A stretch of DNA of 64,000 bases, from NCBI GenBank assembly GCA_016858145.1, contig JAEHOE010000062.1, positions 372,001-436,000 of the forward strand, written 5' to 3'. The notes under the pieces are model-generated. The model saw only the letters and a list, made by a program, of their open reading frames with translations, ran no database searches and was not told the origin of the DNA. Position 1 is the first letter of the stretch. Every line of letters begins with the position of its first letter. The stretch is from Edaphochlamys debaryana (lineage: Eukaryota; Chlorophyta; Chlorophyceae; Chlamydomonadales). A program made the translations under genes and the position numbers. Positions 1 to 64,000 of the stretch are shown in pieces.

Positions 1-2034
1 GCTCTACCCGCTGCTCATCGTGCTGGGCTTCATCGTGACCAACATCACGGACCGCAAGCTGGACAAGCGCCTGTCGGTGCGTGCTGCGTGCTGCGTGGTG
101 TGGTGTGCGACAGAGCGTGTGTGACGAGGCGTGCTGCGCGTGCTGTGCCCAACCCCTAGTGGGGAAGGTCTCTGGGCCCGGTGTTGGGGCCAGCGCGACA
201 GTGTCTGAGGGGAGGTGGGGAGGTGTGCGTGGGCAAGGGGCGTGGCGGGGTACTAACGCGTGGGTCTCACTGGTGCCCGGCCCGAGGCCCCGAGCCCGTC
301 CACCTTCCCTCTCTCAACAATAACAACGGCCCACCCCACCCCACCCCACCCCACCGCAGGGCGGAGACGGCGGCGTGGAGTCCCTCGGGCTGGGCATGGT
401 GGCGGGAGGCATCGTCATCGCTGTGTGGCTCGTCGTAAGTTCGAGACTGGGTTTCCTTTCGGCAGTCAAAAGGCACACAGCGCGGGATCTGATTCCCTGC
501 TGGGAATCCACATGTGTACCTTGAAACTTGCTGCAAAAGCCATACCCTCCTTGCCTGCGTGTACTGACCGATTACCATATTGTTGGTTGCTCAGGTCCTG
601 GCGGTCGTCCTGGCGCTCGCACGCACCGTCTACAAGGACGGCGACGGGCCGCTCAACTGGTTCGAGGTCTTCTTCCGAACGGGCTCCATCATCTACGGAG
701 GCGGTCAGGTGGGGTCTGGGTGTGGGTGAGGGGGCTGCCGGGTTGGCTGTGGGAGCGGACGGCGGCTGAGTTATTGCTGTACCGTAGCGGCATGGACTAC
801 CGGTACTTGTCATCTCATCAACACGCAAGCCGAACCCCCAATAACCCCGGCCTCCCCCTCCCCCTCCCCCTCAGGTGGTGCTGCCCATGCTGCTGTCCGA
901 CGTGGTCACCACCTACCCCAACGGCACCACCACGGAGGACTCGTGGGTCACCAAGGAGCAGTTCTTCGCGGGCCTGGGGGCGGTGCAGGTGGGTTTGATT
1001 TCGTGTGGTTGTGGGGTGGGTTGGAGCTGTTCGGTTGGGGGAAGAGGGGTGCAACGGAGCTCCGCCCGGGCCAGGGGCGGTACAGCTACCGCTGGGGTGT
1101 CAGGGGAGACGAGGGGGGCATTGGTTGGTTGGGGCTGGTTGGGTTTCGGGCCCTTGCTGAAACCCAAGCGTACCGATGTCCTGCATGCCGCTCGGCCCTT
1201 TCCCTTCCAGGCGCTGCCGGGGCCTCTCTTCAACTTCTCGTCCTACCTCGGCTGCATCATTGCCATCAAGGTGCGTTGAGGACCAGGCTCGCGCGCAATG
1301 TTCGGCTACAAGTAACTAACTGTGTGCAGCTCAGCTGCCCGCGCTAGTTTAGTGCTCAGAGCTGAGCTTCGCGCTGAACTGTATCCTCCGTACGTGACCA
1401 GCCAGTGGGGACTTCAGCGTACGGCCTGAACCAGTCACTTGTTGTCAGCCGTTGTCACGTTAATGATTTCCTTTTTTACCCCTGTCCCCCGCAGTGGGGC
1501 TACCCCTTCATCCTGGGTGCCGTACTGGCCTGGTTCGGCCTCTTCTCCCCCGGCGTCATGCTCATCTTCGGAGTGCTGCCGTACTGGAAGAAGTTCCGCA
1601 CGTGGCAGGTGCGTCATACGGCAGATTGCTGCGCCAGTACGACAGTCTGGGTTTGGGTTAGGGTTTGAGACGCCTGACCCGCTGCTTTGTGTTACACGCT
1701 CGCGACCCCCCCCCCTTGCTCCTTAGCTCTCTCCGGTCCCTTCGCCACCTGTCCCCGCCTACTAACCCCCGAAAATCTTGCCCATTACCCAACACCTCTT
1801 CAGTTGTACCGCCGCGGCCTGACGGGCATGAACGCCGTGGGTGTGGGCCTCATTCTGGCATCGGTATTCTCCATGACGGTCGACGTCTACCAAATCAGCC
1901 CGTTCCCAACCGCCTCGTTAGTCATCGGCCTCTTCGCCTTCACGGCAGTGGACGAGCTCCACATCTTCGAGCCGTTCGTTGTCATCGGCGGCGCTCTGCT
2001 GGGGCTTCTCGGCTGGGGCGCCAAGCTCGACTAA
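1..2034 (+). CDS. Chromate (CHR) family ion transporter, C-terminal 260 residues
   Basis: Seven exons read in phase: <1-76, 360-434, 595-708, 875-988, 1211-1270, 1495-1608, 1804-2034, ending in TAA at 2032-2034. The 5' part lies outside the window. The product is a polytopic membrane protein. Recognisable CHR-family motifs are FFRTGSIIYGGGQVVLPML, followed by a W-x5-QFFAGLGAVQ stretch, ALPGPLFNFSSYLG, and a late hydrophobic pair of segments ending GLLGWGAKLD. Family members (ChrA-like) move chromate or sulfate-like oxyanions across membranes; the actual substrate and membrane in this alga are not shown by the sequence. Exons 1, 2, 3, 4, 5 and 6 all end on codon boundaries (phase 0), so they could be skipped or shuffled without frame loss. 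Family call is strong; direction and substrate are inference. Confidence 0.85.
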
Positions 2035-4347
2035 AAGGCATCGAGCGGCATGATTGACCAGCAGTTCGTCACGTGCGGAGTTTTGACTAGATGGAGCGCC
2101 AAGCGGAGCGGACACTAGCTGTGTATGGCAGCGTTGGGCACTCCGCTGCAGCGCTGTGGAGGAGAATGCAACCTTTGCGGTTATCGGCTGCAACGCTGAC
2201 CGCCACGTGGGACTGAGGTGCGGAGACTTGCGGATGGGACGGTACGAGAGCGCAGGAGCGAAGACGCCATCGGCCCTCCTGGGTTGCACGGGCAGGGCAG
2301 TTGCACGAGTGACGCACATGGGTGCCGGGGGCAGTTAGGAAGCGGCAGTGCCCGCACTTGACCAGCAAGGGAGACGGGCGCACAGGGGCCGGATGACATG
2401 CAGCACAAATCGGCAGCACGAAAGAGAAATGGCATGGGGCGTAGTTGGTGTTGACAGGGGGTGCGGCATAGTCGTAGCCACCTTTGCTACAGGGCTTGCT
2501 ACAGGGCTCTCAGGTTGCTGCGGCGGCAACGGCGTTGCTGCGGCTTGCACGCGCCAGGGGGCACAGACATGACTGCTGCAGTGTGTTGAGCTTCCCGCTG
2601 CTAGACCGTATGGTTCGTACAAGTGCGGGTACGTCAAGTACTTCTTATGCTCTGCCTCTCGGGTGGGGTTGTGTTTGCCAAATGCCCTATGGAGACACGT
2701 GTTCATCCGACGGGGAAAGTGCATTTAGTGCCGTTCATGTGTTCATTCCTGCAGAGTGCCGGGTGGAAGGCCTTCCGGTGCCTTGTGAACCTAGTTCGGC
2801 CTTGCTGTGAGCTGCGGGGCGCCTCGAAGGCTGTAGATAGAAAGGGACTAGCTCCCTGGCCTCGCCATCGGGCAAGTTGACAGACATTTGTTTACCAAGA
2901 ATGAGATATGAGTTCGACGTGAGGGCGAGTGAGCGAGTGAGGCTGGACGCGTCTGGGGCCTCGACTAGGGGTCGGTGGGCATACTCGGCATAGCCACCAC
3001 ATGGCACACAAGCGACAAGGGGTGAGCTCGCTCCGGACCAGCCGGATAGCCATGAACCCGAACCCAATCCCCGAGTGAACTTGACGGACCTGATTTGACG
3101 GCGGTATCGGCCTGCGGGAGGAAGGAGCCCGTGACAGCGGCTGGTCGAGTGTAACGAGGTTTTGGACCGAGGAAGGCATGTGTGCTCTCACGCCTTGAAG
3201 GCGGGGAGACGGGGACCAAAGGGTCCTCAGACATGTGATGCCCTCGACCAGTCTGAACCTCGATACGCCTGATGAGCCTCCGTCCCCCGTCAGGCCCTTC
3301 CGCTCGACGACCATGCCACGGGGCTTAAGAGCAATGGTGGGCTAGCTAGCAATCCGGCAGTAGCAGCAGCTGCCTTATGCGCCCAACTTTGCCAGCGCGT
3401 GTGGGACTCAGCCTGTGTTCGACCGTTCAGGACCGCAGGCAGATAGGCAACCCGTCGAGCTACCCTTTACCGCACCCTTTGCGCACTCGCTTGCCTGGCA
3501 CCCCTGTTCTTAACCCTTTACCGCCTGTGCGGCGCCTTCCCGCGACCCCGGCGAAGTGCAATTCGGTCCGAGCGGCACTCCACCACGCTTCACAGTCTGA
3601 ACGGCACTCAACCACGCTCGACCGCTCGGGGCGACCCGACGGCTGCCCTCAGACACGACAGCCAACTCAGCACCTCCACCTGCGCCCCCGCCAGCGCTCC
3701 TGCTGCCTCCGCCCCTGCTTGATACGCTTGCGTTGTCTGCCTTCCATCCTAAGGGGCCAGTCCGTGGCTCCCTGCGCAGTCGAGTACTGTCTTGAGGTCA
3801 GGTGGCTCCGCCCACATTCCCCACAGCACCCCAGCGTACGCGCCATGCTCCCTTGCGCCGCAGCTCTCGGGTCGCACGCTAGCTGCCCGGAGGTTCCCTC
3901 CACTCCACTGCTACCGGCGCCCTGCCAGCCTGCAGCCCCCCAAGCCCGTTGTTCGGAAAGGAACCTGAGTCTGCACTTTTCTGGCCTGCTTTTCGCGTCT
4001 GTCAATTCCCCTTCCCCCAAGCCCGTCGTGCGGCCCCAGCGTCCCTCCTACCAGCTCGAGACATGCGCGGCCACGAAGGGTGGCCCAGCGCCCACACTCC
4101 TCCCCTCACACCAGACACACGTCTTGCGCCCAGACTCCCTCGTTGCCAGCTCCAGATATGCGCGGTCACGCACTTTGGCTCTCCCGCCCTCGCACCAGAC
4201 ACCATACGCAACCGCGCACCCTGCCCCATGCCACAAGTGGCCCACAGCGCTAGCTAGGGCAGCGCAAAGGCAGCAACAGGTACGAGATCCCCACACCTGT
4301 ACCAGCGGTATACCTTCACACACAGACCCTCAACCCGCTGCACACCA
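2035..4347. other. Convergent intergenic region (3' UTRs of the transporter and ankyrin gene A)
   Basis: No convincing coding exon on either strand. A 389-codon + strand open frame at 3377-4546 is Pro/Arg/Cys/His-rich, lacks a recognisable domain and runs into the antisense of gene A, so it is not annotated. There is a weak internal duplication with about 94 bp spacing near 4047-4190 (copies of a CCAGCTC-AGA-ATGCGCGG block). Confidence 0.6.
3150..3154 (+). terminator. Candidate TGTAA polyadenylation signal of the transporter
   Basis: This is the first TGTAA on the + strand after the transporter stop codon, 1.1 kb downstream. TGTAA is the usual nuclear poly(A) motif in Chlamydomonas. The distance is on the long side for a 3' UTR. 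Confidence 0.4.
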
Positions 4348-6188
4348 TCAGCCGCACAACCCATCTCGCTCGATCTGCATGCGCTGCACCCACTGCATCA
4401 AATCCCACTGCTCGTCGTCGCTCCGGCCGCGGGCGCATGCCGCCTTTTCCAACGCCTTGGCCCAGTCCACTCGCACCCCCCGCTCCGTCATACTCTCCGC
4501 CAGCCACTGCACCCAGTGCAGGGGCGCACGCCGCTTGATGGACTGATTGAGGAACCCGGGGCTGGATTCGAGATCCAGGCGATGCAGAGCCGGCAGCATG
4601 CCCCACTCTCCGCGCTGGACGACCTCGTCGTACACGTCCGCATGCGTGTGGGCCTGCATTGTACGGCGTACGGCGTTGGAGGTACGGCACGAAGTACATA
4701 GTCACGGATGGATGCACGGCCCTCTTCGAACTGCTGCCAGCCTCCACGACCCAAGCCGGGTCACCGGCGACTCACCAGCCGCGGGCAGCCCAGCTCCCCC
4801 AGAAGCTCCAGTGCGGCCTCGCAGCCGGACCGCACCGCCGCCGCCCACGCGCAACCGCCCGCATGGCAGCCGCGCGCGTGGAGCCACCGCATCGTCTCGA
4901 CGGAGCCGGAGGCCGCGCCGGCTTCGAACAAGATTTCACCCGACACATCGGTGAGGTGTGCCGCAAAGCCCGGTAGTGACTCATGGGCCCACACGATGAC
5001 GGGCAGGCGGCCGCCTCGGGCGGCCGGCCGGGCGAAGTCCCATGAGTCCAGGTTGCATCCCGCCCGGGCCAAGGCCTGCAAGACCTCCAGATGCCCAGAT
5101 GCAGCCGCGTCTCGCACTTGCGGGGCCAGGGAACCCGGGGACCCGGTCGCCACGCCCTGTCCCAGCAGCCACTCCACGGCCCCGGCGTGGCCGGCGCTGA
5201 CCGCACACTGCAGGGCTTGGGGCCCGGGCTGGAATCCCCTTTGCCGCAGCCACGCGCAGCGCTCCAGAATGTTGATTACTGGGAGCTTGCTGCTCATGAG
5301 GTGTATGTACGACAGTTGGCTCAGGCGCCTTCTGCCCGCATCCAGGGCGTACTGGGTCTTGGCCTCCCAGTCTCCGGTGGGGCTGGTGAGGGCGGCGTGC
5401 GGGTACTGTCGGAGCCTGTCCTTTTCGCAAAGCCGCGCCACCAAACTCATGGCAGTCTCCAGTGTGAAGCCCTCCATGGCAGCGCTACAGAGGTCTTTCT
5501 CCATGTCCCGGCGCGTGTAGTCATCCTCGGATGAACTTGACGCGAACTCGTCGAACGGTGCGTCATCCGCGTCGTACTCCGCATCAGTCTCGGCCTCAGC
5601 ACGGAACTCGTTGCCCGCCTCGATCAGCCACGCTGCCACGCTGTCGTGGCCGTTGCTCGCGGCCCTGACTCCCGCCCTCCAGATCACCGCAGCCGACAGC
5701 GTCGCGCTCCTCAATGCCACGAGCCACTCGCACACCGCCTGCTGTCCCGACTCGCCTGCGCACTGCAGCAGCTCCGTCCAGTTCTCGTGCTTCATCCGCA
5801 ACTGTGCTGTGAGGTGATTGCAGCTGTGTAGGGCCCCCGCGGCAGCAGCCGCCAGTAGGTGCGACTGGCCGGGGGCAAGGAACGTGGCCGACGGTGCCAC
5901 GTTTAGGTTTGGCACGCAGTCGCTCGCCGCTGCCAAGCACACCAACTGCTCGCGCTGGCGCCGTGTAAGGTTCTTGCAGGCTCCGGGAGCCATCCAGCTC
6001 CGCTCAAAGGCCCAAGCGGGAAAGGGCTGGGACAAGCGGATGATGGCGTCCTCCGCGCGCACGTTCCGCGCGGCGCCCTTGTCTACCACCCGCAGGCAGG
6101 CGAGGTCATTGAGATCGAGGTGAGGCGCCACAAGCCTGAACACAAGCGAGCCTTCCGTTGGCGAGAGCGCAGATGGCTGGGTCGACAT
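4348..6188 (-). CDS. Ankyrin-repeat protein A with F-box-like N-terminus
   Basis: Two exons: 6188-4776 and 4653-4348; the intron (4775-4654) has GTGAGT/TGCAG ends and phase 0, giving 572 residues. The start is the ATG at 6188; an upstream in-frame GTG at 6218 is unlikely because paralog B starts at the equivalent ATG. A TATATA lies 43 bp upstream. Residues about 8-45 (SPTEGSLVFRLV ... DLACLRVVDKGAARN) resemble an F-box-like helical motif. The rest is repeated ankyrin-like helices (for example AASGHLEVLQALARAGCN and AAASGSVETMRWLHARGC). Such proteins usually bind other proteins, often as ubiquitin-ligase adaptors, but no function can be assigned here. The acidic stretch with DAEYDADDAPFDEFASSSSEDD (in two parts, around residue 215) is absent from the paralog. 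Confidence 0.75.
4454..5195. repeat. 742 bp duplicated block, copy in gene A
   Basis: Matches 7366-8107 at a constant offset of 2912 bp with no gaps and about seven mismatches by eye. It covers the end of exon 1, the whole intron and most of the tail exon. Similarity drops clearly outside both edges. Confidence 0.85.
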
Positions 6189-6529
6189 GCTAGGTACTGG
6201 TACAAGTGTTGTCCGCACAGGTGGTGATTGATATATAGAGGTTGCGGGTGACGGACGGTGTTTGGGCTAACACCAGGCGCTCAGCCTCGAGACCGGGTCC
6301 CCGCTCTCATCCGCAAGCTGGATGCCCTCGCGTGCCCTCCACCCCAAACCACGCGCCGGGACTCCGCCCCTCTCTGGACTCCCCTCGTCAGGCGCCAGGC
6401 GCTCTCGTCGGGCAATACGCCAGGCCAAACCCCGCATTATCGGCCCCTGCCCCCCTATTGCACCCTTGCCGCTCTGGTCCCTCTCCTATCCCTATCCCTT
6501 TGCTCCGCGACCGCCCCACACAGGCATAC
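6189..6529. other. Spacer between ankyrin genes B and A
   Basis: Promoter of gene A and 3' UTR of gene B. The stretch at about 6272-6330 (TCAGCCTCGAG-CCGGGTCCCCGC-CTCATCCGCA) recurs upstream of gene B at about 9127-9180, so the tandem duplication included some 5' flanking DNA. Confidence 0.55.
6231..6237 (-). promoter_or_regulatory. TATA-like box of ankyrin gene A
   Basis: ATATATA lies 43 bp upstream of the chosen ATG on the minus strand. The position suits a short 5' UTR and argues against the GTG at 6218. Confidence 0.45.
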
Positions 6530-9034
6530 CTATGCGTCCAACAGCGCTGGAATCGCGCAATCTTCGCAGTCACATTTGCAGTTCAACGTCCTCACCAGCC
6601 CCTCGCCTCGCTCCTTCTGCTGAGGGAACTGCATCCGCTGAAGCCACTGCACTACGTCCGCCTGCTCCTGGGGACTCCGGCCCCGGGAATATGCCGCCGC
6701 GCCCGCCACCTTCTTCCAGTTCACACGCACCCCCTGCTCCGTCATGCTCTCCGCCAGCCACTGCAGCCAGGGCAGGGGCGTACCTGCCCTCACGGCCTGT
6801 TCGAGGAGGTCGGGTCCGCACTTGAAACCCAGGCGACACAGCACCGGCAGCATGCCCCACTCGCCGGCCTGCACGGCCTCGGCGCAGGCGACGTAAGGGG
6901 CGTGGGCCTGCAAACACACGTGAGACCGGGGTTCAAAAACAAGTCCGTACGCAACTTGCAGGGTCCCAAGGCCTCCGCTCGCAGCAACGCCACCGGCAAC
7001 TCACCAGCCGCGGGCAGCCCAGCTCCGCCAGAAGCTCCACGGCCGCCTCGCAGCCAGACCTCACCGCCGGCCCCCACGCACACCCGCCCGGATGGCAGCC
7101 GCGCGCGTGGAGCCACCGCAGCGTCTCGACGGAGCCGGAGGCCGCGCCGTCTCTAAAGAGGGCCTCACCCGGGACACCGGTGAGGCATGCCGCAAAGCCC
7201 GGCAGCGACTCGTCCGCCCACACGAGCACGGGTAGCCGGCCGCCTCGGGCGGCCGCCCGGACCATCTCCCTCAGGTCCACGCTGTATCCCGCCCGTGTCA
7301 AGGCCTGCAAAACCTCCAGGTGCCCTGAAGCCGCCGCCTCAAGCACTCTGGGGGCCAGGTATTCCGCCTTGGCCCAGTCCACTCGCACCCCCCGCTCCGT
7401 CATGCTCTCCGCCAGCCACTGCACCCAGCGCAGGGGCGCACGCCGCTTGATGGACTGATTGAGGAACCCGGGGCTGGATTCGAGATCCAGGCGATGCAGA
7501 GCCGGCAGCATGCCCCACTCTCCGCGCTGGACGACCTCGTCGTACACGTCCGCATGCGTGTGGGCCTGCATTGTACGGCGTACGGCGTTGGAGGTACGGC
7601 ACGAAGTACATAGTCACGGATGGATGCACGGCCCTCTTCGAACTGCTGCCAGCCTCCACGACCCAAGCCGGGTCACCGGCGACTCACCAGCCGCGGGCAG
7701 CCCAGCTCCCCCAGAAGCTCCAGTGCGGCCTCGCAGCCGGACCGCACCGCCGCCGCCCACGCGCAACCGCCCACATGGCAGCCGCGCGCGTGGAGCCACC
7801 GCATCGTCTCGACGGAGCCGGAGGCCGCGCCGGCTTCGAACAAGATTTCACCCGACACATCGGTGAGGTGTGCCGCAAAGCCCGGTAGTGACTCATGGGC
7901 CCACACGATGACGGGCAGGCGGCCGCCTTGGGCGGCCGGCCGGGCGAAGTCCCATGAGTCCAGGTTGTATCCCGCCCGGGCCAAGGCCTGCAAGACCTCC
8001 AGATGCCCAGATGCAGCCGCGTCTCGCACTTGCGGGGCCAGGGAACCCGGGGGCCCGGTCGCCACGCCCTGTCCCAGCAGCCACTCCACAGCCCCGGCGT
8101 GGCCGGCTTTGATTGCGAGCTGCAGGCTGCCAGGTCCAGGCCGGAAGCCCCTCCGCCGCAGCCACGTGCAGCGCTCCACAATGCTGCTGTCGGGCAGCTT
8201 GCTGCAAAAGATAGAGGTGTACGACAGTTGGCTCAGGCGCTGTCTGCCCGCATCCAGGGCGTACTGGGTCTTGACCGCCCAGTCCCCGGTGGGGCTGGTG
8301 AGGTCAGCGTGCGGGTACTGTCGGAGCCTGCTCTTGTCGCAAAGCCGCGCCACCAGCCTCCTCGCAGTCTCCAGAGTGCACCCCGCCATGGCCGCTTCAC
8401 ACAGGAGTGGCTCCAGGTCCCGGCGGCCGTGACCGTCCTCGCCATTGCCACAGAAGCCGTCGCCCGCCTCGATCAACCACACTGCCAAGCTGTCGTGGCC
8501 CTTGCTTGCGGCCCTGACCCCCGCCTTCCACACGTCCCGGGCGGACAGGTCTGCCGGCCGACACTCCACGACCCAGCCGCACACCTCCCGTCCCGCCTCG
8601 GCTGCGCACTCCAGGAGCTTCGTCCAGTGCTCTAGTTTTAACGTCAGAGTCGTTACGAGGTATCTGCAGCTGTGTAGGGCCCCCGCGGCAGCAGCCGCCA
8701 GTAGGTGCGACTGGCCGGGGGCAAGGAACGTGGCCGACAGTGCCACGGTTAGGTTTGGCACGCAGTTGCTCGCCGCTGCCAAGCACACCAGATGCTCGCG
8801 CCGGCGCCGTGTGAGGTTCTTGCAGGCGCCAGGAGCCATCCAGCTCCGCTCGAATGCCCAAGCGGGAAAGGGCTGGGACAAGCGGATGATTGCGTCCTGC
8901 GCGCGCACGTTCCGCGCGGCGCCCTTGTCTACCACCCGCAGGCAGGCAAGCTCATTTGGACTAAGGTGACGCGCCACAAGCCTGAAGACGAGCGAGCCTT
9001 CCGTTGGCGTGAGTGCACATGGCTTGTTAGACAT
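6530..9034 (-). CDS. Ankyrin-repeat protein B, chimeric with an internal duplicated tail
   Basis: Three exons: 9034-7688, 7565-7005 and 6907-6530, both introns phase 0 with GTGAGT donors, giving 761 residues. The start is the ATG at 9034 (MSNKPCALTPTEGSLVFRLV). Exon 1 is colinear with gene A: F-box-like start followed by ankyrin-like repeats. Exon 2 begins with the tail exon seen at the end of gene A (AHTHADVYDEVVQRGEWGML...), but at ...VRVDWAKA it switches into a fresh ankyrin block (EYLAPRVLEAAASGHLEVLQ). Exon 3 is a second, diverged tail (AHAPYVACAEAVQAGEWGML...). The order is therefore ankyrin-tail-ankyrin-tail, as if two tandem genes had fused. It could also be two overlapping transcripts; the reading frame supports one. 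Confidence 0.7.
7366..8107. repeat. 742 bp duplicated block, copy in gene B
   Basis: Partner of 4454-5195. The intron 7687-7566 appears identical to the intron of gene A, which is more conserved than the flanking coding sequence and points to recent gene conversion. Confidence 0.85.
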
Positions 9035-9565
9035 GTTAGGTAGGGAGCTAAAGCCGTAAAGGACAATTTGAAGGCGGTGATCAATACATACAGTAACAGG
9101 TGACAGGCGATGTCTGAGCCAACATTAGCCGCTCAGCCTCGAGCCCGGGTCCCCGCTCTCATCCGCAGGCGAATGCCCTGCTCGGGTCGCGGGGACCCCG
9201 CTCTCCCGGGCCCCCGCTCGTCTCCCGGGTCCCGAAAGCTACGCTCCGTTGTATATAATAACCCCGCTCGTCTGCCCGCTGGCCGCAACCCTGTACCGCG
9301 TCATTCCTAATGCCCTCCACGGTCGCGTCGGGACTCCCCTCTCGGACTCCCCACGTCAGTCTTCAAGTCAGCTCGTCGGGACATACTCCAAAGCCCGCCA
9401 ACCTCTACATCACACAGCCGTCCCAATGCATTGACCCACCCTCCCACGCCAGCTAGCTGCACGTTGCATTGACCCTCCCACGCCCAGGGGTGCCCACGCC
9501 ATCCCGCGCTTCCACCCTGGCCCCTTCGTTGTTTTCTTCTACACCCTGGCCCCTTATCAACTCCC
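9035..9565. other. 5' flank of ankyrin gene B and pyrimidine-rich spacer
   Basis: Holds the promoter side of gene B and CT-rich, low-complexity DNA up to the LINE fragment. I see no coding exon. A TATATAATAA at about 9251 has no obvious gene to serve. Confidence 0.5.
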
Positions 9566-10332
9566 GGCCGTCATGACCAAGCTTGACTTGCATCGGGTTT
9601 GGGCGATTGGGATTCGTGTAAGCTGTTTTGAGACGCAGGTTAGGGCTGTGTTGTCATACGGCGGACCTGACCGTGTTGCACGCTTCAGACGCTTGTTGGA
9701 GGGGCGGAGCCGTGAAACGCTCTTCTCGCGGGCGTGCAAGGACGACTTGGTGGGGGTGCATGTTGATTTCTTGAAGGCGTGTGTGGGCGCGGCCAAGCCT
9801 CCGTTGAGGCTGATGTTTCGTGAGTGCGGGCAGCTTCCGTTGCAGTAGTATTGGTTATCGTTGGCGTGTGGTTTCTGGAACCGGTTGGTGAAGGATCCTG
9901 GGTCTGTTTATCGAACCACGTTCGTGGCTGATGTAGGGTTGGCCTTGAAGTTTAAGGGGCGGCCGGAGTTAGATTGTTGGGCTGACAAGATGATTCGGGT
10001 ATTAGGTGCTCTTGGGTACGAGTGGCCGGCGGGTGGTGGTGATGCGGCTCCTCATTTGCAGTACACGGCTCATGTGATCAATGTGGAGTGGGTTTTGGAT
10101 GCGTTTCGACAGCGTTTGTTGGCGGAATGGACGGGGCCGCAGGAGCACTCGGATCCCCGCACTTGGACAGGGGAAGGAGTGACGTTGTACCGGTACAGTG
10201 CTTGGATGATGGCTGATGGAGCTGCGCGGTATCTTCGATCTGCTGTGCTTCTTGAGCACATGCGTGCAATGGCGGGTGTGTGCTTGGCCTTTGGCCGTTT
10301 CCCGTGATGCTAGTCGAGTGCAGCGGTCTGAG
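9566..10332 (+). pseudogene. LINE (L1-type) reverse-transcriptase protein, C-terminal fragment, left part
   Basis: The frame from 9573 encodes a non-LTR retrotransposon C-terminal region: LHRVWAIGIRVSCFETQVRA ... SYGG, then LPLQ-stop-YWLSLACGFWNRL. That is the usual LP-Q ... FWNRL motif just upstream of the terminal zinc ribbon. There is an in-frame TAG at 9846-9848. Around 10250-10290 the coding frame shifts by +1, so the last stretch reads ...VQWRVCAWPLAVSRDAS, RVQRSE. The sequence is interrupted after GAG at 10330-10332 by retrotransposon element 1; the zinc ribbon continues at 42862. The exact 5' truncation point near 9566 is an estimate. Confidence 0.7.
10329..10332. repeat. Target-site duplication TGAG, left of element 1
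   Basis: TGAG is repeated at 42858-42861 on the other side. Removing the element and one copy restores the LINE zinc-ribbon reading frame. Confidence 0.8.
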
Positions 10333-10341
10333 TGCGCTCAG
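10333..10341 (-). repeat. Element 1 terminal repeat B2 (9 bp)
   Basis: Sense CTGAGCGCA, the outermost 3' end of element 1. The same 9-mer (B1) lies at 12880-12872, separated from A2 by gc. Confidence 0.75.
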
Positions 10342-11234
10342 CAAGCGGAGCGTCACACCACACGCGTAACTACCAAAATTCCACACTACAAATTTTTTGC
10401 GCGCGCTGTCGCTTGCTGTGATCCTAAGCTACGGGTGATGTGAGACTCGCGCCCTTGGACCGTTAGCTGAGCCTCTAAAGTGCACAGGTGCTATGTAAGG
10501 GGACACAACACGCTGCTTGTCCTGCAGTGCTAAACACGAAGGCAGACGAAGAGGGGGGCTTCGCACTGGCCTTGGATGTGTGGGGTATGAGCGGAAGCGT
10601 TGGGATTACGCGCAGACCTGGGCAAAGGCCTGCAGGGGCACTCAAACAGGTAGTGAAGGGCTGACTGACCTGCGGGCCAAGGAAGGGGGCAAGCAAGGAT
10701 ACACGGAAAGACCTTGCTACCTTTAAACCTTAACGCAAGGGCCGGGCCTCGCTGGCGCTCGGCTCCTTGGGGCTGTGTTGGATTGCTTCTAGGGGCCGGA
10801 CCTATGTGGGTCGGGCTGTGTCTGGCTCTAGCCGAGTACCGAGTGTGGCTGAGCTGTGGGAAGCCGGTGAGTGGCTGCCTTAAAGGGGGCAGACACGGGA
10901 TACTTGGACAGGGCCTGGCTGGCTGACTGTCTGTGTCTTGCTGGGCACAACTGCGTGCACGGGTAGCTAAGCAGGAACTGTGCTGGGCTACTAAGAGTAA
11001 GAGGTCACGGGCCGGATCGGAGGCTGAACTCACACGAACCGGGGAACCTAAAGGATGCGCTAATGCTGCCCTATGCGGAGGCCCGAGCCGGGGGTCTTAA
11101 CCGCCGCTTCGGCTGGGAAGGCCGCTATAAGCCTGGGGGCAGGGGCGAGGCCGAACTCGCGCTGACCTGCAAGGGTTAAGGGGCGGGGCCGGGAAGGCAG
11201 CCGCTGGTGCCGAAGCCTTGGGCACCTTAAACTC

Positions 11235-11360
11235 GGACCCTGCTTGAGAGGGGTCCTTGGACAGGGGGGCTTGGACCCTGCTTGAAAGGGGTTCTTGAAC
11301 AGGGGGGCTTGGACCCTGCTTGAAAGGGGTTCTTGTACAGGGGGGCTTGGACAGGGGAGC
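11235..11360. repeat. 38 bp tandem repeat, about 3.3 copies, in repeat A
   Basis: Units start with GGACCCTGCTTGA at 11235, 11273 and 11311, with a partial unit at 11349. Each unit holds CCCTG ... CAGGG, a small inverted repeat. The same array is at 29554-29679 in the other copy. Confidence 0.85.
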
Positions 11361-11618
11361 GACCACCTGCAAGCACGAGAGGGCGTAACCGGGGCCTGGG
11401 GTTAGCCTAAGCTTCTGCGCTAACGGGGAGACAGGTAGGCTGGCCTACACCTGTGACCCTACTGTGCCTTTGTGTGGAGAAGAGTGTGTAAGGGTGTGTG
11501 TTGTGGTGGGAGAGGAGAGTGGTGGATGGGGGAGAAGGGGGGAGCGTGTGGGTATGGCTGGGGCTGAGGTGAGCTGAGGGGAGCTGGGGGGAAGCGGGGA
11601 AAGAGGGGTGTGTTTTGG

Positions 11619-11623
11619 TTACA
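11619..11623 (-). terminator. TGTAA motif in element 1 repeat A
   Basis: Minus-strand TGTAA about 170 bp past the TATA box, a plausible poly(A) signal giving a short R region. Confidence 0.4.
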
Positions 11624-11787
11624 AGGGCACGGTCGGAAGCTGGGGGTGATCAGTCCTTTGCTTCACCGCTAAGAGCAGAGCTGGATTAGCTTTATAGGAG
11701 AGTGCTTAGGGAGCCTGGGTTTGGATTCTTGGGTTGCTTGGGGGTTTGAGTGTGAACTTGTTATATCGACTATGCGCCGAGGGCGGC

Positions 11788-11795
11788 CTTTTATA
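11788..11795 (-). promoter_or_regulatory. TATA box in element 1 repeat A (distal copy)
   Basis: TATAAAAG on the minus strand, in the coding direction of element 1. The proximal, promoter-side copy is at about 41776-41783. It defines the U3/R boundary near 11765. Confidence 0.6.
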
Positions 11796-12871
11796 CCCCT
11801 CCCGAGGCCGCGATCGGGGTGCCGTACTGCTCCGTTGAGATCCCGGGCCGGCGGGGACTGGACGGACCACCGCTCAAACGCCAGTCTATGTGAATCTGGC
11901 GCCGCAGGGTCCCCCAGGGTGCGAAGGAGTATCGCGTGGCGCAAGCCGGAGGGCGTGGCGGGGTCTGGTGCTCCCAGGCGCCGCCCCCGCCCTTCGCTGG
12001 GCGCTTTCTCCACATAGGAGCACGCTGGCGCCGCGCTGTTTGCTGCTCTGAACGCCTGTCGCATAACGTGAATGCACGGGGGTGGCGGGCTGACACTCGG
12101 GGCTTGGGAGCCCCCGTTCGCCCACGCACCCGGCCTACCTCGGCCGCGCTAAACATCCCTAACGCACCAATTACGCACAGCCTCTATCACATAGCACCCA
12201 GCGGCCAGGGTATGGCGCCTCGCCTACGGCAGGGATGGTTCACAAACGCACCGGGCTCTACCTCATCCTAGCTCAACTCCGCTTTCCTAAACGTTCATCC
12301 TGCACAACTATGCAATACTAAACAAGCTGAAAGAGTTGTCGTGGCGGTACTATCGTCCCGCCCGCCGTGCTTGCCACTCCTCTGATGAATGCTTTGCTGG
12401 CCTGCCCCGCTTCGATTGATGAGTGCGGTAGCTGGGTTCAAGCAATGTGGGGAAAGGGAGATCGGCAGGGCTGGAGACACTTGCGCCATTCGTCGCACTT
12501 GCCAGAAGCCTCGCGCCGGAGGCGCTCGGCCCTCAATCAGCTTGGCTCCAAGTCTTGTCGCCTTGCCCTTACATTTCGGGATAAGCCCTGGCCTTCTCGG
12601 CCCGAGGGCGATGGCGCCTGTCGCAGCCGGCCTCAGCGCTTGCTCCGTCGCGCACCAGCTTCGTCACAAAACAACCAACAAGTCTAGGCGCTCATCTGCC
12701 AGCTAGGCCCCTCCTGACCGCAAGGGGGAGCCTGCGGCGTCCCGGCACGCACCCGCCGGGACCTTCCTCCGTCCCCACGCAAACAGGTGAAGACGTAGGT
12801 GGGCCCCACACAGGTCATGCGCAATGAAGGGGTTTGAACCAACTAGTAAATATCAAGCGGCGGCTTACAGC

Positions 12872-12880
12872 TGCGCTCAG
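12872..12880 (-). repeat. Element 1 internal repeat B1 (9 bp) and gc junction
   Basis: Sense CTGAGCGCA followed by gc (12871-12870) and then the TG start of A2. No polypurine tract is visible in the sense strand just upstream, where an LTR retrotransposon would have one. Confidence 0.7.
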
Positions 12881-13875
12881 TGGGGGGAGTTGCGGGTGCG
12901 ACGTCCCCGTCGAGTGAACCGTACACCGCAGCCCAGCCTTAGTCAGAAGTCAACGTTGCAACGCCCACTCACAGCCTTGCTCTTGAAGCAGATCGGAGGG
13001 TCTTGACGGTGGGGTGGTAGCACCAGAGGGCGTTGACGTTAGTGATGCCCACAACCAAAGGCCGAAGCCGAAGACATCACCCCTTATCCATCCTTCTCTG
13101 CACGCCAAACTTGCACGAACTTTTCGCGTAAACTCTCAAAAACCGGCTGCACCCTCAGCCTGCTTATTATGCGGGGTGAGCGTAAAATTGCAGTGTCACA
13201 AAAACGACGGTGTGGTGCGCATGCAGTTATCGTGTTGTCATCTCTCAGGCCCTCAAAAGACGGCCAAGTCGCCACGTGTAACCAGTAAACGGCTCTCAAC
13301 ACATGCGGTCACGCATGTTGGGAAATGCAAACAAAATACGCGGGGTCCGCACGCAACTGTCAAAAACTGAGCAAAGGGTTTTGTCGCACACGGTTTTTTT
13401 CGCCCCACCCCACTCGCTTTGCCCACTGTTTGGGGTCATGTCGTAAGCAGCGCAACTCTCAGACAGGCATCCATGCTATTGGGATGCCGTACGCGCACAA
13501 GTCCGGCCTTAGTCATCGTTGTCTGACATTTGCAAGCAGGCTAGCACCTGCTGCAAAGAGTCAATTCGTCTTTGGGGACCTCAGCTTACCGCCGGGCGCG
13601 GCGTACCGTGGCCGCGCGCGCTGAACCATGTCTGGACGGGCGGAGCTCGCCCAGCATTTCTTCTTCTTGTTGGGGTGAGACCATAATGCTTGTTGTGAGA
13701 TAGCCAGCTTGCTTGGGCCTTCAGTGGCCTTTCTTTTCGGCCTTACGCTGCCGCGCGCTCGGCAGCCAGTCGGCCAGTCCTGTAACTTGTTCTACCCTTT
13801 AATAGCCTGTCATTGATAAAGTCTTCCTCTTGCTTCACAGTCCGCCTCATCCCAAGCCCTGCGCTTCGCGCAAGG
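12881..13875 (-). other. Element 1 noncoding 3' region
   Basis: About 1 kb between the polyprotein stop and B1. No domain-bearing ORF on either strand; its lower GC sections (near 13080-13480) differ from the coding part. Confidence 0.5.
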
Positions 13876-15567
13876 CTAAACTTCATCCATCGGCGTGCTT
13901 CCGTCGATCAGCTTCCGGGTTTTGGCCTTCTTCTTTATTGCGCTCCTGTGAGTGGTCGGGGAAGCTGTAGAGGGCGCTCGGGAGTTGAGGGGAGCGACGC
14001 GCGAGTCCGTGGCGGGCACGGACTCCCACGCTGCGGCCTCGGGGCTGCGCGCTGCCTCGGCCGGAGGGCCGACGGTAGGGCAGTCCTGTGGGGCCCTGGG
14101 TTCAACATCTGTAGCAGATGCCGGCTTCTTGGCCGTAGGCAGTGGATCGGCGCGGTAGGGTCGTGGGCGCTTGGCCCCATGGGAGGGATTGACAAGGAGG
14201 CGGTGAAGTGCCACGGCAAACCTTTGACCGTCGGCCCCTTGTACCACCGCATAATTGCCTTTGGGAGTGTAGAAGCAATACTTGAACGGTCCTTCCACCT
14301 TACGTTGCATGTTCCTTGCCTTCTCCCGCCTCATGTAGCAAAACTCGCCGGGGCGCAAAGGGGGGCAGCCTGGCAGTTCACCGTCGGCCACCGTCCACGT
14401 ACCTTCTTCTTCCATTGCCTCGGCCGGTGGCGCTTCGCTGGGTTCGAGGGACGCAGTCTCGGGCGTTGGTTTTGCACTAGTGACAGGAGTAGCGTTAGCG
14501 CCTAGGGCGGCGGCGGCAGGGGTCTCTTTAGCCGTCGCGGCCTCTTCAGTTCCCACCGCCTCTCCGGCCGCCCCCTCAGCATCCCTTACCGGTTGGGCGG
14601 CGGGTTCCCGCTTTCCCCCTGCCTTGCGCCGTCGCCCGGTTGTGTGGTGCTGCCGCTTCTCATAGGCTGCCATCTGTTGTGCTTTGGCCTTGTCATTGTT
14701 TGCAAAGATCGTTTCGGCTACCAAATCCATCTGGTCCTTCCGCTGTTGTAGGTGTTCGTAATGCTCCGGCTCCCAATCGATGGGCACCTCGTCTGGGTGG
14801 ATGTCGGGAGCTTCGACGGGGGGCTCGGGTAGGTCCCCGCGTAAGCGCAACTCGCGCCCAAACATGGCTAGAGCTGGGGACACCCTGGTTGAACGGTGGA
14901 CGGCTGCTCGATAGGCCCAAAGCGCACGTTGGCATACCTCGTCCCATCTATCCTCTGCTGCTGCTAGCGTGCGCAATTGGCTTACTATCTGCCCACCCAT
15001 CGCCTCGCAGAGCCCGTTGCCCGTGGGGGCATAAGCAGCTGTACGGCGGTGCACCACGTGATACGTTCGGAGCCCTGAATGGAAGGCGCCGGCAAACTCA
15101 CAGCCTCTGTCGGTCACCAGTTCAGTGGGCACTCCGTACCGTGCGAACCAAGTGTCGTGCAGGGCGCGGAAGACAGTGGTAGCCTGCTTGTTAGGAATGG
15201 GGATGGCCTCAGGCCATTTGGTAAAGGCGTCGATGAGCACTAACAGGAAGACGTTGCCGTTTGGGGTCTTTTTGAACTTGCCTTGTAGGTCCGCATGAAT
15301 GCGGTAGTTGAAGGGTGAATTAGGTAGAGGGCGAAGCACGGTGCGGCGCAACAAGATTTGTCGTTGGGCCGCACATGCCTCACACGATGACACCACTTCA
15401 CGACATATGGGGCGCATGCGCTCAAACCAGTACTGGGCGGCCACCAGGCTCACAGTCTTGTCTATGCCCAGGTGGCCTAGCGCGTGCATCTCTTGTGCTA
15501 TTTTTACGCACTGTTCTGGTGGGGGCACCACACGGGGTCCTTTCTTGCCGTGTCGTATCAGTAGACC
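13876..15567 (-). CDS. Element 1 polyprotein, part 4: DDE integrase
   Basis: Same frame after the third stop. It starts GLLIRHGKKGPRVVPPP, then an H2C2 zinc finger (H-x3-H ... CEACAAQ), then the catalytic core with the first Asp in RIHADLQGKF, the second in ELVTDRGCEFAG and the Glu in TGNGLCEAMGG; 34 residues separate the last two. This is an RVE/DDE fold, not a tyrosine recombinase. The C-terminal part contains GEFCYMRREKARNMQRKVEG followed by PFKYCFYT, an SH3-like DNA-binding tail, and ends with a basic stretch (KKKAKTRK). Stop at 13878-13876. Confidence 0.85.
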   Translation of the reverse strand, partial: GLLIRHGKKGPRVVPPPEQCVKIAQEMHALGHLGIDKTVSLVAAQYWFERMRPICREVVSSCEACAAQRQILLRRTVLRPLPNSPFNYRIHADLQGKFKKTPNGNVFLLVLIDAFTKWPEAIPIPNKQATTVFRALHDTWFARYGVPTELVTDRGCEFAGAFHSGLRTYHVVHRRTAAYAPTGNGLCEAMGGQIVSQLRTLAAAEDRWDEVCQRALWAYRAAVHRSTRVSPALAMFGRELRLRGDLPEPPVEAPDIHPDEVPIDWEPEHYEHLQQRKDQMDLVAETIFANNDKAKAQQMAAYEKRQHHTTGRRRKAGGKREPAAQPVRDAEGAAGEAVGTEEAATAKETPAAAALGANATPVTSAKPTPETASLEPSEAPPAEAMEEEGTWTVADGELPGCPPLRPGEFCYMRREKARNMQRKVEGPFKYCFYTPKGNYAVVQGADGQRFAVALHRLLVNPSHGAKRPRPYRADPLPTAKKPASATDVEPRAPQDCPTVGPPAEAARSPEAAAWESVPATDSRVAPLNSRAPSTASPTTHRSAIKKKAKTRKLIDGSTPMDEV

Positions 15568-16212
15568 CTAGATAGCGTCGTATGTGTAATGCTTTGCCCT
15601 TTTCCGTACTCGTTGTACTTCTCGTGAGAGTTTCAAAGGGTCCCGTTCATCTAGCAGGCCGTACGGCAGCCTAAGCTTGCCTGTTTTGATGTATTCGAGG
15701 ACTGGCTCGTCTAGCCACACACTGTCGCTGCGACGTTGGCGCGCGTGGGGCCCTGTTGTTGGCCCTGCTGTGGCGGGTGCAGTTTCTTGTTCGCCCTCGG
15801 ACAGGCCCTCCTCGGAGCATAGTAGCTCGTCGGGGCCAAAGAGGGGTGTCTGTCCTGCGGCCTGGGTAGTGGTGGTGGTGCCCGATTCGTGCAGGCGCCG
15901 GGCCAGGGCTTGCTGGTCGGCAGGCTTGGGTACCACCCTTGGATTTTGGCCCAATTCGGTGGGGAGCCTGTAAAGCTTGTCACCTTCGTATGCATACAAG
16001 GCGCTTCGTGCCTTGACGCGTTGTACCTCCTCTGCTATGGCCAAGGGGTCAGATGTTCCTAGCGTGGTTGGGTCGATCACGCGACGTTCGGTTCGCAGGT
16101 AGTTGAGCAGGGCCGCGTCCTCCCATACCGGGCACTGACGTCTGCCGGCAATGATGTCAACTCGCTCGTCCAGTTCCTCTGCCCCGTCTGATGAAAACTG
16201 TCGCAAGTCTGA
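15568..16212 (-). CDS. Element 1 polyprotein, part 3: linker before the integrase
   Basis: Same frame again, between TAG at 16215-16213 and TAG at 15570-15568. It has two related segments, VWEDAALLNYLRTERRV and VWLDEPVLEYIKTGKLRLP, each followed by a helix with EVQRV-KRA-Y. The second leads into the integrase zinc finger as DDATLEFVKTGQMP does in element 2, so this is the region ahead of the H2C2 motif, here duplicated. No enzyme motif. Confidence 0.65.
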   Translation of the reverse strand, partial: SDLRQFSSDGAEELDERVDIIAGRRQCPVWEDAALLNYLRTERRVIDPTTLGTSDPLAIAEEVQRVKARSALYAYEGDKLYRLPTELGQNPRVVPKPADQQALARRLHESGTTTTTQAAGQTPLFGPDELLCSEEGLSEGEQETAPATAGPTTGPHARQRRSDSVWLDEPVLEYIKTGKLRLPYGLLDERDPLKLSREVQRVRKRAKHYTYDAI

Positions 16213-17907
16213 CTAGTCCAGGTCCAGGCCCAGTGGCGAAGGAGTTCTGGATGTGGGCTTGGGGCCATGTTCAGGCGTGGCTCGCGGTGACTCTCCGCGT
16301 TCCTCATCAGACACCAGATCTATGGGCTGCGCCTCACTTTGGCGTTTGGCAACGTCCCGATAGTTGTTGGGCCAATCAGCAGCGTGCATAGGGCATTGCC
16401 AGTTGCCTGGGGGCACCAGTGGCAGTGCAGGCCGCACACAGGTGGTGTGCCAGCCCTTACCGCAGCCGGGGAAGTCGCAGATCAACATGTTGCGGCTGGG
16501 CATGGGCATAAAGCAAACCTCGCATACTAGCTGCGGGTCTGGATCAGCCTCCTCTATTACTCGCCGTGCTCTTTCCACTTCTTCAAAGTCCGCTAAAAGC
16601 GAGCTGAAACGCCGCACTCTACCAGACGTGCGCACGGCTGGCGGTGGTACTGCAGCGTCGGGCGGCTGTCCTTCTTCCTCATCTTCCTCACTTGCCGTCT
16701 CGGTTTGCTCTGAAGGTGTAGCTGTCAGGTCACTGTCGGAGTCTGCGAGCATGGCGGCCACGCTGGCGGGATTTGGCGGCGGCTGGGAGCCGGAGGGCCC
16801 GGCTCCATCGGCTGCTTGCGGAGCTGAACCGCCAAGGGGTGCGCTTTCCTCATTGCGGCCTAGCGGCGAGCGCGTCCCTGTAGCCGGCGGGGCTGCCACG
16901 GCAAACCTGACCCGTCGCCCATTGGGTGACACAATCCCAGTAGCGCTGATGCCGTCCACCATGTAGACTTCGGCTGACGGGAACGCCTCTGCGTGGGGGG
17001 CACATGCTGGAGTGTCATGGAGCAATGCAAACCAAGCCAGCCCTCCACGGCGCCTTCGTTCCTCCTGGGGAGTCCACATGAAACCTGGGCTGGTGAATGG
17101 CGAGGGCGCCTCGGTATCACTGTCCTCGCCCGGGCTGTCCACTGTGTACACTTCAACATCGCTGGTGGGCCACAGCTCGGCCGCCATGCGGGTGAGAGCA
17201 AAGGGCGAGCTGTCCACTGCGGCTAGCCACACGTCATCATCTGAGTCAGACCCAGGGGGTGGATTTCCTGGGCTGATGGGCTCAGCTGGGGGAGCGGCAT
17301 TGTTGTCCCCCATCAAATCGGCTAGACGGCTCAGGCCATCTGCGTTGGTGTGCTTGTGACCTGGGGAGTACTCCACGGTGAACCTGAACTGGCTCATTTT
17401 GATGGCCATGCGGGTGAGCCTGGAAGACAGGGCTTCTTGTCCCGCTGCGCCAGCGCCCATCACATAGCGCAGACACAAGCTATCGCTCACCAGGACGAAA
17501 GGGTCAGGGGCGTTCAGTAGGTACGCCCTGAAGTGTCGCATGCCCCAACAAGCGGCCAAGACCTCACCCTCGCCTGAAGACATCTTGGCTTCGGTGGGAG
17601 AGCATCGTCGGGATGCGTACTGTATGACATAAAGTTTGCCGTTCTTGGGATCCTTCTGCTGAAGGATGGCGGACATAGCCTCCGCAGAGTAGTCGGTTGC
17701 CAAATAAAACGGCATGCCTTCTTTGAAGGAGTGACTTCGCAGGATGGGCCAGCTTGTGAGGGCCGCTCGCAGCGTCTCAAAGCTGGATTGTTGCTCAGGA
17801 CCCCACTCCCATGGTGCGTCCTTGCGGAGCAGACGTATCATGGGGGAGGCGATGCTGCTGTAGCCCTTAATCCAGCTACGGTAGAATGACGTAAGGCCCA
17901 ACCAACT
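16213..17907 (-). CDS. Element 1 polyprotein, part 2: RNase H and PHD finger
   Basis: Same reading frame as part 1, directly after its TAA. It begins SWLGLTSFYRSWIKGYS, the normal Gypsy RT-RNase H connection, so the TAA sits inside a conserved motif. RNase H follows with FYLATDYSAEAMSAILQQ, SSGEGEVLAACWGMRHFRAY and HTNADGLSRL. After an acidic, Ser-rich linker comes a C4HC3 PHD finger at about 16562-16392 (CEVCFMPMPSRNMLICDF ... GWHTTCVRPAL ... NWQCPMH). PHD fingers bind histone H3 tails, so a role in choosing chromatin targets is a reasonable guess. Ends at TAG 16215-16213. Confidence 0.8.
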   Translation of the reverse strand, partial: SWLGLTSFYRSWIKGYSSIASPMIRLLRKDAPWEWGPEQQSSFETLRAALTSWPILRSHSFKEGMPFYLATDYSAEAMSAILQQKDPKNGKLYVIQYASRRCSPTEAKMSSGEGEVLAACWGMRHFRAYLLNAPDPFVLVSDSLCLRYVMGAGAAGQEALSSRLTRMAIKMSQFRFTVEYSPGHKHTNADGLSRLADLMGDNNAAPPAEPISPGNPPPGSDSDDDVWLAAVDSSPFALTRMAAELWPTSDVEVYTVDSPGEDSDTEAPSPFTSPGFMWTPQEERRRRGGLAWFALLHDTPACAPHAEAFPSAEVYMVDGISATGIVSPNGRRVRFAVAAPPATGTRSPLGRNEESAPLGGSAPQAADGAGPSGSQPPPNPASVAAMLADSDSDLTATPSEQTETASEEDEEEGQPPDAAVPPPAVRTSGRVRRFSSLLADFEEVERARRVIEEADPDPQLVCEVCFMPMPSRNMLICDFPGCGKGWHTTCVRPALPLVPPGNWQCPMHAADWPNNYRDVAKRQSEAQPIDLVSDEERGESPRATPEHGPKPTSRTPSPLGLDLD

Positions 17908-20900
17908 TTACACATGTCGCCTGGTGCGGGGAGCAGGGAAGGCAGCAATCGTGGCGACATGCTTGGGGTCCAGGGTAACCGTACCATTGCTAAAGTCGAT
18001 GGAAAAGCCCAGCCATCGCAGGTAGGTGTAGCCGTACTTGCCCTTGGATGCTGACATTCGTATGCCACACAACCTAAACAATTCTATGATGCGTTCTAAC
18101 GCACCCAAATGGCTGTCGTGATCCTTCTCCACCAGTAAGGCATCATCTAGCCAAGTACTGACATTACGTGATGTCTTGCTGCTGTACGGCGGGGCGCCGG
18201 TGGCAATCAATCTCTCGTTCACTTCCGCTTCTGTTGAATGCCCCTCGGCCCCGTCGGGCACTCTTGACACTCCGTTCACCAGCACCGGGGCTAAAGCTTT
18301 GGCCAAGAGGGACACAAAGCAGGCTGGTGCTATCGAAAGCCCCATGGGCATTCGCTTGAAACGCCAGCAGCCGCTGGTGGTATGGAATGCTGTTCGGTCC
18401 CGGCTGGCCGTGTCCTCAATTGGGATGGCGAAGAATCCTAACCTTATGTCCAAACTGCCCACCACCCGCTTTTTGCTGGGCGGGGGCAGCACTTGGTCTA
18501 GCACCTCTCGCATCACGCCCACGGGAAACCGCATAGGCTTTACCAACTGGTTTAAAGCCCGGAAATCGGCCACAAGGCGGGGTGGTTTGCCTGGGGCGCG
18601 GACGCAAAACACAGGGCTGCTCCACGGTGATTCGGCGGGCTCAATGATATCTGCCTTAAGCAGCTCTTGAATGGCTTCGTTGAGGGTAGCTTTGTCCGTG
18701 TAGGACAAGCGGTGAGGGGGGCGAAACACAGGCTTGGCGTCACCTGTGTCGATGGTGAGGGTTTGCCATGTGGTTCGTCCCAGCTCAAGGGAATTTCGTG
18801 CAAACATGTCAAAATGCTTGTACAGCAGGGCATATATCCTTTCCCATTGCGCTGGCTCTAATTCGGGGTTGATGCAACCGGCAAGCAGCTGGGCCATCTC
18901 CTCATCTGGATGTTGGTGGGAGCGCAGCGCAATCGATTGTTCAGAGAAGGTGCGTGCCCTTTCCACATGTTCGGCAGGGGTCAAGAACTCGATCTCGGAG
19001 TACGGTGGTGGCTCGAGAGGAGGTTTGACCACGATGGGCGTTGCTCCGCACGAGGGAAAACGTCTCCTGTCTCTCTCGCGGGGAGGCTTGGGCGCCACAG
19101 GTTGGGGCTCCTCTACTAGTTCATCCGGGGGAAAAGGTCCAAACCCGCCGGTGCCCATGACACACACATCGGCCAGGGCAGACATGGCGGGGTTGCTATC
19201 ACTCCACAATTCTACATGCACCCGCCGCCCTTGGCAGTCAGTGTAGTGCAACCTGTTTTGGTGAAGGTCTATGCTGGCGCGAACGGCGTGCAACCAGTCC
19301 AGGCCTAAGATAAGGTCAGAGGCGAGCCGTCGGGCCACATACATTGTGACGTCCACTGATCGTCCCGGTAGGCGCACCTTCAAGGTGGTCTGGCCGGAAA
19401 CATCGATGGGATGCCCTGACGCATTGTTCAATGGGCGTGTCACGGGCAGAATAGGGTTGCGGTGGCGCAAGCGACGCAAGGTGCCTGTGGTGACGACGGA
19501 CACTCGTGCTGCGCTGTCCACCACCGCGGGCCACACTGCTCCGGGCGGTAGGCTGCCAAATCCCACCCATACGTTGGGTACATCATGCCACACCTCACTA
19601 TCGGCCCGCGGCACGGGGGTAGGTGGTAAAGATGGCGGTTGTCGGGCTAGCCAGCGATGCATTTGCATGACCCGCGACGTGGGGTCTCCTGGCGACGGGG
19701 TGGTCGCTGGTGTAAGGGGCCAAGACATCCGGCTTGAATAGTCCAGCCTGGCCGAGGGTAGACCCACCGCCAGAGCTCCTGGCTGGCGCTGGGCGGCCCT
19801 GCGAACCTTCCGTCGTCCTTCTTCCTTCTCGGGCTCCTCCGGCTGGGCCGTGTCGTTTGGGGCCAAGGACGGAACGAACGGGGTCGGGGCCGGCCTTGGC
19901 GACTGGCGCGCCTCCACAGGGCGCAGCTCCGGGCCATAGGGACGAGGAGTAGGGCGCGGAAAGGTGGGAGCTTCGGAAGGCGGCGAGGCGGGGTTGATAA
20001 CCCTTGCCGTTCGTCCTCGCGCCCCTGCCTCCCGCCACCTATCGCCTAAGTCATCACTAGTGACTGTGGGGACCGCATGGGCAAAAGGCACTGGCTGACC
20101 CCGCACTGGCAAGTTTGGGGCTCGCCCGGCGGCGTTGCTAGGCGCTCGCTCCTCCAATTCACGCCTCGAATCCTGGGAGGAGGACGAGAATAGCAAGCGC
20201 TCACGCAAGTACCTGGCCGGATCTAACTCTGAATGTGGCCGTCCTGGGGCCGCGGCGCATCCGCCGTCCTCCTCGTTCTCACTGCTGGGAATGGGAGAGT
20301 TACTCAGAGGCTGAGTTAGCGGGCCGGACTCGCTCCAGGAAGGGTCAGTCCATCCTTGTCCGTCGGGTGTTAGCATGGAAACATCTGCGCTGTCTGGGAT
20401 CGACGCGGATGTTACGTGCACGTTGCTAAGGCGCAGCAAGGCTTCAGCCACCTCGCCTTCGCACGCCGTGGCTTCCATGTCGGCTGGACCCAATGAGAGG
20501 GTTATTCCAGCACTGGCGTCTTGGGGAAACTCTGACACTGGGGGAGTGAGGGGTAACACGTTGAAACTGACCGGGGTTGACCCACTCGGCCCAGCTTGGG
20601 GTGGCGATGTCATGGTTCCACCTCCGGGGGTACCGGCTGAGGGCACCATCACAACTCGTGGCAAGTTCGGCATCGCCATGAGCAGAGCACGCTTGGCTAT
20701 CGTCATGGCCGTATCCGCCGCCTTCCGGTGGGCGTGGATCTTCGAAATCTTGCGGCGGTTGTGCTCCGAAGATGTGTCATAAGGGCCGCCTTCCATTAAA
20801 AGACGGTACACAGCTTCACAGTCGGCAGCTCTGGAAGCTGTGCGCTGCAACACTTCCCACTCCAGTTTTCCCTGGAGGTACTTCTCTGCCCATTCGCGCT

Positions 20901-23900
20901 CAGCGTCGGTGACTGCTGGAGACGGCGGGGGCGCGGGCAGAGGGGATAACTCGGAGGGAGCCGGGGTCAGCGGGAGCGACGCGAGGGTGGAGGTTGGTCG
21001 TGTAGCATCAAATTGCGCAGCCTTCAACAACTCATCCCTTTTCTTACTGATTAAGTCAGTAAAGGTCTTCTCTGCTAGCCTGCGAAACGACATTGCGCGT
21101 AATCGTTGCTCCTCGACGTCGGCCTTCCTTTTTTCCGCTTGAGCGCGGGTCTCCGGGCTTCGACTGGGTACTGATAACAACTCTCTTAAAGCCTCGGCTT
21201 CAGCGGCCGTCAGAATGTTGTGTCGCAGGGTTGTCCAGTCGTGATCTGGGGCCTCGCGCGAAGGGGTGTTACCTGGCTCGCTAGAGGCAAGGGTGAAGGT
21301 ATTACTCGTAGTCATCATTTGGCAAACGGGAGCGTACATCTCGGGCTGCGACGACTGCACTTCTGGATCCGACGCTTCGAGGTCTGGGCTGTCGGGCGAC
21401 GTTCTCGTGTTAAACGGAGCCTCTCCTCGTAGTTCGCTGATCAAGGGTAAATTCAGTATGTCACGAAGCCGCAGCGCAATATCCCACAAAGCTTCTCCAC
21501 GCTTGAGGTGGTACTCGGCGTGGGTTTCGCGACAGGGTCGCGATGCGGGGTGTTCTGCCAGGGGCGGTGCGATTCCCAGCGCAAATCCCGCCATTGTTTC
21601 ATCCACAGAAGCTTGGGCGAACAACAGTGCCAGCCCGTGTAGGTTCTGCACGTCGTCCGCGGACACCACACACGGCCATGAGGCCCCGCCTTGCCCGTCG
21701 TAGAGTGGGGGGCCGGAGACTTCAGGGCTTCCACGCCCGGGTTCCCGGGACGCGCTTCCTAGCATGAACAGGTCCCCAGGGTCGGGTGCACACAAAGAGT
21801 CTGGCACTGGCGTGCCGCCAGGCTTCTCGGAGGCTGGGGGCACTGGGGAGTAGAGTGAGGCGTTGAGTAGCTCGGGGGGTATTGATGATGCTTCAAGACC
21901 TGACTCCAAGGCCCCTGTGCCTGGTTGGGATGGTGGCGCGGGGTCCAGCGTGTCAGGTAGTACAGGAAAGGTTGCCGGGGGCCACCACAGAGGGTCGTAC
22001 GGCATTCCCAGCGTGACGTGGGCTTCGGCTGGGCAAGCTCCTGTGGGCAATAAGTGAGCGAATACAGAGGCCGTTTGCATGAGGCCCAACCCTACTGCTT
22101 GACGAAGCACGTTGGAGGTCGACGGCCAGGGTGTAGCCGGTCTTGAGGCAGCTCCGGTACCCTCCTGAGCAGCGAGGGCTGGTTCACCTCGATCCTCACC
22201 TAGCATCATCACTTCTAGGCCCTCGTCCCATGATGGTTCGCACCAGGGAACTTGGGGGGAGAACATGCCCTCATTTACTTCTGGCATGTAGGCCTCAAGG
22301 GGCAGGGGCTCAGCATATCCATTTGGAGGAATGTAGTCAGGACGCCAGGGGCGAGTAGGCGCTAAGCCGCATCCTGCTTGAAGCACCGCCTCCTTCCACT
22401 GGCTGTACCGAGGATAGAGGTGACCGGCAGTGGCCAGCCACGCTTGCCGCACGCCTCGTTCGGCACGCCTCCGCAGCCTGGCGGCTCTTTCCTGGTGGCG
22501 TTCACTGGGAGGTTCTCCGTCACTACCCGGCTGTGACAGCCAGTGGGCCGACTCACTGTCATTGGCCGCCAGAATCAACCATGACGCTATCTCGTCATCT
22601 TGAGCGTCTGTCCACGTGATTCCGGGATCCAGACGGGACAGCACATTGTCTTGTACCCAGGTCAGAAGCTGATCCATCACTGGTTTGTAGATATCCAAGG
22701 GACACGCCGCGGAAGTGGCTTCACTCATCACCTCGTCTTCATCCAGGGTCTTGGGAAGCGCGGGCGATTCTAGCATCGAGGAGTAGGAGAGCAGCATCTC
22801 TGAGCCTGCTGGGGAGGACATTCCAATAGGTTCTAGCTCTGCTGGGGCTTCGGGAATCTGCAGAGGCGGCGGCCTTGACCACTGACGGCGCTGCTGGGCG
22901 CGGGAGATTGGAGCCGTGGGGCTCGTTTCTGCGGGCCTAATGGATTCAAGGAGTTCCTGCACCCATTCCATAGCCTCCGGCGACAAGGGGGCACTCAGCA
23001 CTGCTTCAGAGTCTCTTACGGACTCAGTCCGCGTCCCTTCGTCCCAGGTGGCAGCTTCTGGTGCTGCCTCACTGACCGGCGAGGCCGCCATCATGGCCAC
23101 GCCGGCCGCCGGGTCGGGTGGTGCAGTGTCATGGGACACCGGGGTGTCCGGGCACTCATGACCCCGCTTGTTGTGGTGTGACATCGTCTCTATTAGGACA
23201 TGCAAGTCACGTCGTTGTTGAGGGGTGAGGCGAGCGTTGGGTCCGTCGGGTATGGTGTCATCCCCTCGGGCCCAAGGGGGACTGAATACCGAGTTTCCAC
23301 AGCTGAGTTCGTACAGCTGATGATACCACCACGTGCGTGACGAGCAGACCTTATTCCCGCCCATCAACCAAGCTTGATCCATTAGTCGTTTGCCTTCCTC
23401 TCGCATTTCTTTAACGAGCGACAGTTGATTGTAGACATCAATCAACATGAGCTCCGCAATTTTGCGTACCCGTACTGCAATGTGGGCAAACTCACATGCA
23501 GCATTTAACGTTGTCTCAATTCGTGACCATTCGCCATAATTTAACCTTTGCTGGGGATCTAGGCGAGTGGACACGGCATCCATAAACCAGAAATGAGCCT
23601 CGGGTGACGTGGCTCCGGGCTGTAATCCTCCCCAGAAGAGGCCGTTGCTGCGTCCGGCGGGGGCCGGCGGGTGCTCACCGTAGTGTTGCCTAGTCCGCTG
23701 GGGGGCCACGTAACCTGGAAGAGAGGACTGCGGGGCTGTCTCGGGCTGAAAGACGGTGGCGCGGTGCTTATCATCCTTGAAGAATTTCGTTAGACGTTGG
23801 CATTCGTCCCGTCCCAGCGGCTCACGTGGAGTGCAGCGCCCCAAGTCCTTGGGATCCCAAGGGCAATGAGGCCCACGGCCACACCCACTAAGTTCCACTG

Positions 23901-26900
23901 CTTGGATCCAATCCTTGTATTCGGGGTAGTACTTTTGTCCTGCCAACGTCCAGGCGCTTCCCACCCAGCAGTCGGCGGCCTTTCGTTGGGCATCTGCTAG
24001 CGCCAGGGAATAATAAGCCTGAAGAAGTTGTTCTCGAGCTGTGTTCTCGTTTTGCCGGGCTCGGCTCTCACGTTGAGCAGCTTTGCACAAGCAATTTGTT
24101 ATATTCTCCCCGTCCATACCGGAAGACCAAGGGTTACCGTGGTTGATGGTCTTGTTTAAGTGCCTACGCAGCCAATCTTGTTCGTCGTCTGTGAGGGGCC
24201 AAATGTCGTAGGGCGCTGTTGGGTCGTCAGCTGCGGGGTCGAACTGTAGTTCTGTGGGTGGCGCGGCTTGCGTCTGTGCCTCGCAAGGGGTAGGCTCAAC
24301 CGGCTCAACCCCCATCATGGCCACATCTGCGTTAACCCTGGCAAAGGCGCTCAGGTCCCAAATCTCACCTTCTTCAGGGTCCTCCATAGACCCATACATG
24401 AGAGTGGTGAGGTCTAGCACTTGAGGGGGCTGAAGCAACCATTGTGGCCAACAGGCCTCAGCATCACACGGGTTCCAAGGGCAACTGGGTCCCAAGCCGC
24501 AGCCTGAGGCCCGCACTGCCTTGACCCATTCTTGGAAGGTGGGGAAGTGGGTCTGGGCGGCTTGCACCCAGGCTTTCCTCACAGCATCTCTGGCAGAGGC
24601 TCTAAGGTTTTTGGCCTCCGTTATCTCAAGCCAGGCCTCATGCAGCTTGGAGCGGGCGGAGTTCAGGTAGTGGCGGGCCGAGCTGTCACGCTTGGCAGCT
24701 GCGCCCAGCTGTTGCATCAGAACGCACTCTTGGTCTGGCGTCCAACGCAACTGAGGTCCCAACAACTCGAAGAGGTTGGACCGCAGCCAGTGGCGAGGGC
24801 TCGCAGGCATAGCACATCGCCTGCTGCGGTCGGGTATCGTCGCGGCTTCGGGTACCGTTGGTAACGACATTTGGGGAACTTGCCGATCCGTCATCATCAT
24901 TATGCCAGGGCTGTTGTGGTTTTCGCCTAGCCGGTCTATCACATAGTGCAACTGCTCCAGCTGCGCAGGGTTGAGCGGCGGCGGTCGCTGACACATCCGT
25001 CGGTTGTCGCAACTCCAAGGTAGACCGGGCCCGAAGCCGCAACCCGCTCGTCGCAGCGCACTGTGCCATTCTTCGTATGGCATTAAGCGATGGCCATATT
25101 CGCGCCAGGCGCGGTGCACGGCTTGAGTCCTTTGGTGTTTAAGTTGACCCACTCGGCTGGATGCTTCCAGCATAGATTGAGCGGCGGGAGTTAACATGTT
25201 GCGCACCATGCGAGCGGTGGAGTCATGTACCAAGGCGTCCATGAGGGTGCGAGTGAGTCCCTGCCGTTCTTGGGGGTTCAGGATGCGTCCTGGATCCAAG
25301 CGCGCTAGGGCATAACCATCAAACCACCGCGTCACTTCAGGAGGAGACTCGGCACTCCCGGCCAATTGAAGCAGGTCGTACACGGCCGGCGCATTAGCTG
25401 TCATTTGTCGTTGCAGGCGCTGTGGCCGCTGGCTGGCGGCTTCGGCACGCACAGGAGGGGGGTCCCATGTCGGAAGAGGGGTAACCTGGAGGGGCGGAAC
25501 GACTCCGGTTTCGGGAGTGGGGTTTGTGGCGGCCCCTCTGTCATCTTCCGGCGTAAGGGCGGCCGTCACATGGTTGTTGGGTGTAGACAAGGGTGACGTT
25601 ACAGGAATAGTGGGCAGGTCAGGTGAAAGGTGCACGGGCCAAGATTGGCCCCCTGGCCTGCTGTGGTCGACCGTCATCGTATCTGTAGCTGGGGAGGCTT
25701 CGGCCAGAGTTAGCTCTAGCTCGGGTTGGGGTCGAGGCTTGTCGTGGGTTAACGCGGAGCGTGCGGTGGTAAGGCAGCGCCAAGAGCGGAGCAAAGGGTG
25801 CTTCGGCGCCTTGCGTGCCCATGCTGGGGTTAACACCACCTCGTCTTCCTTGGTCATGCAGTTCTCGGAGAGGGTCCGGGCTGGCAGGCAAGGAGACAAG
25901 GGAGCCTGGCTGGGCGCAGGTTTAAGGGGTGCAGCCGGCAAGGAGAAAGGAGCACCCGGCCGTTGATCAGATGGCAAGGGGGCCCAAACTTCAGTGGTGG
26001 CATTGGGTCGCCTTGAAAACACACGCTTCCAGCCAAACTTGGGCGGCGGCGAGGTTACAACCGCGTCCACCATGTAGCTTTCAAGGGAGGAGTTCTCAGA
26101 GGCTAGCTCCCATGCCAGTACAGGGGCTACGGCAGTGCTCATGAAGTCGATTGGCAGGGTGGACCGTTGGCCTTGGTCGTTGGTATACTCGAGCACCTGC
26201 CTTTTGTAGGATATGTCCGCTTGTACGGCATCCAGCCAGTCGGATCCCAGTAACAGCTCGTATCCCAGGGAGTTGGACACGTAAGCACTGATAGGGAAAC
26301 GCATGTCCCCTGTGCTGGTGTAGAGCACTCGCACTCGCCCTCCGGCTGGAGTGCGGGAGCCATCCGCATTGCTAAATGCCATGTCCGTGGGCTCTACATC
26401 GTCCATGCGACGCAGCTTGCGTATGGCTGGCGTAGCCACCATGCTCACGCTAGCACCGCTATCAATAACAGCGGCTAGGGGCAACCATGAGCCGTCGGCG
26501 TCGAGTACCCTTATTTGGGCTCGGCACACCTTGTACTGTCGGCCTTCGGGATCCTGCCCCGAAACGGCCAAGGTAGAGGAGGTAAGCGCATTTGAGGGTA
26601 TTGCTGCGGCAGCGCTGCTCCACAGGGCCTCAAGCCAGTCCTCAGTGGGCTGGGGAGTGTCGCCCTGAACAAGGGATACCGTGGGGCCATTGGGTGCTTG
26701 CGAGGCCTTGCGCATGAGGGATTGCAGCTGGGCGCACACCCGGCTGTAAACATTAATAATACTTAGGTTGGCCAGGGTGCCCAAGGGTACGGCATGTCGT
26801 ACTATTTTGTTAACAATATCTGCGGCTAGTTGCCGCTCCGTCTCGAAGGGGTCGGAATTGGGAACGGGGTCCGTGCGACCAAGGGACTCACCAGGCTGGC

Positions 26901-28458
26901 GAGTCTTCCAGGGTCGGTCGTTTGGGCGGCCTGGGCTGGTGCCGGTGCGATTGGGGCTGAACCCAGGGCGGCCTTGACCTGTCTCTCGGCGTTGCCAGTC
27001 GCCCTGACGGTCGCGTGGCCCAGGAGAGGGTGAGCGAGGGCGGTTGTCACGCCAATCGCGGGCGTCACCGTACGCTCCCGGCCGGCCGGGCGCTGAAGAA
27101 GACCGGGGCGGCTGTGTGACCTTGGCACCGGTAGGACCCGCGGGCGCACTAGGGGTTCGGGTAAGGGGGTTGGCTTGGGTACCCGACCTAGCTAGAGGGC
27201 CCTCCTTACTTGCACCCGCGCCCGAAGGGGCCTTGTCTGATGGTGTGGTCGCGGCGCCTGAGGGGCGTGCCGGGGACTGACCACCCACCACTACTTGCTC
27301 GGGAGAGAAGGCCACCCGCTTCCGAGGCAAGTTGGTGTTATCAAATTCGCCGACCCTCTTGATATACACCTCTGGGTCTTGCGGGTGATACGTGTGGTAC
27401 ACTTCACGGGGCGTGCGTGCCGGGGAAGGTTGACAGGGTGACAGGGGCTCAGTCTGGATCAAGTAGACCGAGTTGCCAGACCTGCGGGGAGGAGGAGGAG
27501 GGTATTTACGGTAGGGTTGGTTACGAGGTGTGGCCTGGCGAGCCTGAGTGCGGGGATTATTCTGTTGGATATCGTAAACCGCTAGAGTTAGGTTCTGCAA
27601 CTGGCGTGTGACATTGGCCAGCTGCCTATTCTCGCTCTGCCTTTCTTGCGCCGCCTGGGAAGAGCGCTGAGGGCCATTCCCAAACCTACGGTCATTACCC
27701 CGACCGTTGTTCCTATCTCTGTCCCGATTTGGCCACCTAGCCCTAGCATCCCGTTGCTGCGGTGCAGGGGTATCGAAACGCGGCTGCCGCGAGGGGGCCG
27801 CATCATAGTGAGACCGTTCCCGACCCCTATCCCTGTCTTGGTCAGGCTCGAACCGTACTGCTCTTGGTGTGGAAGTGACAACCTGCGGGGCGGGGGTAGG
27901 GCGAGGGGAACGAGGCTCGCGCACATCGCTAGTCGCGGGGTCGGTATCGGTTCTAGGGTATTTGGCACTCTCGGCCGCGTAACTAGCGCTGTCGATTGCC
28001 TGGTCTAAGTCGCGCGGCCTAAAGAGGTACATTGTGTCTGATATCTCAGGGTGCAGGCCTCGAATGAAATTGTGCATGTGCGACAAGTCGCGCACGCCGT
28101 CTAGACCTAATTGCGTGAGGAGACCTCTAAAACGATCGGCATAATCGCGAACTGATTCGCGTTTTCCTTGCTTGCAGTTTGCAAGGCGGAAATACAAGAC
28201 TTCGTCGCGTACTGCATAACGCTCGGTTAGCGCGGCGCGAAAGTCTGCCCAATTGGTGAGGCGTTGGGGAACGCACTTTGCCCATGCTGAAGCATCGGGG
28301 CCTAGGCGGCAGCGAGCGGCTGTGAGCCTGTCTTGCTCGTTCCACCGAAACGCCTCGCCGTGGCACTCAACCTGGTCTAGCCAGTCGGCGGCAGACACTA
28401 CCTTGGGGTCGAATGCTGCCAAGGAGTTGAGGGCTGAGGGGGTGAGGCTTGCTGCCAT
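17908..28458 (-). CDS. Element 1 polyprotein, part 1: gag, two retropepsin-like domains, repeated module, RT
   Basis: A 3516-codon open frame from ATG at 28458 to TAA at 17910-17908. Residues about 20-140 are a Retrotrans_gag-type capsid (WLDQVECHGEAFRW ... ESVRDYADRFRGLL). A retropepsin with VIDSGASVSMV has its Asp near residue 666. Residues about 1100-2060 hold five copies of an unknown module with an AGCGFGPGLPW-like core. A second retropepsin-like domain near residue 2981 reads VVDSAARVSVV, so Gly of the DSG triad is replaced. The reverse transcriptase runs from about 3215 to the end, with LVADFRALNQLV, SLDIRLGFFAIPI and the catalytic WLDDALL near residue 3438. Between the domains the protein is long, Pro/Ser-rich and acidic. 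For a Gypsy element this N-terminal portion is unusually long. Confidence 0.85.
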   Translation of the reverse strand: MAASLTPSALNSLAAFDPKVVSAADWLDQVECHGEAFRWNEQDRLTAARCRLGPDASAWAKCVPQRLTNWADFRAALTERYAVRDEVLYFRLANCKQGKRESVRDYADRFRGLLTQLGLDGVRDLSHMHNFIRGLHPEISDTMYLFRPRDLDQAIDSASYAAESAKYPRTDTDPATSDVREPRSPRPTPAPQVVTSTPRAVRFEPDQDRDRGRERSHYDAAPSRQPRFDTPAPQQRDARARWPNRDRDRNNGRGNDRRFGNGPQRSSQAAQERQSENRQLANVTRQLQNLTLAVYDIQQNNPRTQARQATPRNQPYRKYPPPPPRRSGNSVYLIQTEPLSPCQPSPARTPREVYHTYHPQDPEVYIKRVGEFDNTNLPRKRVAFSPEQVVVGGQSPARPSGAATTPSDKAPSGAGASKEGPLARSGTQANPLTRTPSAPAGPTGAKVTQPPRSSSAPGRPGAYGDARDWRDNRPRSPSPGPRDRQGDWQRRETGQGRPGFSPNRTGTSPGRPNDRPWKTRQPGESLGRTDPVPNSDPFETERQLAADIVNKIVRHAVPLGTLANLSIINVYSRVCAQLQSLMRKASQAPNGPTVSLVQGDTPQPTEDWLEALWSSAAAAIPSNALTSSTLAVSGQDPEGRQYKVCRAQIRVLDADGSWLPLAAVIDSGASVSMVATPAIRKLRRMDDVEPTDMAFSNADGSRTPAGGRVRVLYTSTGDMRFPISAYVSNSLGYELLLGSDWLDAVQADISYKRQVLEYTNDQGQRSTLPIDFMSTAVAPVLAWELASENSSLESYMVDAVVTSPPPKFGWKRVFSRRPNATTEVWAPLPSDQRPGAPFSLPAAPLKPAPSQAPLSPCLPARTLSENCMTKEDEVVLTPAWARKAPKHPLLRSWRCLTTARSALTHDKPRPQPELELTLAEASPATDTMTVDHSRPGGQSWPVHLSPDLPTIPVTSPLSTPNNHVTAALTPEDDRGAATNPTPETGVVPPLQVTPLPTWDPPPVRAEAASQRPQRLQRQMTANAPAVYDLLQLAGSAESPPEVTRWFDGYALARLDPGRILNPQERQGLTRTLMDALVHDSTARMVRNMLTPAAQSMLEASSRVGQLKHQRTQAVHRAWREYGHRLMPYEEWHSALRRAGCGFGPGLPWSCDNRRMCQRPPPLNPAQLEQLHYVIDRLGENHNSPGIMMMTDRQVPQMSLPTVPEAATIPDRSRRCAMPASPRHWLRSNLFELLGPQLRWTPDQECVLMQQLGAAAKRDSSARHYLNSARSKLHEAWLEITEAKNLRASARDAVRKAWVQAAQTHFPTFQEWVKAVRASGCGLGPSCPWNPCDAEACWPQWLLQPPQVLDLTTLMYGSMEDPEEGEIWDLSAFARVNADVAMMGVEPVEPTPCEAQTQAAPPTELQFDPAADDPTAPYDIWPLTDDEQDWLRRHLNKTINHGNPWSSGMDGENITNCLCKAAQRESRARQNENTAREQLLQAYYSLALADAQRKAADCWVGSAWTLAGQKYYPEYKDWIQAVELSGCGRGPHCPWDPKDLGRCTPREPLGRDECQRLTKFFKDDKHRATVFQPETAPQSSLPGYVAPQRTRQHYGEHPPAPAGRSNGLFWGGLQPGATSPEAHFWFMDAVSTRLDPQQRLNYGEWSRIETTLNAACEFAHIAVRVRKIAELMLIDVYNQLSLVKEMREEGKRLMDQAWLMGGNKVCSSRTWWYHQLYELSCGNSVFSPPWARGDDTIPDGPNARLTPQQRRDLHVLIETMSHHNKRGHECPDTPVSHDTAPPDPAAGVAMMAASPVSEAAPEAATWDEGTRTESVRDSEAVLSAPLSPEAMEWVQELLESIRPAETSPTAPISRAQQRRQWSRPPPLQIPEAPAELEPIGMSSPAGSEMLLSYSSMLESPALPKTLDEDEVMSEATSAACPLDIYKPVMDQLLTWVQDNVLSRLDPGITWTDAQDDEIASWLILAANDSESAHWLSQPGSDGEPPSERHQERAARLRRRAERGVRQAWLATAGHLYPRYSQWKEAVLQAGCGLAPTRPWRPDYIPPNGYAEPLPLEAYMPEVNEGMFSPQVPWCEPSWDEGLEVMMLGEDRGEPALAAQEGTGAASRPATPWPSTSNVLRQAVGLGLMQTASVFAHLLPTGACPAEAHVTLGMPYDPLWWPPATFPVLPDTLDPAPPSQPGTGALESGLEASSIPPELLNASLYSPVPPASEKPGGTPVPDSLCAPDPGDLFMLGSASREPGRGSPEVSGPPLYDGQGGASWPCVVSADDVQNLHGLALLFAQASVDETMAGFALGIAPPLAEHPASRPCRETHAEYHLKRGEALWDIALRLRDILNLPLISELRGEAPFNTRTSPDSPDLEASDPEVQSSQPEMYAPVCQMMTTSNTFTLASSEPGNTPSREAPDHDWTTLRHNILTAAEAEALRELLSVPSRSPETRAQAEKRKADVEEQRLRAMSFRRLAEKTFTDLISKKRDELLKAAQFDATRPTSTLASLPLTPAPSELSPLPAPPPSPAVTDAEREWAEKYLQGKLEWEVLQRTASRAADCEAVYRLLMEGGPYDTSSEHNRRKISKIHAHRKAADTAMTIAKRALLMAMPNLPRVVMVPSAGTPGGGTMTSPPQAGPSGSTPVSFNVLPLTPPVSEFPQDASAGITLSLGPADMEATACEGEVAEALLRLSNVHVTSASIPDSADVSMLTPDGQGWTDPSWSESGPLTQPLSNSPIPSSENEEDGGCAAAPGRPHSELDPARYLRERLLFSSSSQDSRRELEERAPSNAAGRAPNLPVRGQPVPFAHAVPTVTSDDLGDRWREAGARGRTARVINPASPPSEAPTFPRPTPRPYGPELRPVEARQSPRPAPTPFVPSLAPNDTAQPEEPEKEEGRRKVRRAAQRQPGALAVGLPSARLDYSSRMSWPLTPATTPSPGDPTSRVMQMHRWLARQPPSLPPTPVPRADSEVWHDVPNVWVGFGSLPPGAVWPAVVDSAARVSVVTTGTLRRLRHRNPILPVTRPLNNASGHPIDVSGQTTLKVRLPGRSVDVTMYVARRLASDLILGLDWLHAVRASIDLHQNRLHYTDCQGRRVHVELWSDSNPAMSALADVCVMGTGGFGPFPPDELVEEPQPVAPKPPRERDRRRFPSCGATPIVVKPPLEPPPYSEIEFLTPAEHVERARTFSEQSIALRSHQHPDEEMAQLLAGCINPELEPAQWERIYALLYKHFDMFARNSLELGRTTWQTLTIDTGDAKPVFRPPHRLSYTDKATLNEAIQELLKADIIEPAESPWSSPVFCVRAPGKPPRLVADFRALNQLVKPMRFPVGVMREVLDQVLPPPSKKRVVGSLDIRLGFFAIPIEDTASRDRTAFHTTSGCWRFKRMPMGLSIAPACFVSLLAKALAPVLVNGVSRVPDGAEGHSTEAEVNERLIATGAPPYSSKTSRNVSTWLDDALLVEKDHDSHLGALERIIELFRLCGIRMSASKGKYGYTYLRWLGFSIDFSNGTVTLDPKHVATIAAFPAPRTRRHV

Positions 28459-28647
28459 ATTTAGCAGTGGCTAGTTGGTTAGTGCTGGGCTTGGAAGGGA
28501 AATAACCTGGGGAGAAGGGAGAGGGGAAAGCACGAGGGGTTGTGAGCGAAACCCTCGAGTACCCCTAGTGGTTCTGGCGCGCGTGAGCTGGCTCCGCTGC
28601 AGTCGGAGCTTCTCACAAGGGCAGGAAACACTGAGACTAGCTAACCA

Positions 28648-28660
28648 GGTCCCGCTACCA
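28648..28660 (-). other. Element 1 primer-binding-site-like sequence
   Basis: Sense TGGTAGCGGGACC begins on the first base after repeat A. It would pair with a tRNA 3' end GGTCCCGCTACCA. The tRNA was not identified. The 190 bp between it and the ATG at 28458 is a short leader with no ORF. Confidence 0.6.
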
Positions 28661-29704
28661 CAAGCGGAGCGTCACACCACACGCGTAACTACCAAAATTC
28701 CACACTACAAATTTTTTGCGCGCGCTGTCGCTTGCTGTGATCCTAAGCTACGGGTGATGTGAGACTCGCGCCCTTGGACCGTTAGCTGAGCCTCTAAAGT
28801 GCACAGGTGCTATGTAAGGGGACACAACACGCTGCTTGTCCTGCAGTGCTAAACACGAAGGCAGACGAAGAGGGGGGCTTCGCACTGGCCTTGGATGTGT
28901 GGGGTATGAGCGGAAGCGTTGGGATTACGCGCAGACCTGGGCAAAGGCCTGCAGGGGCACTCAAACAGGTAGTGAAGGGCTGACTGACCTGCGGGCCAAG
29001 GAAGGGGGCAAGCAAGGATACACGGAAAGACCTTGCTACCTTTAAACCTTAACGCAAGGGCCGGGCCTCGCTGGCGCTCGGCTCCTTGGGGCTGTGTTGG
29101 ATTGCTTCTAGGGGCCGGACCTATGTGGGTCGGGCTGTGTCTGGCTCTAGCCGAGTACCGAGTGTGGCTGAGCTGTGGGAAGCCGGTGAGTGGCTGCCTT
29201 AAAGGGGGCAGACACGGGATACTTGGACAGGGCCTGGCTGGCTGACTGTCTGTGTCTTGCTGGGCACAACTGCGTGCACGGGTAGCTAAGCAGGAACTGT
29301 GCTGGGCTACTAAGAGTAAGAGGTCACGGGCCGGATCGGAGGCTGAACTCACACGAACCGGGGAACCTAAAGGATGCGCTAATGCTGCCCTATGCGGAGG
29401 CCCGAGCCGGGGGTCTTAACCGCCGCTTCGGCTGGGAAGGCCGCTATAAGCCTGGGGGCAGGGGCGAGGCCGAACTCGCGCTGACCTGCAAGGGTTAAGG
29501 GGCGGGGCCGGGAAGGCAGCCGCTGGTGCCGAAGCCTTGGGCACCTTAAACTCGGACCCTGCTTGAGAGGGGTCCTTGGACAGGGGGGCTTGGACCCTGC
29601 TTGAAAGGGGTTCTTGAACAGGGGGGCTTGGACCCTGCTTGAAAGGGGTTCTTGTACAGGGGGGCTTGGACAGGGGAGCGACCACCTGCAAGCACGAGAG
29701 GGCG
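28661..29704 (-). repeat. Element 1 repeat A, proximal (5') copy, R/U5 side
   Basis: Matches 10342-11385 at a constant offset of 18319 with no gaps. Cut from the rest of the repeat (41374-42857) by element 2. Confidence 0.9.
29701..29704. repeat. Target-site duplication GGCG, left of element 2
   Basis: GGCG recurs at 41370-41373. The uninterrupted repeat A has a single copy (11382-11385, GAGGGCGTAACC), which gives the empty site inside this same window. Confidence 0.85.
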
Positions 29705-30249
29705 TGTCAGGCACTGGCATGTCACCGTGCCTGGAAGGTATCCGGGAGGGGTACCCGGAGGCCGTGTCGGGAAATGCATGGAGAAGTCGCGGGAAGTCGA
29801 AGGGTCGGCGGACGCAGGTAGGCGCCGCACGAACCCAATTGCACCACGGGGGATTTCGTTAGCAGACTTGCTCGCCGCAGCCGGTGGAGCGGCGTCGAGG
29901 CTTAGTGGCGTAATGTGGTAGGGTGAGCAATCATCGGTGGACAGAGTGTCGTACGATCGGGGATAGCGGGGTAATGGGCGCGGGGACAGCCGCCATCGGC
30001 GTCTGTTCCCAAGCTCTCTGGTACTGCTTGCCGGTGTTGCTTACGTAGTGGACAGACCAAGCCGTTATTGCTGAGCACGCAGCTAGGAGAGCTGCGTAGC
30101 TGCTGTAAGGAGTTGAGTGCGCTCCTGCCGAATTTGCCATCGACCGTCGATCCGCCAGTAAGCTGAGCGTGCGAGGGGGCGATAGGCCCAGATCTACGTG
30201 TCAGAGGACGTCAGCAAGGGCGTGCCTGCTGGACGTCGCCGTCTTCCCA
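29705..30249 (+). repeat. Element 2 repeat A1
   Basis: 545 bp, begins TGTCAGGCACTGG and ends CGTCTTCCCA; matches A2 at offset 11068 with no difference seen. Holds TGTAA at 30104-30108. No TATA box recognised. Confidence 0.9.
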
Positions 30250-30252
30250 GCT

Positions 30253-30264
30253 TGGGAACAGACC
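30253..30264 (+). other. Possible primer binding site of element 2
   Basis: TGGGAACAGACC starts three bases after A1 and could pair with a tRNA ending GGTCTGTTCCCA. Weaker than the site in element 1 because of the offset. Confidence 0.3.
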
Positions 30265-30408
30265 GCGCGCGATACCTGCGCGCGAAGGGTAGAAGCACGC
30301 TTCTGCGGCAAGCCGCCGGCAGAGCGCCAGAGCTATTGGATAGGCTAAGGCCTTTGCGACTACCGTATCTAGCGGCCAAGGCCGTGCATCCTGTTACGTG
30401 CCTTGTGA

Positions 30409-31077
30409 CATCCGCGACATCAAGCTCACACCAAGGCTGCGCTACCTGTGCAGTCAAGACTGCGTCTGACATATCCTCCCATTGCCCGTGCAGTGGCTAA
30501 GTCTCTTCCGGAGGACCGTCTCGCTCGGTCGCTTGACGACCTCATTGAGCAGGAGCAGCGCCGTCCGTCGCAGGCCGTCGTGAACGGCCGGACTATCGTG
30601 GGAAGGGCGCCTCGCGCCACGGCGCGTGCAAGCTACAGCGAGGAGGAGTCTAACGGCGCCCGCCAGCCGCGCGACAGCGCGCCCCCTCCGCCGCGCAACC
30701 GCTCCACGCGGGTCGAGCGACGCGACACCGCCGACCGTGAGCGCAGCCGCTCTCGTGAGCGCAGCTCGGCGGCCGCCGGCGGGGAGCAGTGGCGCGCTGA
30801 GCGCCGGGCCAGGCGCGCTGCCAGGGCCGCGGCTCGGCCCCCGGCTTACGAGCCGTCGCGTCCCTTCAACTGCCAGCGCGACCCGTCGGGCAGGGTGCTG
30901 GAGTACACGCTCACGGGCTGCCCCGTGCACGGCGCCAACGCCAGCCACACCACCGAGGAGTGCTACGAGATCTGCGTCGCGCGTAACATGTACCTGGCCT
31001 CCCGCGGCCTGCCCACCGAGCCCCTGCCCCGTCGCCCCAACCAGAGCATCGAGGAGTACCGGGCGCTGTACGACTGA
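30409..31077 (+). CDS. Element 2 upstream ORF: basic protein with CHHC zinc knuckle
   Basis: Open frame from 30409 (after a TGA) to TGA at 31075-31077, with no early ATG; the first start-like codon is GTG at 30448. The product is about 210 residues, very Arg-rich (RRDTADRERSRSRERSS, RRARRAARAAARP). It has a C-x2-H-x5-H-x4-C motif, CPVHGANASHTTEEC, that matches CTVHGANSSHPTERC in the polyprotein gag region. That suggests a duplicated nucleic-acid-binding gag piece. It is in the same frame as the polyprotein but separated by about 500 bp with stops, so splicing or non-AUG initiation would be needed. Confidence 0.5.
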   Translation, partial: HPRHQAHTKAALPVQSRLRLTYPPIARAVAKSLPEDRLARSLDDLIEQEQRRPSQAVVNGRTIVGRAPRATARASYSEEESNGARQPRDSAPPPPRNRSTRVERRDTADRERSRSRERSSAAAGGEQWRAERRARRAARAAARPPAYEPSRPFNCQRDPSGRVLEYTLTGCPVHGANASHTTEECYEICVARNMYLASRGLPTEPLPRRPNQSIEEYRALYD

Positions 31078-31203
31078 GGGGCCTAAGGGCTTGTGGCGCG
31101 GGTCAACTAGTCTAGCTGACCCATCTAGGGCAGGTGGCCTAAGGGCCGTGTTTCGTGTCAAGGCACGTGAGCCAGGCTTCGGGGGCTCGTGAGCAAGAGC
31201 TCA

Positions 31204-31564
31204 GCAAGGCAGGGGTTAGCGTACCGTCAAGGCGGTCGGCTACGGAGGGTAGCGAGTGCTGCCAAGGCAGCTGGGTGTGCGTGGCAGCCGTACCAGGCTG
31301 CTAAGGCAGGAGGAGTTTGGTGTGGGTAGAGACGCTGTTAAGGCGGCTGCTTCATCTGCATCTGGCGTGTTGTCGCTAAGGCGGCGTGTGAGAACATAGG
31401 AGCGTCGTGAGCTGCTGGAGGGCTTCTGAGCCGCTCTGCAGCCGTTGATAGCCTGTCAACCGGACCGTGGAGGTTCTGTGGTGGAACGTTGCCAAGGCAG
31501 CGGCGTGAGTCATCTGTGCGTGAGCTGTCAAGGCAACTGTTTGCAGTCGGAGCCGCTAAGGCGG
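31204..31564 (+). repeat. Nine dispersed copies of a YAAGGCRG-type motif in the element 2 leader
   Basis: GNYAAGGC(A/G)(G/A) occurs at about 31203, 31226, 31261, 31300, 31337, 31375, 31491, 31527 and 31555, spaced 23-116 bp, all on the + strand between the upstream ORF and the polyprotein. The remaining leader (30250-31584) shows no other clear feature. Confidence 0.6.
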
Positions 31565-32145
31565 CTGGTTCAAGTTGTTAAGTCCCACTGGATCCAATCG
31601 AGCCTCTCCCGTTCCTGACGCCTCTTCCGACGCCTCATCCTCAGCGCTCAACGTCGCAGCGTGGGTCAGGGGGGGTCGAGGGTCTGCAGCCAACGGGATC
31701 TAAGGAGGGGTCCATTCAGGGCAGTCAGCACAGGGCCGGACAGACCCGGTCGGGTGCTAGCTTTCGCCCGGCGCCGTCAGTCCAACAGCCGGGTGCAGCA
31801 GACAGAGAGGGGATCGGTGAGGAGGTTTCGTCCATAGACGGGCTGAACAAGCAGCTAGCCGGGCTTCACGAGCAACTGCTGCAGCGGGAGGCGCGCGGCG
31901 CAGCGGCAGCAGCAGAGGGAAGCGGAGAGGGGCAGGCCCTTGACCAAGGGCACGGCGAGGCCGAGGCAGAAGACAGTGGGGAGACGGAGCAGTTCGTGTT
32001 GCAGCCTGCACTAAACGCGCTTGCTGCCGGAGCTGCTGCCCTCGTCACCGTCCCCCAGGTGCCAGCGCCGCCACAACCAGGTCAAGGCCAGCGGCAGCAG
32101 GCACCGGTCAGGCCACGGCCTGCAGCAACCAGCGGGTGGGACGAG

Positions 32146-35100
32146 ATGGACGACGACTATCCGTCTCGCTCCTCTGATGAGGAACGGAGGCGGCAGCGCA
32201 TGGAGCCGTTCCGTTTCTCCTCCGTACCAGACTTCACGTCGTACGGAGACCGTGAGCTGACTAAGGTCAGAAGGCAGGGCAACTGGGACCTAGACAAAAT
32301 CCCGGTGGCCGAGGTCGAGTACATGCTGGACAAGATCCCCATCTCCGAGAGCGAGTTTGAGCACTGGCACAACTCGCGCAAGAGCACGCTCGTGGCCAAG
32401 GCCACTGCATGGCTGCAGGCCAAGCCGGGCAACGCAGCCGCCAACCTGCATGGCAAGGCGCTGTGGGAGTACTACTGTGATGCGGTACGAACGCATTTCG
32501 AGCCGGAGCGGAAAGCCAACTACCGGCTGGCATATGAGAAGCTGAAGCAGACCATGGAGATGTCGCCGTCAAGCTACCTCGCGCAAGCGCGAAGGTACGA
32601 GCCGTACCTGGACATCGGCAAGACCACGTTCGCCCGCAACTACTTCAACCGCCTGATTCCCGAAGTCCGCAACGACCTGGGACCGATCTGGCGGCGGGTG
32701 CCGGAAACGGACTGGTACGGCAAGCTGGACGAGATGGCGGTTGACGCCAACAACTACTGGGATAACTTGAGGTTTGCCCAAGCGGCGGCGGCGACGGAGG
32801 AGGGCGCCGCGGGAGGGTCCAAGGCGGGCAAGCCCGCAGGCGGCGCCAAGGCGCCCGCCGTGGCGCAACCAGCGGCCCCCGCCAAGCAGGGCAGGTTCTT
32901 CTGCACGGTGCACGGTGCCAACAGCTCGCACCCCACGGAGAGGTGCAGGCAGATCAAGTCTGGCAGGCCTGCGCTCGTGACCGGCGCGGCAGAGAGCGTG
33001 TCCGCGCTGGTCAAGCAGATTGAGCAGCTGCAAGCAGCGCTGGTCTCTGCGCAGGCCCCGCCGCCCGCAACCAAGTGGCAGGCGGAGCAGCAGAAGCGCC
33101 AAGGCGCTGGCGGCAGCAGCGGCGGAGGCGGCAACAGGGCCGGCGGAGGCACGGCAAGCCGCCCCGCGGGCGTCAACAAGTGCGACGAGTGCGGGCGCTG
33201 GCACGGGAGGATCTGCTTCATCCAGAACCCCGAGTTCGCCCCGCGCAACTACGCGCCGCCACCCGGCCCGCTCAAGGACAAGTTCGACCGCAACCTCGCC
33301 GAGTATGAGAAAAGGCGGGGCGGGGGCGGGGGCGGCGGTGGAGCTGGCGGCGGCGGCGGCACGCAGCAGGCGGCCGCAGTCACGTCGCTGCAGGAGCAGC
33401 TGGCCCAAGTGAGCAAGGCTCTGGCGGCCTTGGCCACCACCACCACCAACCAGCACGCAGCAGCCGCCACGGCGGCGGACGCTGGGGCTGAGGACGAGTA
33501 CGATGAGGAGCTGTACGATTCGGAGGCTCACGCGGCGGCAGTGCACGCCGCCGACACAGAGGAGTTTTCCGCAAGCAGCAGGGCGACGTGCGCGCTGGCG
33601 GCGGCGCACGCGCTGGCCACGCTCAAGCAGCAGCCGGCGCCCATCGGCTTCCAGGTGGCGGCAATTCCGCAGCAGCGTTACGAGGCGCCGCCGGAACGCG
33701 CCTCACCCGCACCCAAGGGTGCTGCACCGAGCGGGGAGCCCACGGCACGGCTCCAGCTGGTGCTGGACCTCGACAGCACGGTGTCGCTAGGGGCGAGCAG
33801 CTCCCTGAGCGCACTTCAGGAGGAGGTGTGCAGCAAGCTGCAGTGCGCCGCGGCGCAGGGCAGCGCCGTGCTGGCCAGCGCCAAGGCGAGGCCAGGGGGC
33901 GGAGGGGCGCAGGTCTATGTGCACCGCAACGAGGCGGGCCCTGCCTACTGCGTCACCCACCCGGCCAAGGCCTACACCTCCATCTTCAACATGTCTGATC
34001 AGGAGCGTGAGCAGCTCTTGGAGGGCAACGCTGAGGCCAAGGCCTACTTCGAGGAGAACCCGTACATGTTCTACTACGAGCCGGGGGCCATCCTCATCCG
34101 CCGCAAGGGAGGCGGCGGAGGCCACGGCAGCGGGGGCGGCGGCGACGGCGAGGCAAGCTGTGCGCCCGACTCCCTGCGAGACCACAGCGCCTCCATCAGC
34201 CTCATAACAGAGGAGATGGTGCAGCGCCACGGCCTGCCCGTCCGCCGTACAAAGGCTACGCTACGCACGGGCAACGGACCGTCCAAGCTAGCTCACGAGC
34301 TGAGTCACGAGGAGTTAGAACTGGTGCTGCTGCCGGGCACACCGCACGCGGTGACCATGCCGCTGACGCAGACCCTGGTGGTGCCGTCAACGCACCTGTT
34401 CGACTACCTGGCGGGCAACAAGCAGATGCGCATGCTGTGCGACTTCGTCACGCAGTACCCCACCCCGCAGCTGCACTTCAAGCCGGACGTACTGCGGGCG
34501 CCCAATCAGATCATCACCATCCCCATGCGCAATGCACACGGGGTACGACAGGCCCTCGCCGCAGGCTACGGCCTGGGCGCCACGGCGCTGTGCACCAGCT
34601 CCGCTGCGCCTTGCTTCACGGAGCTGGGGGGGGGATTCGAAGCCCAGACCGAGCAAAGCGAGGGCGACAACGGAGGGTTCGAGCTCGAGTTCACGGCCTC
34701 GTACTTCCAGCAGCTCAAGTCCTACACCATGGCCACGGCCGGGGTGGCGCTGGGGTACACGGCGGCGGCGGCGAGCAGAGTGGCCAAGGCCACGGGCATC
34801 GACACCAGCCTGCGCAAGCTTGCGGCGGCGGTGGAGACGTCCATGGACCGCACGGAGGAGGAGTGGGCCGAGCCGGCCAAGGCCAAGAGGCACGGCAAGC
34901 GCAAGCGCAAGGGCCCTGACAAGACTCCAGTGCTGATGGGCCGCAAGCGGTCGTGGGCGGGATCGCTCACCTTCATGCTGACGGCACTGGTCCTGCTCTC
35001 GCTGGCTGCTGGGGCAGGCGCCACGGGCGCAGCCTTCAACGGAGCAGCAGCTGTGGAGGCAATGCAGCAGCTCAACATGGTCAGCGCGGCGCTGTGCGCT

Positions 35101-38100
35101 GCTCCGCCGGGCATGAGCCTGGCCTACGGGGTCGACACGGGCCAAGGCCCGTACAACACCTTGGGGCTTCCCGCCAGCCTGGCGCATGCGCTGGCCAGTG
35201 CCGAGACGTTCACGTTTGATGGACGAATGGCAGCCACCGCTCACGAGCGGTACGAGAAGGACAAGGAGGGAGGTTGGATCTGGGGCAACGCCAAGGGCTT
35301 GACCCCCGAGCAGATGCAAGCGCTGCAAGCAGCGGTGCGGGCGCGCAAGGATGCGTTTGCCTATAGCACTTCCGAGATGCCGGGCTACTGTGGCGAGCTG
35401 GGACCTTTCCGGATCGAACTTACGACTAACGAACCGATTGTACAGCCCCGCCGCCGTTTTAGTCCGAAAGAAACCGAGCTGATCGAGACCCTAACCGCCG
35501 AGCTGATCAACTCCAACCTCGCCGAGGAGTGGACCGGCCCAACACAGGTGGCGGTCAACCCCGTTATAGCAGCCAAGCGCTGCGAGGCGACAGGACTGTG
35601 GACGAGCGCTCGGATGGCGCAGGATTACCGCCCTGTAAACAGCAGGAGCAAGCCAGACAAGTACGGGCTGCATCGGCCGGAGGAGATCTTTCAGAAGATG
35701 GCCAAGGCCCGGTTTTTCTCCAAGTTGGACATGCGTCAGGGGTTCTTGCAGATCCCTATGCACCCTGACGACATAGGCAAAACTGCCTTCTGGTGTGGGA
35801 ACCGTCTGGTGGCGTACAAACGGATGCCGTACGGCGTTCGCAACGGTAGCAGTGCCTTCCAGCGACGTGTCGACCTGGCGCTGACTAAAGCTGGGCTGGA
35901 CAGATGGGCCACCGGTTTTATTGATGACGTCGTGATCGGGACGGAGACTGCAGAGGAGCACGTGAGAGTTGTTGGGGCGGTGCTGGATTGCTTGCGGGAC
36001 GTGGGGCTACGGGCCCACCCCGACAAGTCCATCTTCGGGGCAGAGGTGGTCGAGTACCTGGGCCACAACCTTTCCCCCTTCGGCATTTCGCCTCATCATG
36101 CCAAGGTTGCGGCGATCCAGGCCCTGCAGCCTCCTCGCAACGTGTCTGAGCTGCGTACTCAGTTGGGTTTCGTGAATTACTATAGGTGTTACGTGCCCAA
36201 CATGAGCTCTATCGTGGCACCGCTAAATGACCTGCTCAAGAGCGGGGTGCCATGGAGCTGGGGGCCTGAGCAAGCTGCGGCCCACAGCAAGATCAAGGAG
36301 ATATTCACGCAACCTGATTTGGTGTTGAAGCACATTGATTACTCACGTCAGTTGGTTTTGCACACCGATTTCTCTAACCGTGGCATAGCCGCCGTGCTGG
36401 GCCAGGTGGGGGCAGACGGGAGAGAGTACATGTGCGCGTGCATAAGTCGTTCCCTGAACAAGCACGAGGCAAACTATGCTTCGTACAAGGGGGAGATGTT
36501 AGCGGTCGTGTGGGCTGTTAAGATGTTTCGACACCACCTGATTGGCACGGACGTTCCCTTCAAGATCGTGACAGACCACCGCCCGCTGCTTTACTTGATG
36601 AGTTCTGAGGGCCTCACGGGGCAGTATGCGCGCTTTGCGCTGGTGTTGCAAGAGTATAATTTTGTTGTTGAGCATCGTGCGGGCGCCAAGCACCAAAATG
36701 CGGACGGGCTGTCACGCAACCCCCGAGCAAGCTCGGAGGACGTGTCAGGCGCCAGACTGGACGAGGAGGATGAGCCAGGCGGGTTTGCGGGAACCACGCC
36801 GGCCCACTCTGGAGTGGTGAACTCAAGCGCTACGGCGTGTGAGGTGCTCAACGTGGCGCTTGCTACCGCGGCTAAGGCCGCGCCCTTCATAGACGCCTAC
36901 GCGCCTGACTCAAGTGGGGCGTTGGACGGATGGAACGGTTGGGCGTTTGAGGCCAGGATTCCCCCGCCGAAGGATGAGGTGGAGGAGGTCCGGGCTGAGC
37001 GCAGCAAGCTGCGGAATGATGCGCTGGAGTGGCGGGCGGCACGCAAGAGGAGGCTGCGGCAGGATGGTGCACCAACCACCGCGCCGCCGACCCCTGCGCC
37101 CGCCATGCTTCAGGCGGCACGGTGGCACGACTCTGCCATGCGCCAAGGCGCGGTCGTCGCCGAGCTTTACGGAGGGCTGGCGCCAGGGCTTGAGGCGTGT
37201 CTGCGGGCGGGGCTGCCTGTGCAGCGCTACGTGTACGCTGACTCCTCAGCACCCGCACATGGGGCGGTGCTGGCCCGCCTGCCTGAGCTGGCGCGGCTGC
37301 ACCCGGACCTGTTCACCGCCACGGCGGCGGGGCAGGCGCTGTTGCTGTTGAACGATGATGTGAGCAAGCTCACAACCCCGAGGCTGCTAGCCTCAGTGCC
37401 AGACGGGGCGCCGCTGCTTGTTGTGGCGTTCTGGGCGCGGGGTGACACGACGGCTCAAGAGGCCGTGCTGAGGCTGGTGGGCGGGGCGCAGCAGGCGCTG
37501 GGCGCCGATAGGGTGGCCTTCCTGTGCGGCACCACGGCTGCGTCAGGGCCCACCCCGCCTGTCGAGCAGCGGAACTCGGAGAGCAGGCTGCATGAGGCGT
37601 GGGGTTCCCCGCTGGTGGCGGACTCGGCCCTCTTCGGCTCGGGCGTGCACCAGGTGTACCGGTTCTGGACGAACCTCTCCGAGCCGTGCGGCCTGCGAGA
37701 GACCATAGCGTCGGCAGTCAGGCCGGCGCGCTTCAGCGCACAAGATGCAATCGGCCAAGGCCGACGGATGGCGGCGGCGCGCCGCAACCTGCGGCCGCCG
37801 TACTACCCTTCCGAGAGTGAGGGACAGCCCGCACGGGCTGTCCTGGCGGGCGCGATAGGCGCCAACCTGGAGGCGCTTGAGGCAACAAGCGCATGCCCAG
37901 TGTACGATGTCGAGAAGCAAAAGTTCACCCCGCCAACGCCGGACGAGTGTGAGCTGCTCAAGGGCTTCTCACCCGGCGTTACGGCAAGCCTGCCTGAGGC
38001 GGAGCGGCGAGCCCTGCTGGCGGCGGCCGCTGACGTCACCTGCCTGGCGGGCGTGCTAAGTATGGCGCGGGTGTTGGCGGATGATGTGCCACAGGCACTT

Positions 38101-40617
38101 CCGGCGCAAGCGCCAGCCGCGCTGGTGGCGTCAGCATCAGGCGCGTCAGACGGCGTGGCGGCGGCGTTCGCTTGCGGCTGGGCCCCGGACGCCAGCCCCT
38201 TGTGCGTCCTGGCGAGCGGCGCCCTGGACAGCGAGTCACCGCCAGCGTCAGCGCCGTACGGCGACATTTGGGACGATGATGCAACCTTGGAGTTCGTTAA
38301 GACAGGACAGATGCCCACGGGCATGAGTGAGGGCGAGCAAGCTCGCATCCGCAAGCGCGCCCACCGCTACAGGTGGCTTGCGGGCAAGCTGCACACCGTG
38401 TCGCTCGATGGCAAGACCCGCATAGTGCCACCGCCCGCCGAGCGAGGCGAGCTGGTGCGCAGGGTGCACGAGCAGACAGGGCACTGGGGCGTGAGGCGCA
38501 CCTTGGCGCTGCTGCTTCACAGCTACTGGTGGCGCGGCATCAAGGAAGACACGGCCACGGCCGTCAAGCACTGCGCCGCATGCGACAAGCTGCGGGCACA
38601 GTTTAGCGGCAGGCCCGGCGTGCTGAACCCTCTTCCCATCGGGGGCCTGTTCTACCGCTGGGGCGTGGACCTGTGCGGCCCCTTCAACAAGACCGTGCAC
38701 GGCAACCGCTACTGCATGGTGTGCGTGGAACACTTCAGCAAGTACGTTATTCTGATTCCGATTCCCAGCAAGGAGGCGGCGGTCACGGCCTTCGCCTTTT
38801 CGCATCACGTGCTGGGGCGCTACGGCGCATGTGCCGAGGTGTGCTCGGACCAAGGCGGCGAGTGGAAGGGGCAGTTCGCCGCGCTGTTGGCCGAGGCGCT
38901 GATTGACCACAGGCAGACCTCAGCCGAGCACCCCCAGGCCAACGGGCTGAGCGAGCGAGCTGTTCAGAGCTGCAAGTCGGCCCTGACCAAGCTCGCCCAA
39001 GCGGCAGGCGGTCTCAACGACTGGGACGAGCGCCTGCCTGCCATCATGTTGGGCTACAACTGCTCAACGCAGGCAGCCACCAAGCTCTGCCCGTACACTC
39101 TGATTCACGCAGTGGACCCTGTGATTCCCCCGGCTGTCAAACCAAGGTTTGAGACGGAGCTGAGCCTGGATGACCCCGAGGCGGCGGCACGCTCCGTGCT
39201 CTCAAGGGCAGCCGCCATGCGGCGCCACATGGCCATCGCTGGGGGCAACCTGACGGTGGCGCAGCATCGTGACATGCTGCGTTACGCCCGCCTACGAGGC
39301 GGAGGGCTCGAGCCCAAGCTGCGCAAGTTTGAGATAGGAGATTATGTGTATTACCGCAACACGACAGCCAAGACAAGTCTTGACCCGCAAGTGCGCCCCG
39401 AGGTGCTGCGAGTTGCGGAGGTCAGGGCCTCAGGCGTGCTGGTACTGGAGGGCAAGTGCGGCACAGTAGTGACCGCACACGTCACGCACGTGGCCCCATG
39501 CCACATGCCGATCGTGGATCCGGAGATCGATCCAAGGCTGGCCAGGCCGCCACTCACGCTCGCCTGCGAGGTATGCTCCATGCCGGATGCGGAGGAGTGG
39601 ATGCTGCTGTGCGACGCGTGCGGCACGGGCTGGCACACGTACTGCCTGAGCCCCGCGCTCGAGGCGATTCCTGACGGCAATTGGGTCTGCCCGCGCTGCT
39701 CAAGCAAGGGTGTGACGGTGGGCCAAGTCGCCGCCAAGGCGGCGGAGCGGCGGACCAAGGCTGAGCCGCCACCCCACCTGAAGAAGCTCCAAGGAGCGTT
39801 GGCGATGCGGCAGGGCAAGGGCCGCAAGGCAAGGAACAAGCGAGAGACTGGCATAGTAAGCTACGCTGGCACGCGCAGGCGCGTGCATCACTTTCTTATC
39901 GAGTACGGCAAGGGCGACTCCGAACTGGTGACGCTAACGCAGCTCAGGCCGCGTCTGCTCAAGCCGGGCGAGTCCAAGGCCGCGGCTGCCACGGGCAGCA
40001 CCGCAGGAGCGGCCAACCAGACCGACTCGGCGGGAGCAGCCGGCAAGCTGGCGGCGGCCATGCCAGGAAAGCACCATCCCGCCAAGGCGGGAAGGTTGGC
40101 GGAGCTGGCGCGCAGCGGAGGCGCCGGGGCGCCGCAGGCCACGGAGGCTGAGTGCAAGGCCCTGGCGGACGTAATCGACGTGGGGCTGGCGCTGACCGTC
40201 TATGCCCCATGGGGCACCACGCCGGAGGCGGCTGCATGGCTGCGCGCGCAGGGCTGCGCACTGCGGCGCGGCCCAACCGCCGCAGGCCCAAGGGTCTGCG
40301 AACACCATGCGCTGGAGCAAGCAAAGAAGAACGGGATTGATATGGGGTTTATCTGGATGGAGAGCGCGCCCGAGGTGATCGACGCCTGCATGGGCGGGGC
40401 AGCCGAGCAGGCGAGAGAGGCGGTAGTGGCGAGGTGCTCCTGGGAGTACCTGCAGGAGAGCGACGGGGCGCGACTGGGATGGCTGAGAGCCAGGATTGCG
40501 GAAGGCCGACTGGTGGTCGTGCCATGCGTGACGTGTGTCTGGATCGTGCTGATGGCGGCCGGAGCGAGGCGCCTGGGCTTTCTGCGCTCGGAGGGCATTC
40601 AGCCCGTGATTGTGTGA
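32146..40617 (+). CDS. Element 2 gag-pol polyprotein with methyltransferase-like domain, DDE integrase and PHD finger
   Basis: First ATG is at 32146 (2823 residues), but the frame is open and protein-like from 31585, so translation may start earlier. Order by position: gag-like capsid 32200-32780; CHHC knuckle near 32900; CCHC knuckle CDECGRWHGRIC near 33180; Gly-rich linker; retropepsin-like domain with DHSASISLI near 34180; basic stretch and one hydrophobic, membrane-like segment 34950-35040; reverse transcriptase 35390-36180 with FIDDVVIG; RNase H 36290-36720; a cytosine-methyltransferase-like domain 37130-38090; H2C2 zinc finger near 38470-38580; DDE integrase core with GVDLCGPF, CSDQGGEW and GLSERAVQ; C4HC3 PHD finger 39560-39705; a C-terminal domain I do not recognise, to TGA at 40615-40617. 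No internal stop. It copies and integrates the element; the extra domains probably act on chromatin or DNA methylation. Confidence 0.88.
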   Translation: MDDDYPSRSSDEERRRQRMEPFRFSSVPDFTSYGDRELTKVRRQGNWDLDKIPVAEVEYMLDKIPISESEFEHWHNSRKSTLVAKATAWLQAKPGNAAANLHGKALWEYYCDAVRTHFEPERKANYRLAYEKLKQTMEMSPSSYLAQARRYEPYLDIGKTTFARNYFNRLIPEVRNDLGPIWRRVPETDWYGKLDEMAVDANNYWDNLRFAQAAAATEEGAAGGSKAGKPAGGAKAPAVAQPAAPAKQGRFFCTVHGANSSHPTERCRQIKSGRPALVTGAAESVSALVKQIEQLQAALVSAQAPPPATKWQAEQQKRQGAGGSSGGGGNRAGGGTASRPAGVNKCDECGRWHGRICFIQNPEFAPRNYAPPPGPLKDKFDRNLAEYEKRRGGGGGGGGAGGGGGTQQAAAVTSLQEQLAQVSKALAALATTTTNQHAAAATAADAGAEDEYDEELYDSEAHAAAVHAADTEEFSASSRATCALAAAHALATLKQQPAPIGFQVAAIPQQRYEAPPERASPAPKGAAPSGEPTARLQLVLDLDSTVSLGASSSLSALQEEVCSKLQCAAAQGSAVLASAKARPGGGGAQVYVHRNEAGPAYCVTHPAKAYTSIFNMSDQEREQLLEGNAEAKAYFEENPYMFYYEPGAILIRRKGGGGGHGSGGGGDGEASCAPDSLRDHSASISLITEEMVQRHGLPVRRTKATLRTGNGPSKLAHELSHEELELVLLPGTPHAVTMPLTQTLVVPSTHLFDYLAGNKQMRMLCDFVTQYPTPQLHFKPDVLRAPNQIITIPMRNAHGVRQALAAGYGLGATALCTSSAAPCFTELGGGFEAQTEQSEGDNGGFELEFTASYFQQLKSYTMATAGVALGYTAAAASRVAKATGIDTSLRKLAAAVETSMDRTEEEWAEPAKAKRHGKRKRKGPDKTPVLMGRKRSWAGSLTFMLTALVLLSLAAGAGATGAAFNGAAAVEAMQQLNMVSAALCAAPPGMSLAYGVDTGQGPYNTLGLPASLAHALASAETFTFDGRMAATAHERYEKDKEGGWIWGNAKGLTPEQMQALQAAVRARKDAFAYSTSEMPGYCGELGPFRIELTTNEPIVQPRRRFSPKETELIETLTAELINSNLAEEWTGPTQVAVNPVIAAKRCEATGLWTSARMAQDYRPVNSRSKPDKYGLHRPEEIFQKMAKARFFSKLDMRQGFLQIPMHPDDIGKTAFWCGNRLVAYKRMPYGVRNGSSAFQRRVDLALTKAGLDRWATGFIDDVVIGTETAEEHVRVVGAVLDCLRDVGLRAHPDKSIFGAEVVEYLGHNLSPFGISPHHAKVAAIQALQPPRNVSELRTQLGFVNYYRCYVPNMSSIVAPLNDLLKSGVPWSWGPEQAAAHSKIKEIFTQPDLVLKHIDYSRQLVLHTDFSNRGIAAVLGQVGADGREYMCACISRSLNKHEANYASYKGEMLAVVWAVKMFRHHLIGTDVPFKIVTDHRPLLYLMSSEGLTGQYARFALVLQEYNFVVEHRAGAKHQNADGLSRNPRASSEDVSGARLDEEDEPGGFAGTTPAHSGVVNSSATACEVLNVALATAAKAAPFIDAYAPDSSGALDGWNGWAFEARIPPPKDEVEEVRAERSKLRNDALEWRAARKRRLRQDGAPTTAPPTPAPAMLQAARWHDSAMRQGAVVAELYGGLAPGLEACLRAGLPVQRYVYADSSAPAHGAVLARLPELARLHPDLFTATAAGQALLLLNDDVSKLTTPRLLASVPDGAPLLVVAFWARGDTTAQEAVLRLVGGAQQALGADRVAFLCGTTAASGPTPPVEQRNSESRLHEAWGSPLVADSALFGSGVHQVYRFWTNLSEPCGLRETIASAVRPARFSAQDAIGQGRRMAAARRNLRPPYYPSESEGQPARAVLAGAIGANLEALEATSACPVYDVEKQKFTPPTPDECELLKGFSPGVTASLPEAERRALLAAAADVTCLAGVLSMARVLADDVPQALPAQAPAALVASASGASDGVAAAFACGWAPDASPLCVLASGALDSESPPASAPYGDIWDDDATLEFVKTGQMPTGMSEGEQARIRKRAHRYRWLAGKLHTVSLDGKTRIVPPPAERGELVRRVHEQTGHWGVRRTLALLLHSYWWRGIKEDTATAVKHCAACDKLRAQFSGRPGVLNPLPIGGLFYRWGVDLCGPFNKTVHGNRYCMVCVEHFSKYVILIPIPSKEAAVTAFAFSHHVLGRYGACAEVCSDQGGEWKGQFAALLAEALIDHRQTSAEHPQANGLSERAVQSCKSALTKLAQAAGGLNDWDERLPAIMLGYNCSTQAATKLCPYTLIHAVDPVIPPAVKPRFETELSLDDPEAAARSVLSRAAAMRRHMAIAGGNLTVAQHRDMLRYARLRGGGLEPKLRKFEIGDYVYYRNTTAKTSLDPQVRPEVLRVAEVRASGVLVLEGKCGTVVTAHVTHVAPCHMPIVDPEIDPRLARPPLTLACEVCSMPDAEEWMLLCDACGTGWHTYCLSPALEAIPDGNWVCPRCSSKGVTVGQVAAKAAERRTKAEPPPHLKKLQGALAMRQGKGRKARNKRETGIVSYAGTRRRVHHFLIEYGKGDSELVTLTQLRPRLLKPGESKAAAATGSTAGAANQTDSAGAAGKLAAAMPGKHHPAKAGRLAELARSGGAGAPQATEAECKALADVIDVGLALTVYAPWGTTPEAAAWLRAQGCALRRGPTAAGPRVCEHHALEQAKKNGIDMGFIWMESAPEVIDACMGGAAEQAREAVVARCSWEYLQESDGARLGWLRARIAEGRLVVVPCVTCVWIVLMAAGARRLGFLRSEGIQPVIV

Positions 40618-40719
40618 GAGTTTGAGCTTTCTTTTCGGGATTCTTTAGCCTTTGCCACTTGCTTTATCTAAACCCGCGCTCCAGCCCACGGCAGCGTCGC
40701 CGCCGGAGCTGGGGGGGGG
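40618..40719 (+). other. Element 2 short 3' noncoding stretch with G9 run
   Basis: 102 bp from stop codon to B1, ending GGAGCTGGGGGGGGG. The purine run lies where a polypurine tract would prime plus-strand synthesis, but it abuts B1 instead of the A repeat. Confidence 0.5.
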
Positions 40720-40770
40720 ACCGTTTGCTAGGGACATCATGGGGTCAATAGGACACGCTGGGTCGTGACA
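40720..40770 (+). repeat. Element 2 repeat B1 (51 bp)
   Basis: Starts ACCGTTTGCTAGGGAC, ends GGGTCGTGACA. It follows a run of nine G (40711-40719), a polypurine-tract-like sequence, and is joined to A2 by gc. Confidence 0.9.
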
Positions 40771-40772
40771 GC

Positions 40773-41317
40773 TGTCAGGCACTGGCATGTCACCGTGCCT
40801 GGAAGGTATCCGGGAGGGGTACCCGGAGGCCGTGTCGGGAAATGCATGGAGAAGTCGCGGGAAGTCGAAGGGTCGGCGGACGCAGGTAGGCGCCGCACGA
40901 ACCCAATTGCACCACGGGGGATTTCGTTAGCAGACTTGCTCGCCGCAGCCGGTGGAGCGGCGTCGAGGCTTAGTGGCGTAATGTGGTAGGGTGAGCAATC
41001 ATCGGTGGACAGAGTGTCGTACGATCGGGGATAGCGGGGTAATGGGCGCGGGGACAGCCGCCATCGGCGTCTGTTCCCAAGCTCTCTGGTACTGCTTGCC
41101 GGTGTTGCTTACGTAGTGGACAGACCAAGCCGTTATTGCTGAGCACGCAGCTAGGAGAGCTGCGTAGCTGCTGTAAGGAGTTGAGTGCGCTCCTGCCGAA
41201 TTTGCCATCGACCGTCGATCCGCCAGTAAGCTGAGCGTGCGAGGGGGCGATAGGCCCAGATCTACGTGTCAGAGGACGTCAGCAAGGGCGTGCCTGCTGG
41301 ACGTCGCCGTCTTCCCA
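40773..41317 (+). repeat. Element 2 repeat A2
   Basis: Second 545 bp copy. Contains TGTAA at 41172-41176, a plausible poly(A) signal for the element transcript. Preceded by B1 and gc, followed by t and B2. Confidence 0.9.
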
Positions 41318-41318
41318 T

Positions 41319-41369
41319 ACCGTTTGCTAGGGACATCATGGGGTCAATAGGACACGCTGGGTCGTGACA
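41319..41369 (+). repeat. Element 2 repeat B2 (51 bp), right terminus
   Basis: Identical to B1 by eye. Forms the CA end of the element before the GGCG duplication. Confidence 0.9.
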
Positions 41370-41373
41370 GGCG
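41370..41373. repeat. Target-site duplication GGCG, right of element 2
   Basis: Partner of 29701-29704. Confidence 0.85.
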
Positions 41374-42857
41374 TAACCGGGGCCTGGGGTTAGCCTAAGC
41401 TTCTGCGCTAACGGGGAGACAGGTAGGCTGGCCTACACCTGTGACCCTACTGTGCCTTTGTGTGGAGAAGAGTGTGTAAGGGTGTGTGTTGTGGTGGGAG
41501 AGGAGAGTGGTGGATGGGGGAGAAGGGGGGAGCGTGTGGGTATGGCTGGGGCTGAGGTGAGCTGAGGGGAGCTGGGGGGAAGCGGGGAAAGAGGGGTGTG
41601 TTTTGGTTACAAGGGCACGGTCGGAAGCTGGGGGTGATCAGTCCTTTGCTTCACCGCTAAGAGCAGAGCTGGATTAGCTTTATAGGAGAGTGCTTAGGGA
41701 GCCTGGGTTTGGATTCTTGGGTTGCTTGGGGGTTTGAGTGTGAACTTGTTATATCGACTATGCGCCGAGGGCGGCCTTTTATACCCCTCCCGAGGCCGCG
41801 ATCGGGGTGCCGTACTGCTCCGTTGAGATCCCGGGCCGGCGGGGACTGGACGGACCACCGCTCAAACGCCAGTCTATGTGAATCTGGCGCCGCAGGGTCC
41901 CCCAGGGTGCGAAGGAGTATCGCGTGGCGCAAGCCGGAGGGCGTGGCGGGGTCTGGTGCTCCCAGGCGCCGCCCCCGCCCTTCGCTGGGCGCTTTCTCCA
42001 CATAGGAGCACGCTGGCGCCGCGCTGTTTGCTGCTCTGAACGCCTGTCGCATAACGTGAATGCACGGGGGTGGCGGGCTGACACTCGGGGCTTGGGAGCC
42101 CCCGTTCGCCCACGCACCCGGCCTACCTCGGCCGCGCTAAACATCCCTAACGCACCAATTACGCACAGCCTCTATCACATAGCACCCAGCGGCCAGGGTA
42201 TGGCGCCTCGCCTACGGCAGGGATGGTTCACAAACGCACCGGGCTCTACCTCATCCTAGCTCAACTCCGCTTTCCTAAACGTTCATCCTGCACAACTATG
42301 CAATACTAAACAAGCTGAAAGAGTTGTCGTGGCGGTACTATCGTCCCGCCCGCCGTGCTTGCCACTCCTCTGATGAATGCTTTGCTGGCCTGCCCCGCTT
42401 CGATTGATGAGTGCGGTAGCTGGGTTCAAGCAATGTGGGGAAAGGGAGATCGGCAGGGCTGGAGACACTTGCGCCATTCGTCGCACTTGCCAGAAGCCTC
42501 GCGCCGGAGGCGCTCGGCCCTCAATCAGCTTGGCTCCAAGTCTTGTCGCCTTGCCCTTACATTTCGGGATGAGCCCTGGCCTTCTCGGCCCGAGGGCGAT
42601 GGCGCCTGTCGCAGCCGGCCTCAGCGCTTGCTCCGTCGCGCACCAGCTTCGTCACAAAACAACCAACAAGTCTAGGCGCTCATCTGCCAGCTAGGCCCCT
42701 CCTGACCGCAAGGGGGAGCCTGCGGCGTCCCGGCACGCACCCGCCGGGACCTTCCTCCGTCCCCACGCAAACAGGTGAAGACGTAGGTGGGCCCCACACA
42801 GGTCATGCGCAATGAAGGGGTTTGAACCAACTAGTAAATATCAAGCGGCGGCTTACA
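41374..42857 (-). repeat. Element 1 repeat A, proximal (5') copy, U3 side with TATA
   Basis: Matches 11386-12869 at offset 29988 with no gaps and one mismatch seen. It holds the TATA box at about 41776-41783. Transcription towards the element 1 ORF would now have to cross all of element 2. Confidence 0.9.
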
Positions 42858-42861
42858 TGAG
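42858..42861. repeat. Target-site duplication TGAG, right of element 1
   Basis: Partner of 10329-10332; follows directly after the element terminus ...CTTACA. Confidence 0.8.
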
Positions 42862-43059
42862 CGTGTGTGCAAAGTATGCCATCAAGGTGTTGAAGATGAG
42901 CTTCATGTGTTGTTCGAGTGTGAGGGTTATGAGCGGATTCGGCAAGAGTCTGGCTTATGCTTTCATGGAGGTGATATAGGCTCCTTTTGGCAGCAATGTC
43001 CTCGTGCTCTCGGGCGCTTTTTCCATCGTGTCTTACAGCAGAGCGCGAGTCGAATCTAA
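42862..43059 (+). pseudogene. LINE zinc-ribbon C-terminus, right part of the interrupted copy
   Basis: Reads RVCKVCHQGVEDELHVLFEC followed by EGYERIR, a zf-RVT type C-x2-C ... H-x4-C ribbon that ends L1-type LINE proteins; stop at 43057-43059. Joining 10332 to 42862 continues the frame (RSE then RVCKVC), which shows the nest inserted inside one LINE copy. The 3' end of the LINE is unclear, perhaps around 43110 after a TGTAAC and a CTGT microsatellite. Confidence 0.75.
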
Positions 43060-43623
43060 GTCCTTGGTGTGACCAGACTCTGGCCCTAACGGAGCGTGCG
43101 GGTCGGTCAACACTTGTAACATCTGTCTGTCTGTCATCAGCAGCATGGTCCCCGCAATGCTCCCTCCCTCCTCACGATACCTTATTGCTCATGTACCCCG
43201 ACAGCGGTTGTGCACGGCCCTGTTCTCTGCCGGGCACGCTTCCGTCTACCTCAGATCTCCTCCCTCGTAACTACGCAGCATGACGCAGCATGGCCCCTAC
43301 GAGATCCCACCTTGTCAATCGGTCTCTATGGGCCATGTGCAGCAGCTGTCAGCTGTCAGCACGCTAATGGCAAATGCGGCAACGTCTCAATTTCACATCA
43401 CGGGCACCGGCGTCTGCAGCTCCTCTCCGCCATCGTTGGTTGCCATCCGGCATGCATGCCCTAGCCCGGCCGCCCCTGCGCTTTTGCCGCCCTGTACTTC
43501 TGCCGCCTGTGTTCTTGCCGCCCTGTGCTGCTTGACCCCCGCACATCCTCCCTCCTCATCCTCCCTTGCCCCTTTCGCTCCCCTCCACCTCCACCCCCAC
43601 ACCCCCACCTCCACACCCACCCG
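43060..43623. other. LINE 3' remnant and 3' UTR of the methyltransferase-like gene
   Basis: No coding exon seen. The first 50-100 bp probably belong to the LINE 3' end. The rest is C-rich DNA downstream of the minus-strand gene; no minus-strand TGTAA was found. Confidence 0.5.
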
Positions 43624-46600
43624 CTACCCCTGCCGCCGCTGCGCCCTGGCCGCCATCTGCTCCTTGATCTTGCGCCGCTGCCGCGGGTTGGGCCGCCGCG
43701 CGGTGGGCACCGCCCCCGCCGCCTTGAGGTGCTCCACCCCCCGAGCCAGGTCCACGCCCCAGGGCCCTGCCCCAGCTCCTGCGGCGCCCTTGCCGCCACC
43801 CACGCCCTTGCCGCCGCCACCGCTGCCGCCGGCTGCGGCTGCCGCTCCAGGGCCAGTGCCGGTGCCGGTGCGGGCCCTGCAGGCCTGGAAGACGGGCTCG
43901 GTGTGGGGCCCGAGGCCCACGTACCAGATACTGGAGGGCAGGAGGGGATTGAGGGCACGGGTCGGGTCGCGGAGGGTGATTGTGGTTGATACCCGTGGTT
44001 GGCAGTGCAAGTGTGGGGTGCAGTAGGGAGTGCAAGTGGCGCGCAAGGAGGTTGGCCGCCTTGTGGATGCCCCCATGTCTCCCTCTGTCAGCCGCGCCCC
44101 CCCGCTGCCCCCAGCCGCACCTGAAGAAGGGCGACTCGGCGTGGCCCGTGCCCTCGGGGTGCTCGTACTCGTAGCGGGTGTGGGGCGTGAGGAAGAAGGG
44201 CCGCTGGGGCGCGGGCGTGGAGGTGGCATCCAGGAGCTCAGCAAAGTAGGCCTGCGCGATTGGAAACACATGATGCTTTGGACAGCCCAAAGGAAGGGCT
44301 CGTTTGACGTCGGCGGCTTCGATTTCCGGGCCCCGTCCCCCACGGAAGCCCTGAAGCGCCGAGGGGCACTCTGGCTCGGGCAGCCTCCGCCTACAGGGCC
44401 CGGACTGGTCTGGCCGCCCAAGCCAAGCAACGCGCAACTTGGGCGAGCTACTCGGTGCTACTGAGTAGCAGCTAGCCGACAGTTGGAGGCCGCGCCGGGT
44501 TGCTTTCTCGCACCTTGGTAGCCACATAGTTGGGCATGAGTAGCGCCCAGGGCTTGCCGGAGCGCAGGCAGAACTCCAGGATGCGCTCCTTGTGGTCCTC
44601 TGCCGGTGGTTGCGACGGTTGGGAATTAGGGTTTGGCGGTTGATGGTTAGTCGCTCGCGGTTAGGCATGGTCGCAACCGTGGGCAACGGGTGGGCAGGTG
44701 GCTGTGCCCAGCCCTCAGAGATCCTGGCGCCGAGGGGGCACGCCGAGGGAGTAGGGGCCCTAATCCGTGCATGTGCACGTGCGTTCCGCCCGCTCAGTAG
44801 AATCCCTCGGTCTTGCGACAGGTTTGGTACGGCTCACCCGAGTACGGCGGGTTGGTGACGAGGACGTCGTACTTGGGCAGGTTGCCAGCCTCCACGTCAG
44901 CGTAGAAGTCCCGCTTCCTGAGTGGGAGGGGGCACGCCTGTGTCTTCAAACTCCGACCCTCTTGACGCGCTGCAGATCGTTCACCCACGCGCCCACGGCT
45001 CACCTGTGGATGAAGTTCGTGTACCCTAGGGCCTGCATTGGCGGAACGGGGCCGGGCAACGCGGGTCACTTTCCACGCCCTGCCACGCCCAGCGTCCCCG
45101 CCCCACATGTACCAGTCCCAGGGCCCCCCCATAGACCATAGTCCCAACCCCCTCTTAGCCCCAACCCCCTCCTAGCCCCAGACCCCTCCTGGCCCCAGAC
45201 CCCTCTCGCCTCGAAGTGCCGCCGGATGCCGCCCTGGCAGAAGAAGGGATCGTACACGGCCAGCTGCGCGGGGGAGCACACGCCACGGGCGCACGAAGTA
45301 ACAAACATATGTGTTGGGCGGGGGGTCGGTTCGTTGCGGGATGTGCTGGGGACCGGTATCTGGGAGTGCAACGTACGGCGAAGGATGTGCCAAAGATGTG
45401 TTGTGCGGAGCGGGAGGGGGATGGTGAGTTGCGGCATGTGTACGGTACGGTAAAGGTGCCGTGCCTGGGAGCGCAATGTGGGGTGCGCACCTGCGCGGGT
45501 GACTTGCCCAGTCGCCCGCACAGCGCCGTCAGCACGGGCTGGAGGTCCCGCACCGCCTGAATGGGCGTCTCGAAATGGTCTGCGGCAAGGCGTCAAGGTG
45601 TCCAGGGTCAGGATCACAGTTACGGGACTAGGGTACCGGTACCGAAATGCTGAGTGACGTGCAGGGAACACGGGAGGGCATGTCGGGGAGGCGGCCGAGG
45701 AGGCGAAAGAAGGAGAGGGTCGAGGCATAAGACGGGGCAGGACGGGGATGACATGGGTGAGGTGTGGGGCCCACAGGCAATGGTAAAGGGGTGCAGGGCG
45801 CTTTCCAAAGAAGGGCTTCCGAGAGACGCAAGAGACGCAAGGTGAGAGTCTCATGAGGCTTATGGCGTCTGCTAATCAGACCCAACGCGAGCCGCTCACC
45901 GTTGTAGTCGACCTCAAAGGGCCAGAACGACGTGTCCACTTTCCGCCGCTTCTTGGAGCCATCGGCCTTGCCGCCGCCCGGGGCCGGGGCCGGGCCGCCG
46001 CGGCCGCTGGGCCCGGGCCGCTCATCCCCGTCGTCTTCCTCCGCCTCAGCGGCTTTGCGCTTCCCGGGCTTGACTCCGGCGCCCGACTTTGCCCCGCCTG
46101 GCGCGGCCCCGTGCTCGTCACGCCGGGCCTTGGGGGCCTTATGGGGCTTGGGGCCCTGCTTCGCTGGGGCTTGCTCGCGAGCAGCTACGGCATTGGGCTG
46201 GTGCTTGGGCTGGTGCTTGGGCTGACCCTGGAGGCCGCTTTGGCGCCCCTCCTCCGGCTTCCCGCCAGGTGCGCCACCGCCGCCGGGGTATGCGTTCTGG
46301 TTGGGCTTCTGGGGCCGCTGCTGGCTGCCCGCTGTGGGGGCTTTGGGGGCTGCCGGCTGCGGGCGGCCCTTGCCCTGACGTTGCTCCGGCTTCCGCTGTG
46401 CAGGCAGCTGCTGCGCCGCTGTGCCTGGCGAAGCCTTATGCTGCGCGGAGAGGAGGCAGCAGAGGGGCCGGAGGTAAGGGGTCAGCAGCGACGCCGGGCA
46501 CGGACGGGTTCCCCGTCAGCCCCGACCGGCCTCCCCGCGGGGTCCTCACCTGCTTACCCCCCTCGCCTAGCTTCTGCTTCTTTGCTGTTTTCCCCGTCGC

Positions 46601-46825
46601 AGGCGACTGGCCTCCTCGCGGTGTTGGTGTCGATGAAGGCTGCTTCGCGCCGCTCAATTCCGCTTTGCGCTTGTTGCCTTGCACTTTATTCTTCTGCTTA
46701 TCCTTCTTGCCCGTAGTGCCGGCACCAGACTTGCCATCGCGCCGGTCGGCGCCCGGAGCCTTGCTCGCTGCGCCCTTGCGACTAAAAAGGCCACTGAAGT
46801 CGGGCACGTCGACGTCTGCGTCCAT
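43624..46825 (-). CDS. NPPY-motif methyltransferase-like protein with basic N-terminal extension
   Basis: Nine exons in phase: 46825-46550, 46440-45900, 45579-45491, 45263-45210, 45032-45004, 44917-44838, 44599-44514, 44251-44121, 43930-43624; 530 residues. Start ATG 46825, stop TAG 43626-43624. Residues 1-270 are Lys/Gly/Pro-rich with nuclear-signal-like runs (KKDKQKNK, KKRRKVD). The conserved domain begins DTSFWPFEVDYN, continues DPFFCQGGIRRHFEALGY, then KYDVLVTNPPYSEDHKERIL and GKPWALLMPNYVATK, and ends FFSIWYVGLG. NPPY is the catalytic motif of amino-methylating Rossmann enzymes, so an N-methyltransferase acting on nucleic acid or protein is likely; the substrate is unknown. The tail is Gly/Ala-rich and basic. 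The intron between exons 4 and 5 has a GC donor (GAG|GCGAGA). Confidence 0.8.
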
Positions 46826-47564
46826 GGTCGCCTTAGCGGGATACACTCGTCGCTCAAGCGTGGGTAAATGCTTTACAGCGGCATGCAGCTATTCCACCAG
46901 GCGCAAGCGTACATCCTATTGCTTTAGCCTTGTGTCTTACAAGGCATACACGCAGTGCTGAGCTGCATATGCCACTGCGCCTCGCCAACTCCTCCAGGCC
47001 GACACCAACCACACCCGCACCCCCGCCGGCCCCGCGCCTTCTGCGCACTTCCCCCGAAGAGTCCTCGAGCCACCGTGCACAAAGATGCAGGTCGTTGGTA
47101 TGAGTATGAAGATTCGTCTCTACCATACGCGCCTCAGACCCACGTCGCAGCGCGTATCATCCTCGCATCCCTTCCTCAGCTCGCTCCACTCACGTCCCTG
47201 ACCTCACCCCTCGCCACTCGCTACCCGCTCGCGCTCAGGTCACGGGCCGTGCGGAGCCCACTGTACGTCCCCTAGTACATCCAAATCATGTATACACGTG
47301 CCCACACCTTGTCAATTACGTATCTAGTCGCTTTACCCCCTCCCCCTGCAGCTGCTGGCTGCAACGATCCCCACCGCCCCCCCAGAGAGAGCCCTCCCCC
47401 TCTCCATCCTCTTCACTCCCCATCCCCCATCCATCTTGCACGAGCTGAGTGACTCCCGGTCCTTCCACCCCTCGTCCTTACGTCAGCGGCTTGGACCAAA
47501 CGCCCGTCCTCATCTGCCTCCTCTGCCCAATGCCAGAGGTCCCTCACCCACCGTGCCCACGCGT
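46826..47564. other. Tight tail-to-head spacer between sirtuin and methyltransferase-like gene
   Basis: 740 bp, no coding exon. It must hold the sirtuin 3' UTR and the promoter of the next minus-strand gene. Candidate minus-strand TGTAA signals are at 46941-46937 and 46877-46873. Confidence 0.5.
46937..46941 (-). terminator. Candidate TGTAA poly(A) signal of the sirtuin gene
   Basis: Minus-strand TGTAA 624 bp past the sirtuin stop and only about 110 bp upstream of the next gene's ATG. A second TGTAA is at 46877-46873. Confidence 0.35.
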
Positions 47565-50500
47565 TTAATGCTGGGCGCCGGCGGCGGGTTGGAAGGCCGC
47601 TGTTCCGCCAGCCAACGCCAGCGCCGCCGGGTCCATTGCCGCCGCCGCCGCCAGCGGATCCGCCGGCGGCAGCGCCACAGGCACCGGCGCCGCCGCCGTC
47701 ATAGCTGCCGCCGCCGCCGCCACGGGGTCGTGCGCCGCCTGCCAGGCCGCCATGCCGGGCACCTCGTGCCCAGCCACTGCCGGCTCTGCCGCCGCCGCCA
47801 CTCCCGCCTGCCCTGCCGCCGCCGCTGCCGCCGCCGCCGCCAGGTCTGCCTGCTGCTGCTGCTGCAGCAGGAGGTGGAGCGCCTGCTGGTGCTGCAGGAG
47901 CAGCGCCTGGTGGTGTTGCTCTGCGGCCGCCGCCGCCGCCGCCTGCGCCGCCGCCCGGGCCGCCGCCGCCTGGGCCACGGCCACGGGGTCGGCCTCCGCC
48001 AGCTCCGCCGCCGCCGTTGGCGCGGCCTCCGCCACCGCGACCGGTGGCAGCGGCGGCTGCTCTACCGCCGGCAGCGCTGCTGCCGTCAGGTCTGCGGGGG
48101 CCGCGAGAGCGGTGGGGGCGGCGGCCACGCTCGCGGCTGCGGCATCTGCCGGCGGCATGGCCGCGGGCGGCGCAGCGGGCGCAGCAGCAACTGCGGCCGG
48201 CTGCTGCGCCTGCTGTGCGTGCTGCGCCAGGAGCAGCTGCTGTGCTGCGAGCTGCTGTGCCGCCAGCTGCTGCTGTTGTTGTTGCTGTTGCAGGGCCAGC
48301 AGAAGAGCCGGGTCGTAGGCGGGAGCCGCGGCGGCTGGCGGCGCCAGCGCCGGTACAGGCGGAGGCACGGGGACGGCTGCGGGCGCCGAAGCCGGCAGCA
48401 GCACCGGTGCGGGAGCGGGCACTGGGGCCACCACCGGGGCCGCATTGGGCATCCCTGCCGGCACGGACACCGGCGCTGGCGCCGTAGCCGCCGCCAACTG
48501 CGGCGGCGGCGGCGTGGCGGCGGCAGGCGCCGACGGCGGAGCTGTCGTTACCGCCGCGCCGCCGGCTGCGGCCGCCGCCTGCTGCTGCCGCAGCTGGAGG
48601 GCCACCAGCTGTTGGAGCTGCATAAACTGCACGAGCTGAGTCAGCGCCGCCGCTTGGCCACCGCCGGCGGCGGCACCGCCACCGGCCGCCGCCGCCGCCG
48701 CTGCGGCTGCCGCCGCCAGCGGGTTCGCGGCGCCGCCCGCCCCCGCCAGCCCCGCCAGCAGCAGACCCGCCAGCGGGTTCAAGCCCCCGCCCAAGGCCCC
48801 GCCTGGTCCTGGCGAATGCATGGGCCCGGGCCCGGGCGTGGCGGAGGAGGGGCGGCTGCGTGGGGGCCGGCCGCGGCCGCGCCCTCGCCCGCGGCCCCGC
48901 GTCACCGCCGCTTTCCCCTTGGCCCCTTTCGTCCTGCGGCAGCGCCCTTCGTCTTCGTCCTTGCCCTCCCTGTAGTCAGAGTCCTCGTCATCGTCCACGA
49001 ACGCCGGCCCTTCATCGTCCGGCTCTTCCTCATAATACGCGTACTTGCGCCCCTTGGTCGCCGCGCCGCCGCCGCCGTTGATCCGCGGCCCGGCGGCGGC
49101 GGCCGGCTCCAGCGGCGGCGCTGCACCCGCCGCCGCCGCGTGCGAGAGCTCGACGGCGCCGTTGGCGAAGCCGCCATGGGGCCCCGCCGCCAGGCCCGTC
49201 TCTAACCGAGCCTCCGGCTCGGGCTTGACCCCCGACTCCGCCTTCAGCCCAGCCGACAGCCCCGCTGCGATCCCAGTGTCTAGAGACTCGTGCTTGACTT
49301 CCGAATCGTGCCCGGGCAGAAGCGGCGGCGGCGGCGGCGTCCCCCAGCCCGCCGCCGCCAGGCTGACGCCGTCAGGCCCCGACGCCATCGCCGCCATCGC
49401 CGCCGCCTGCGCCTCCGCCACCGCCTGCGCCGCCGCCGCCTGCGCTGCCGCCGCCGCCGTCGCTTGCGCCGCCGCCTGCGCTGCCACCGCCTGCGCCGCC
49501 ACTAGCGGGTCCACGGACGGCCCCGCCGCCGCCACCGCTGCCGCCGCCGCTTGTGCCGCCGCCTGCGCCACCGCCGCCGCCTGGGACTGCGCCTGGGCCT
49601 GGGCCGCCGCCGCCTGCGCCGCCGCCTGTGCTTGCGCCGCCAGCACGAGCGCAAGCGACGACGGCGCCGCCACCGCCGCGCCGTTCACTGCCACTTCCGC
49701 CGCCGCCACCGCCGCTGCCGCCGCCACAGGCGGATCGCAACCACTCGTACTCACCACACCGTTTGTGTGTGCGTGAGCGTGAGCGTGCGTGTGCGTGTGC
49801 GTGTGCGCCGCCGTCTCCCCTTCTGCCGCCGCCACCGTGGGTGCGGAAGGGCCGGCGGCTGTGCCAGCGGCACCCAGGGACCCCGCTCCGTCGGCCCTGT
49901 TCCCGCTCCCGCTGGGTCCGGCGTGCGATGCCTCGACCTGAGGCTGTGCCGCCGCCGCCTCGCCCGCCGGCCCTGGCCCTGCCGCCGGCACCTCTGCTGC
50001 CGCCGCCGCCGCCGGCCCTGTCCCTGCCGCCGCCGCTGCCGCCGCCGCCGCCAGCTCGTGGGGGGGCATGCTAGCCAGATCCGCCGAGATCGACTCCTGC
50101 AGCCGGAGCGCCTGCGGTGTCGGGGCGTGGGAGGATGGCATGGGTGAGGGTCAGGCCACGTCCCGACCTGTCCGTCACAACGTGACGTCAGTTATTCAGA
50201 CTCCCACAACATGCTCGGTCACGAGGTCGATGCATCAAGCCGTATTACTAAGGTACAACAGGCCCGGTGCCGTACGCACCATGGCGGGGAAGGCCACGTC
50301 GCTGGTCTCCCGTACGTCCAGGATCTGCAGCTCGTTGGGGTTGGACATGGCTGTGATGAGGTTGAAGTACGGCTCGTCCGAGGGGTTGATCAGCACCTGC
50401 GGGGCGGTTGGCGGTTAGGGTGCTTAATCGGCAAACGCTTCGGCATGGCAGGCGGCAGGTTAGGGGCGGATGGCTATCACGTGTGCAGCCCGGCCCAGCC

Positions 50501-53500
50501 CCAGCCCCATCACCGCGGCCCTGAATGACGGGCCGCGGCTCTCATCTTCACAATCCCAATCCCTCCCCCGTGGCGTCCACCTGCGGCACCGCTTTGAGGA
50601 GGCGGAACTCAAGGAAACCCGCCCAGCCCCGCCCGGCCGGCCGGGCCCGGACCCACCCGTCACACCGCGCCACCGTGCCTTTTGCCCCTGCGACCCCGCC
50701 CTCCGGCCGCCCCCACCTGCGGCACCGCGTTGAGCCGCCCCACGGTCCCCAGCATGTGCCGCACGCGGCGGAAGTACTCCACCGACGCCGACTGTTGGAA
50801 CGAGATGCCCGCCCACACCACCATGTCGCACACCTGCGGCCGGAACAGGGGCCGGAACAGGGGTACTTTTCTGAGCGGGAAACGAACAGGGTAGTTGGGG
50901 ATGGTACGTGAGGGACTAGTTAGGGGTTGATCGGGGGCCGGGCAAGCGGCGCGAGCGCATGGCTGCAGCAGAGCTCAACAGCCTCACGCACATGTTCGGG
51001 TATCAGGTAAACAATCACGTTCACGACTACACATGTACAGCTATTGCCTCTTTGATTCGGTTCTTGCCACCCCCAACACAAGCTCTCCGCCGGTTGCCAC
51101 CCCCGCCAGCCAGCCCACACCTTGAGGTCCTCCTCCAGGACGTCGAACACGTGCTCGGGCGTGATGCAGTCGCCCTCACCGTCGTCGTACAGCATCACCT
51201 ACCGTACCACACGGCGCGCGGCAGGCGGTACAGGCCGGTCAGCGTAGCAGCGCAGACCCCTAGCCTCAGAGCCCTGAGCGCTGCCTCCCTCGTGCACCCA
51301 GCCCGCAAGGTCTGTAAGGCCAGCCCCCCACACACACCGTCCCCGTCCCCGCCCCCGCCCGGGCCTTGAGGTCGTCTCAGAGCCCTGAGCGCTGCAAGGC
51401 CAGGCCCCACCCCCGCCCCCGCCCCATCCTCGGGGCCCACCCGAACCCCCACCTTGAACCGCAGCTGGTCCTCCCCGCACGCCGCGCATGGCACGGGCTG
51501 CTCCGCCCGCATGAGCGCCATGTTGGCCTTGGACAGGGGCTCCACGGCGTGGCAGGAGGGGCACACCAGCTGCCTGGGGGGACAGAGGGGCGGAGAGCGG
51601 GTTACTGTGTCGAGCGAGACGGTGCGGCAGCGGCAGGGGAGAGGAGAGGAGGGTGCGGACCCGCGAGTGCCAGCCACAGCCCCGCCACGAATGCCTCTTC
51701 CCGCACCCGGGTGGGCCGACTCCGCACAACTCCTCAGCCCCCCGCTCCCCCCCCCGCCCCGCCGCACCTGATGTTGCCGTGCATCTCCACGGTGCAGCCG
51801 CTGGGGTTGCGCTCGTGGTGCCACGTGTCCATGCCCACCACCTGCGGCACGTGGAGGGGGAGGGCGGCCGTCACGGAAGCGCCAGGTAGGGCCGCGGTGG
51901 ATCGCAAGGGGCCGTCGCCGGTAGGCACCCCGCCGTTCCCTGGAACCAAAACACGCCCGTTACAGCCCTTCTAACTCGGCCCTGCCGCCCTGGGCAGAGC
52001 TCGGGGCCCCAGGTGACCTCTGGGAAACCTTGGCCCACCAGCACCACCCTCACCATGCACGATACCCAGCCAACCACCCTATCACTCACCCATCCCCCCC
52101 CCCAGACACACACACTTCCTACGCCTACGCACTAAAATACATATCACGCGCCCAGCCTACGCATCCTAAGCACACACCTCCGACAGGCCGTCTATGTTGA
52201 GCGTGTAGTGCCGCTGCAGCGCGCCCAGCTGCTTGATGCGCGCGATGGCGTAGTGGCCCGTGGCGGCGCGGGAGGCCTGGGCCTCGGAGTAGATCTGGGC
52301 GAAGAAGGACTGCGCGGAAGGGGGGTCGGGGGGTTGCGGATGGGGTTGTGAGGGGTTGCGGATGGGAATTGGGGGGCTTGGGTGGTGAGGCAGGGTCGGG
52401 TCGAAGGGCGGGGTGGGTGGAGTGGGGTAGGCGGAGAGGGAGGAGTGTTGGGACGCCTCGGGTGGCCGACCCACATGGGGAGAGCGCTGTGGGGCCATCG
52501 GGGCCTAACGTGCCCTTGAAATCCCTTGCCGCTGGCTCAACCCCGCCCGCAGGCAGCTTCCCACAGTGGCAAGGGGCGGACAGGGAAACAAGACACGAGA
52601 GAGGGCAGCCGCCCGAGAGGAGGCCGAGACACACCTGCACCTCAGCCCGCCGCTGGCGATAGAACGAGTAGGTGAAGAGCTTAATCCCGTCCTGCACCTT
52701 GAACTTCTTGCGTGCGCGCTCGTACAGGCCGTTGCGCGTGCTGAACATGGACATGCCTGTACGGCGTACGGCAGGCGTATGACGAAGGGCACAGAAATGG
52801 CAGAGGCGTCAAGAGTGGAGAACGTGGCTATTCTGGAGGGGGTTGGCACGGCGACCTATGACGGTGGTGGGCCGGTTGGCATTGTGGGGTGGTGGGAAAG
52901 GAGCCGGACACGCCCCGCGAAACCGGTGCCCGATTCCGCGCCAGCCAAAGGCACGGGCGGGAGCTTGCTAGGGTCCGCGCCGGGCGAGCAGGGGTCTCAA
53001 GGAGCGAGAGTGTGTGGAAGGGACGTCGGGTTGCCGCCGAGGCCCGGCGGAGGGACGAAGCCCGTCGGGGTACGCAGTGCGGGCCCGGGGCACCGTGGCA
53101 GCGCAGCGCGCGGGGCATAACGGTCACAGCTCAATGACAGGTCCCCAGCGAGTGGAACAGTATGCCGAACCACCATCTCCTTGTGGCCGCAAGAGCCGTG
53201 GTTCCCAGGCAGGGGAGGGACTGGTAGCTGACCCTCGGCCTGGGGCCCCAAGCCCTCCCGCTTGGGCCCCCCAGGCTCTCCAGGACGCTAGGCCGGGCCC
53301 CGAACTGCTGGCTAGCGTGCATCAGGATCCAGGAACTACCCCCGACGTCCCGCGCGCTGGCCACCAACAAAGCGCAACCGCGCCTCATCCTCTGCGCGCC
53401 CATCATCCTCGCCCAGCGACCCACCAGAAGTGGCGGAGATGCCTGACCCCGTGAACATGATGATGCGGCGGCAGCGCTCAGTGACCCGCAGCACCGTGTC

Positions 53501-53719
53501 CAGGTCCACCGAGCTGGGGCGTGGGTGAGGCGGGCAACAACGCATCGCTGCCAGGAATCGCGCCACGCACGTAAAGATAGGCCCCAGCCTGAGCGCTCCC
53601 AGGGCTTCCTGATCCAGAGCTCTATGCATATGGGCCGGGTCAGACCCCGCCCAGGCTTCCTAGCCCAGGACTCACTCGCCGAACCGCGCCCTTGAGCGCT
53701 TCCGCTCCCTGAGCTCCAT
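47565..53719 (-). CDS. Sirtuin (SIR2-family NAD-dependent deacylase) with giant Ala/Gln-rich tail
   Basis: Ten exons in phase: 53719-53676, 53513-53425, 52756-52635, 52309-52178, 51841-51768, 51573-51453, 51198-51121, 50833-50717, 50396-50280, 50111-47565; 1146 residues, ATG 53719, TAA 47567-47565. The catalytic part is residues 1-298: NAD-binding IIMFTGSGISATSG, HYTLNIDGLSE, catalytic His in CTVEMHGNIR, a zinc site CPSC ... CAAC, MLYDDGEG and VVWAGISFQQSAS. Sirtuins remove acyl groups from lysines using NAD+. The last exon adds about 848 residues of Ala, Gln, Pro and Gly tracts, an acidic stretch (PAFVDDDEDSDYREGKDEDE) and AT-hook-like RGRGRGRGRPPRSRP, which suggests a nuclear, DNA-associated role. 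Only the tail is unusual; the exon chain is well supported. Confidence 0.87.
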
Positions 53720-54811
53720 TGCGTGTTCTATAGGTCAACGGCTACTTGTAGGGGCCGGCCCTAGGAAAAGAAGCGTTGGAAGCAAGCTTTCATTCTCGTT
53801 GCGCGCGGCGCGCGGGCAGGCAGGGTGCATAAGCTGGTAGAGCGCGTGCGTTTCGACAGAAGAATTCAGCAGAAAAGCAGAAAAGCGACCCCAATCCTCT
53901 CCATGGGCAGGCTGCAGCACCGCCCGCGGCCGGTCTCCCCGCGAGTCCCCCGCCGGCCCCGGGCCCCCGCGCCCCATGAGCGAACATTCCACCCTCTTGA
54001 AGGTCCCCTAAGCAGATCATGGTGTCGACATGCACGCCTAGACGGCCTAGTGCGCGGCTGCACGATGTGGCACGATGCGGCTTCCTGCCACAGTTTCTCG
54101 TCGGACCCCGCGCCCCCCTACCCCGGCTGACCCCCGACAGCTCTGGTTCTGATGCCCCTCTGGTTCACTTCTTTCAGGGGAGGGTACCGTATGCTTCACG
54201 GCCGGTGGACGGGAGGATCCTCTTCGGCTGAAACGCAGGGCCGCGGGGGTGTGCGGGGCGCGGGGTGGGCACAGCCACACTTGAATGCACATCTGCATGC
54301 GCAGGCCACCAGCGATGATCCAAGCAGGGGATACACTTAGAGGAAGCGCGAATCGTCATATGCTCAGCCGCTGCTGCCTGTGGCGCGCGGCATCCACTGG
54401 GCTGGACTGGGCCTGGCGGGGTGTTCAGGCGGGAGATCGCCGCCATGCCCACCGCGCCATCCTCAACAATCTTTGGAAGACCCCTCTAGGATATCCTTGC
54501 CCGCCCTGCACACCCCTCCCCCTCCCCAGCGCCTGGTCCACAAGCCCCTCATCACCACACTCCAGCTAGAAACCTGGACGCCGGCCCAGGATATACGGCA
54601 ACGGCACCATGGGTTTGCACGTCCACCTCCAGTGTCAGCAGAGCGTTATACTGGCGGACTGTAGGCGGTTGCCGCGTAGCCTCGCAGTTAGATGAGGAGC
54701 AAGTGCTAAGCACAAGTGAGCTGCACATTTTTATCGCGCTCAGGCGTGAGGCCACGAGACTAGCCCTAAAGAGTGCAATTCATTTCCTGTAAGGCGTAGC
54801 TTGACTGTGCC
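53720..54811. other. Divergent promoter region between sirtuin (-) and pyruvate kinase (+)
   Basis: 1.1 kb with no coding exon found on either strand. It should contain both promoters; no clear TATA box. TGTAA at 54788-54792 lies just before the kinase ATG and is probably not functional. Confidence 0.5.
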
Positions 54812-57800
54812 ATGGGCTGCGGAAGCTCTATACAAGCCGCGCCGGTAAGCAGGCGTTCAGTAATGAACACGCATGTGCAGCGGCGTCGGGCACCTAGCTT
54901 CGAAGCCAGGGCGATGGTGTGAAGTGAGCTTCCTTGATCGCCCCGTCTAGGCTGGCGGGCGGCCGGAGAAGGAGGGAGGCAAGGCAGGCTCCGCAAGGGA
55001 CTCGGCCAGCGGCGCGGATGCGTCAAACAACAACACGCCCCGCAAGTCGGGCTCTGCTTCCCTTAAGACGGATGGCAGCCTCAAGAAGACGGCGTCCGGG
55101 AAGCCTGCGGTGCCCACGTCGCCATCAAAGGCTCGCCAGTCGTTCGCTCACGATGACCGTTCTTTGAGGTATGAACTCACTGCTGGTATCAGAGGGGACG
55201 TGCTGACGGGGATCGGGCGTCAGGGGTCGCCCTAAACGGCTTCAATCGGTGCATGTGCACCATCGACGGGGGCTAGCGGCCAGCCCAGGTTACCTGCGTG
55301 CTCTCGAGGAACATGCGAAACCATCTCCTGACTCGTAGGGGGACCTCGCCATGTGTGTCCCAGGCAGCCGCCCCGCGGCACGTCACGCCAACCACCTGGC
55401 GCATAACCCGCGGTTTTTCCCGCTTGGCAGGTCCAAATCCTCTCGCCTGGAGAAGACGTCCTCGCTGCTGCCCAACAACATGTCTGTGGAGGAGCAGACC
55501 ATCAACGGTGCGTGCGGAGGCTCAGCAGTCGCCAAGGGAAGGGCAGGGGCGCACTCAGCGGAGCCTGGGGAAGCACCGGCGGAGCCCAAACCTTCCTCGG
55601 CGACCAAAGACAGCAGCTTACGTCACTGAGAGCAACTACTGCGGACAGTGTCTGAACAGCGCTGCACGCATGAGCGCAAACGGGGCACCTGCTTCTAGCT
55701 GTCAGGTCCAGGGGCTGCTGCATTGGCAAAAACGCAGTTGGGCAGCCCCAAGCCGGGGCGGTTAGCCCGTCCATCGGTCTCGGTACGAACCGCTGGCGGA
55801 GCCAGGTGCTGGCGCCAGGGGCTAGACTGAGACCTCATGTCACCGGAGGGTGCAACAGGCTGCACGGGCTGCCCCAGCCGGGCCGGCGCGTGTGGGAAGC
55901 TCTTGGGCCGTGCCCAGCTGGCCACGCCAAGCGCCGGCATTTCCTGGCCTCTGCCCGGCCCATCTGGGTCGGCCCCGTGGCCTTGTGGACGCAGACGCCT
56001 TTATGAGGTTGCCTTGCCTCCGCCGCACCAGTTGCTATGCTGGGGCCGTGGCTAGGGCAAGCGTGGGTCTGGCGTCTGGGCTAGGTTTCCCAGCCCATGT
56101 GTCCTGGAGGTGGCACCGCTCACGCACCAAAGCCACGGCTGCAGCGGCCCAGACGGGGGGCATCCCAGCGTTCGTGAAGAGGACCATGACCAGCTCGGCC
56201 TCGGCTGTGTTGTAGCGCTGCTCCGCGCGGGCTTGCTTCTTCTGGGCCTTGTGGGCCCAGGTGCCTTGGCGTTGCGGCACCTCCACCGGCGCGTAGAACT
56301 GCGCCTGCCGCCGCGTGCGCTTGCTGCCGCTGCGGGGCCCTACTGCGGCTGCAGCTGCGGCTGTGGTGTCGCTGTCAGGCGCGGCCAGGGCGCAGCCCAG
56401 GAAGAGGACCAGGGCGAGCAGCGCCCACAGAAGGCTGCGCGCGGTGCCGCGACCCGGCAGGCGCATGGTGTGGCTTGCAGTGCGTTTGCTGCTAGTGGTG
56501 CGCGACGCGTATGGAAATCGTCGCGTTTAGCGCAAAACGCCGCGAATTCGGGGATCGCGAGATGGGGGCGGGCCGACCCACCGACACGGGCCGCACCCCC
56601 CGCCACCCCCTCCTTCCCCCCCCGCCCCACACCCGTCCGCCCGTCCCCGCCTTGCTACTAAATTTTTTTCACCCGTCTGTTCACCCCCCCTCCCCCGCAG
56701 CTGTTAAGGCGAAGCTGCAGCGCGAGTGGGCCCCAGAATACGACCCGGAGGAGATCCGCCCGCCGCAGGAGACGCCGGACGTGCACTCGGAGCGCGCCAC
56801 CAATGTGACGCTGTCCATGATCCTCAAAGACCAGGTGCGGCGTGGCCGCTCGTACGGCTATACGGCCTGTACGGTTGTACGGCATGGGCGTCCCTGGGCC
56901 GGCGGGCGGTGGCAGGGCGGCCCTAGCCAGGAGGGTGGCGCGCGGGCTTCGGGCGCAGCCCGTGACGTGCGCTATGTTTGCCAGGGGCTTGAGCACCTTC
57001 ACGGGCTGGTCAGGGGCAGCCCTAGGTTGCAGGCCTATGCGTAGGGCAAAAGGCTGGTTTTCAATGACACCCTCATTTGCGAGGGTCCCTCGACGGCCAT
57101 CGCGTCAGAATGCCAGAAGCCGTGTGAGTGGTCGGTACGGCATCAGCACTTGTGTCTCTCTGCCGCAGGAGGAGCTGGCCCGCAAGACCAAGATCATCTG
57201 CACGGCAGGGCCCGCCTGCTGGAGCGAGGAGGGGCTGGGCAAGCTGCTCGATGCGGGGTGCAACGTGCTCCGCTTCAACTTCAGCCACGGAGACCACGAC
57301 GGTCACTACTCCGTGCTGGAGCGCTTCCGCAAGGTCAGCACGCGCGGGGGCCAGTGAGCTAGGCCCCAGCCTAGCACACAAGCTGCTTGGGGTTGCCACA
57401 GCAGGCGGGGCCCAGTGTGGGCCTGCGTGGGCCCCCCAGCAGTGGCAGATGCGCGCCTGGCGGCATAGGGAGGGCCAGGGGTCGTGGCAGAAGGCTTCCG
57501 TGATGGGTAAACTGCTGAGAGACCGACCCGCCGTGGCTTGGCTCTGCGGCTTCAGGGGTCATGACGCTCCGGCTGGCCTCTCTGGCAGGGCTTGCCACGG
57601 TGCTTTATGGCTGTGCCGTCCTAGTGCGGTCCAGTCTCCAGCCCTCACAGCTGTTAACAAGTGCATAATGCAAACGTGTTGCAGGTGTGCGCGAGCAAGA
57701 ACAGCTACGCCGCGTGCCTGCTGGACACCAAGGGCCCCGAGATCCGCACGGCCATGCTCAAGGACGGAAAGGACATCGAGCTGGAGGCGGGGCAGCCTAT

Positions 57801-60800
57801 CATCGTGGAGGCCGTGGGCGCGGATTACACCAAGTGGGAGGGTTTCAAGAACCCTGGCGGAGAGACGCGCATCGGCCTGTCGTACGACAAGCTGTGCCAG
57901 TGAGTACGGGAGTCGCCGTACCGGCAGGAGGGGACTCGGCCGCACTGGACGGGTCTTCCCGATGGGCCGGGGCCGGTGGAGCTGTGCGGTGCTGGACTAG
58001 CTGCGTCCTCTAACCGGCACCTTCTGGGGCCCTGTTCTAGGTCCGTGGCGCCCGGATCCAAGATCCTGCTGGCGGATGGATCCATCTCGATCACGGTCGA
58101 CGAGATCCTGTCCGCCACCCAGCTCAAAGGCACCGTGCTCAACAGCAAGAAGCTGGGGCAGCGCAAGAACTGCAACCTGCCCGGGGTCAAGGTCGACATC
58201 CCCGTGCTCACGGAGAAGGACATCGATGACCTGCAGGTGAGTTCACGGCCTGCAGATTGGAACAGTATGAGACTGCTGCCGAGCTGCTGTCTTGCCGTCT
58301 CGCCCGCTTCTCGACTGCCTCAACGGCGCCCCCCCCTCCTGAGACGGCTCCCCTGTCCCGACCCGTGTCCTGTCCACGCCCCCAGAACTTCGCGGCCAAG
58401 CACAAGATGGACTTCGTAGCGGCGTCCTTTGTGCAGTCGGCCGCGGACGTGCAGTTCATCCGTCGCACGCTGGACGCTGCGGCCGGGGGCAAGGACGTGA
58501 GTGGCTGGAGCTTGGCTCGCCTAGCTAGCGCTGACTGTGGCGCGGATGTTGAAAGGCACCAGGCAACATCATTGAACGCCTGTGAAACCTTTCCATGATA
58601 CCCTACCTTCATACCCACAAGCAAATCCAGCTTGACACCTGCGCGTCCTTTGTGCAACGCTGAACCTTAGCGGTTCCGTCTCACAGGTCAAGATCATCTC
58701 CAAGATTGAGAACCTGGAGGGGCTCAACAACTACGACGCGATCTTGCGCGAGAGCGACGGCATCATGGTGGCCCGCGGCGACCTGGGCATGGAGATCCCC
58801 TCGGAGAAGGTGCGCGCACGGACACCTCCTGGCGTCCAGGTTTTGTGGCGAGGCCCTGACTAGGTGCAAGCCTCCGGTTCCAAGGCTTGCCTGAGACTCA
58901 AGGGCGTCCTCTGTCCCTGGCGCCTTCCTACAGGTCCCTGTGGCCCAGAAGATGATGATCACCAAGGCCAACATCGCCGGCAAGTTCGTCATCTGCGCGA
59001 CGCAGATGCTGGAGAGCATGATCACCAACCCGCGCCCCACGCGCGCCGAGATGACGGACGTGGCGAACGCCGTGTACGACGGCGTGGACTGCGTCATGCT
59101 CTCGGGTGAGTACCGTACGGCAATCACGACATGGGCCCATGGTTGTCCTGACTCGCAACGCAAGCCTCCGCGCCCAGGCCACACAACCCCAAACGTCCAC
59201 GATGTTTTCTTACCGCTGTCCCCGCTGTCCTGGCCAATCCATCCCTCGTTACCGCACAGGCGAGTCGGCCAACGGCGAGTTTCCTGACACGGCCGTGAGC
59301 ACCATGGCCGCAATCGTGGCCAACGCCGAGGTGGGCGTCGACTACTACTCCCAGTACAGCTTCATCCGGTGAGGCCGCGGAGAGGGGCTGAGTGGGGTTG
59401 GCTGCAAGCCCTAGGAAGGCGCGAACCAGATCTTGCCTTTCGCGGTACTCTGGCGGTCTGCCGTCAGACGCTCGCTCCCCAGCCGCTTGATCATGTCGTT
59501 GTTGCTGCTCCTGCGCGTGCAGCTACTGGGCGACCAAGGGCAACGAGATCGCGATGGAGCCTGACGAGTGCATGCTGTCCTCGGCCGCATCCATGGCGGT
59601 GGGCTTCACCGAGGACACCACGCCCGAGGTGGGTCGGCGCAGTATGACATTGGCCGCGATAAGCACGAAGTGTCAGCGGCTGTAGGGACAGGCTGTAGAG
59701 ACAGGGGAGGGAAGGGAAGGGGAGGGAATGAAAGGGCAGTGGACAGGGTGCGGCCGTCGTGCAGTGGCGGCAAGAAGGCTCGCCGCCCCGCACTCGCAGT
59801 CCTTCGACCGCTTCTTCGTCTGCGGTCCTGTTTCAATTTCTTGCCATTACTCGCACCCCTCGAAAGAGCCCTCCCTGTGCTCTGCCCCGTCGCTGCCCCG
59901 CAGGCCTTCAAGCGCGTGTCCCGCACCAACACGGTGACCATCATCACGGTGCTCACGGACAGCGGCCGCGCGGCCAACCTGATCACCAAGTACCGCCCGC
60001 CGTGCCTGGTGGTGGTGGCTTCAACCAACAAGCAGGTGGGGCGGCCAAGGGTAGCCAAGGAGGGAGCCAGGGCTGGGTGGGTAGCCTGAGGCTGCGGGAT
60101 GCCGGCTGCGGGTCAGGCGGGCAGTGGCGTTGACTGCAACATGCGCGGGGCGGTGACAGCGGTTGGGCGCATGCGAGAGCGGGTAGTGGGTGGAATGGGT
60201 GAAGGGACCACCTGACCACCTGGCCATTCTCGAAGCCGCTGCACCCCCGCCCCCAAGCCTCTGGAGTGCTCCAACGCTCCCTCGGCCCCCGCCAACCTTC
60301 CGTGCCCCCTCGCTTGCCCTCATGTTTGCGTCCGCAGGTGCTGCGGCAGGCGTCGGTCAGCTTCGGGCAGGTTCCGCTGGAGCTCAAGAGCCTGGAGGTG
60401 GATTCGCCCGAGCTGGCGGAGCTGGCGGCGGAGAAGGTGTGTGTGTGGGCGGGTAGGGGGCTGGGAGGGGCTAGGGAACGCCAGGAGGTGCTACGAAGGG
60501 ATTGTTGCGGGCTGAGCCTGGGAGCTACCGGTATCGGCATGGAAGGAGGACAGGGACAGGCGGACGGGCACCCCGTACCCGCTTGCATGGCTTCCATCCC
60601 GACCCATTCGTCAACCGGTCCCGGTACCCGGGTACCCCCTCTCCAGGTCCGCACGCTGGGCCTGATGAACGCGCACTGCCCAGACTGCCGCCTGGTGGTC
60701 GTCCGCGGCCGCACCTCGGGCAACGCCGACAGCCAGCCCGTGGTGACCGTGGTCAAGACGGGCGGCGGCGGGCTCAAGCGCCGCGGCTGGAGCACCGGCA

Positions 60801-63800
60801 ACACGCTCTACTCCCCGTCGGGAGTGCCCATCCAGCGCCCCGGCGTGCGCTCGCTCCGCTCCACGCTCACCAACCTGCCCCTCATCACCGCGCCCGTCAA
60901 AATGGTGCGTACAGCACGTGCGCCGTCCTGTATGATGTATAACACGTTGCTTTCCCCGTCGAGCGCGTGCGCGCGTCGTACACTTTGTCGTACACTGGTG
61001 GAGCACGGCCTTCCCCACCCTCACCCTGTCATGTCCGCGTCCCACGCTCTGCCATGCACCGTCCCATCATAACTGCACAGCAACTTGCAAGGACTGAAGC
61101 CACGCAACTTCCCCCGCCGCCGCCCGGCCCGCAACCCCCGTCCCCGCCCCTACACGCAAGGATTCCCTGGCTTCGGCGCGATCCCGCTCAGCAACAAACA
61201 CCCCTCCCCTCCCCTCCCCTCCTCTCCTCCACAACGACACGTTAGAGCCCGCAAGTACATACTCAGCCGCCACCCGCCCTGCTGCCTCCGTCCACCCCCC
61301 GCAGGGCCGCGCCACCAAGGTGGTCTGCACCATGGGCCCCGCCTGCTGGAGCGAGGAGACCATGGGCAAGCTGCTGGACGCGGGCATGGACGTGGTGCGG
61401 CTCAACTTCAGCCACGGGGACCACAAGGGCCACCTCGAGGTGCTCGAGCGCTTCCGCAAGGTGCGGCGCCCCGCTCGCTACCGCCAGAGGCTGGGGCTGG
61501 GCTGGCGGCCGCGCGGTTGGCTCGCTTTGGGTAGCCTGGGATGCTAGCGCCTGTGCAGAAACTCCTTGTGGTCAGGCCTAGCGCCTTTAACTCGCCTGAT
61601 GAAGCGTCATGTAAACTGTTTTGGGCCGTGTTTGCTTTTGGTGTTTTGCGAGCAGGTGTGCAAGGCCAAGCGCGAGGAGCTCAAGGCCAAGGGCCACAAG
61701 GTGACGCCGCACTGGGGCTGCCTGCTGGACACCAAGGGCCCCGAGATCCGCACGGCCATGCTCAAGGAAGGAAAGGACATCGAGCTCACGGCCGGCCAGC
61801 CCATCCTGATTGAGGCCGTTGGCGCGAATTACACCACATTCGAGGGCTACAAGGTGCGAGCATCCGCTTGAAAGCGCCTGACAGCAGAGCAGATAGGCAG
61901 GACTCAGCTACTTCTGCACGTGCAAACGCTGCTGGGTCTTTGCGTGGCAGCTGAGTCTGTCAGTTTCCTGACCCATGACCCCTCTGCCTCTCTGCGAGCA
62001 GGACGAGTTCACGGGCGAGACCAAGATCGGCCTGTCGTACGACAAGCTGTGCACATCCGTGACCCAGGTAAGCCCATGCTCCTTCACTTTTATAAGCAGC
62101 TTGCTCTGGGCTCGACCGGTCAGCCGCCGGCTGCTTTGCTTTACGCTGAGCTCACCGGTGCAATCCTTCCTGCGTAATCTTCTGGATCCAGGGCAACAAG
62201 ATCCTGCTCGCGGATGGATCCATCTCGATCACGGTCGACGAGATCCTGTCCACCACCCTGCTGCGCGGCACCGTGCTCAACAGCAAGAAGCTGGGGCAGC
62301 GCAAGAACTGCAACCTGCCCGGGGTTAAGGTCGACATCCCCGTGCTCACGGAGAAGGACATCGACGATCTCAAGGTATGCCCATTATGTGCTGACGTGTG
62401 TGCCGAGGATCAGTCCTCGCTGCCGGTGGCTTGCATCATCCAGCTCATGCAACAACCCATCCCGTAGTCTTTCTTGTTCCCTGCCTGGGCCTGAAATTTT
62501 GGCGTGCTGATACAAGCTACATGAACCCACGGTTGTTTGTTGCCGCGCCGCCTTCTGTCATGCCTGCAGAACTTTGCGGCCAAGTACGAGATGGACTACG
62601 TGGCCGCGTCGTTTGTGCAGTCGGCCGCGGACGTGCAGTTCATCCGCCGCGTGCTGGACGAGGCGGGCGGCTACCGCGTCAAGATCATCTCCAAGGTACC
62701 GTGCGACCGGGATGCTCACGTGACCTGCTGGATGTGGCCACTGAGTTGGGTGTATGTTCGCCTCTGCAGATCGAGAACGCCGAGGGCCTGGTGAACTATG
62801 ATGAGATCCTGCGCGAGAGCGACGGCATCATGGTGGCCCGCGGCGACCTGGGCATGGAGATCCCCTCGGAGAAGGTGCGTGGGGGCGTGCTGGATGCCAC
62901 CCTCCGCTGGGCTCTCAGGGAGCTTCAAGGAATTGCGCTGTCCTCTGTGTGGCTACTGTATGGCTACTGGGTGCAGCGCCCCTACTCGACCGCACGGCGG
63001 CATGACACTCTCCCGTCTCCGTCTCCTCCACGCTCTGTGTTGACCCGCGCATCCCACCACCCTCTGCACCCCCGCGCAGGTGGCGCTGGCCCAGAAAATG
63101 ATGATTACCAAGGCCAATATCGCCGGCAAGTTCATCATCACAGCCACGCAGATGCTGGAGAGCATGATCACCAACCCGCGCCCCACACGCGCTGAGATGA
63201 CGGACGTGGCGAATGCCGTACTGGACGGGACCGACTGCGTCATGCTCTCGGGTGAGTACGACGCCGCACCTCTCCATGCCCCCGTGGCCCGGCCCTGCCT
63301 ATGCCCTTGCTCCTCCGCATGCCTTTCTCAGTCCCCTTGCTTTGGTCGCGCCTGTGCCTGACCGTGTGCACCTCCCCTGCCGCAGGCGAGACCGCCAACG
63401 GGCAGTTCCCCGAGGCGGCGGTGGCCACCATGGCCGCCATCTGCGTCAACGCGGAGCACATGGTCGAGGTGGGCGGTTGGCGGTTGGCAGTTGAAGGCGG
63501 TTGGCCCAACGGTCCCCCAAGGCCCGCTGACCCAGTGCCTTGAACCCCGCTGTAAGGGCAAGCTGGCTATTACTGCCACCTAACCCTCCCCTCCACCCAT
63601 CGCACCCGGCCCAGGCACTAGCCCAGGCCAGCATTTGTTGTGTAGCGATCACGGCAGCCTCTGACGTGCGCCCGCCCTCCTCCCCGGCCCAACAGGTCAA
63701 CAAGCGCTTCAACTTCCTGCGCAACCAGACGCCCAAGCCTATGAGCGGCGCAGAGGCGGTGGCCTCGGGCGCCGTCATGACCGCCATCGACACAGACGCC

Positions 63801-63809
63801 AAGCTCATG
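54812..63809 (+). CDS. Pyruvate kinase, two kinase modules in one chain, N-myristoylation-like start (3' end beyond window)
   Basis: Twenty-four exons in phase: 54812-54844, 54951-55168, 55431-55507, 56701-56834, 57169-57333, 57685-57899, 58041-58236, 58386-58496, 58687-58809, 58934-59105, 59260-59368, 59523-59628, 59904-60035, 60338-60436, 60647-60904, 61305-61460, 61656-61853, 62002-62067, 62192-62374, 62570-62695, 62770-62874, 63080-63251, 63386-63468, 63696-63809; 1117 codons so far. It makes pyruvate and ATP from phosphoenolpyruvate and ADP. Residues 1-11 are [11 protein letters not shown], a classic myristoylation/palmitoylation start, followed by a Ser/Lys-rich linker. Module 1 (from about residue 155) and module 2 (from about 717) each show [50 protein letters not shown] (split by an intron in module 2), [34 protein letters not shown] and CVMLSGE. 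Module 1 keeps a C-terminal domain ([19 protein letters not shown]). The chain runs past the right edge. Confidence 0.9.
56035..56466 (-). CDS. Small secreted-type protein, antisense within pyruvate kinase intron 3
   Basis: 143-codon ORF with ATG at 56466 and stop at 56035. It starts with a strong signal-peptide-like stretch ([20 protein letters not shown] then LFLGCALA, likely cleavage before APDS), then a basic region, [18 protein letters not shown], a Lys/Gln/Ala-rich helix and a second hydrophobic part ([20 protein letters not shown]). A GTGCGTGAG donor-like sequence inside the ORF near residue 114 means the true 3' part may be spliced elsewhere. No family recognised. It lies inside a 1.19 kb kinase intron (55508-56700) on the opposite strand; it could be a chance ORF in GC-rich DNA, but the signal peptide favours a gene. 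Confidence 0.4.
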   Translation of the reverse strand: MRLPGRGTARSLLWALLALVLFLGCALAAPDSDTTAAAAAAVGPRSGSKRTRRQAQFYAPVEVPQRQGTWAHKAQKKQARAEQRYNTAEAELVMVLFTNAGMPPVWAAAAVALVRERCHLQDTWAGKPSPDARPTLALATAPA

Positions 63810-64000
63810 GTGCGCAGTGTTCGGGCCCTAGGAAACGCAAGTGCCTTCCAATGCCTTCTCCATAACGGCTCCTGGCATGTGCATGCTCCCTGTGCCTGGG
63901 CTCTGGAGTGCCGGGCCTCCCTGCTGACGTAATGTGCCCTCCCGGGCTCCAGCTCTCGACACCGCCTCCGTCCCTCCCGCTCGACCCGCTTGGCCCCGCC

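Follow-up and report, generated by a model that had tools for sequence, protein, structure and literature searches.

Ty3/Gypsy elements with split direct repeats in Edaphochlamys debaryana and a possible route of integration from end-joined circles

Two nested elements in the window

The window, that is, the whole 64,000-nucleotide stretch of Edaphochlamys debaryana DNA that was analysed, contains two nested retrotransposons: element 1, on the minus strand, and element 2, on the plus strand, which is inserted within the A1 repeat of element 1. After re-measurement of the repeats, both conform to the architecture given by an earlier, sequence-only reading of this DNA, namely A1-ORF-B1-gc-A2-B2 with 4-bp target-site duplications (TSDs) and a DDE integrase. 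The duplications named in that reading, TGAG for element 1 and GGCG for element 2, were borne out at both ends.

Element 1 is flanked by TGAG (as written on the plus strand) at 42858..42861 on its 5' side and at 10329..10332 on its 3' side. Its A1 repeat is divided into a 5' part upstream of the element 2 interruption (41374..42857) and a 3' part (28661..29704), followed by an 18-nt primer-binding site (PBS; 28643..28660) that is the complement of the tRNA-Met(CAT) 3' end. A pattern built on the T-loop form of initiator-type tRNAs gave 11 matches, and the two loci inspected (L099 and L100) hold three tRNA-Met(CAT) genes; a general tRNA T-loop pattern gave a single match with no tRNA there and was dropped. 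The reading frames encode gag, aspartyl protease and reverse transcriptase (RT) (17908..28470), RNase H and a PHD finger (16213..17907), and an H2C2 motif with the DDE integrase (13876..15567). Beyond them lie the 9-bp B1, CTGAGCGCA (12872..12880), ahead of which no polypurine tract (PPT) was recognised, the gc spacer in the context CA-GC-TG (12870..12871), an uninterrupted A2 of 2528 bp (10342..12869) and B2 (10333..10341). Compared piecewise, A1 and A2 differ at one of 2528 positions.

Element 2 lies between GGCG duplications at 29701..29704 and 41370..41373. Its 545-bp A1 (29705..30249) starts with TGTCAGG, ends with CTTCCCA and is directly followed by the PBS GCTTGGGAACAGAC (30250..30263). 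These 14 nt are perfectly complementary to a stretch within A itself (A positions 297-310), the putative self-primer GTCTGTTCCCAAGC (30001..30014), which is the predicted RNA 5' end; a PBS of this kind is expected if the 5' end of the RNA acts as primer. Self-primer complementarity was adopted in place of a tRNA primer, which was dropped after a pattern search gave one match and no tRNA at that place. The polyprotein frame (3011 aa; 31582..40617) encodes RT, RNase H, H2C2 plus DDE integrase and a PHD finger, and a PPT of nine G (40711..40719) stands directly 5' of the 51-bp B1 (40720..40770), which ends in GTGACA. The gc spacer (40771..40772) connects the CA of B1 to the TG of A2 and is the proposed integrase cleavage site, CA^GC^TG. 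A2 (40773..41317) is identical to A1, and B2 (41319..41369) is identical to B1, with an extra T (41318) at the boundary between them; the sequence-only reading had the overall layout of element 2 right and missed this base.

A Pfam scan of the four ORFs (E 0.001) found RT, RNase H, H2C2 and the rve integrase in that order in both elements, the rve match of element 2 (E 5e-6) falling below the Pfam cut-off, and no tyrosine recombinase domain in the four ORFs, in agreement with the earlier reading. The integrase of element 2 resembles sequences from prototype foamy virus (PFV) and Ty3 whose structures have been solved, with PFV integrase as its best PDB sequence match. Judged by their proteins, both elements are Ty3/Gypsy and not DIRS/PAT. 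Since the repeats are identical over 545 and 51 bp, differ only once over 2528 bp and recur in other copies, they are not due to chance, and the combination of split repeats, DDE integrase and 4-bp TSDs, with no tyrosine recombinase detected, is real.

Other copies and families in this genome

Copies of the element 2 family were taken from a listing in which 40 of 69 candidates were scored. The sequence-only reading had named two observations that would speak against it, ordinary LTRs in other copies and a distal repeat lacking B1, and neither was seen among the copies listed: a B-gc-A LTR stands at none of 11 autonomous left ends, and B1-gc precedes A2 at all 11 autonomous right ends, in one of them with a shortened B1. 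With the family's non-autonomous relative and the divergent copy C1 added, 23 right ends are available; GC lies between GTGACA and TGTC in every one, and 22 of them have a full-length B1 preceded by a G run. Matching 4-bp flanks occur in 15/15 paired element 2-type copies (C16 included) and in three of four pairs of the element 1 family, the flanks of C2 being mismatched. Two copies, C3 and C41, have a variant common to their own B1 and B2, indicating that B2 derives from the same element. That the elements are ordinary two-LTR Gypsy elements whose left LTR later lost B, or products of misassembly, has a negligible probability and is refuted by this copy comparison, in which the same split plan recurs on many contigs, with differing flanks and in several families, and B-gc is absent from the autonomous left ends listed.

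Further families extend the pattern. The C10:544800 family has the split plan, a second self-primer of 12 nt with perfect complementarity within A, and, in the copy at that position, the TSD CGCG; the C18 family window has a right end of the form B1-gc-A2-B2. A G run ahead of B1 is found in the element 2 group and in the C10 and C18 families. B measures 50-51 bp in five families and only 9 bp in the element 1 group. The spacer is the self-complementary GC in all seven families with a readable B1-A2 junction, a point in favour of the integration route proposed below. The same reading had spoken of one lineage; this does not hold, as RT identity between elements 1 and 2 is only 22%, the two have different primer sites and two further families share the plan.

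Other families are less complete. A B-like end follows the coding sequence in the C14 family window, with no A2 within that window; no split right end was seen in the C108 family window; family 4 (C188) gave a repeat match of 899 bp only; and A starts with TA, not TG, in the C230 family. The pattern CGGMCGCCAGCTGT, directed at other element 1-like families, occurs at 16 places, with no LTR context in the 10 inspected. The pattern CTGAGCGCAGCTGT occurs at 15; of eight inspected, three are element 1 copies (C2, C8 and C62) and five are not. One uninspected match (C191:49002) falls at the expected B1-gc-A2 position of the C191 copy. Six peptide patterns found no relatives in the collections of viral contigs and genome contigs.

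The A2/B2 join and the proposed route

The informative place of these elements is the A2/B2 join, which takes 12 distinct forms among the 23 right ends. It is exact in 4, has one A shared or lost in 7, an added nucleotide in 4, and the last A replaced or lost together with an added nucleotide in another 4; the remainder retain 2 nt of the primer site (1), have B2 shortened by 12 and 22 nt (2, B1 being complete in both copies) or have A2 shortened by 5 nt (1). Many of the 23 junctions depart from the exact form by a single base, as mutation alone could produce. With the primer site marking the end of A and, in element 2, the PPT marking the start of B, the A2/B2 join is, on this reading of the borders, the meeting point of the two cDNA ends. 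The sequence-only reading had invoked a circle-junction-like B1-A2 template; B1 can indeed be retained as the source copy for B2, but B1-gc-A2 does not preserve a circle junction; it is constant, and the join that varies between copies is A2/B2. Marks of end joining at this LTR-LTR join are present in the element 2 group only. For the element 1 group, the join is precise in 14/14 right ends seen and no PPT was seen before B1, so the evidence for end joining comes from the element 2 group.

Site-specific recombination would not be expected to leave so imprecise a join, and this bears on a tyrosine-recombinase (DIRS/PAT) mechanism, acting in cis or supplied by another element. Split repeats are the PAT signature, A1-B1-A2-B2 being the layout of Ngaro, PAT and VIPER according to portions of PMC6681497, and PAT-like families are present in these algae (parts of PMC3266345 and PMC8226300). 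Such a mechanism is nevertheless highly improbable here: neither element has a detected recombinase domain, and the 4-bp duplication in all 15 pairs contrasts with DIRS1-like integration, which in the relevant part of PMC3266345 is reported to proceed without target duplication. Membership in DIRS/PAT is largely refuted by the TSDs.

The architecture, the primer and PPT borders of the element 2 group, the constant B1-gc-A2, the variable A2/B2 and the TSDs can all be read from the DNA itself, and the account that we consider the probable one is that these are Ty3/Gypsy elements in which the integrase site is shifted inside the LTR and which integrate from an end-joined circle. Three of its steps are inferred, namely the RNA start, circle joining before cleavage, and cleavage by the enzyme. 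The RNA would start within A1 and run through the primer site, ORF, PPT, B1 and gc into A2, thus carrying B1-gc-A2, the proposed integrase site. Ordinary reverse transcription would then give a linear cDNA with two identical B-gc-A LTRs, its left end set by the PPT and its right end by the primer site, and neither end would be the TG...CA-type terminus of the inserted element. Host end joining would ligate the two ends into a 2-LTR circle with a variable A/B junction, and integrase would cut both strands at the internal CA^GC^TG (duplex TGACAGCTGTCA) beside that junction. With a spacer of 2 bp, a single staggered cleavage would be enough to leave both ends in the usual 3'-processed state, CA-OH and a 5' overhang of 2 nt, from which normal strand transfer with a 4-bp duplication would produce A1-int-B1-gc-A2-B2. 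According to the sections of PMC1180852 considered, PFV integrase cleaves each strand of its 2-LTR junction behind the CA, so that AT is left as a 5' overhang of 2 nt, and palindrome cleavage at the LTR junction is described for the HIV-1 and PFV enzymes (parts of PMC1180852 and PMC1905944); this cleavage, together with PFV being the best match to the element 2 integrase, counts for the circle route. So does the C57 copy, which ends in PPT-B-CA/AGGG with AGGG also preceding its TG end, the product that cutting of a 1-LTR circle at the same B-gc-A site should give.

One argument against the circle route is that a 2-LTR circle offers the enzyme two copies of B-gc-A, identical to each other, of which only the junction-side one appears to be used: the alternative left end, A/J/B-gc-A, is absent from the A copies covered (28 of them autonomous, 12 non-autonomous) and was not seen with the 14 element 1-group right ends. 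The precise element 1 joins, the C2 mismatch (one of four pairs) and the single-base departures at many junctions are further points against it. The enzyme may sense the A end or the junction close by, or else act next to a DNA end while joining is still to come. The latter would reverse the order of events: integrase near the left end of the linear cDNA would cut B^gc^A some 51 bp from that end, the short B piece would be kept bound, TG-A and B-CA would be inserted, and the host would then join the cDNA right end to B. This rather unlikely alternative accounts for the sole use of the site near the cDNA end in those same A copies, explains the variable join equally well and suits the 50-51 bp of B in five families. 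It would, however, leave a chromosomal double-strand break at every insertion, the 9-bp B of the element 1 group is short for a separately held duplex, and the A-int-B product in C57 arises more simply from a 1-LTR circle.

The join might instead be made by RT, through an end-to-end jump that brings it to its template's left end, the copying of B and the addition of stray bases, after which integrase would cut the resulting tandem at B-gc-A. Untemplated additions and the use of short overlaps can accompany template jumps; such features mark many of the 23 junctions, and C87 offers both a 3-base overlap at its join and a tandem array of B1-gc-A-PBS units. We regard this as improbable, as the B2 losses of 12 and 22 nt, the A2 loss of 5 nt and the C87 join, in which an internal break is fused to an intact B start, resemble DNA-end joining, and unequal crossing-over between A copies would account for the array just as well.

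Implications and comparison with known systems

A wider proposal, advanced tentatively and at somewhat under even confidence, is that several deep green-algal Gypsy lineages generally use circular cDNA with joined ends as their integration substrate, through a built-in self-complementary CA-GC-TG; split repeats would then mark integration from a circle, whatever the recombinase, and DIRS/PAT and the present elements would have reached it independently. 2-LTR circles are commonly termed a dead end (as part of PMC5314604 puts it), and whether circular DNA is a real precursor for retroviral integrase has long been disputed, with the PFV and HIV-1 enzyme data, as far as the cited sections go, in favour. 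The integrated copies hold the expected record, a variable cDNA-end join beside an untouched proposed integrase site, and because it is kept inside the insertions, the question of a circular precursor becomes testable by sequencing. In practice, LTR finders that seek a pair of equal LTRs could overlook these elements or join them wrongly, and split repeats alone are insufficient proof of a tyrosine recombinase. No description of this combination was found in the literature covered, outside which the REM1 paper lies.

Ty3/Gypsy elements (Metaviridae) share with element 1 the order gag-protease-RT-RNase H-H2C2/DDE integrase, with both elements the 4-bp duplications and the primer site after the left repeat, and with the element 2 group the PPT before the right repeat. 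They differ in having equal TG...CA LTRs at both ends, whereas A stands here on the left and B1-gc-A2-B2 on the right, the integrase ends being set inward, by B (51 or 9 bp) and the gc, from the LTR edge expected from reverse transcription. Tf1/sushi elements, which are self-priming Gypsy elements, like element 2 (14 nt) and the C10:544800 family (12 nt), have a primer site complementary to an LTR-internal stretch, and Tf1 has two ordinary LTRs. The copy-out-paste-in circles of IS911/IS3, in which a DDE enzyme works on juxtaposed ends separated by a short spacer, resemble the proposed route in this respect; IS911 and IS3 are bacterial DNA transposons without an RNA step. PAT-like, TOC and Ngaro elements of the DIRS order have the A1-ORF-B1-A2-B2 layout, from which the present elements are set apart by DDE integrase, 4-bp TSDs, the gc spacer, the variable A2/B2 join and the lack of a detected tyrosine recombinase. 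As far as the PFV sources cited above describe it, the retroviral enzyme likewise cuts both strands after CA, with an AT overhang where GC would be expected here; retroviral 2-LTR circles are cut at the LTR-LTR join itself, whereas in these elements the proposed site is fixed within each LTR and the join is variable.

Split ends in two distant Gypsy lineages

Element 2 (29705–41369, + strand) reads GGCG, A1 (545 bp), an ORF of 3011 amino acids, nine G, B1 (51 bp), gc, A2, a single additional T, B2 and GGCG, where A2 (545 bp) is identical to A1 and B2 (51 bp) to B1. Element 1, which runs on the − strand from 42857 to 10333 and holds element 2 within its A1, reads TGAG, A1 (2528 bp), ORFs (gag-protease-RT; RNase H; integrase), B1 (9 bp), gc, A2, B2 (9 bp) and TGAG, with one difference between A2 (2528 bp) and A1. 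The coordinates therefore bear out the split plan A1-ORF-B1-gc-A2-B2 with target-site duplications (GGCG and TGAG) that the sequence-only reading had described for both elements, the repeats being identical or differing once. That reading had also seen an H2C2 and DDE integrase and no tyrosine recombinase in either element, and Pfam (E 0.001) agrees: RVT_1, RNase H, Integrase_H2C2 and rve were matched in both, the rve match of element 2 at E 5e-6, under Pfam's own cut-off, and a tyrosine recombinase in neither. Among PDB chains, the element 2 integrase matched those of prototype foamy virus (E 2.6e-19) and Ty3 (E 1e-14). The element 1 ORF at window 17908–28470 (− strand) contains approximately 2550 residues free of further Pfam matches at E 0.001 between its protease match (ending at residue 746) and its RT match (from residue 3298), and the element 1 LTR holds a 38-bp tandem repeat (window 11194–11390 and 29513–29709).

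Since the RTs of elements 1 and 2 are only 22% identical and their integrases 33%, the end plan is common to distant Gypsy lineages. At least 96 RT matches were found in the genome (95 of 377 candidates scored); most belong to one group approximately 45% identical to element 2. The only full member of this group read (C10:544800, on one of the searched contigs, here numbered with C) has an A of 440 bp, a B of 50 bp and the target-site duplication CGCG, and a further member (C18:420304) has the right end B1-gc-A2-B2; this right end was not seen in two further family windows (C108, C14). Among the best 120 of 278 matches, compared by protein alone, are relatives of the element 2 protein from C. 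reinhardtii (75%), Tetrabaena (68%), Pleodorina (64%), Haematococcus (51%) and Monoraphidium (47%). Several related polyproteins (e.g., P0027, P0028, P0039) carry a DNA C5-methylase domain (PF00145) and a PHD finger.

A constant B1-gc-A2 and a variable A2|B2 join

The A copies compared were the best 40 of 69 candidates, 28 from the autonomous element 2 family and 12 from a shorter relative. The autonomous copies comprise 11 left ends (flank, A, primer site), 11 right ends (B1-gc-A-B2), three units of an array on C87 and three solo copies; those of the shorter relative are six left and six right ends. No left end among the 40 A copies listed carried an ordinary LTR, the arrangement at both ends that the sequence-only reading had named as contrary to its proposal. 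The four bases adjoining left and right ends agree in 15/15 matched pairs of the element 2 type and in three of the four pairs of the element 1 family (TGAG, CAAG, CCCT), the flanks of its C2 pair being different (GAAG vs. GGCT). The shorter family, with approximately 4 kb between A copies, was found on C63, C29, C154, C179, C37, C16, C141, C138, C79 and C55 (loci L085–L096, L105–L109). In the copies listed, it is 99–100% alike to element 2 over A positions 297–545, that is, onward of the predicted RNA start, and has a B of its own; it may use the enzymes of element 2.

We compared 23 right ends, now including five more of the shorter relative and a diverged C1 copy. GTGACA and TGTC are separated by GC in all 23, and a complete B1 lies behind the G run in 22, the exception (C149) having lost the start of B1. 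The A2|B2 join, scored from an A end of CTTCCCA to a B start of ACCG or ACTG, takes 12 forms: it is exact in 4/23; one A is shared or lost in 7/23; one base is added in 4/23; an added base accompanies replacement or loss of the last A in a further 4/23; GC of the primer site is retained in 1/23; B2 is shortened in 2/23 (by 12 and 22 nt), both with a full B1; and A2 is shortened in 1/23 (by 5 nt). Because A2|B2 varies while B1-gc-A2 is constant, A2|B2 looks as if it were formed anew at each insertion from two joined DNA ends, with B1-gc-A2 being copied. The earlier reading, of ends rebuilt from a B1-A2 template in elements with a DDE enzyme, is supported and sharpened, B1-gc-A2 being the copied part and A2|B2 the variable join. 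Within the element 1 group, all 14 of 14 right ends show a precise A|B join, two of them (L051 and L054) having common flanks and so not being independent.

Solo copies read flank-A-B-flank, two of the three in near-identical flanks, and the primer site is kept in two independent cases (exactly 14 nt on C19, about the same in the C191 pair). Primer-site sequence thus lies between A and B in 3/3 solo copies (L013, L035, L036; two independent), compared with 2 nt of it in 1/23 right ends of longer copies; the solo copies may be circularised strong-stop DNA that was inserted, and not products of recombination. At C87:256811–278276 (L014, L015, L016, L103), at least three B1-gc-A-primer-site units stand in tandem, two of which have an RT match over the same part only (query 292–441). 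The last B2 of this array directly adjoins a break within the ORF region, with the bases ACC common to the break and the intact B start, again like a joining of DNA ends; the array itself could have come from unequal crossing-over, or a multimer may have been inserted.

Primer sites, G runs and predicted cDNA ends

Directly 3' of A1 in element 2 lie 14 nt, GCTTGGGAACAGAC, perfectly complementary to A positions 297–310. Self-priming elements of the Tf1 kind show such complementarity, and the site would set the right cDNA end exactly at CTTCCCA. In the C10:544800 family (RT 45% identical to that of element 2), the 12 nt that follow A1 are likewise complementary to a stretch of A, at position 235. 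In element 1, the primer site is an 18-nt complement of the 3' terminus of tRNA-Met(CAT); the genome contains 11 matches to the initiator-type 3' end pattern of tRNA-Met, and ARAGORN confirmed three tRNA-Met(CAT) genes in the two loci checked. Six matches to this pattern lie at C206:70384–106331, four of them approximately 2.57 kb apart.

The element 2 group shares with the C10 and C18 families a G run directly 5' of B1, which probably marks the left cDNA end; no polypurine tract was recognised before B1 in the element 1 group. From the primer-site and G-run borders it follows that the cDNA LTRs would be B-gc-A, with A2|B2 as the meeting point of right and left ends.

A proposed internal integrase site and its parallels

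We consider it fairly probable that the cDNA ends are joined first and that integrase then cuts an internal B-gc-A site and inserts the product. Ligated ends would give a circle reading int-B-gc-A-(join)-B-gc-A-primer site-int, and cutting both strands after CA at the B-gc-A site adjoining the join would yield A-int-B-gc-A-join-B, the order seen in the copies. The proposed site of element 2 lies within TGACAGCTGTCA. Because the spacer is 2 bp, the cut would leave a 2-nt 5' overhang on either side, equal to the normal product of 3' processing, and the spacer would have to be self-complementary for the dinucleotide to be identical at both ends. All seven families with a readable B1-A2 junction have GC as their spacer (element 1, its C230/C119 relative, element 2, the non-autonomous relative, the C1 copy, and the C10 and C18 families), family 4, C108 and C14 not being among these. 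One copy (C57:23469–35274; L033, L101, L102) has a right end reading PPT-B-CA, free of A2-B2, with AGGG at both flanks, as expected from a 1-LTR circle cut at the same B-gc-A site. As this copy appears chimeric between the non-autonomous and autonomous families, and four matching bases by themselves may be chance, we count it as a single supporting case and not as a class.

Although a 2-LTR circle has two equal sites, no A-join-B-gc-A left end occurs among the copies examined, and only the site beside the join appears to be used. Integrase may depend on an A end close by; alternatively, cutting may precede joining and take place next to a DNA end. Cutting near an end with joining afterwards is a serious if rather unlikely rival, which accounts for the use of only the site adjoining the join but has to contend with the short B (9 bp) of the element 1 group. 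Both orders, this one and the favoured joining before cutting, presuppose one and the same internal integrase site and an identical pair of joined cDNA ends. The case for end joining comes from the element 2 group and is extended to element 1 only by inference, because in the group of the latter the join is precise (14/14) and no polypurine tract was seen.

Split direct repeats are known from Ngaro, PAT and VIPER elements (PMC6681497, PMC3266345), and the genome paper on these algae names both Gypsy and PAT-like elements, such ends being undescribed in its available text (PMC8226300). The sequence-only reading knew of no account that combines split repeats and a DDE integrase; none was found in the available text of the literature searched, and the REM1 paper or Repbase entries could hold an earlier notice. 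A review treats 2-LTR circles as a dead end, yet also cites their cleavage by integrase (PMC5314604). Prototype foamy virus integrase has been shown to cut both strands of its own 2-LTR junction behind CA, with a 5' AT overhang as the result (PMC1180852), and HIV-1 integrase cuts its palindromic junction as a tetramer (PMC1905944).
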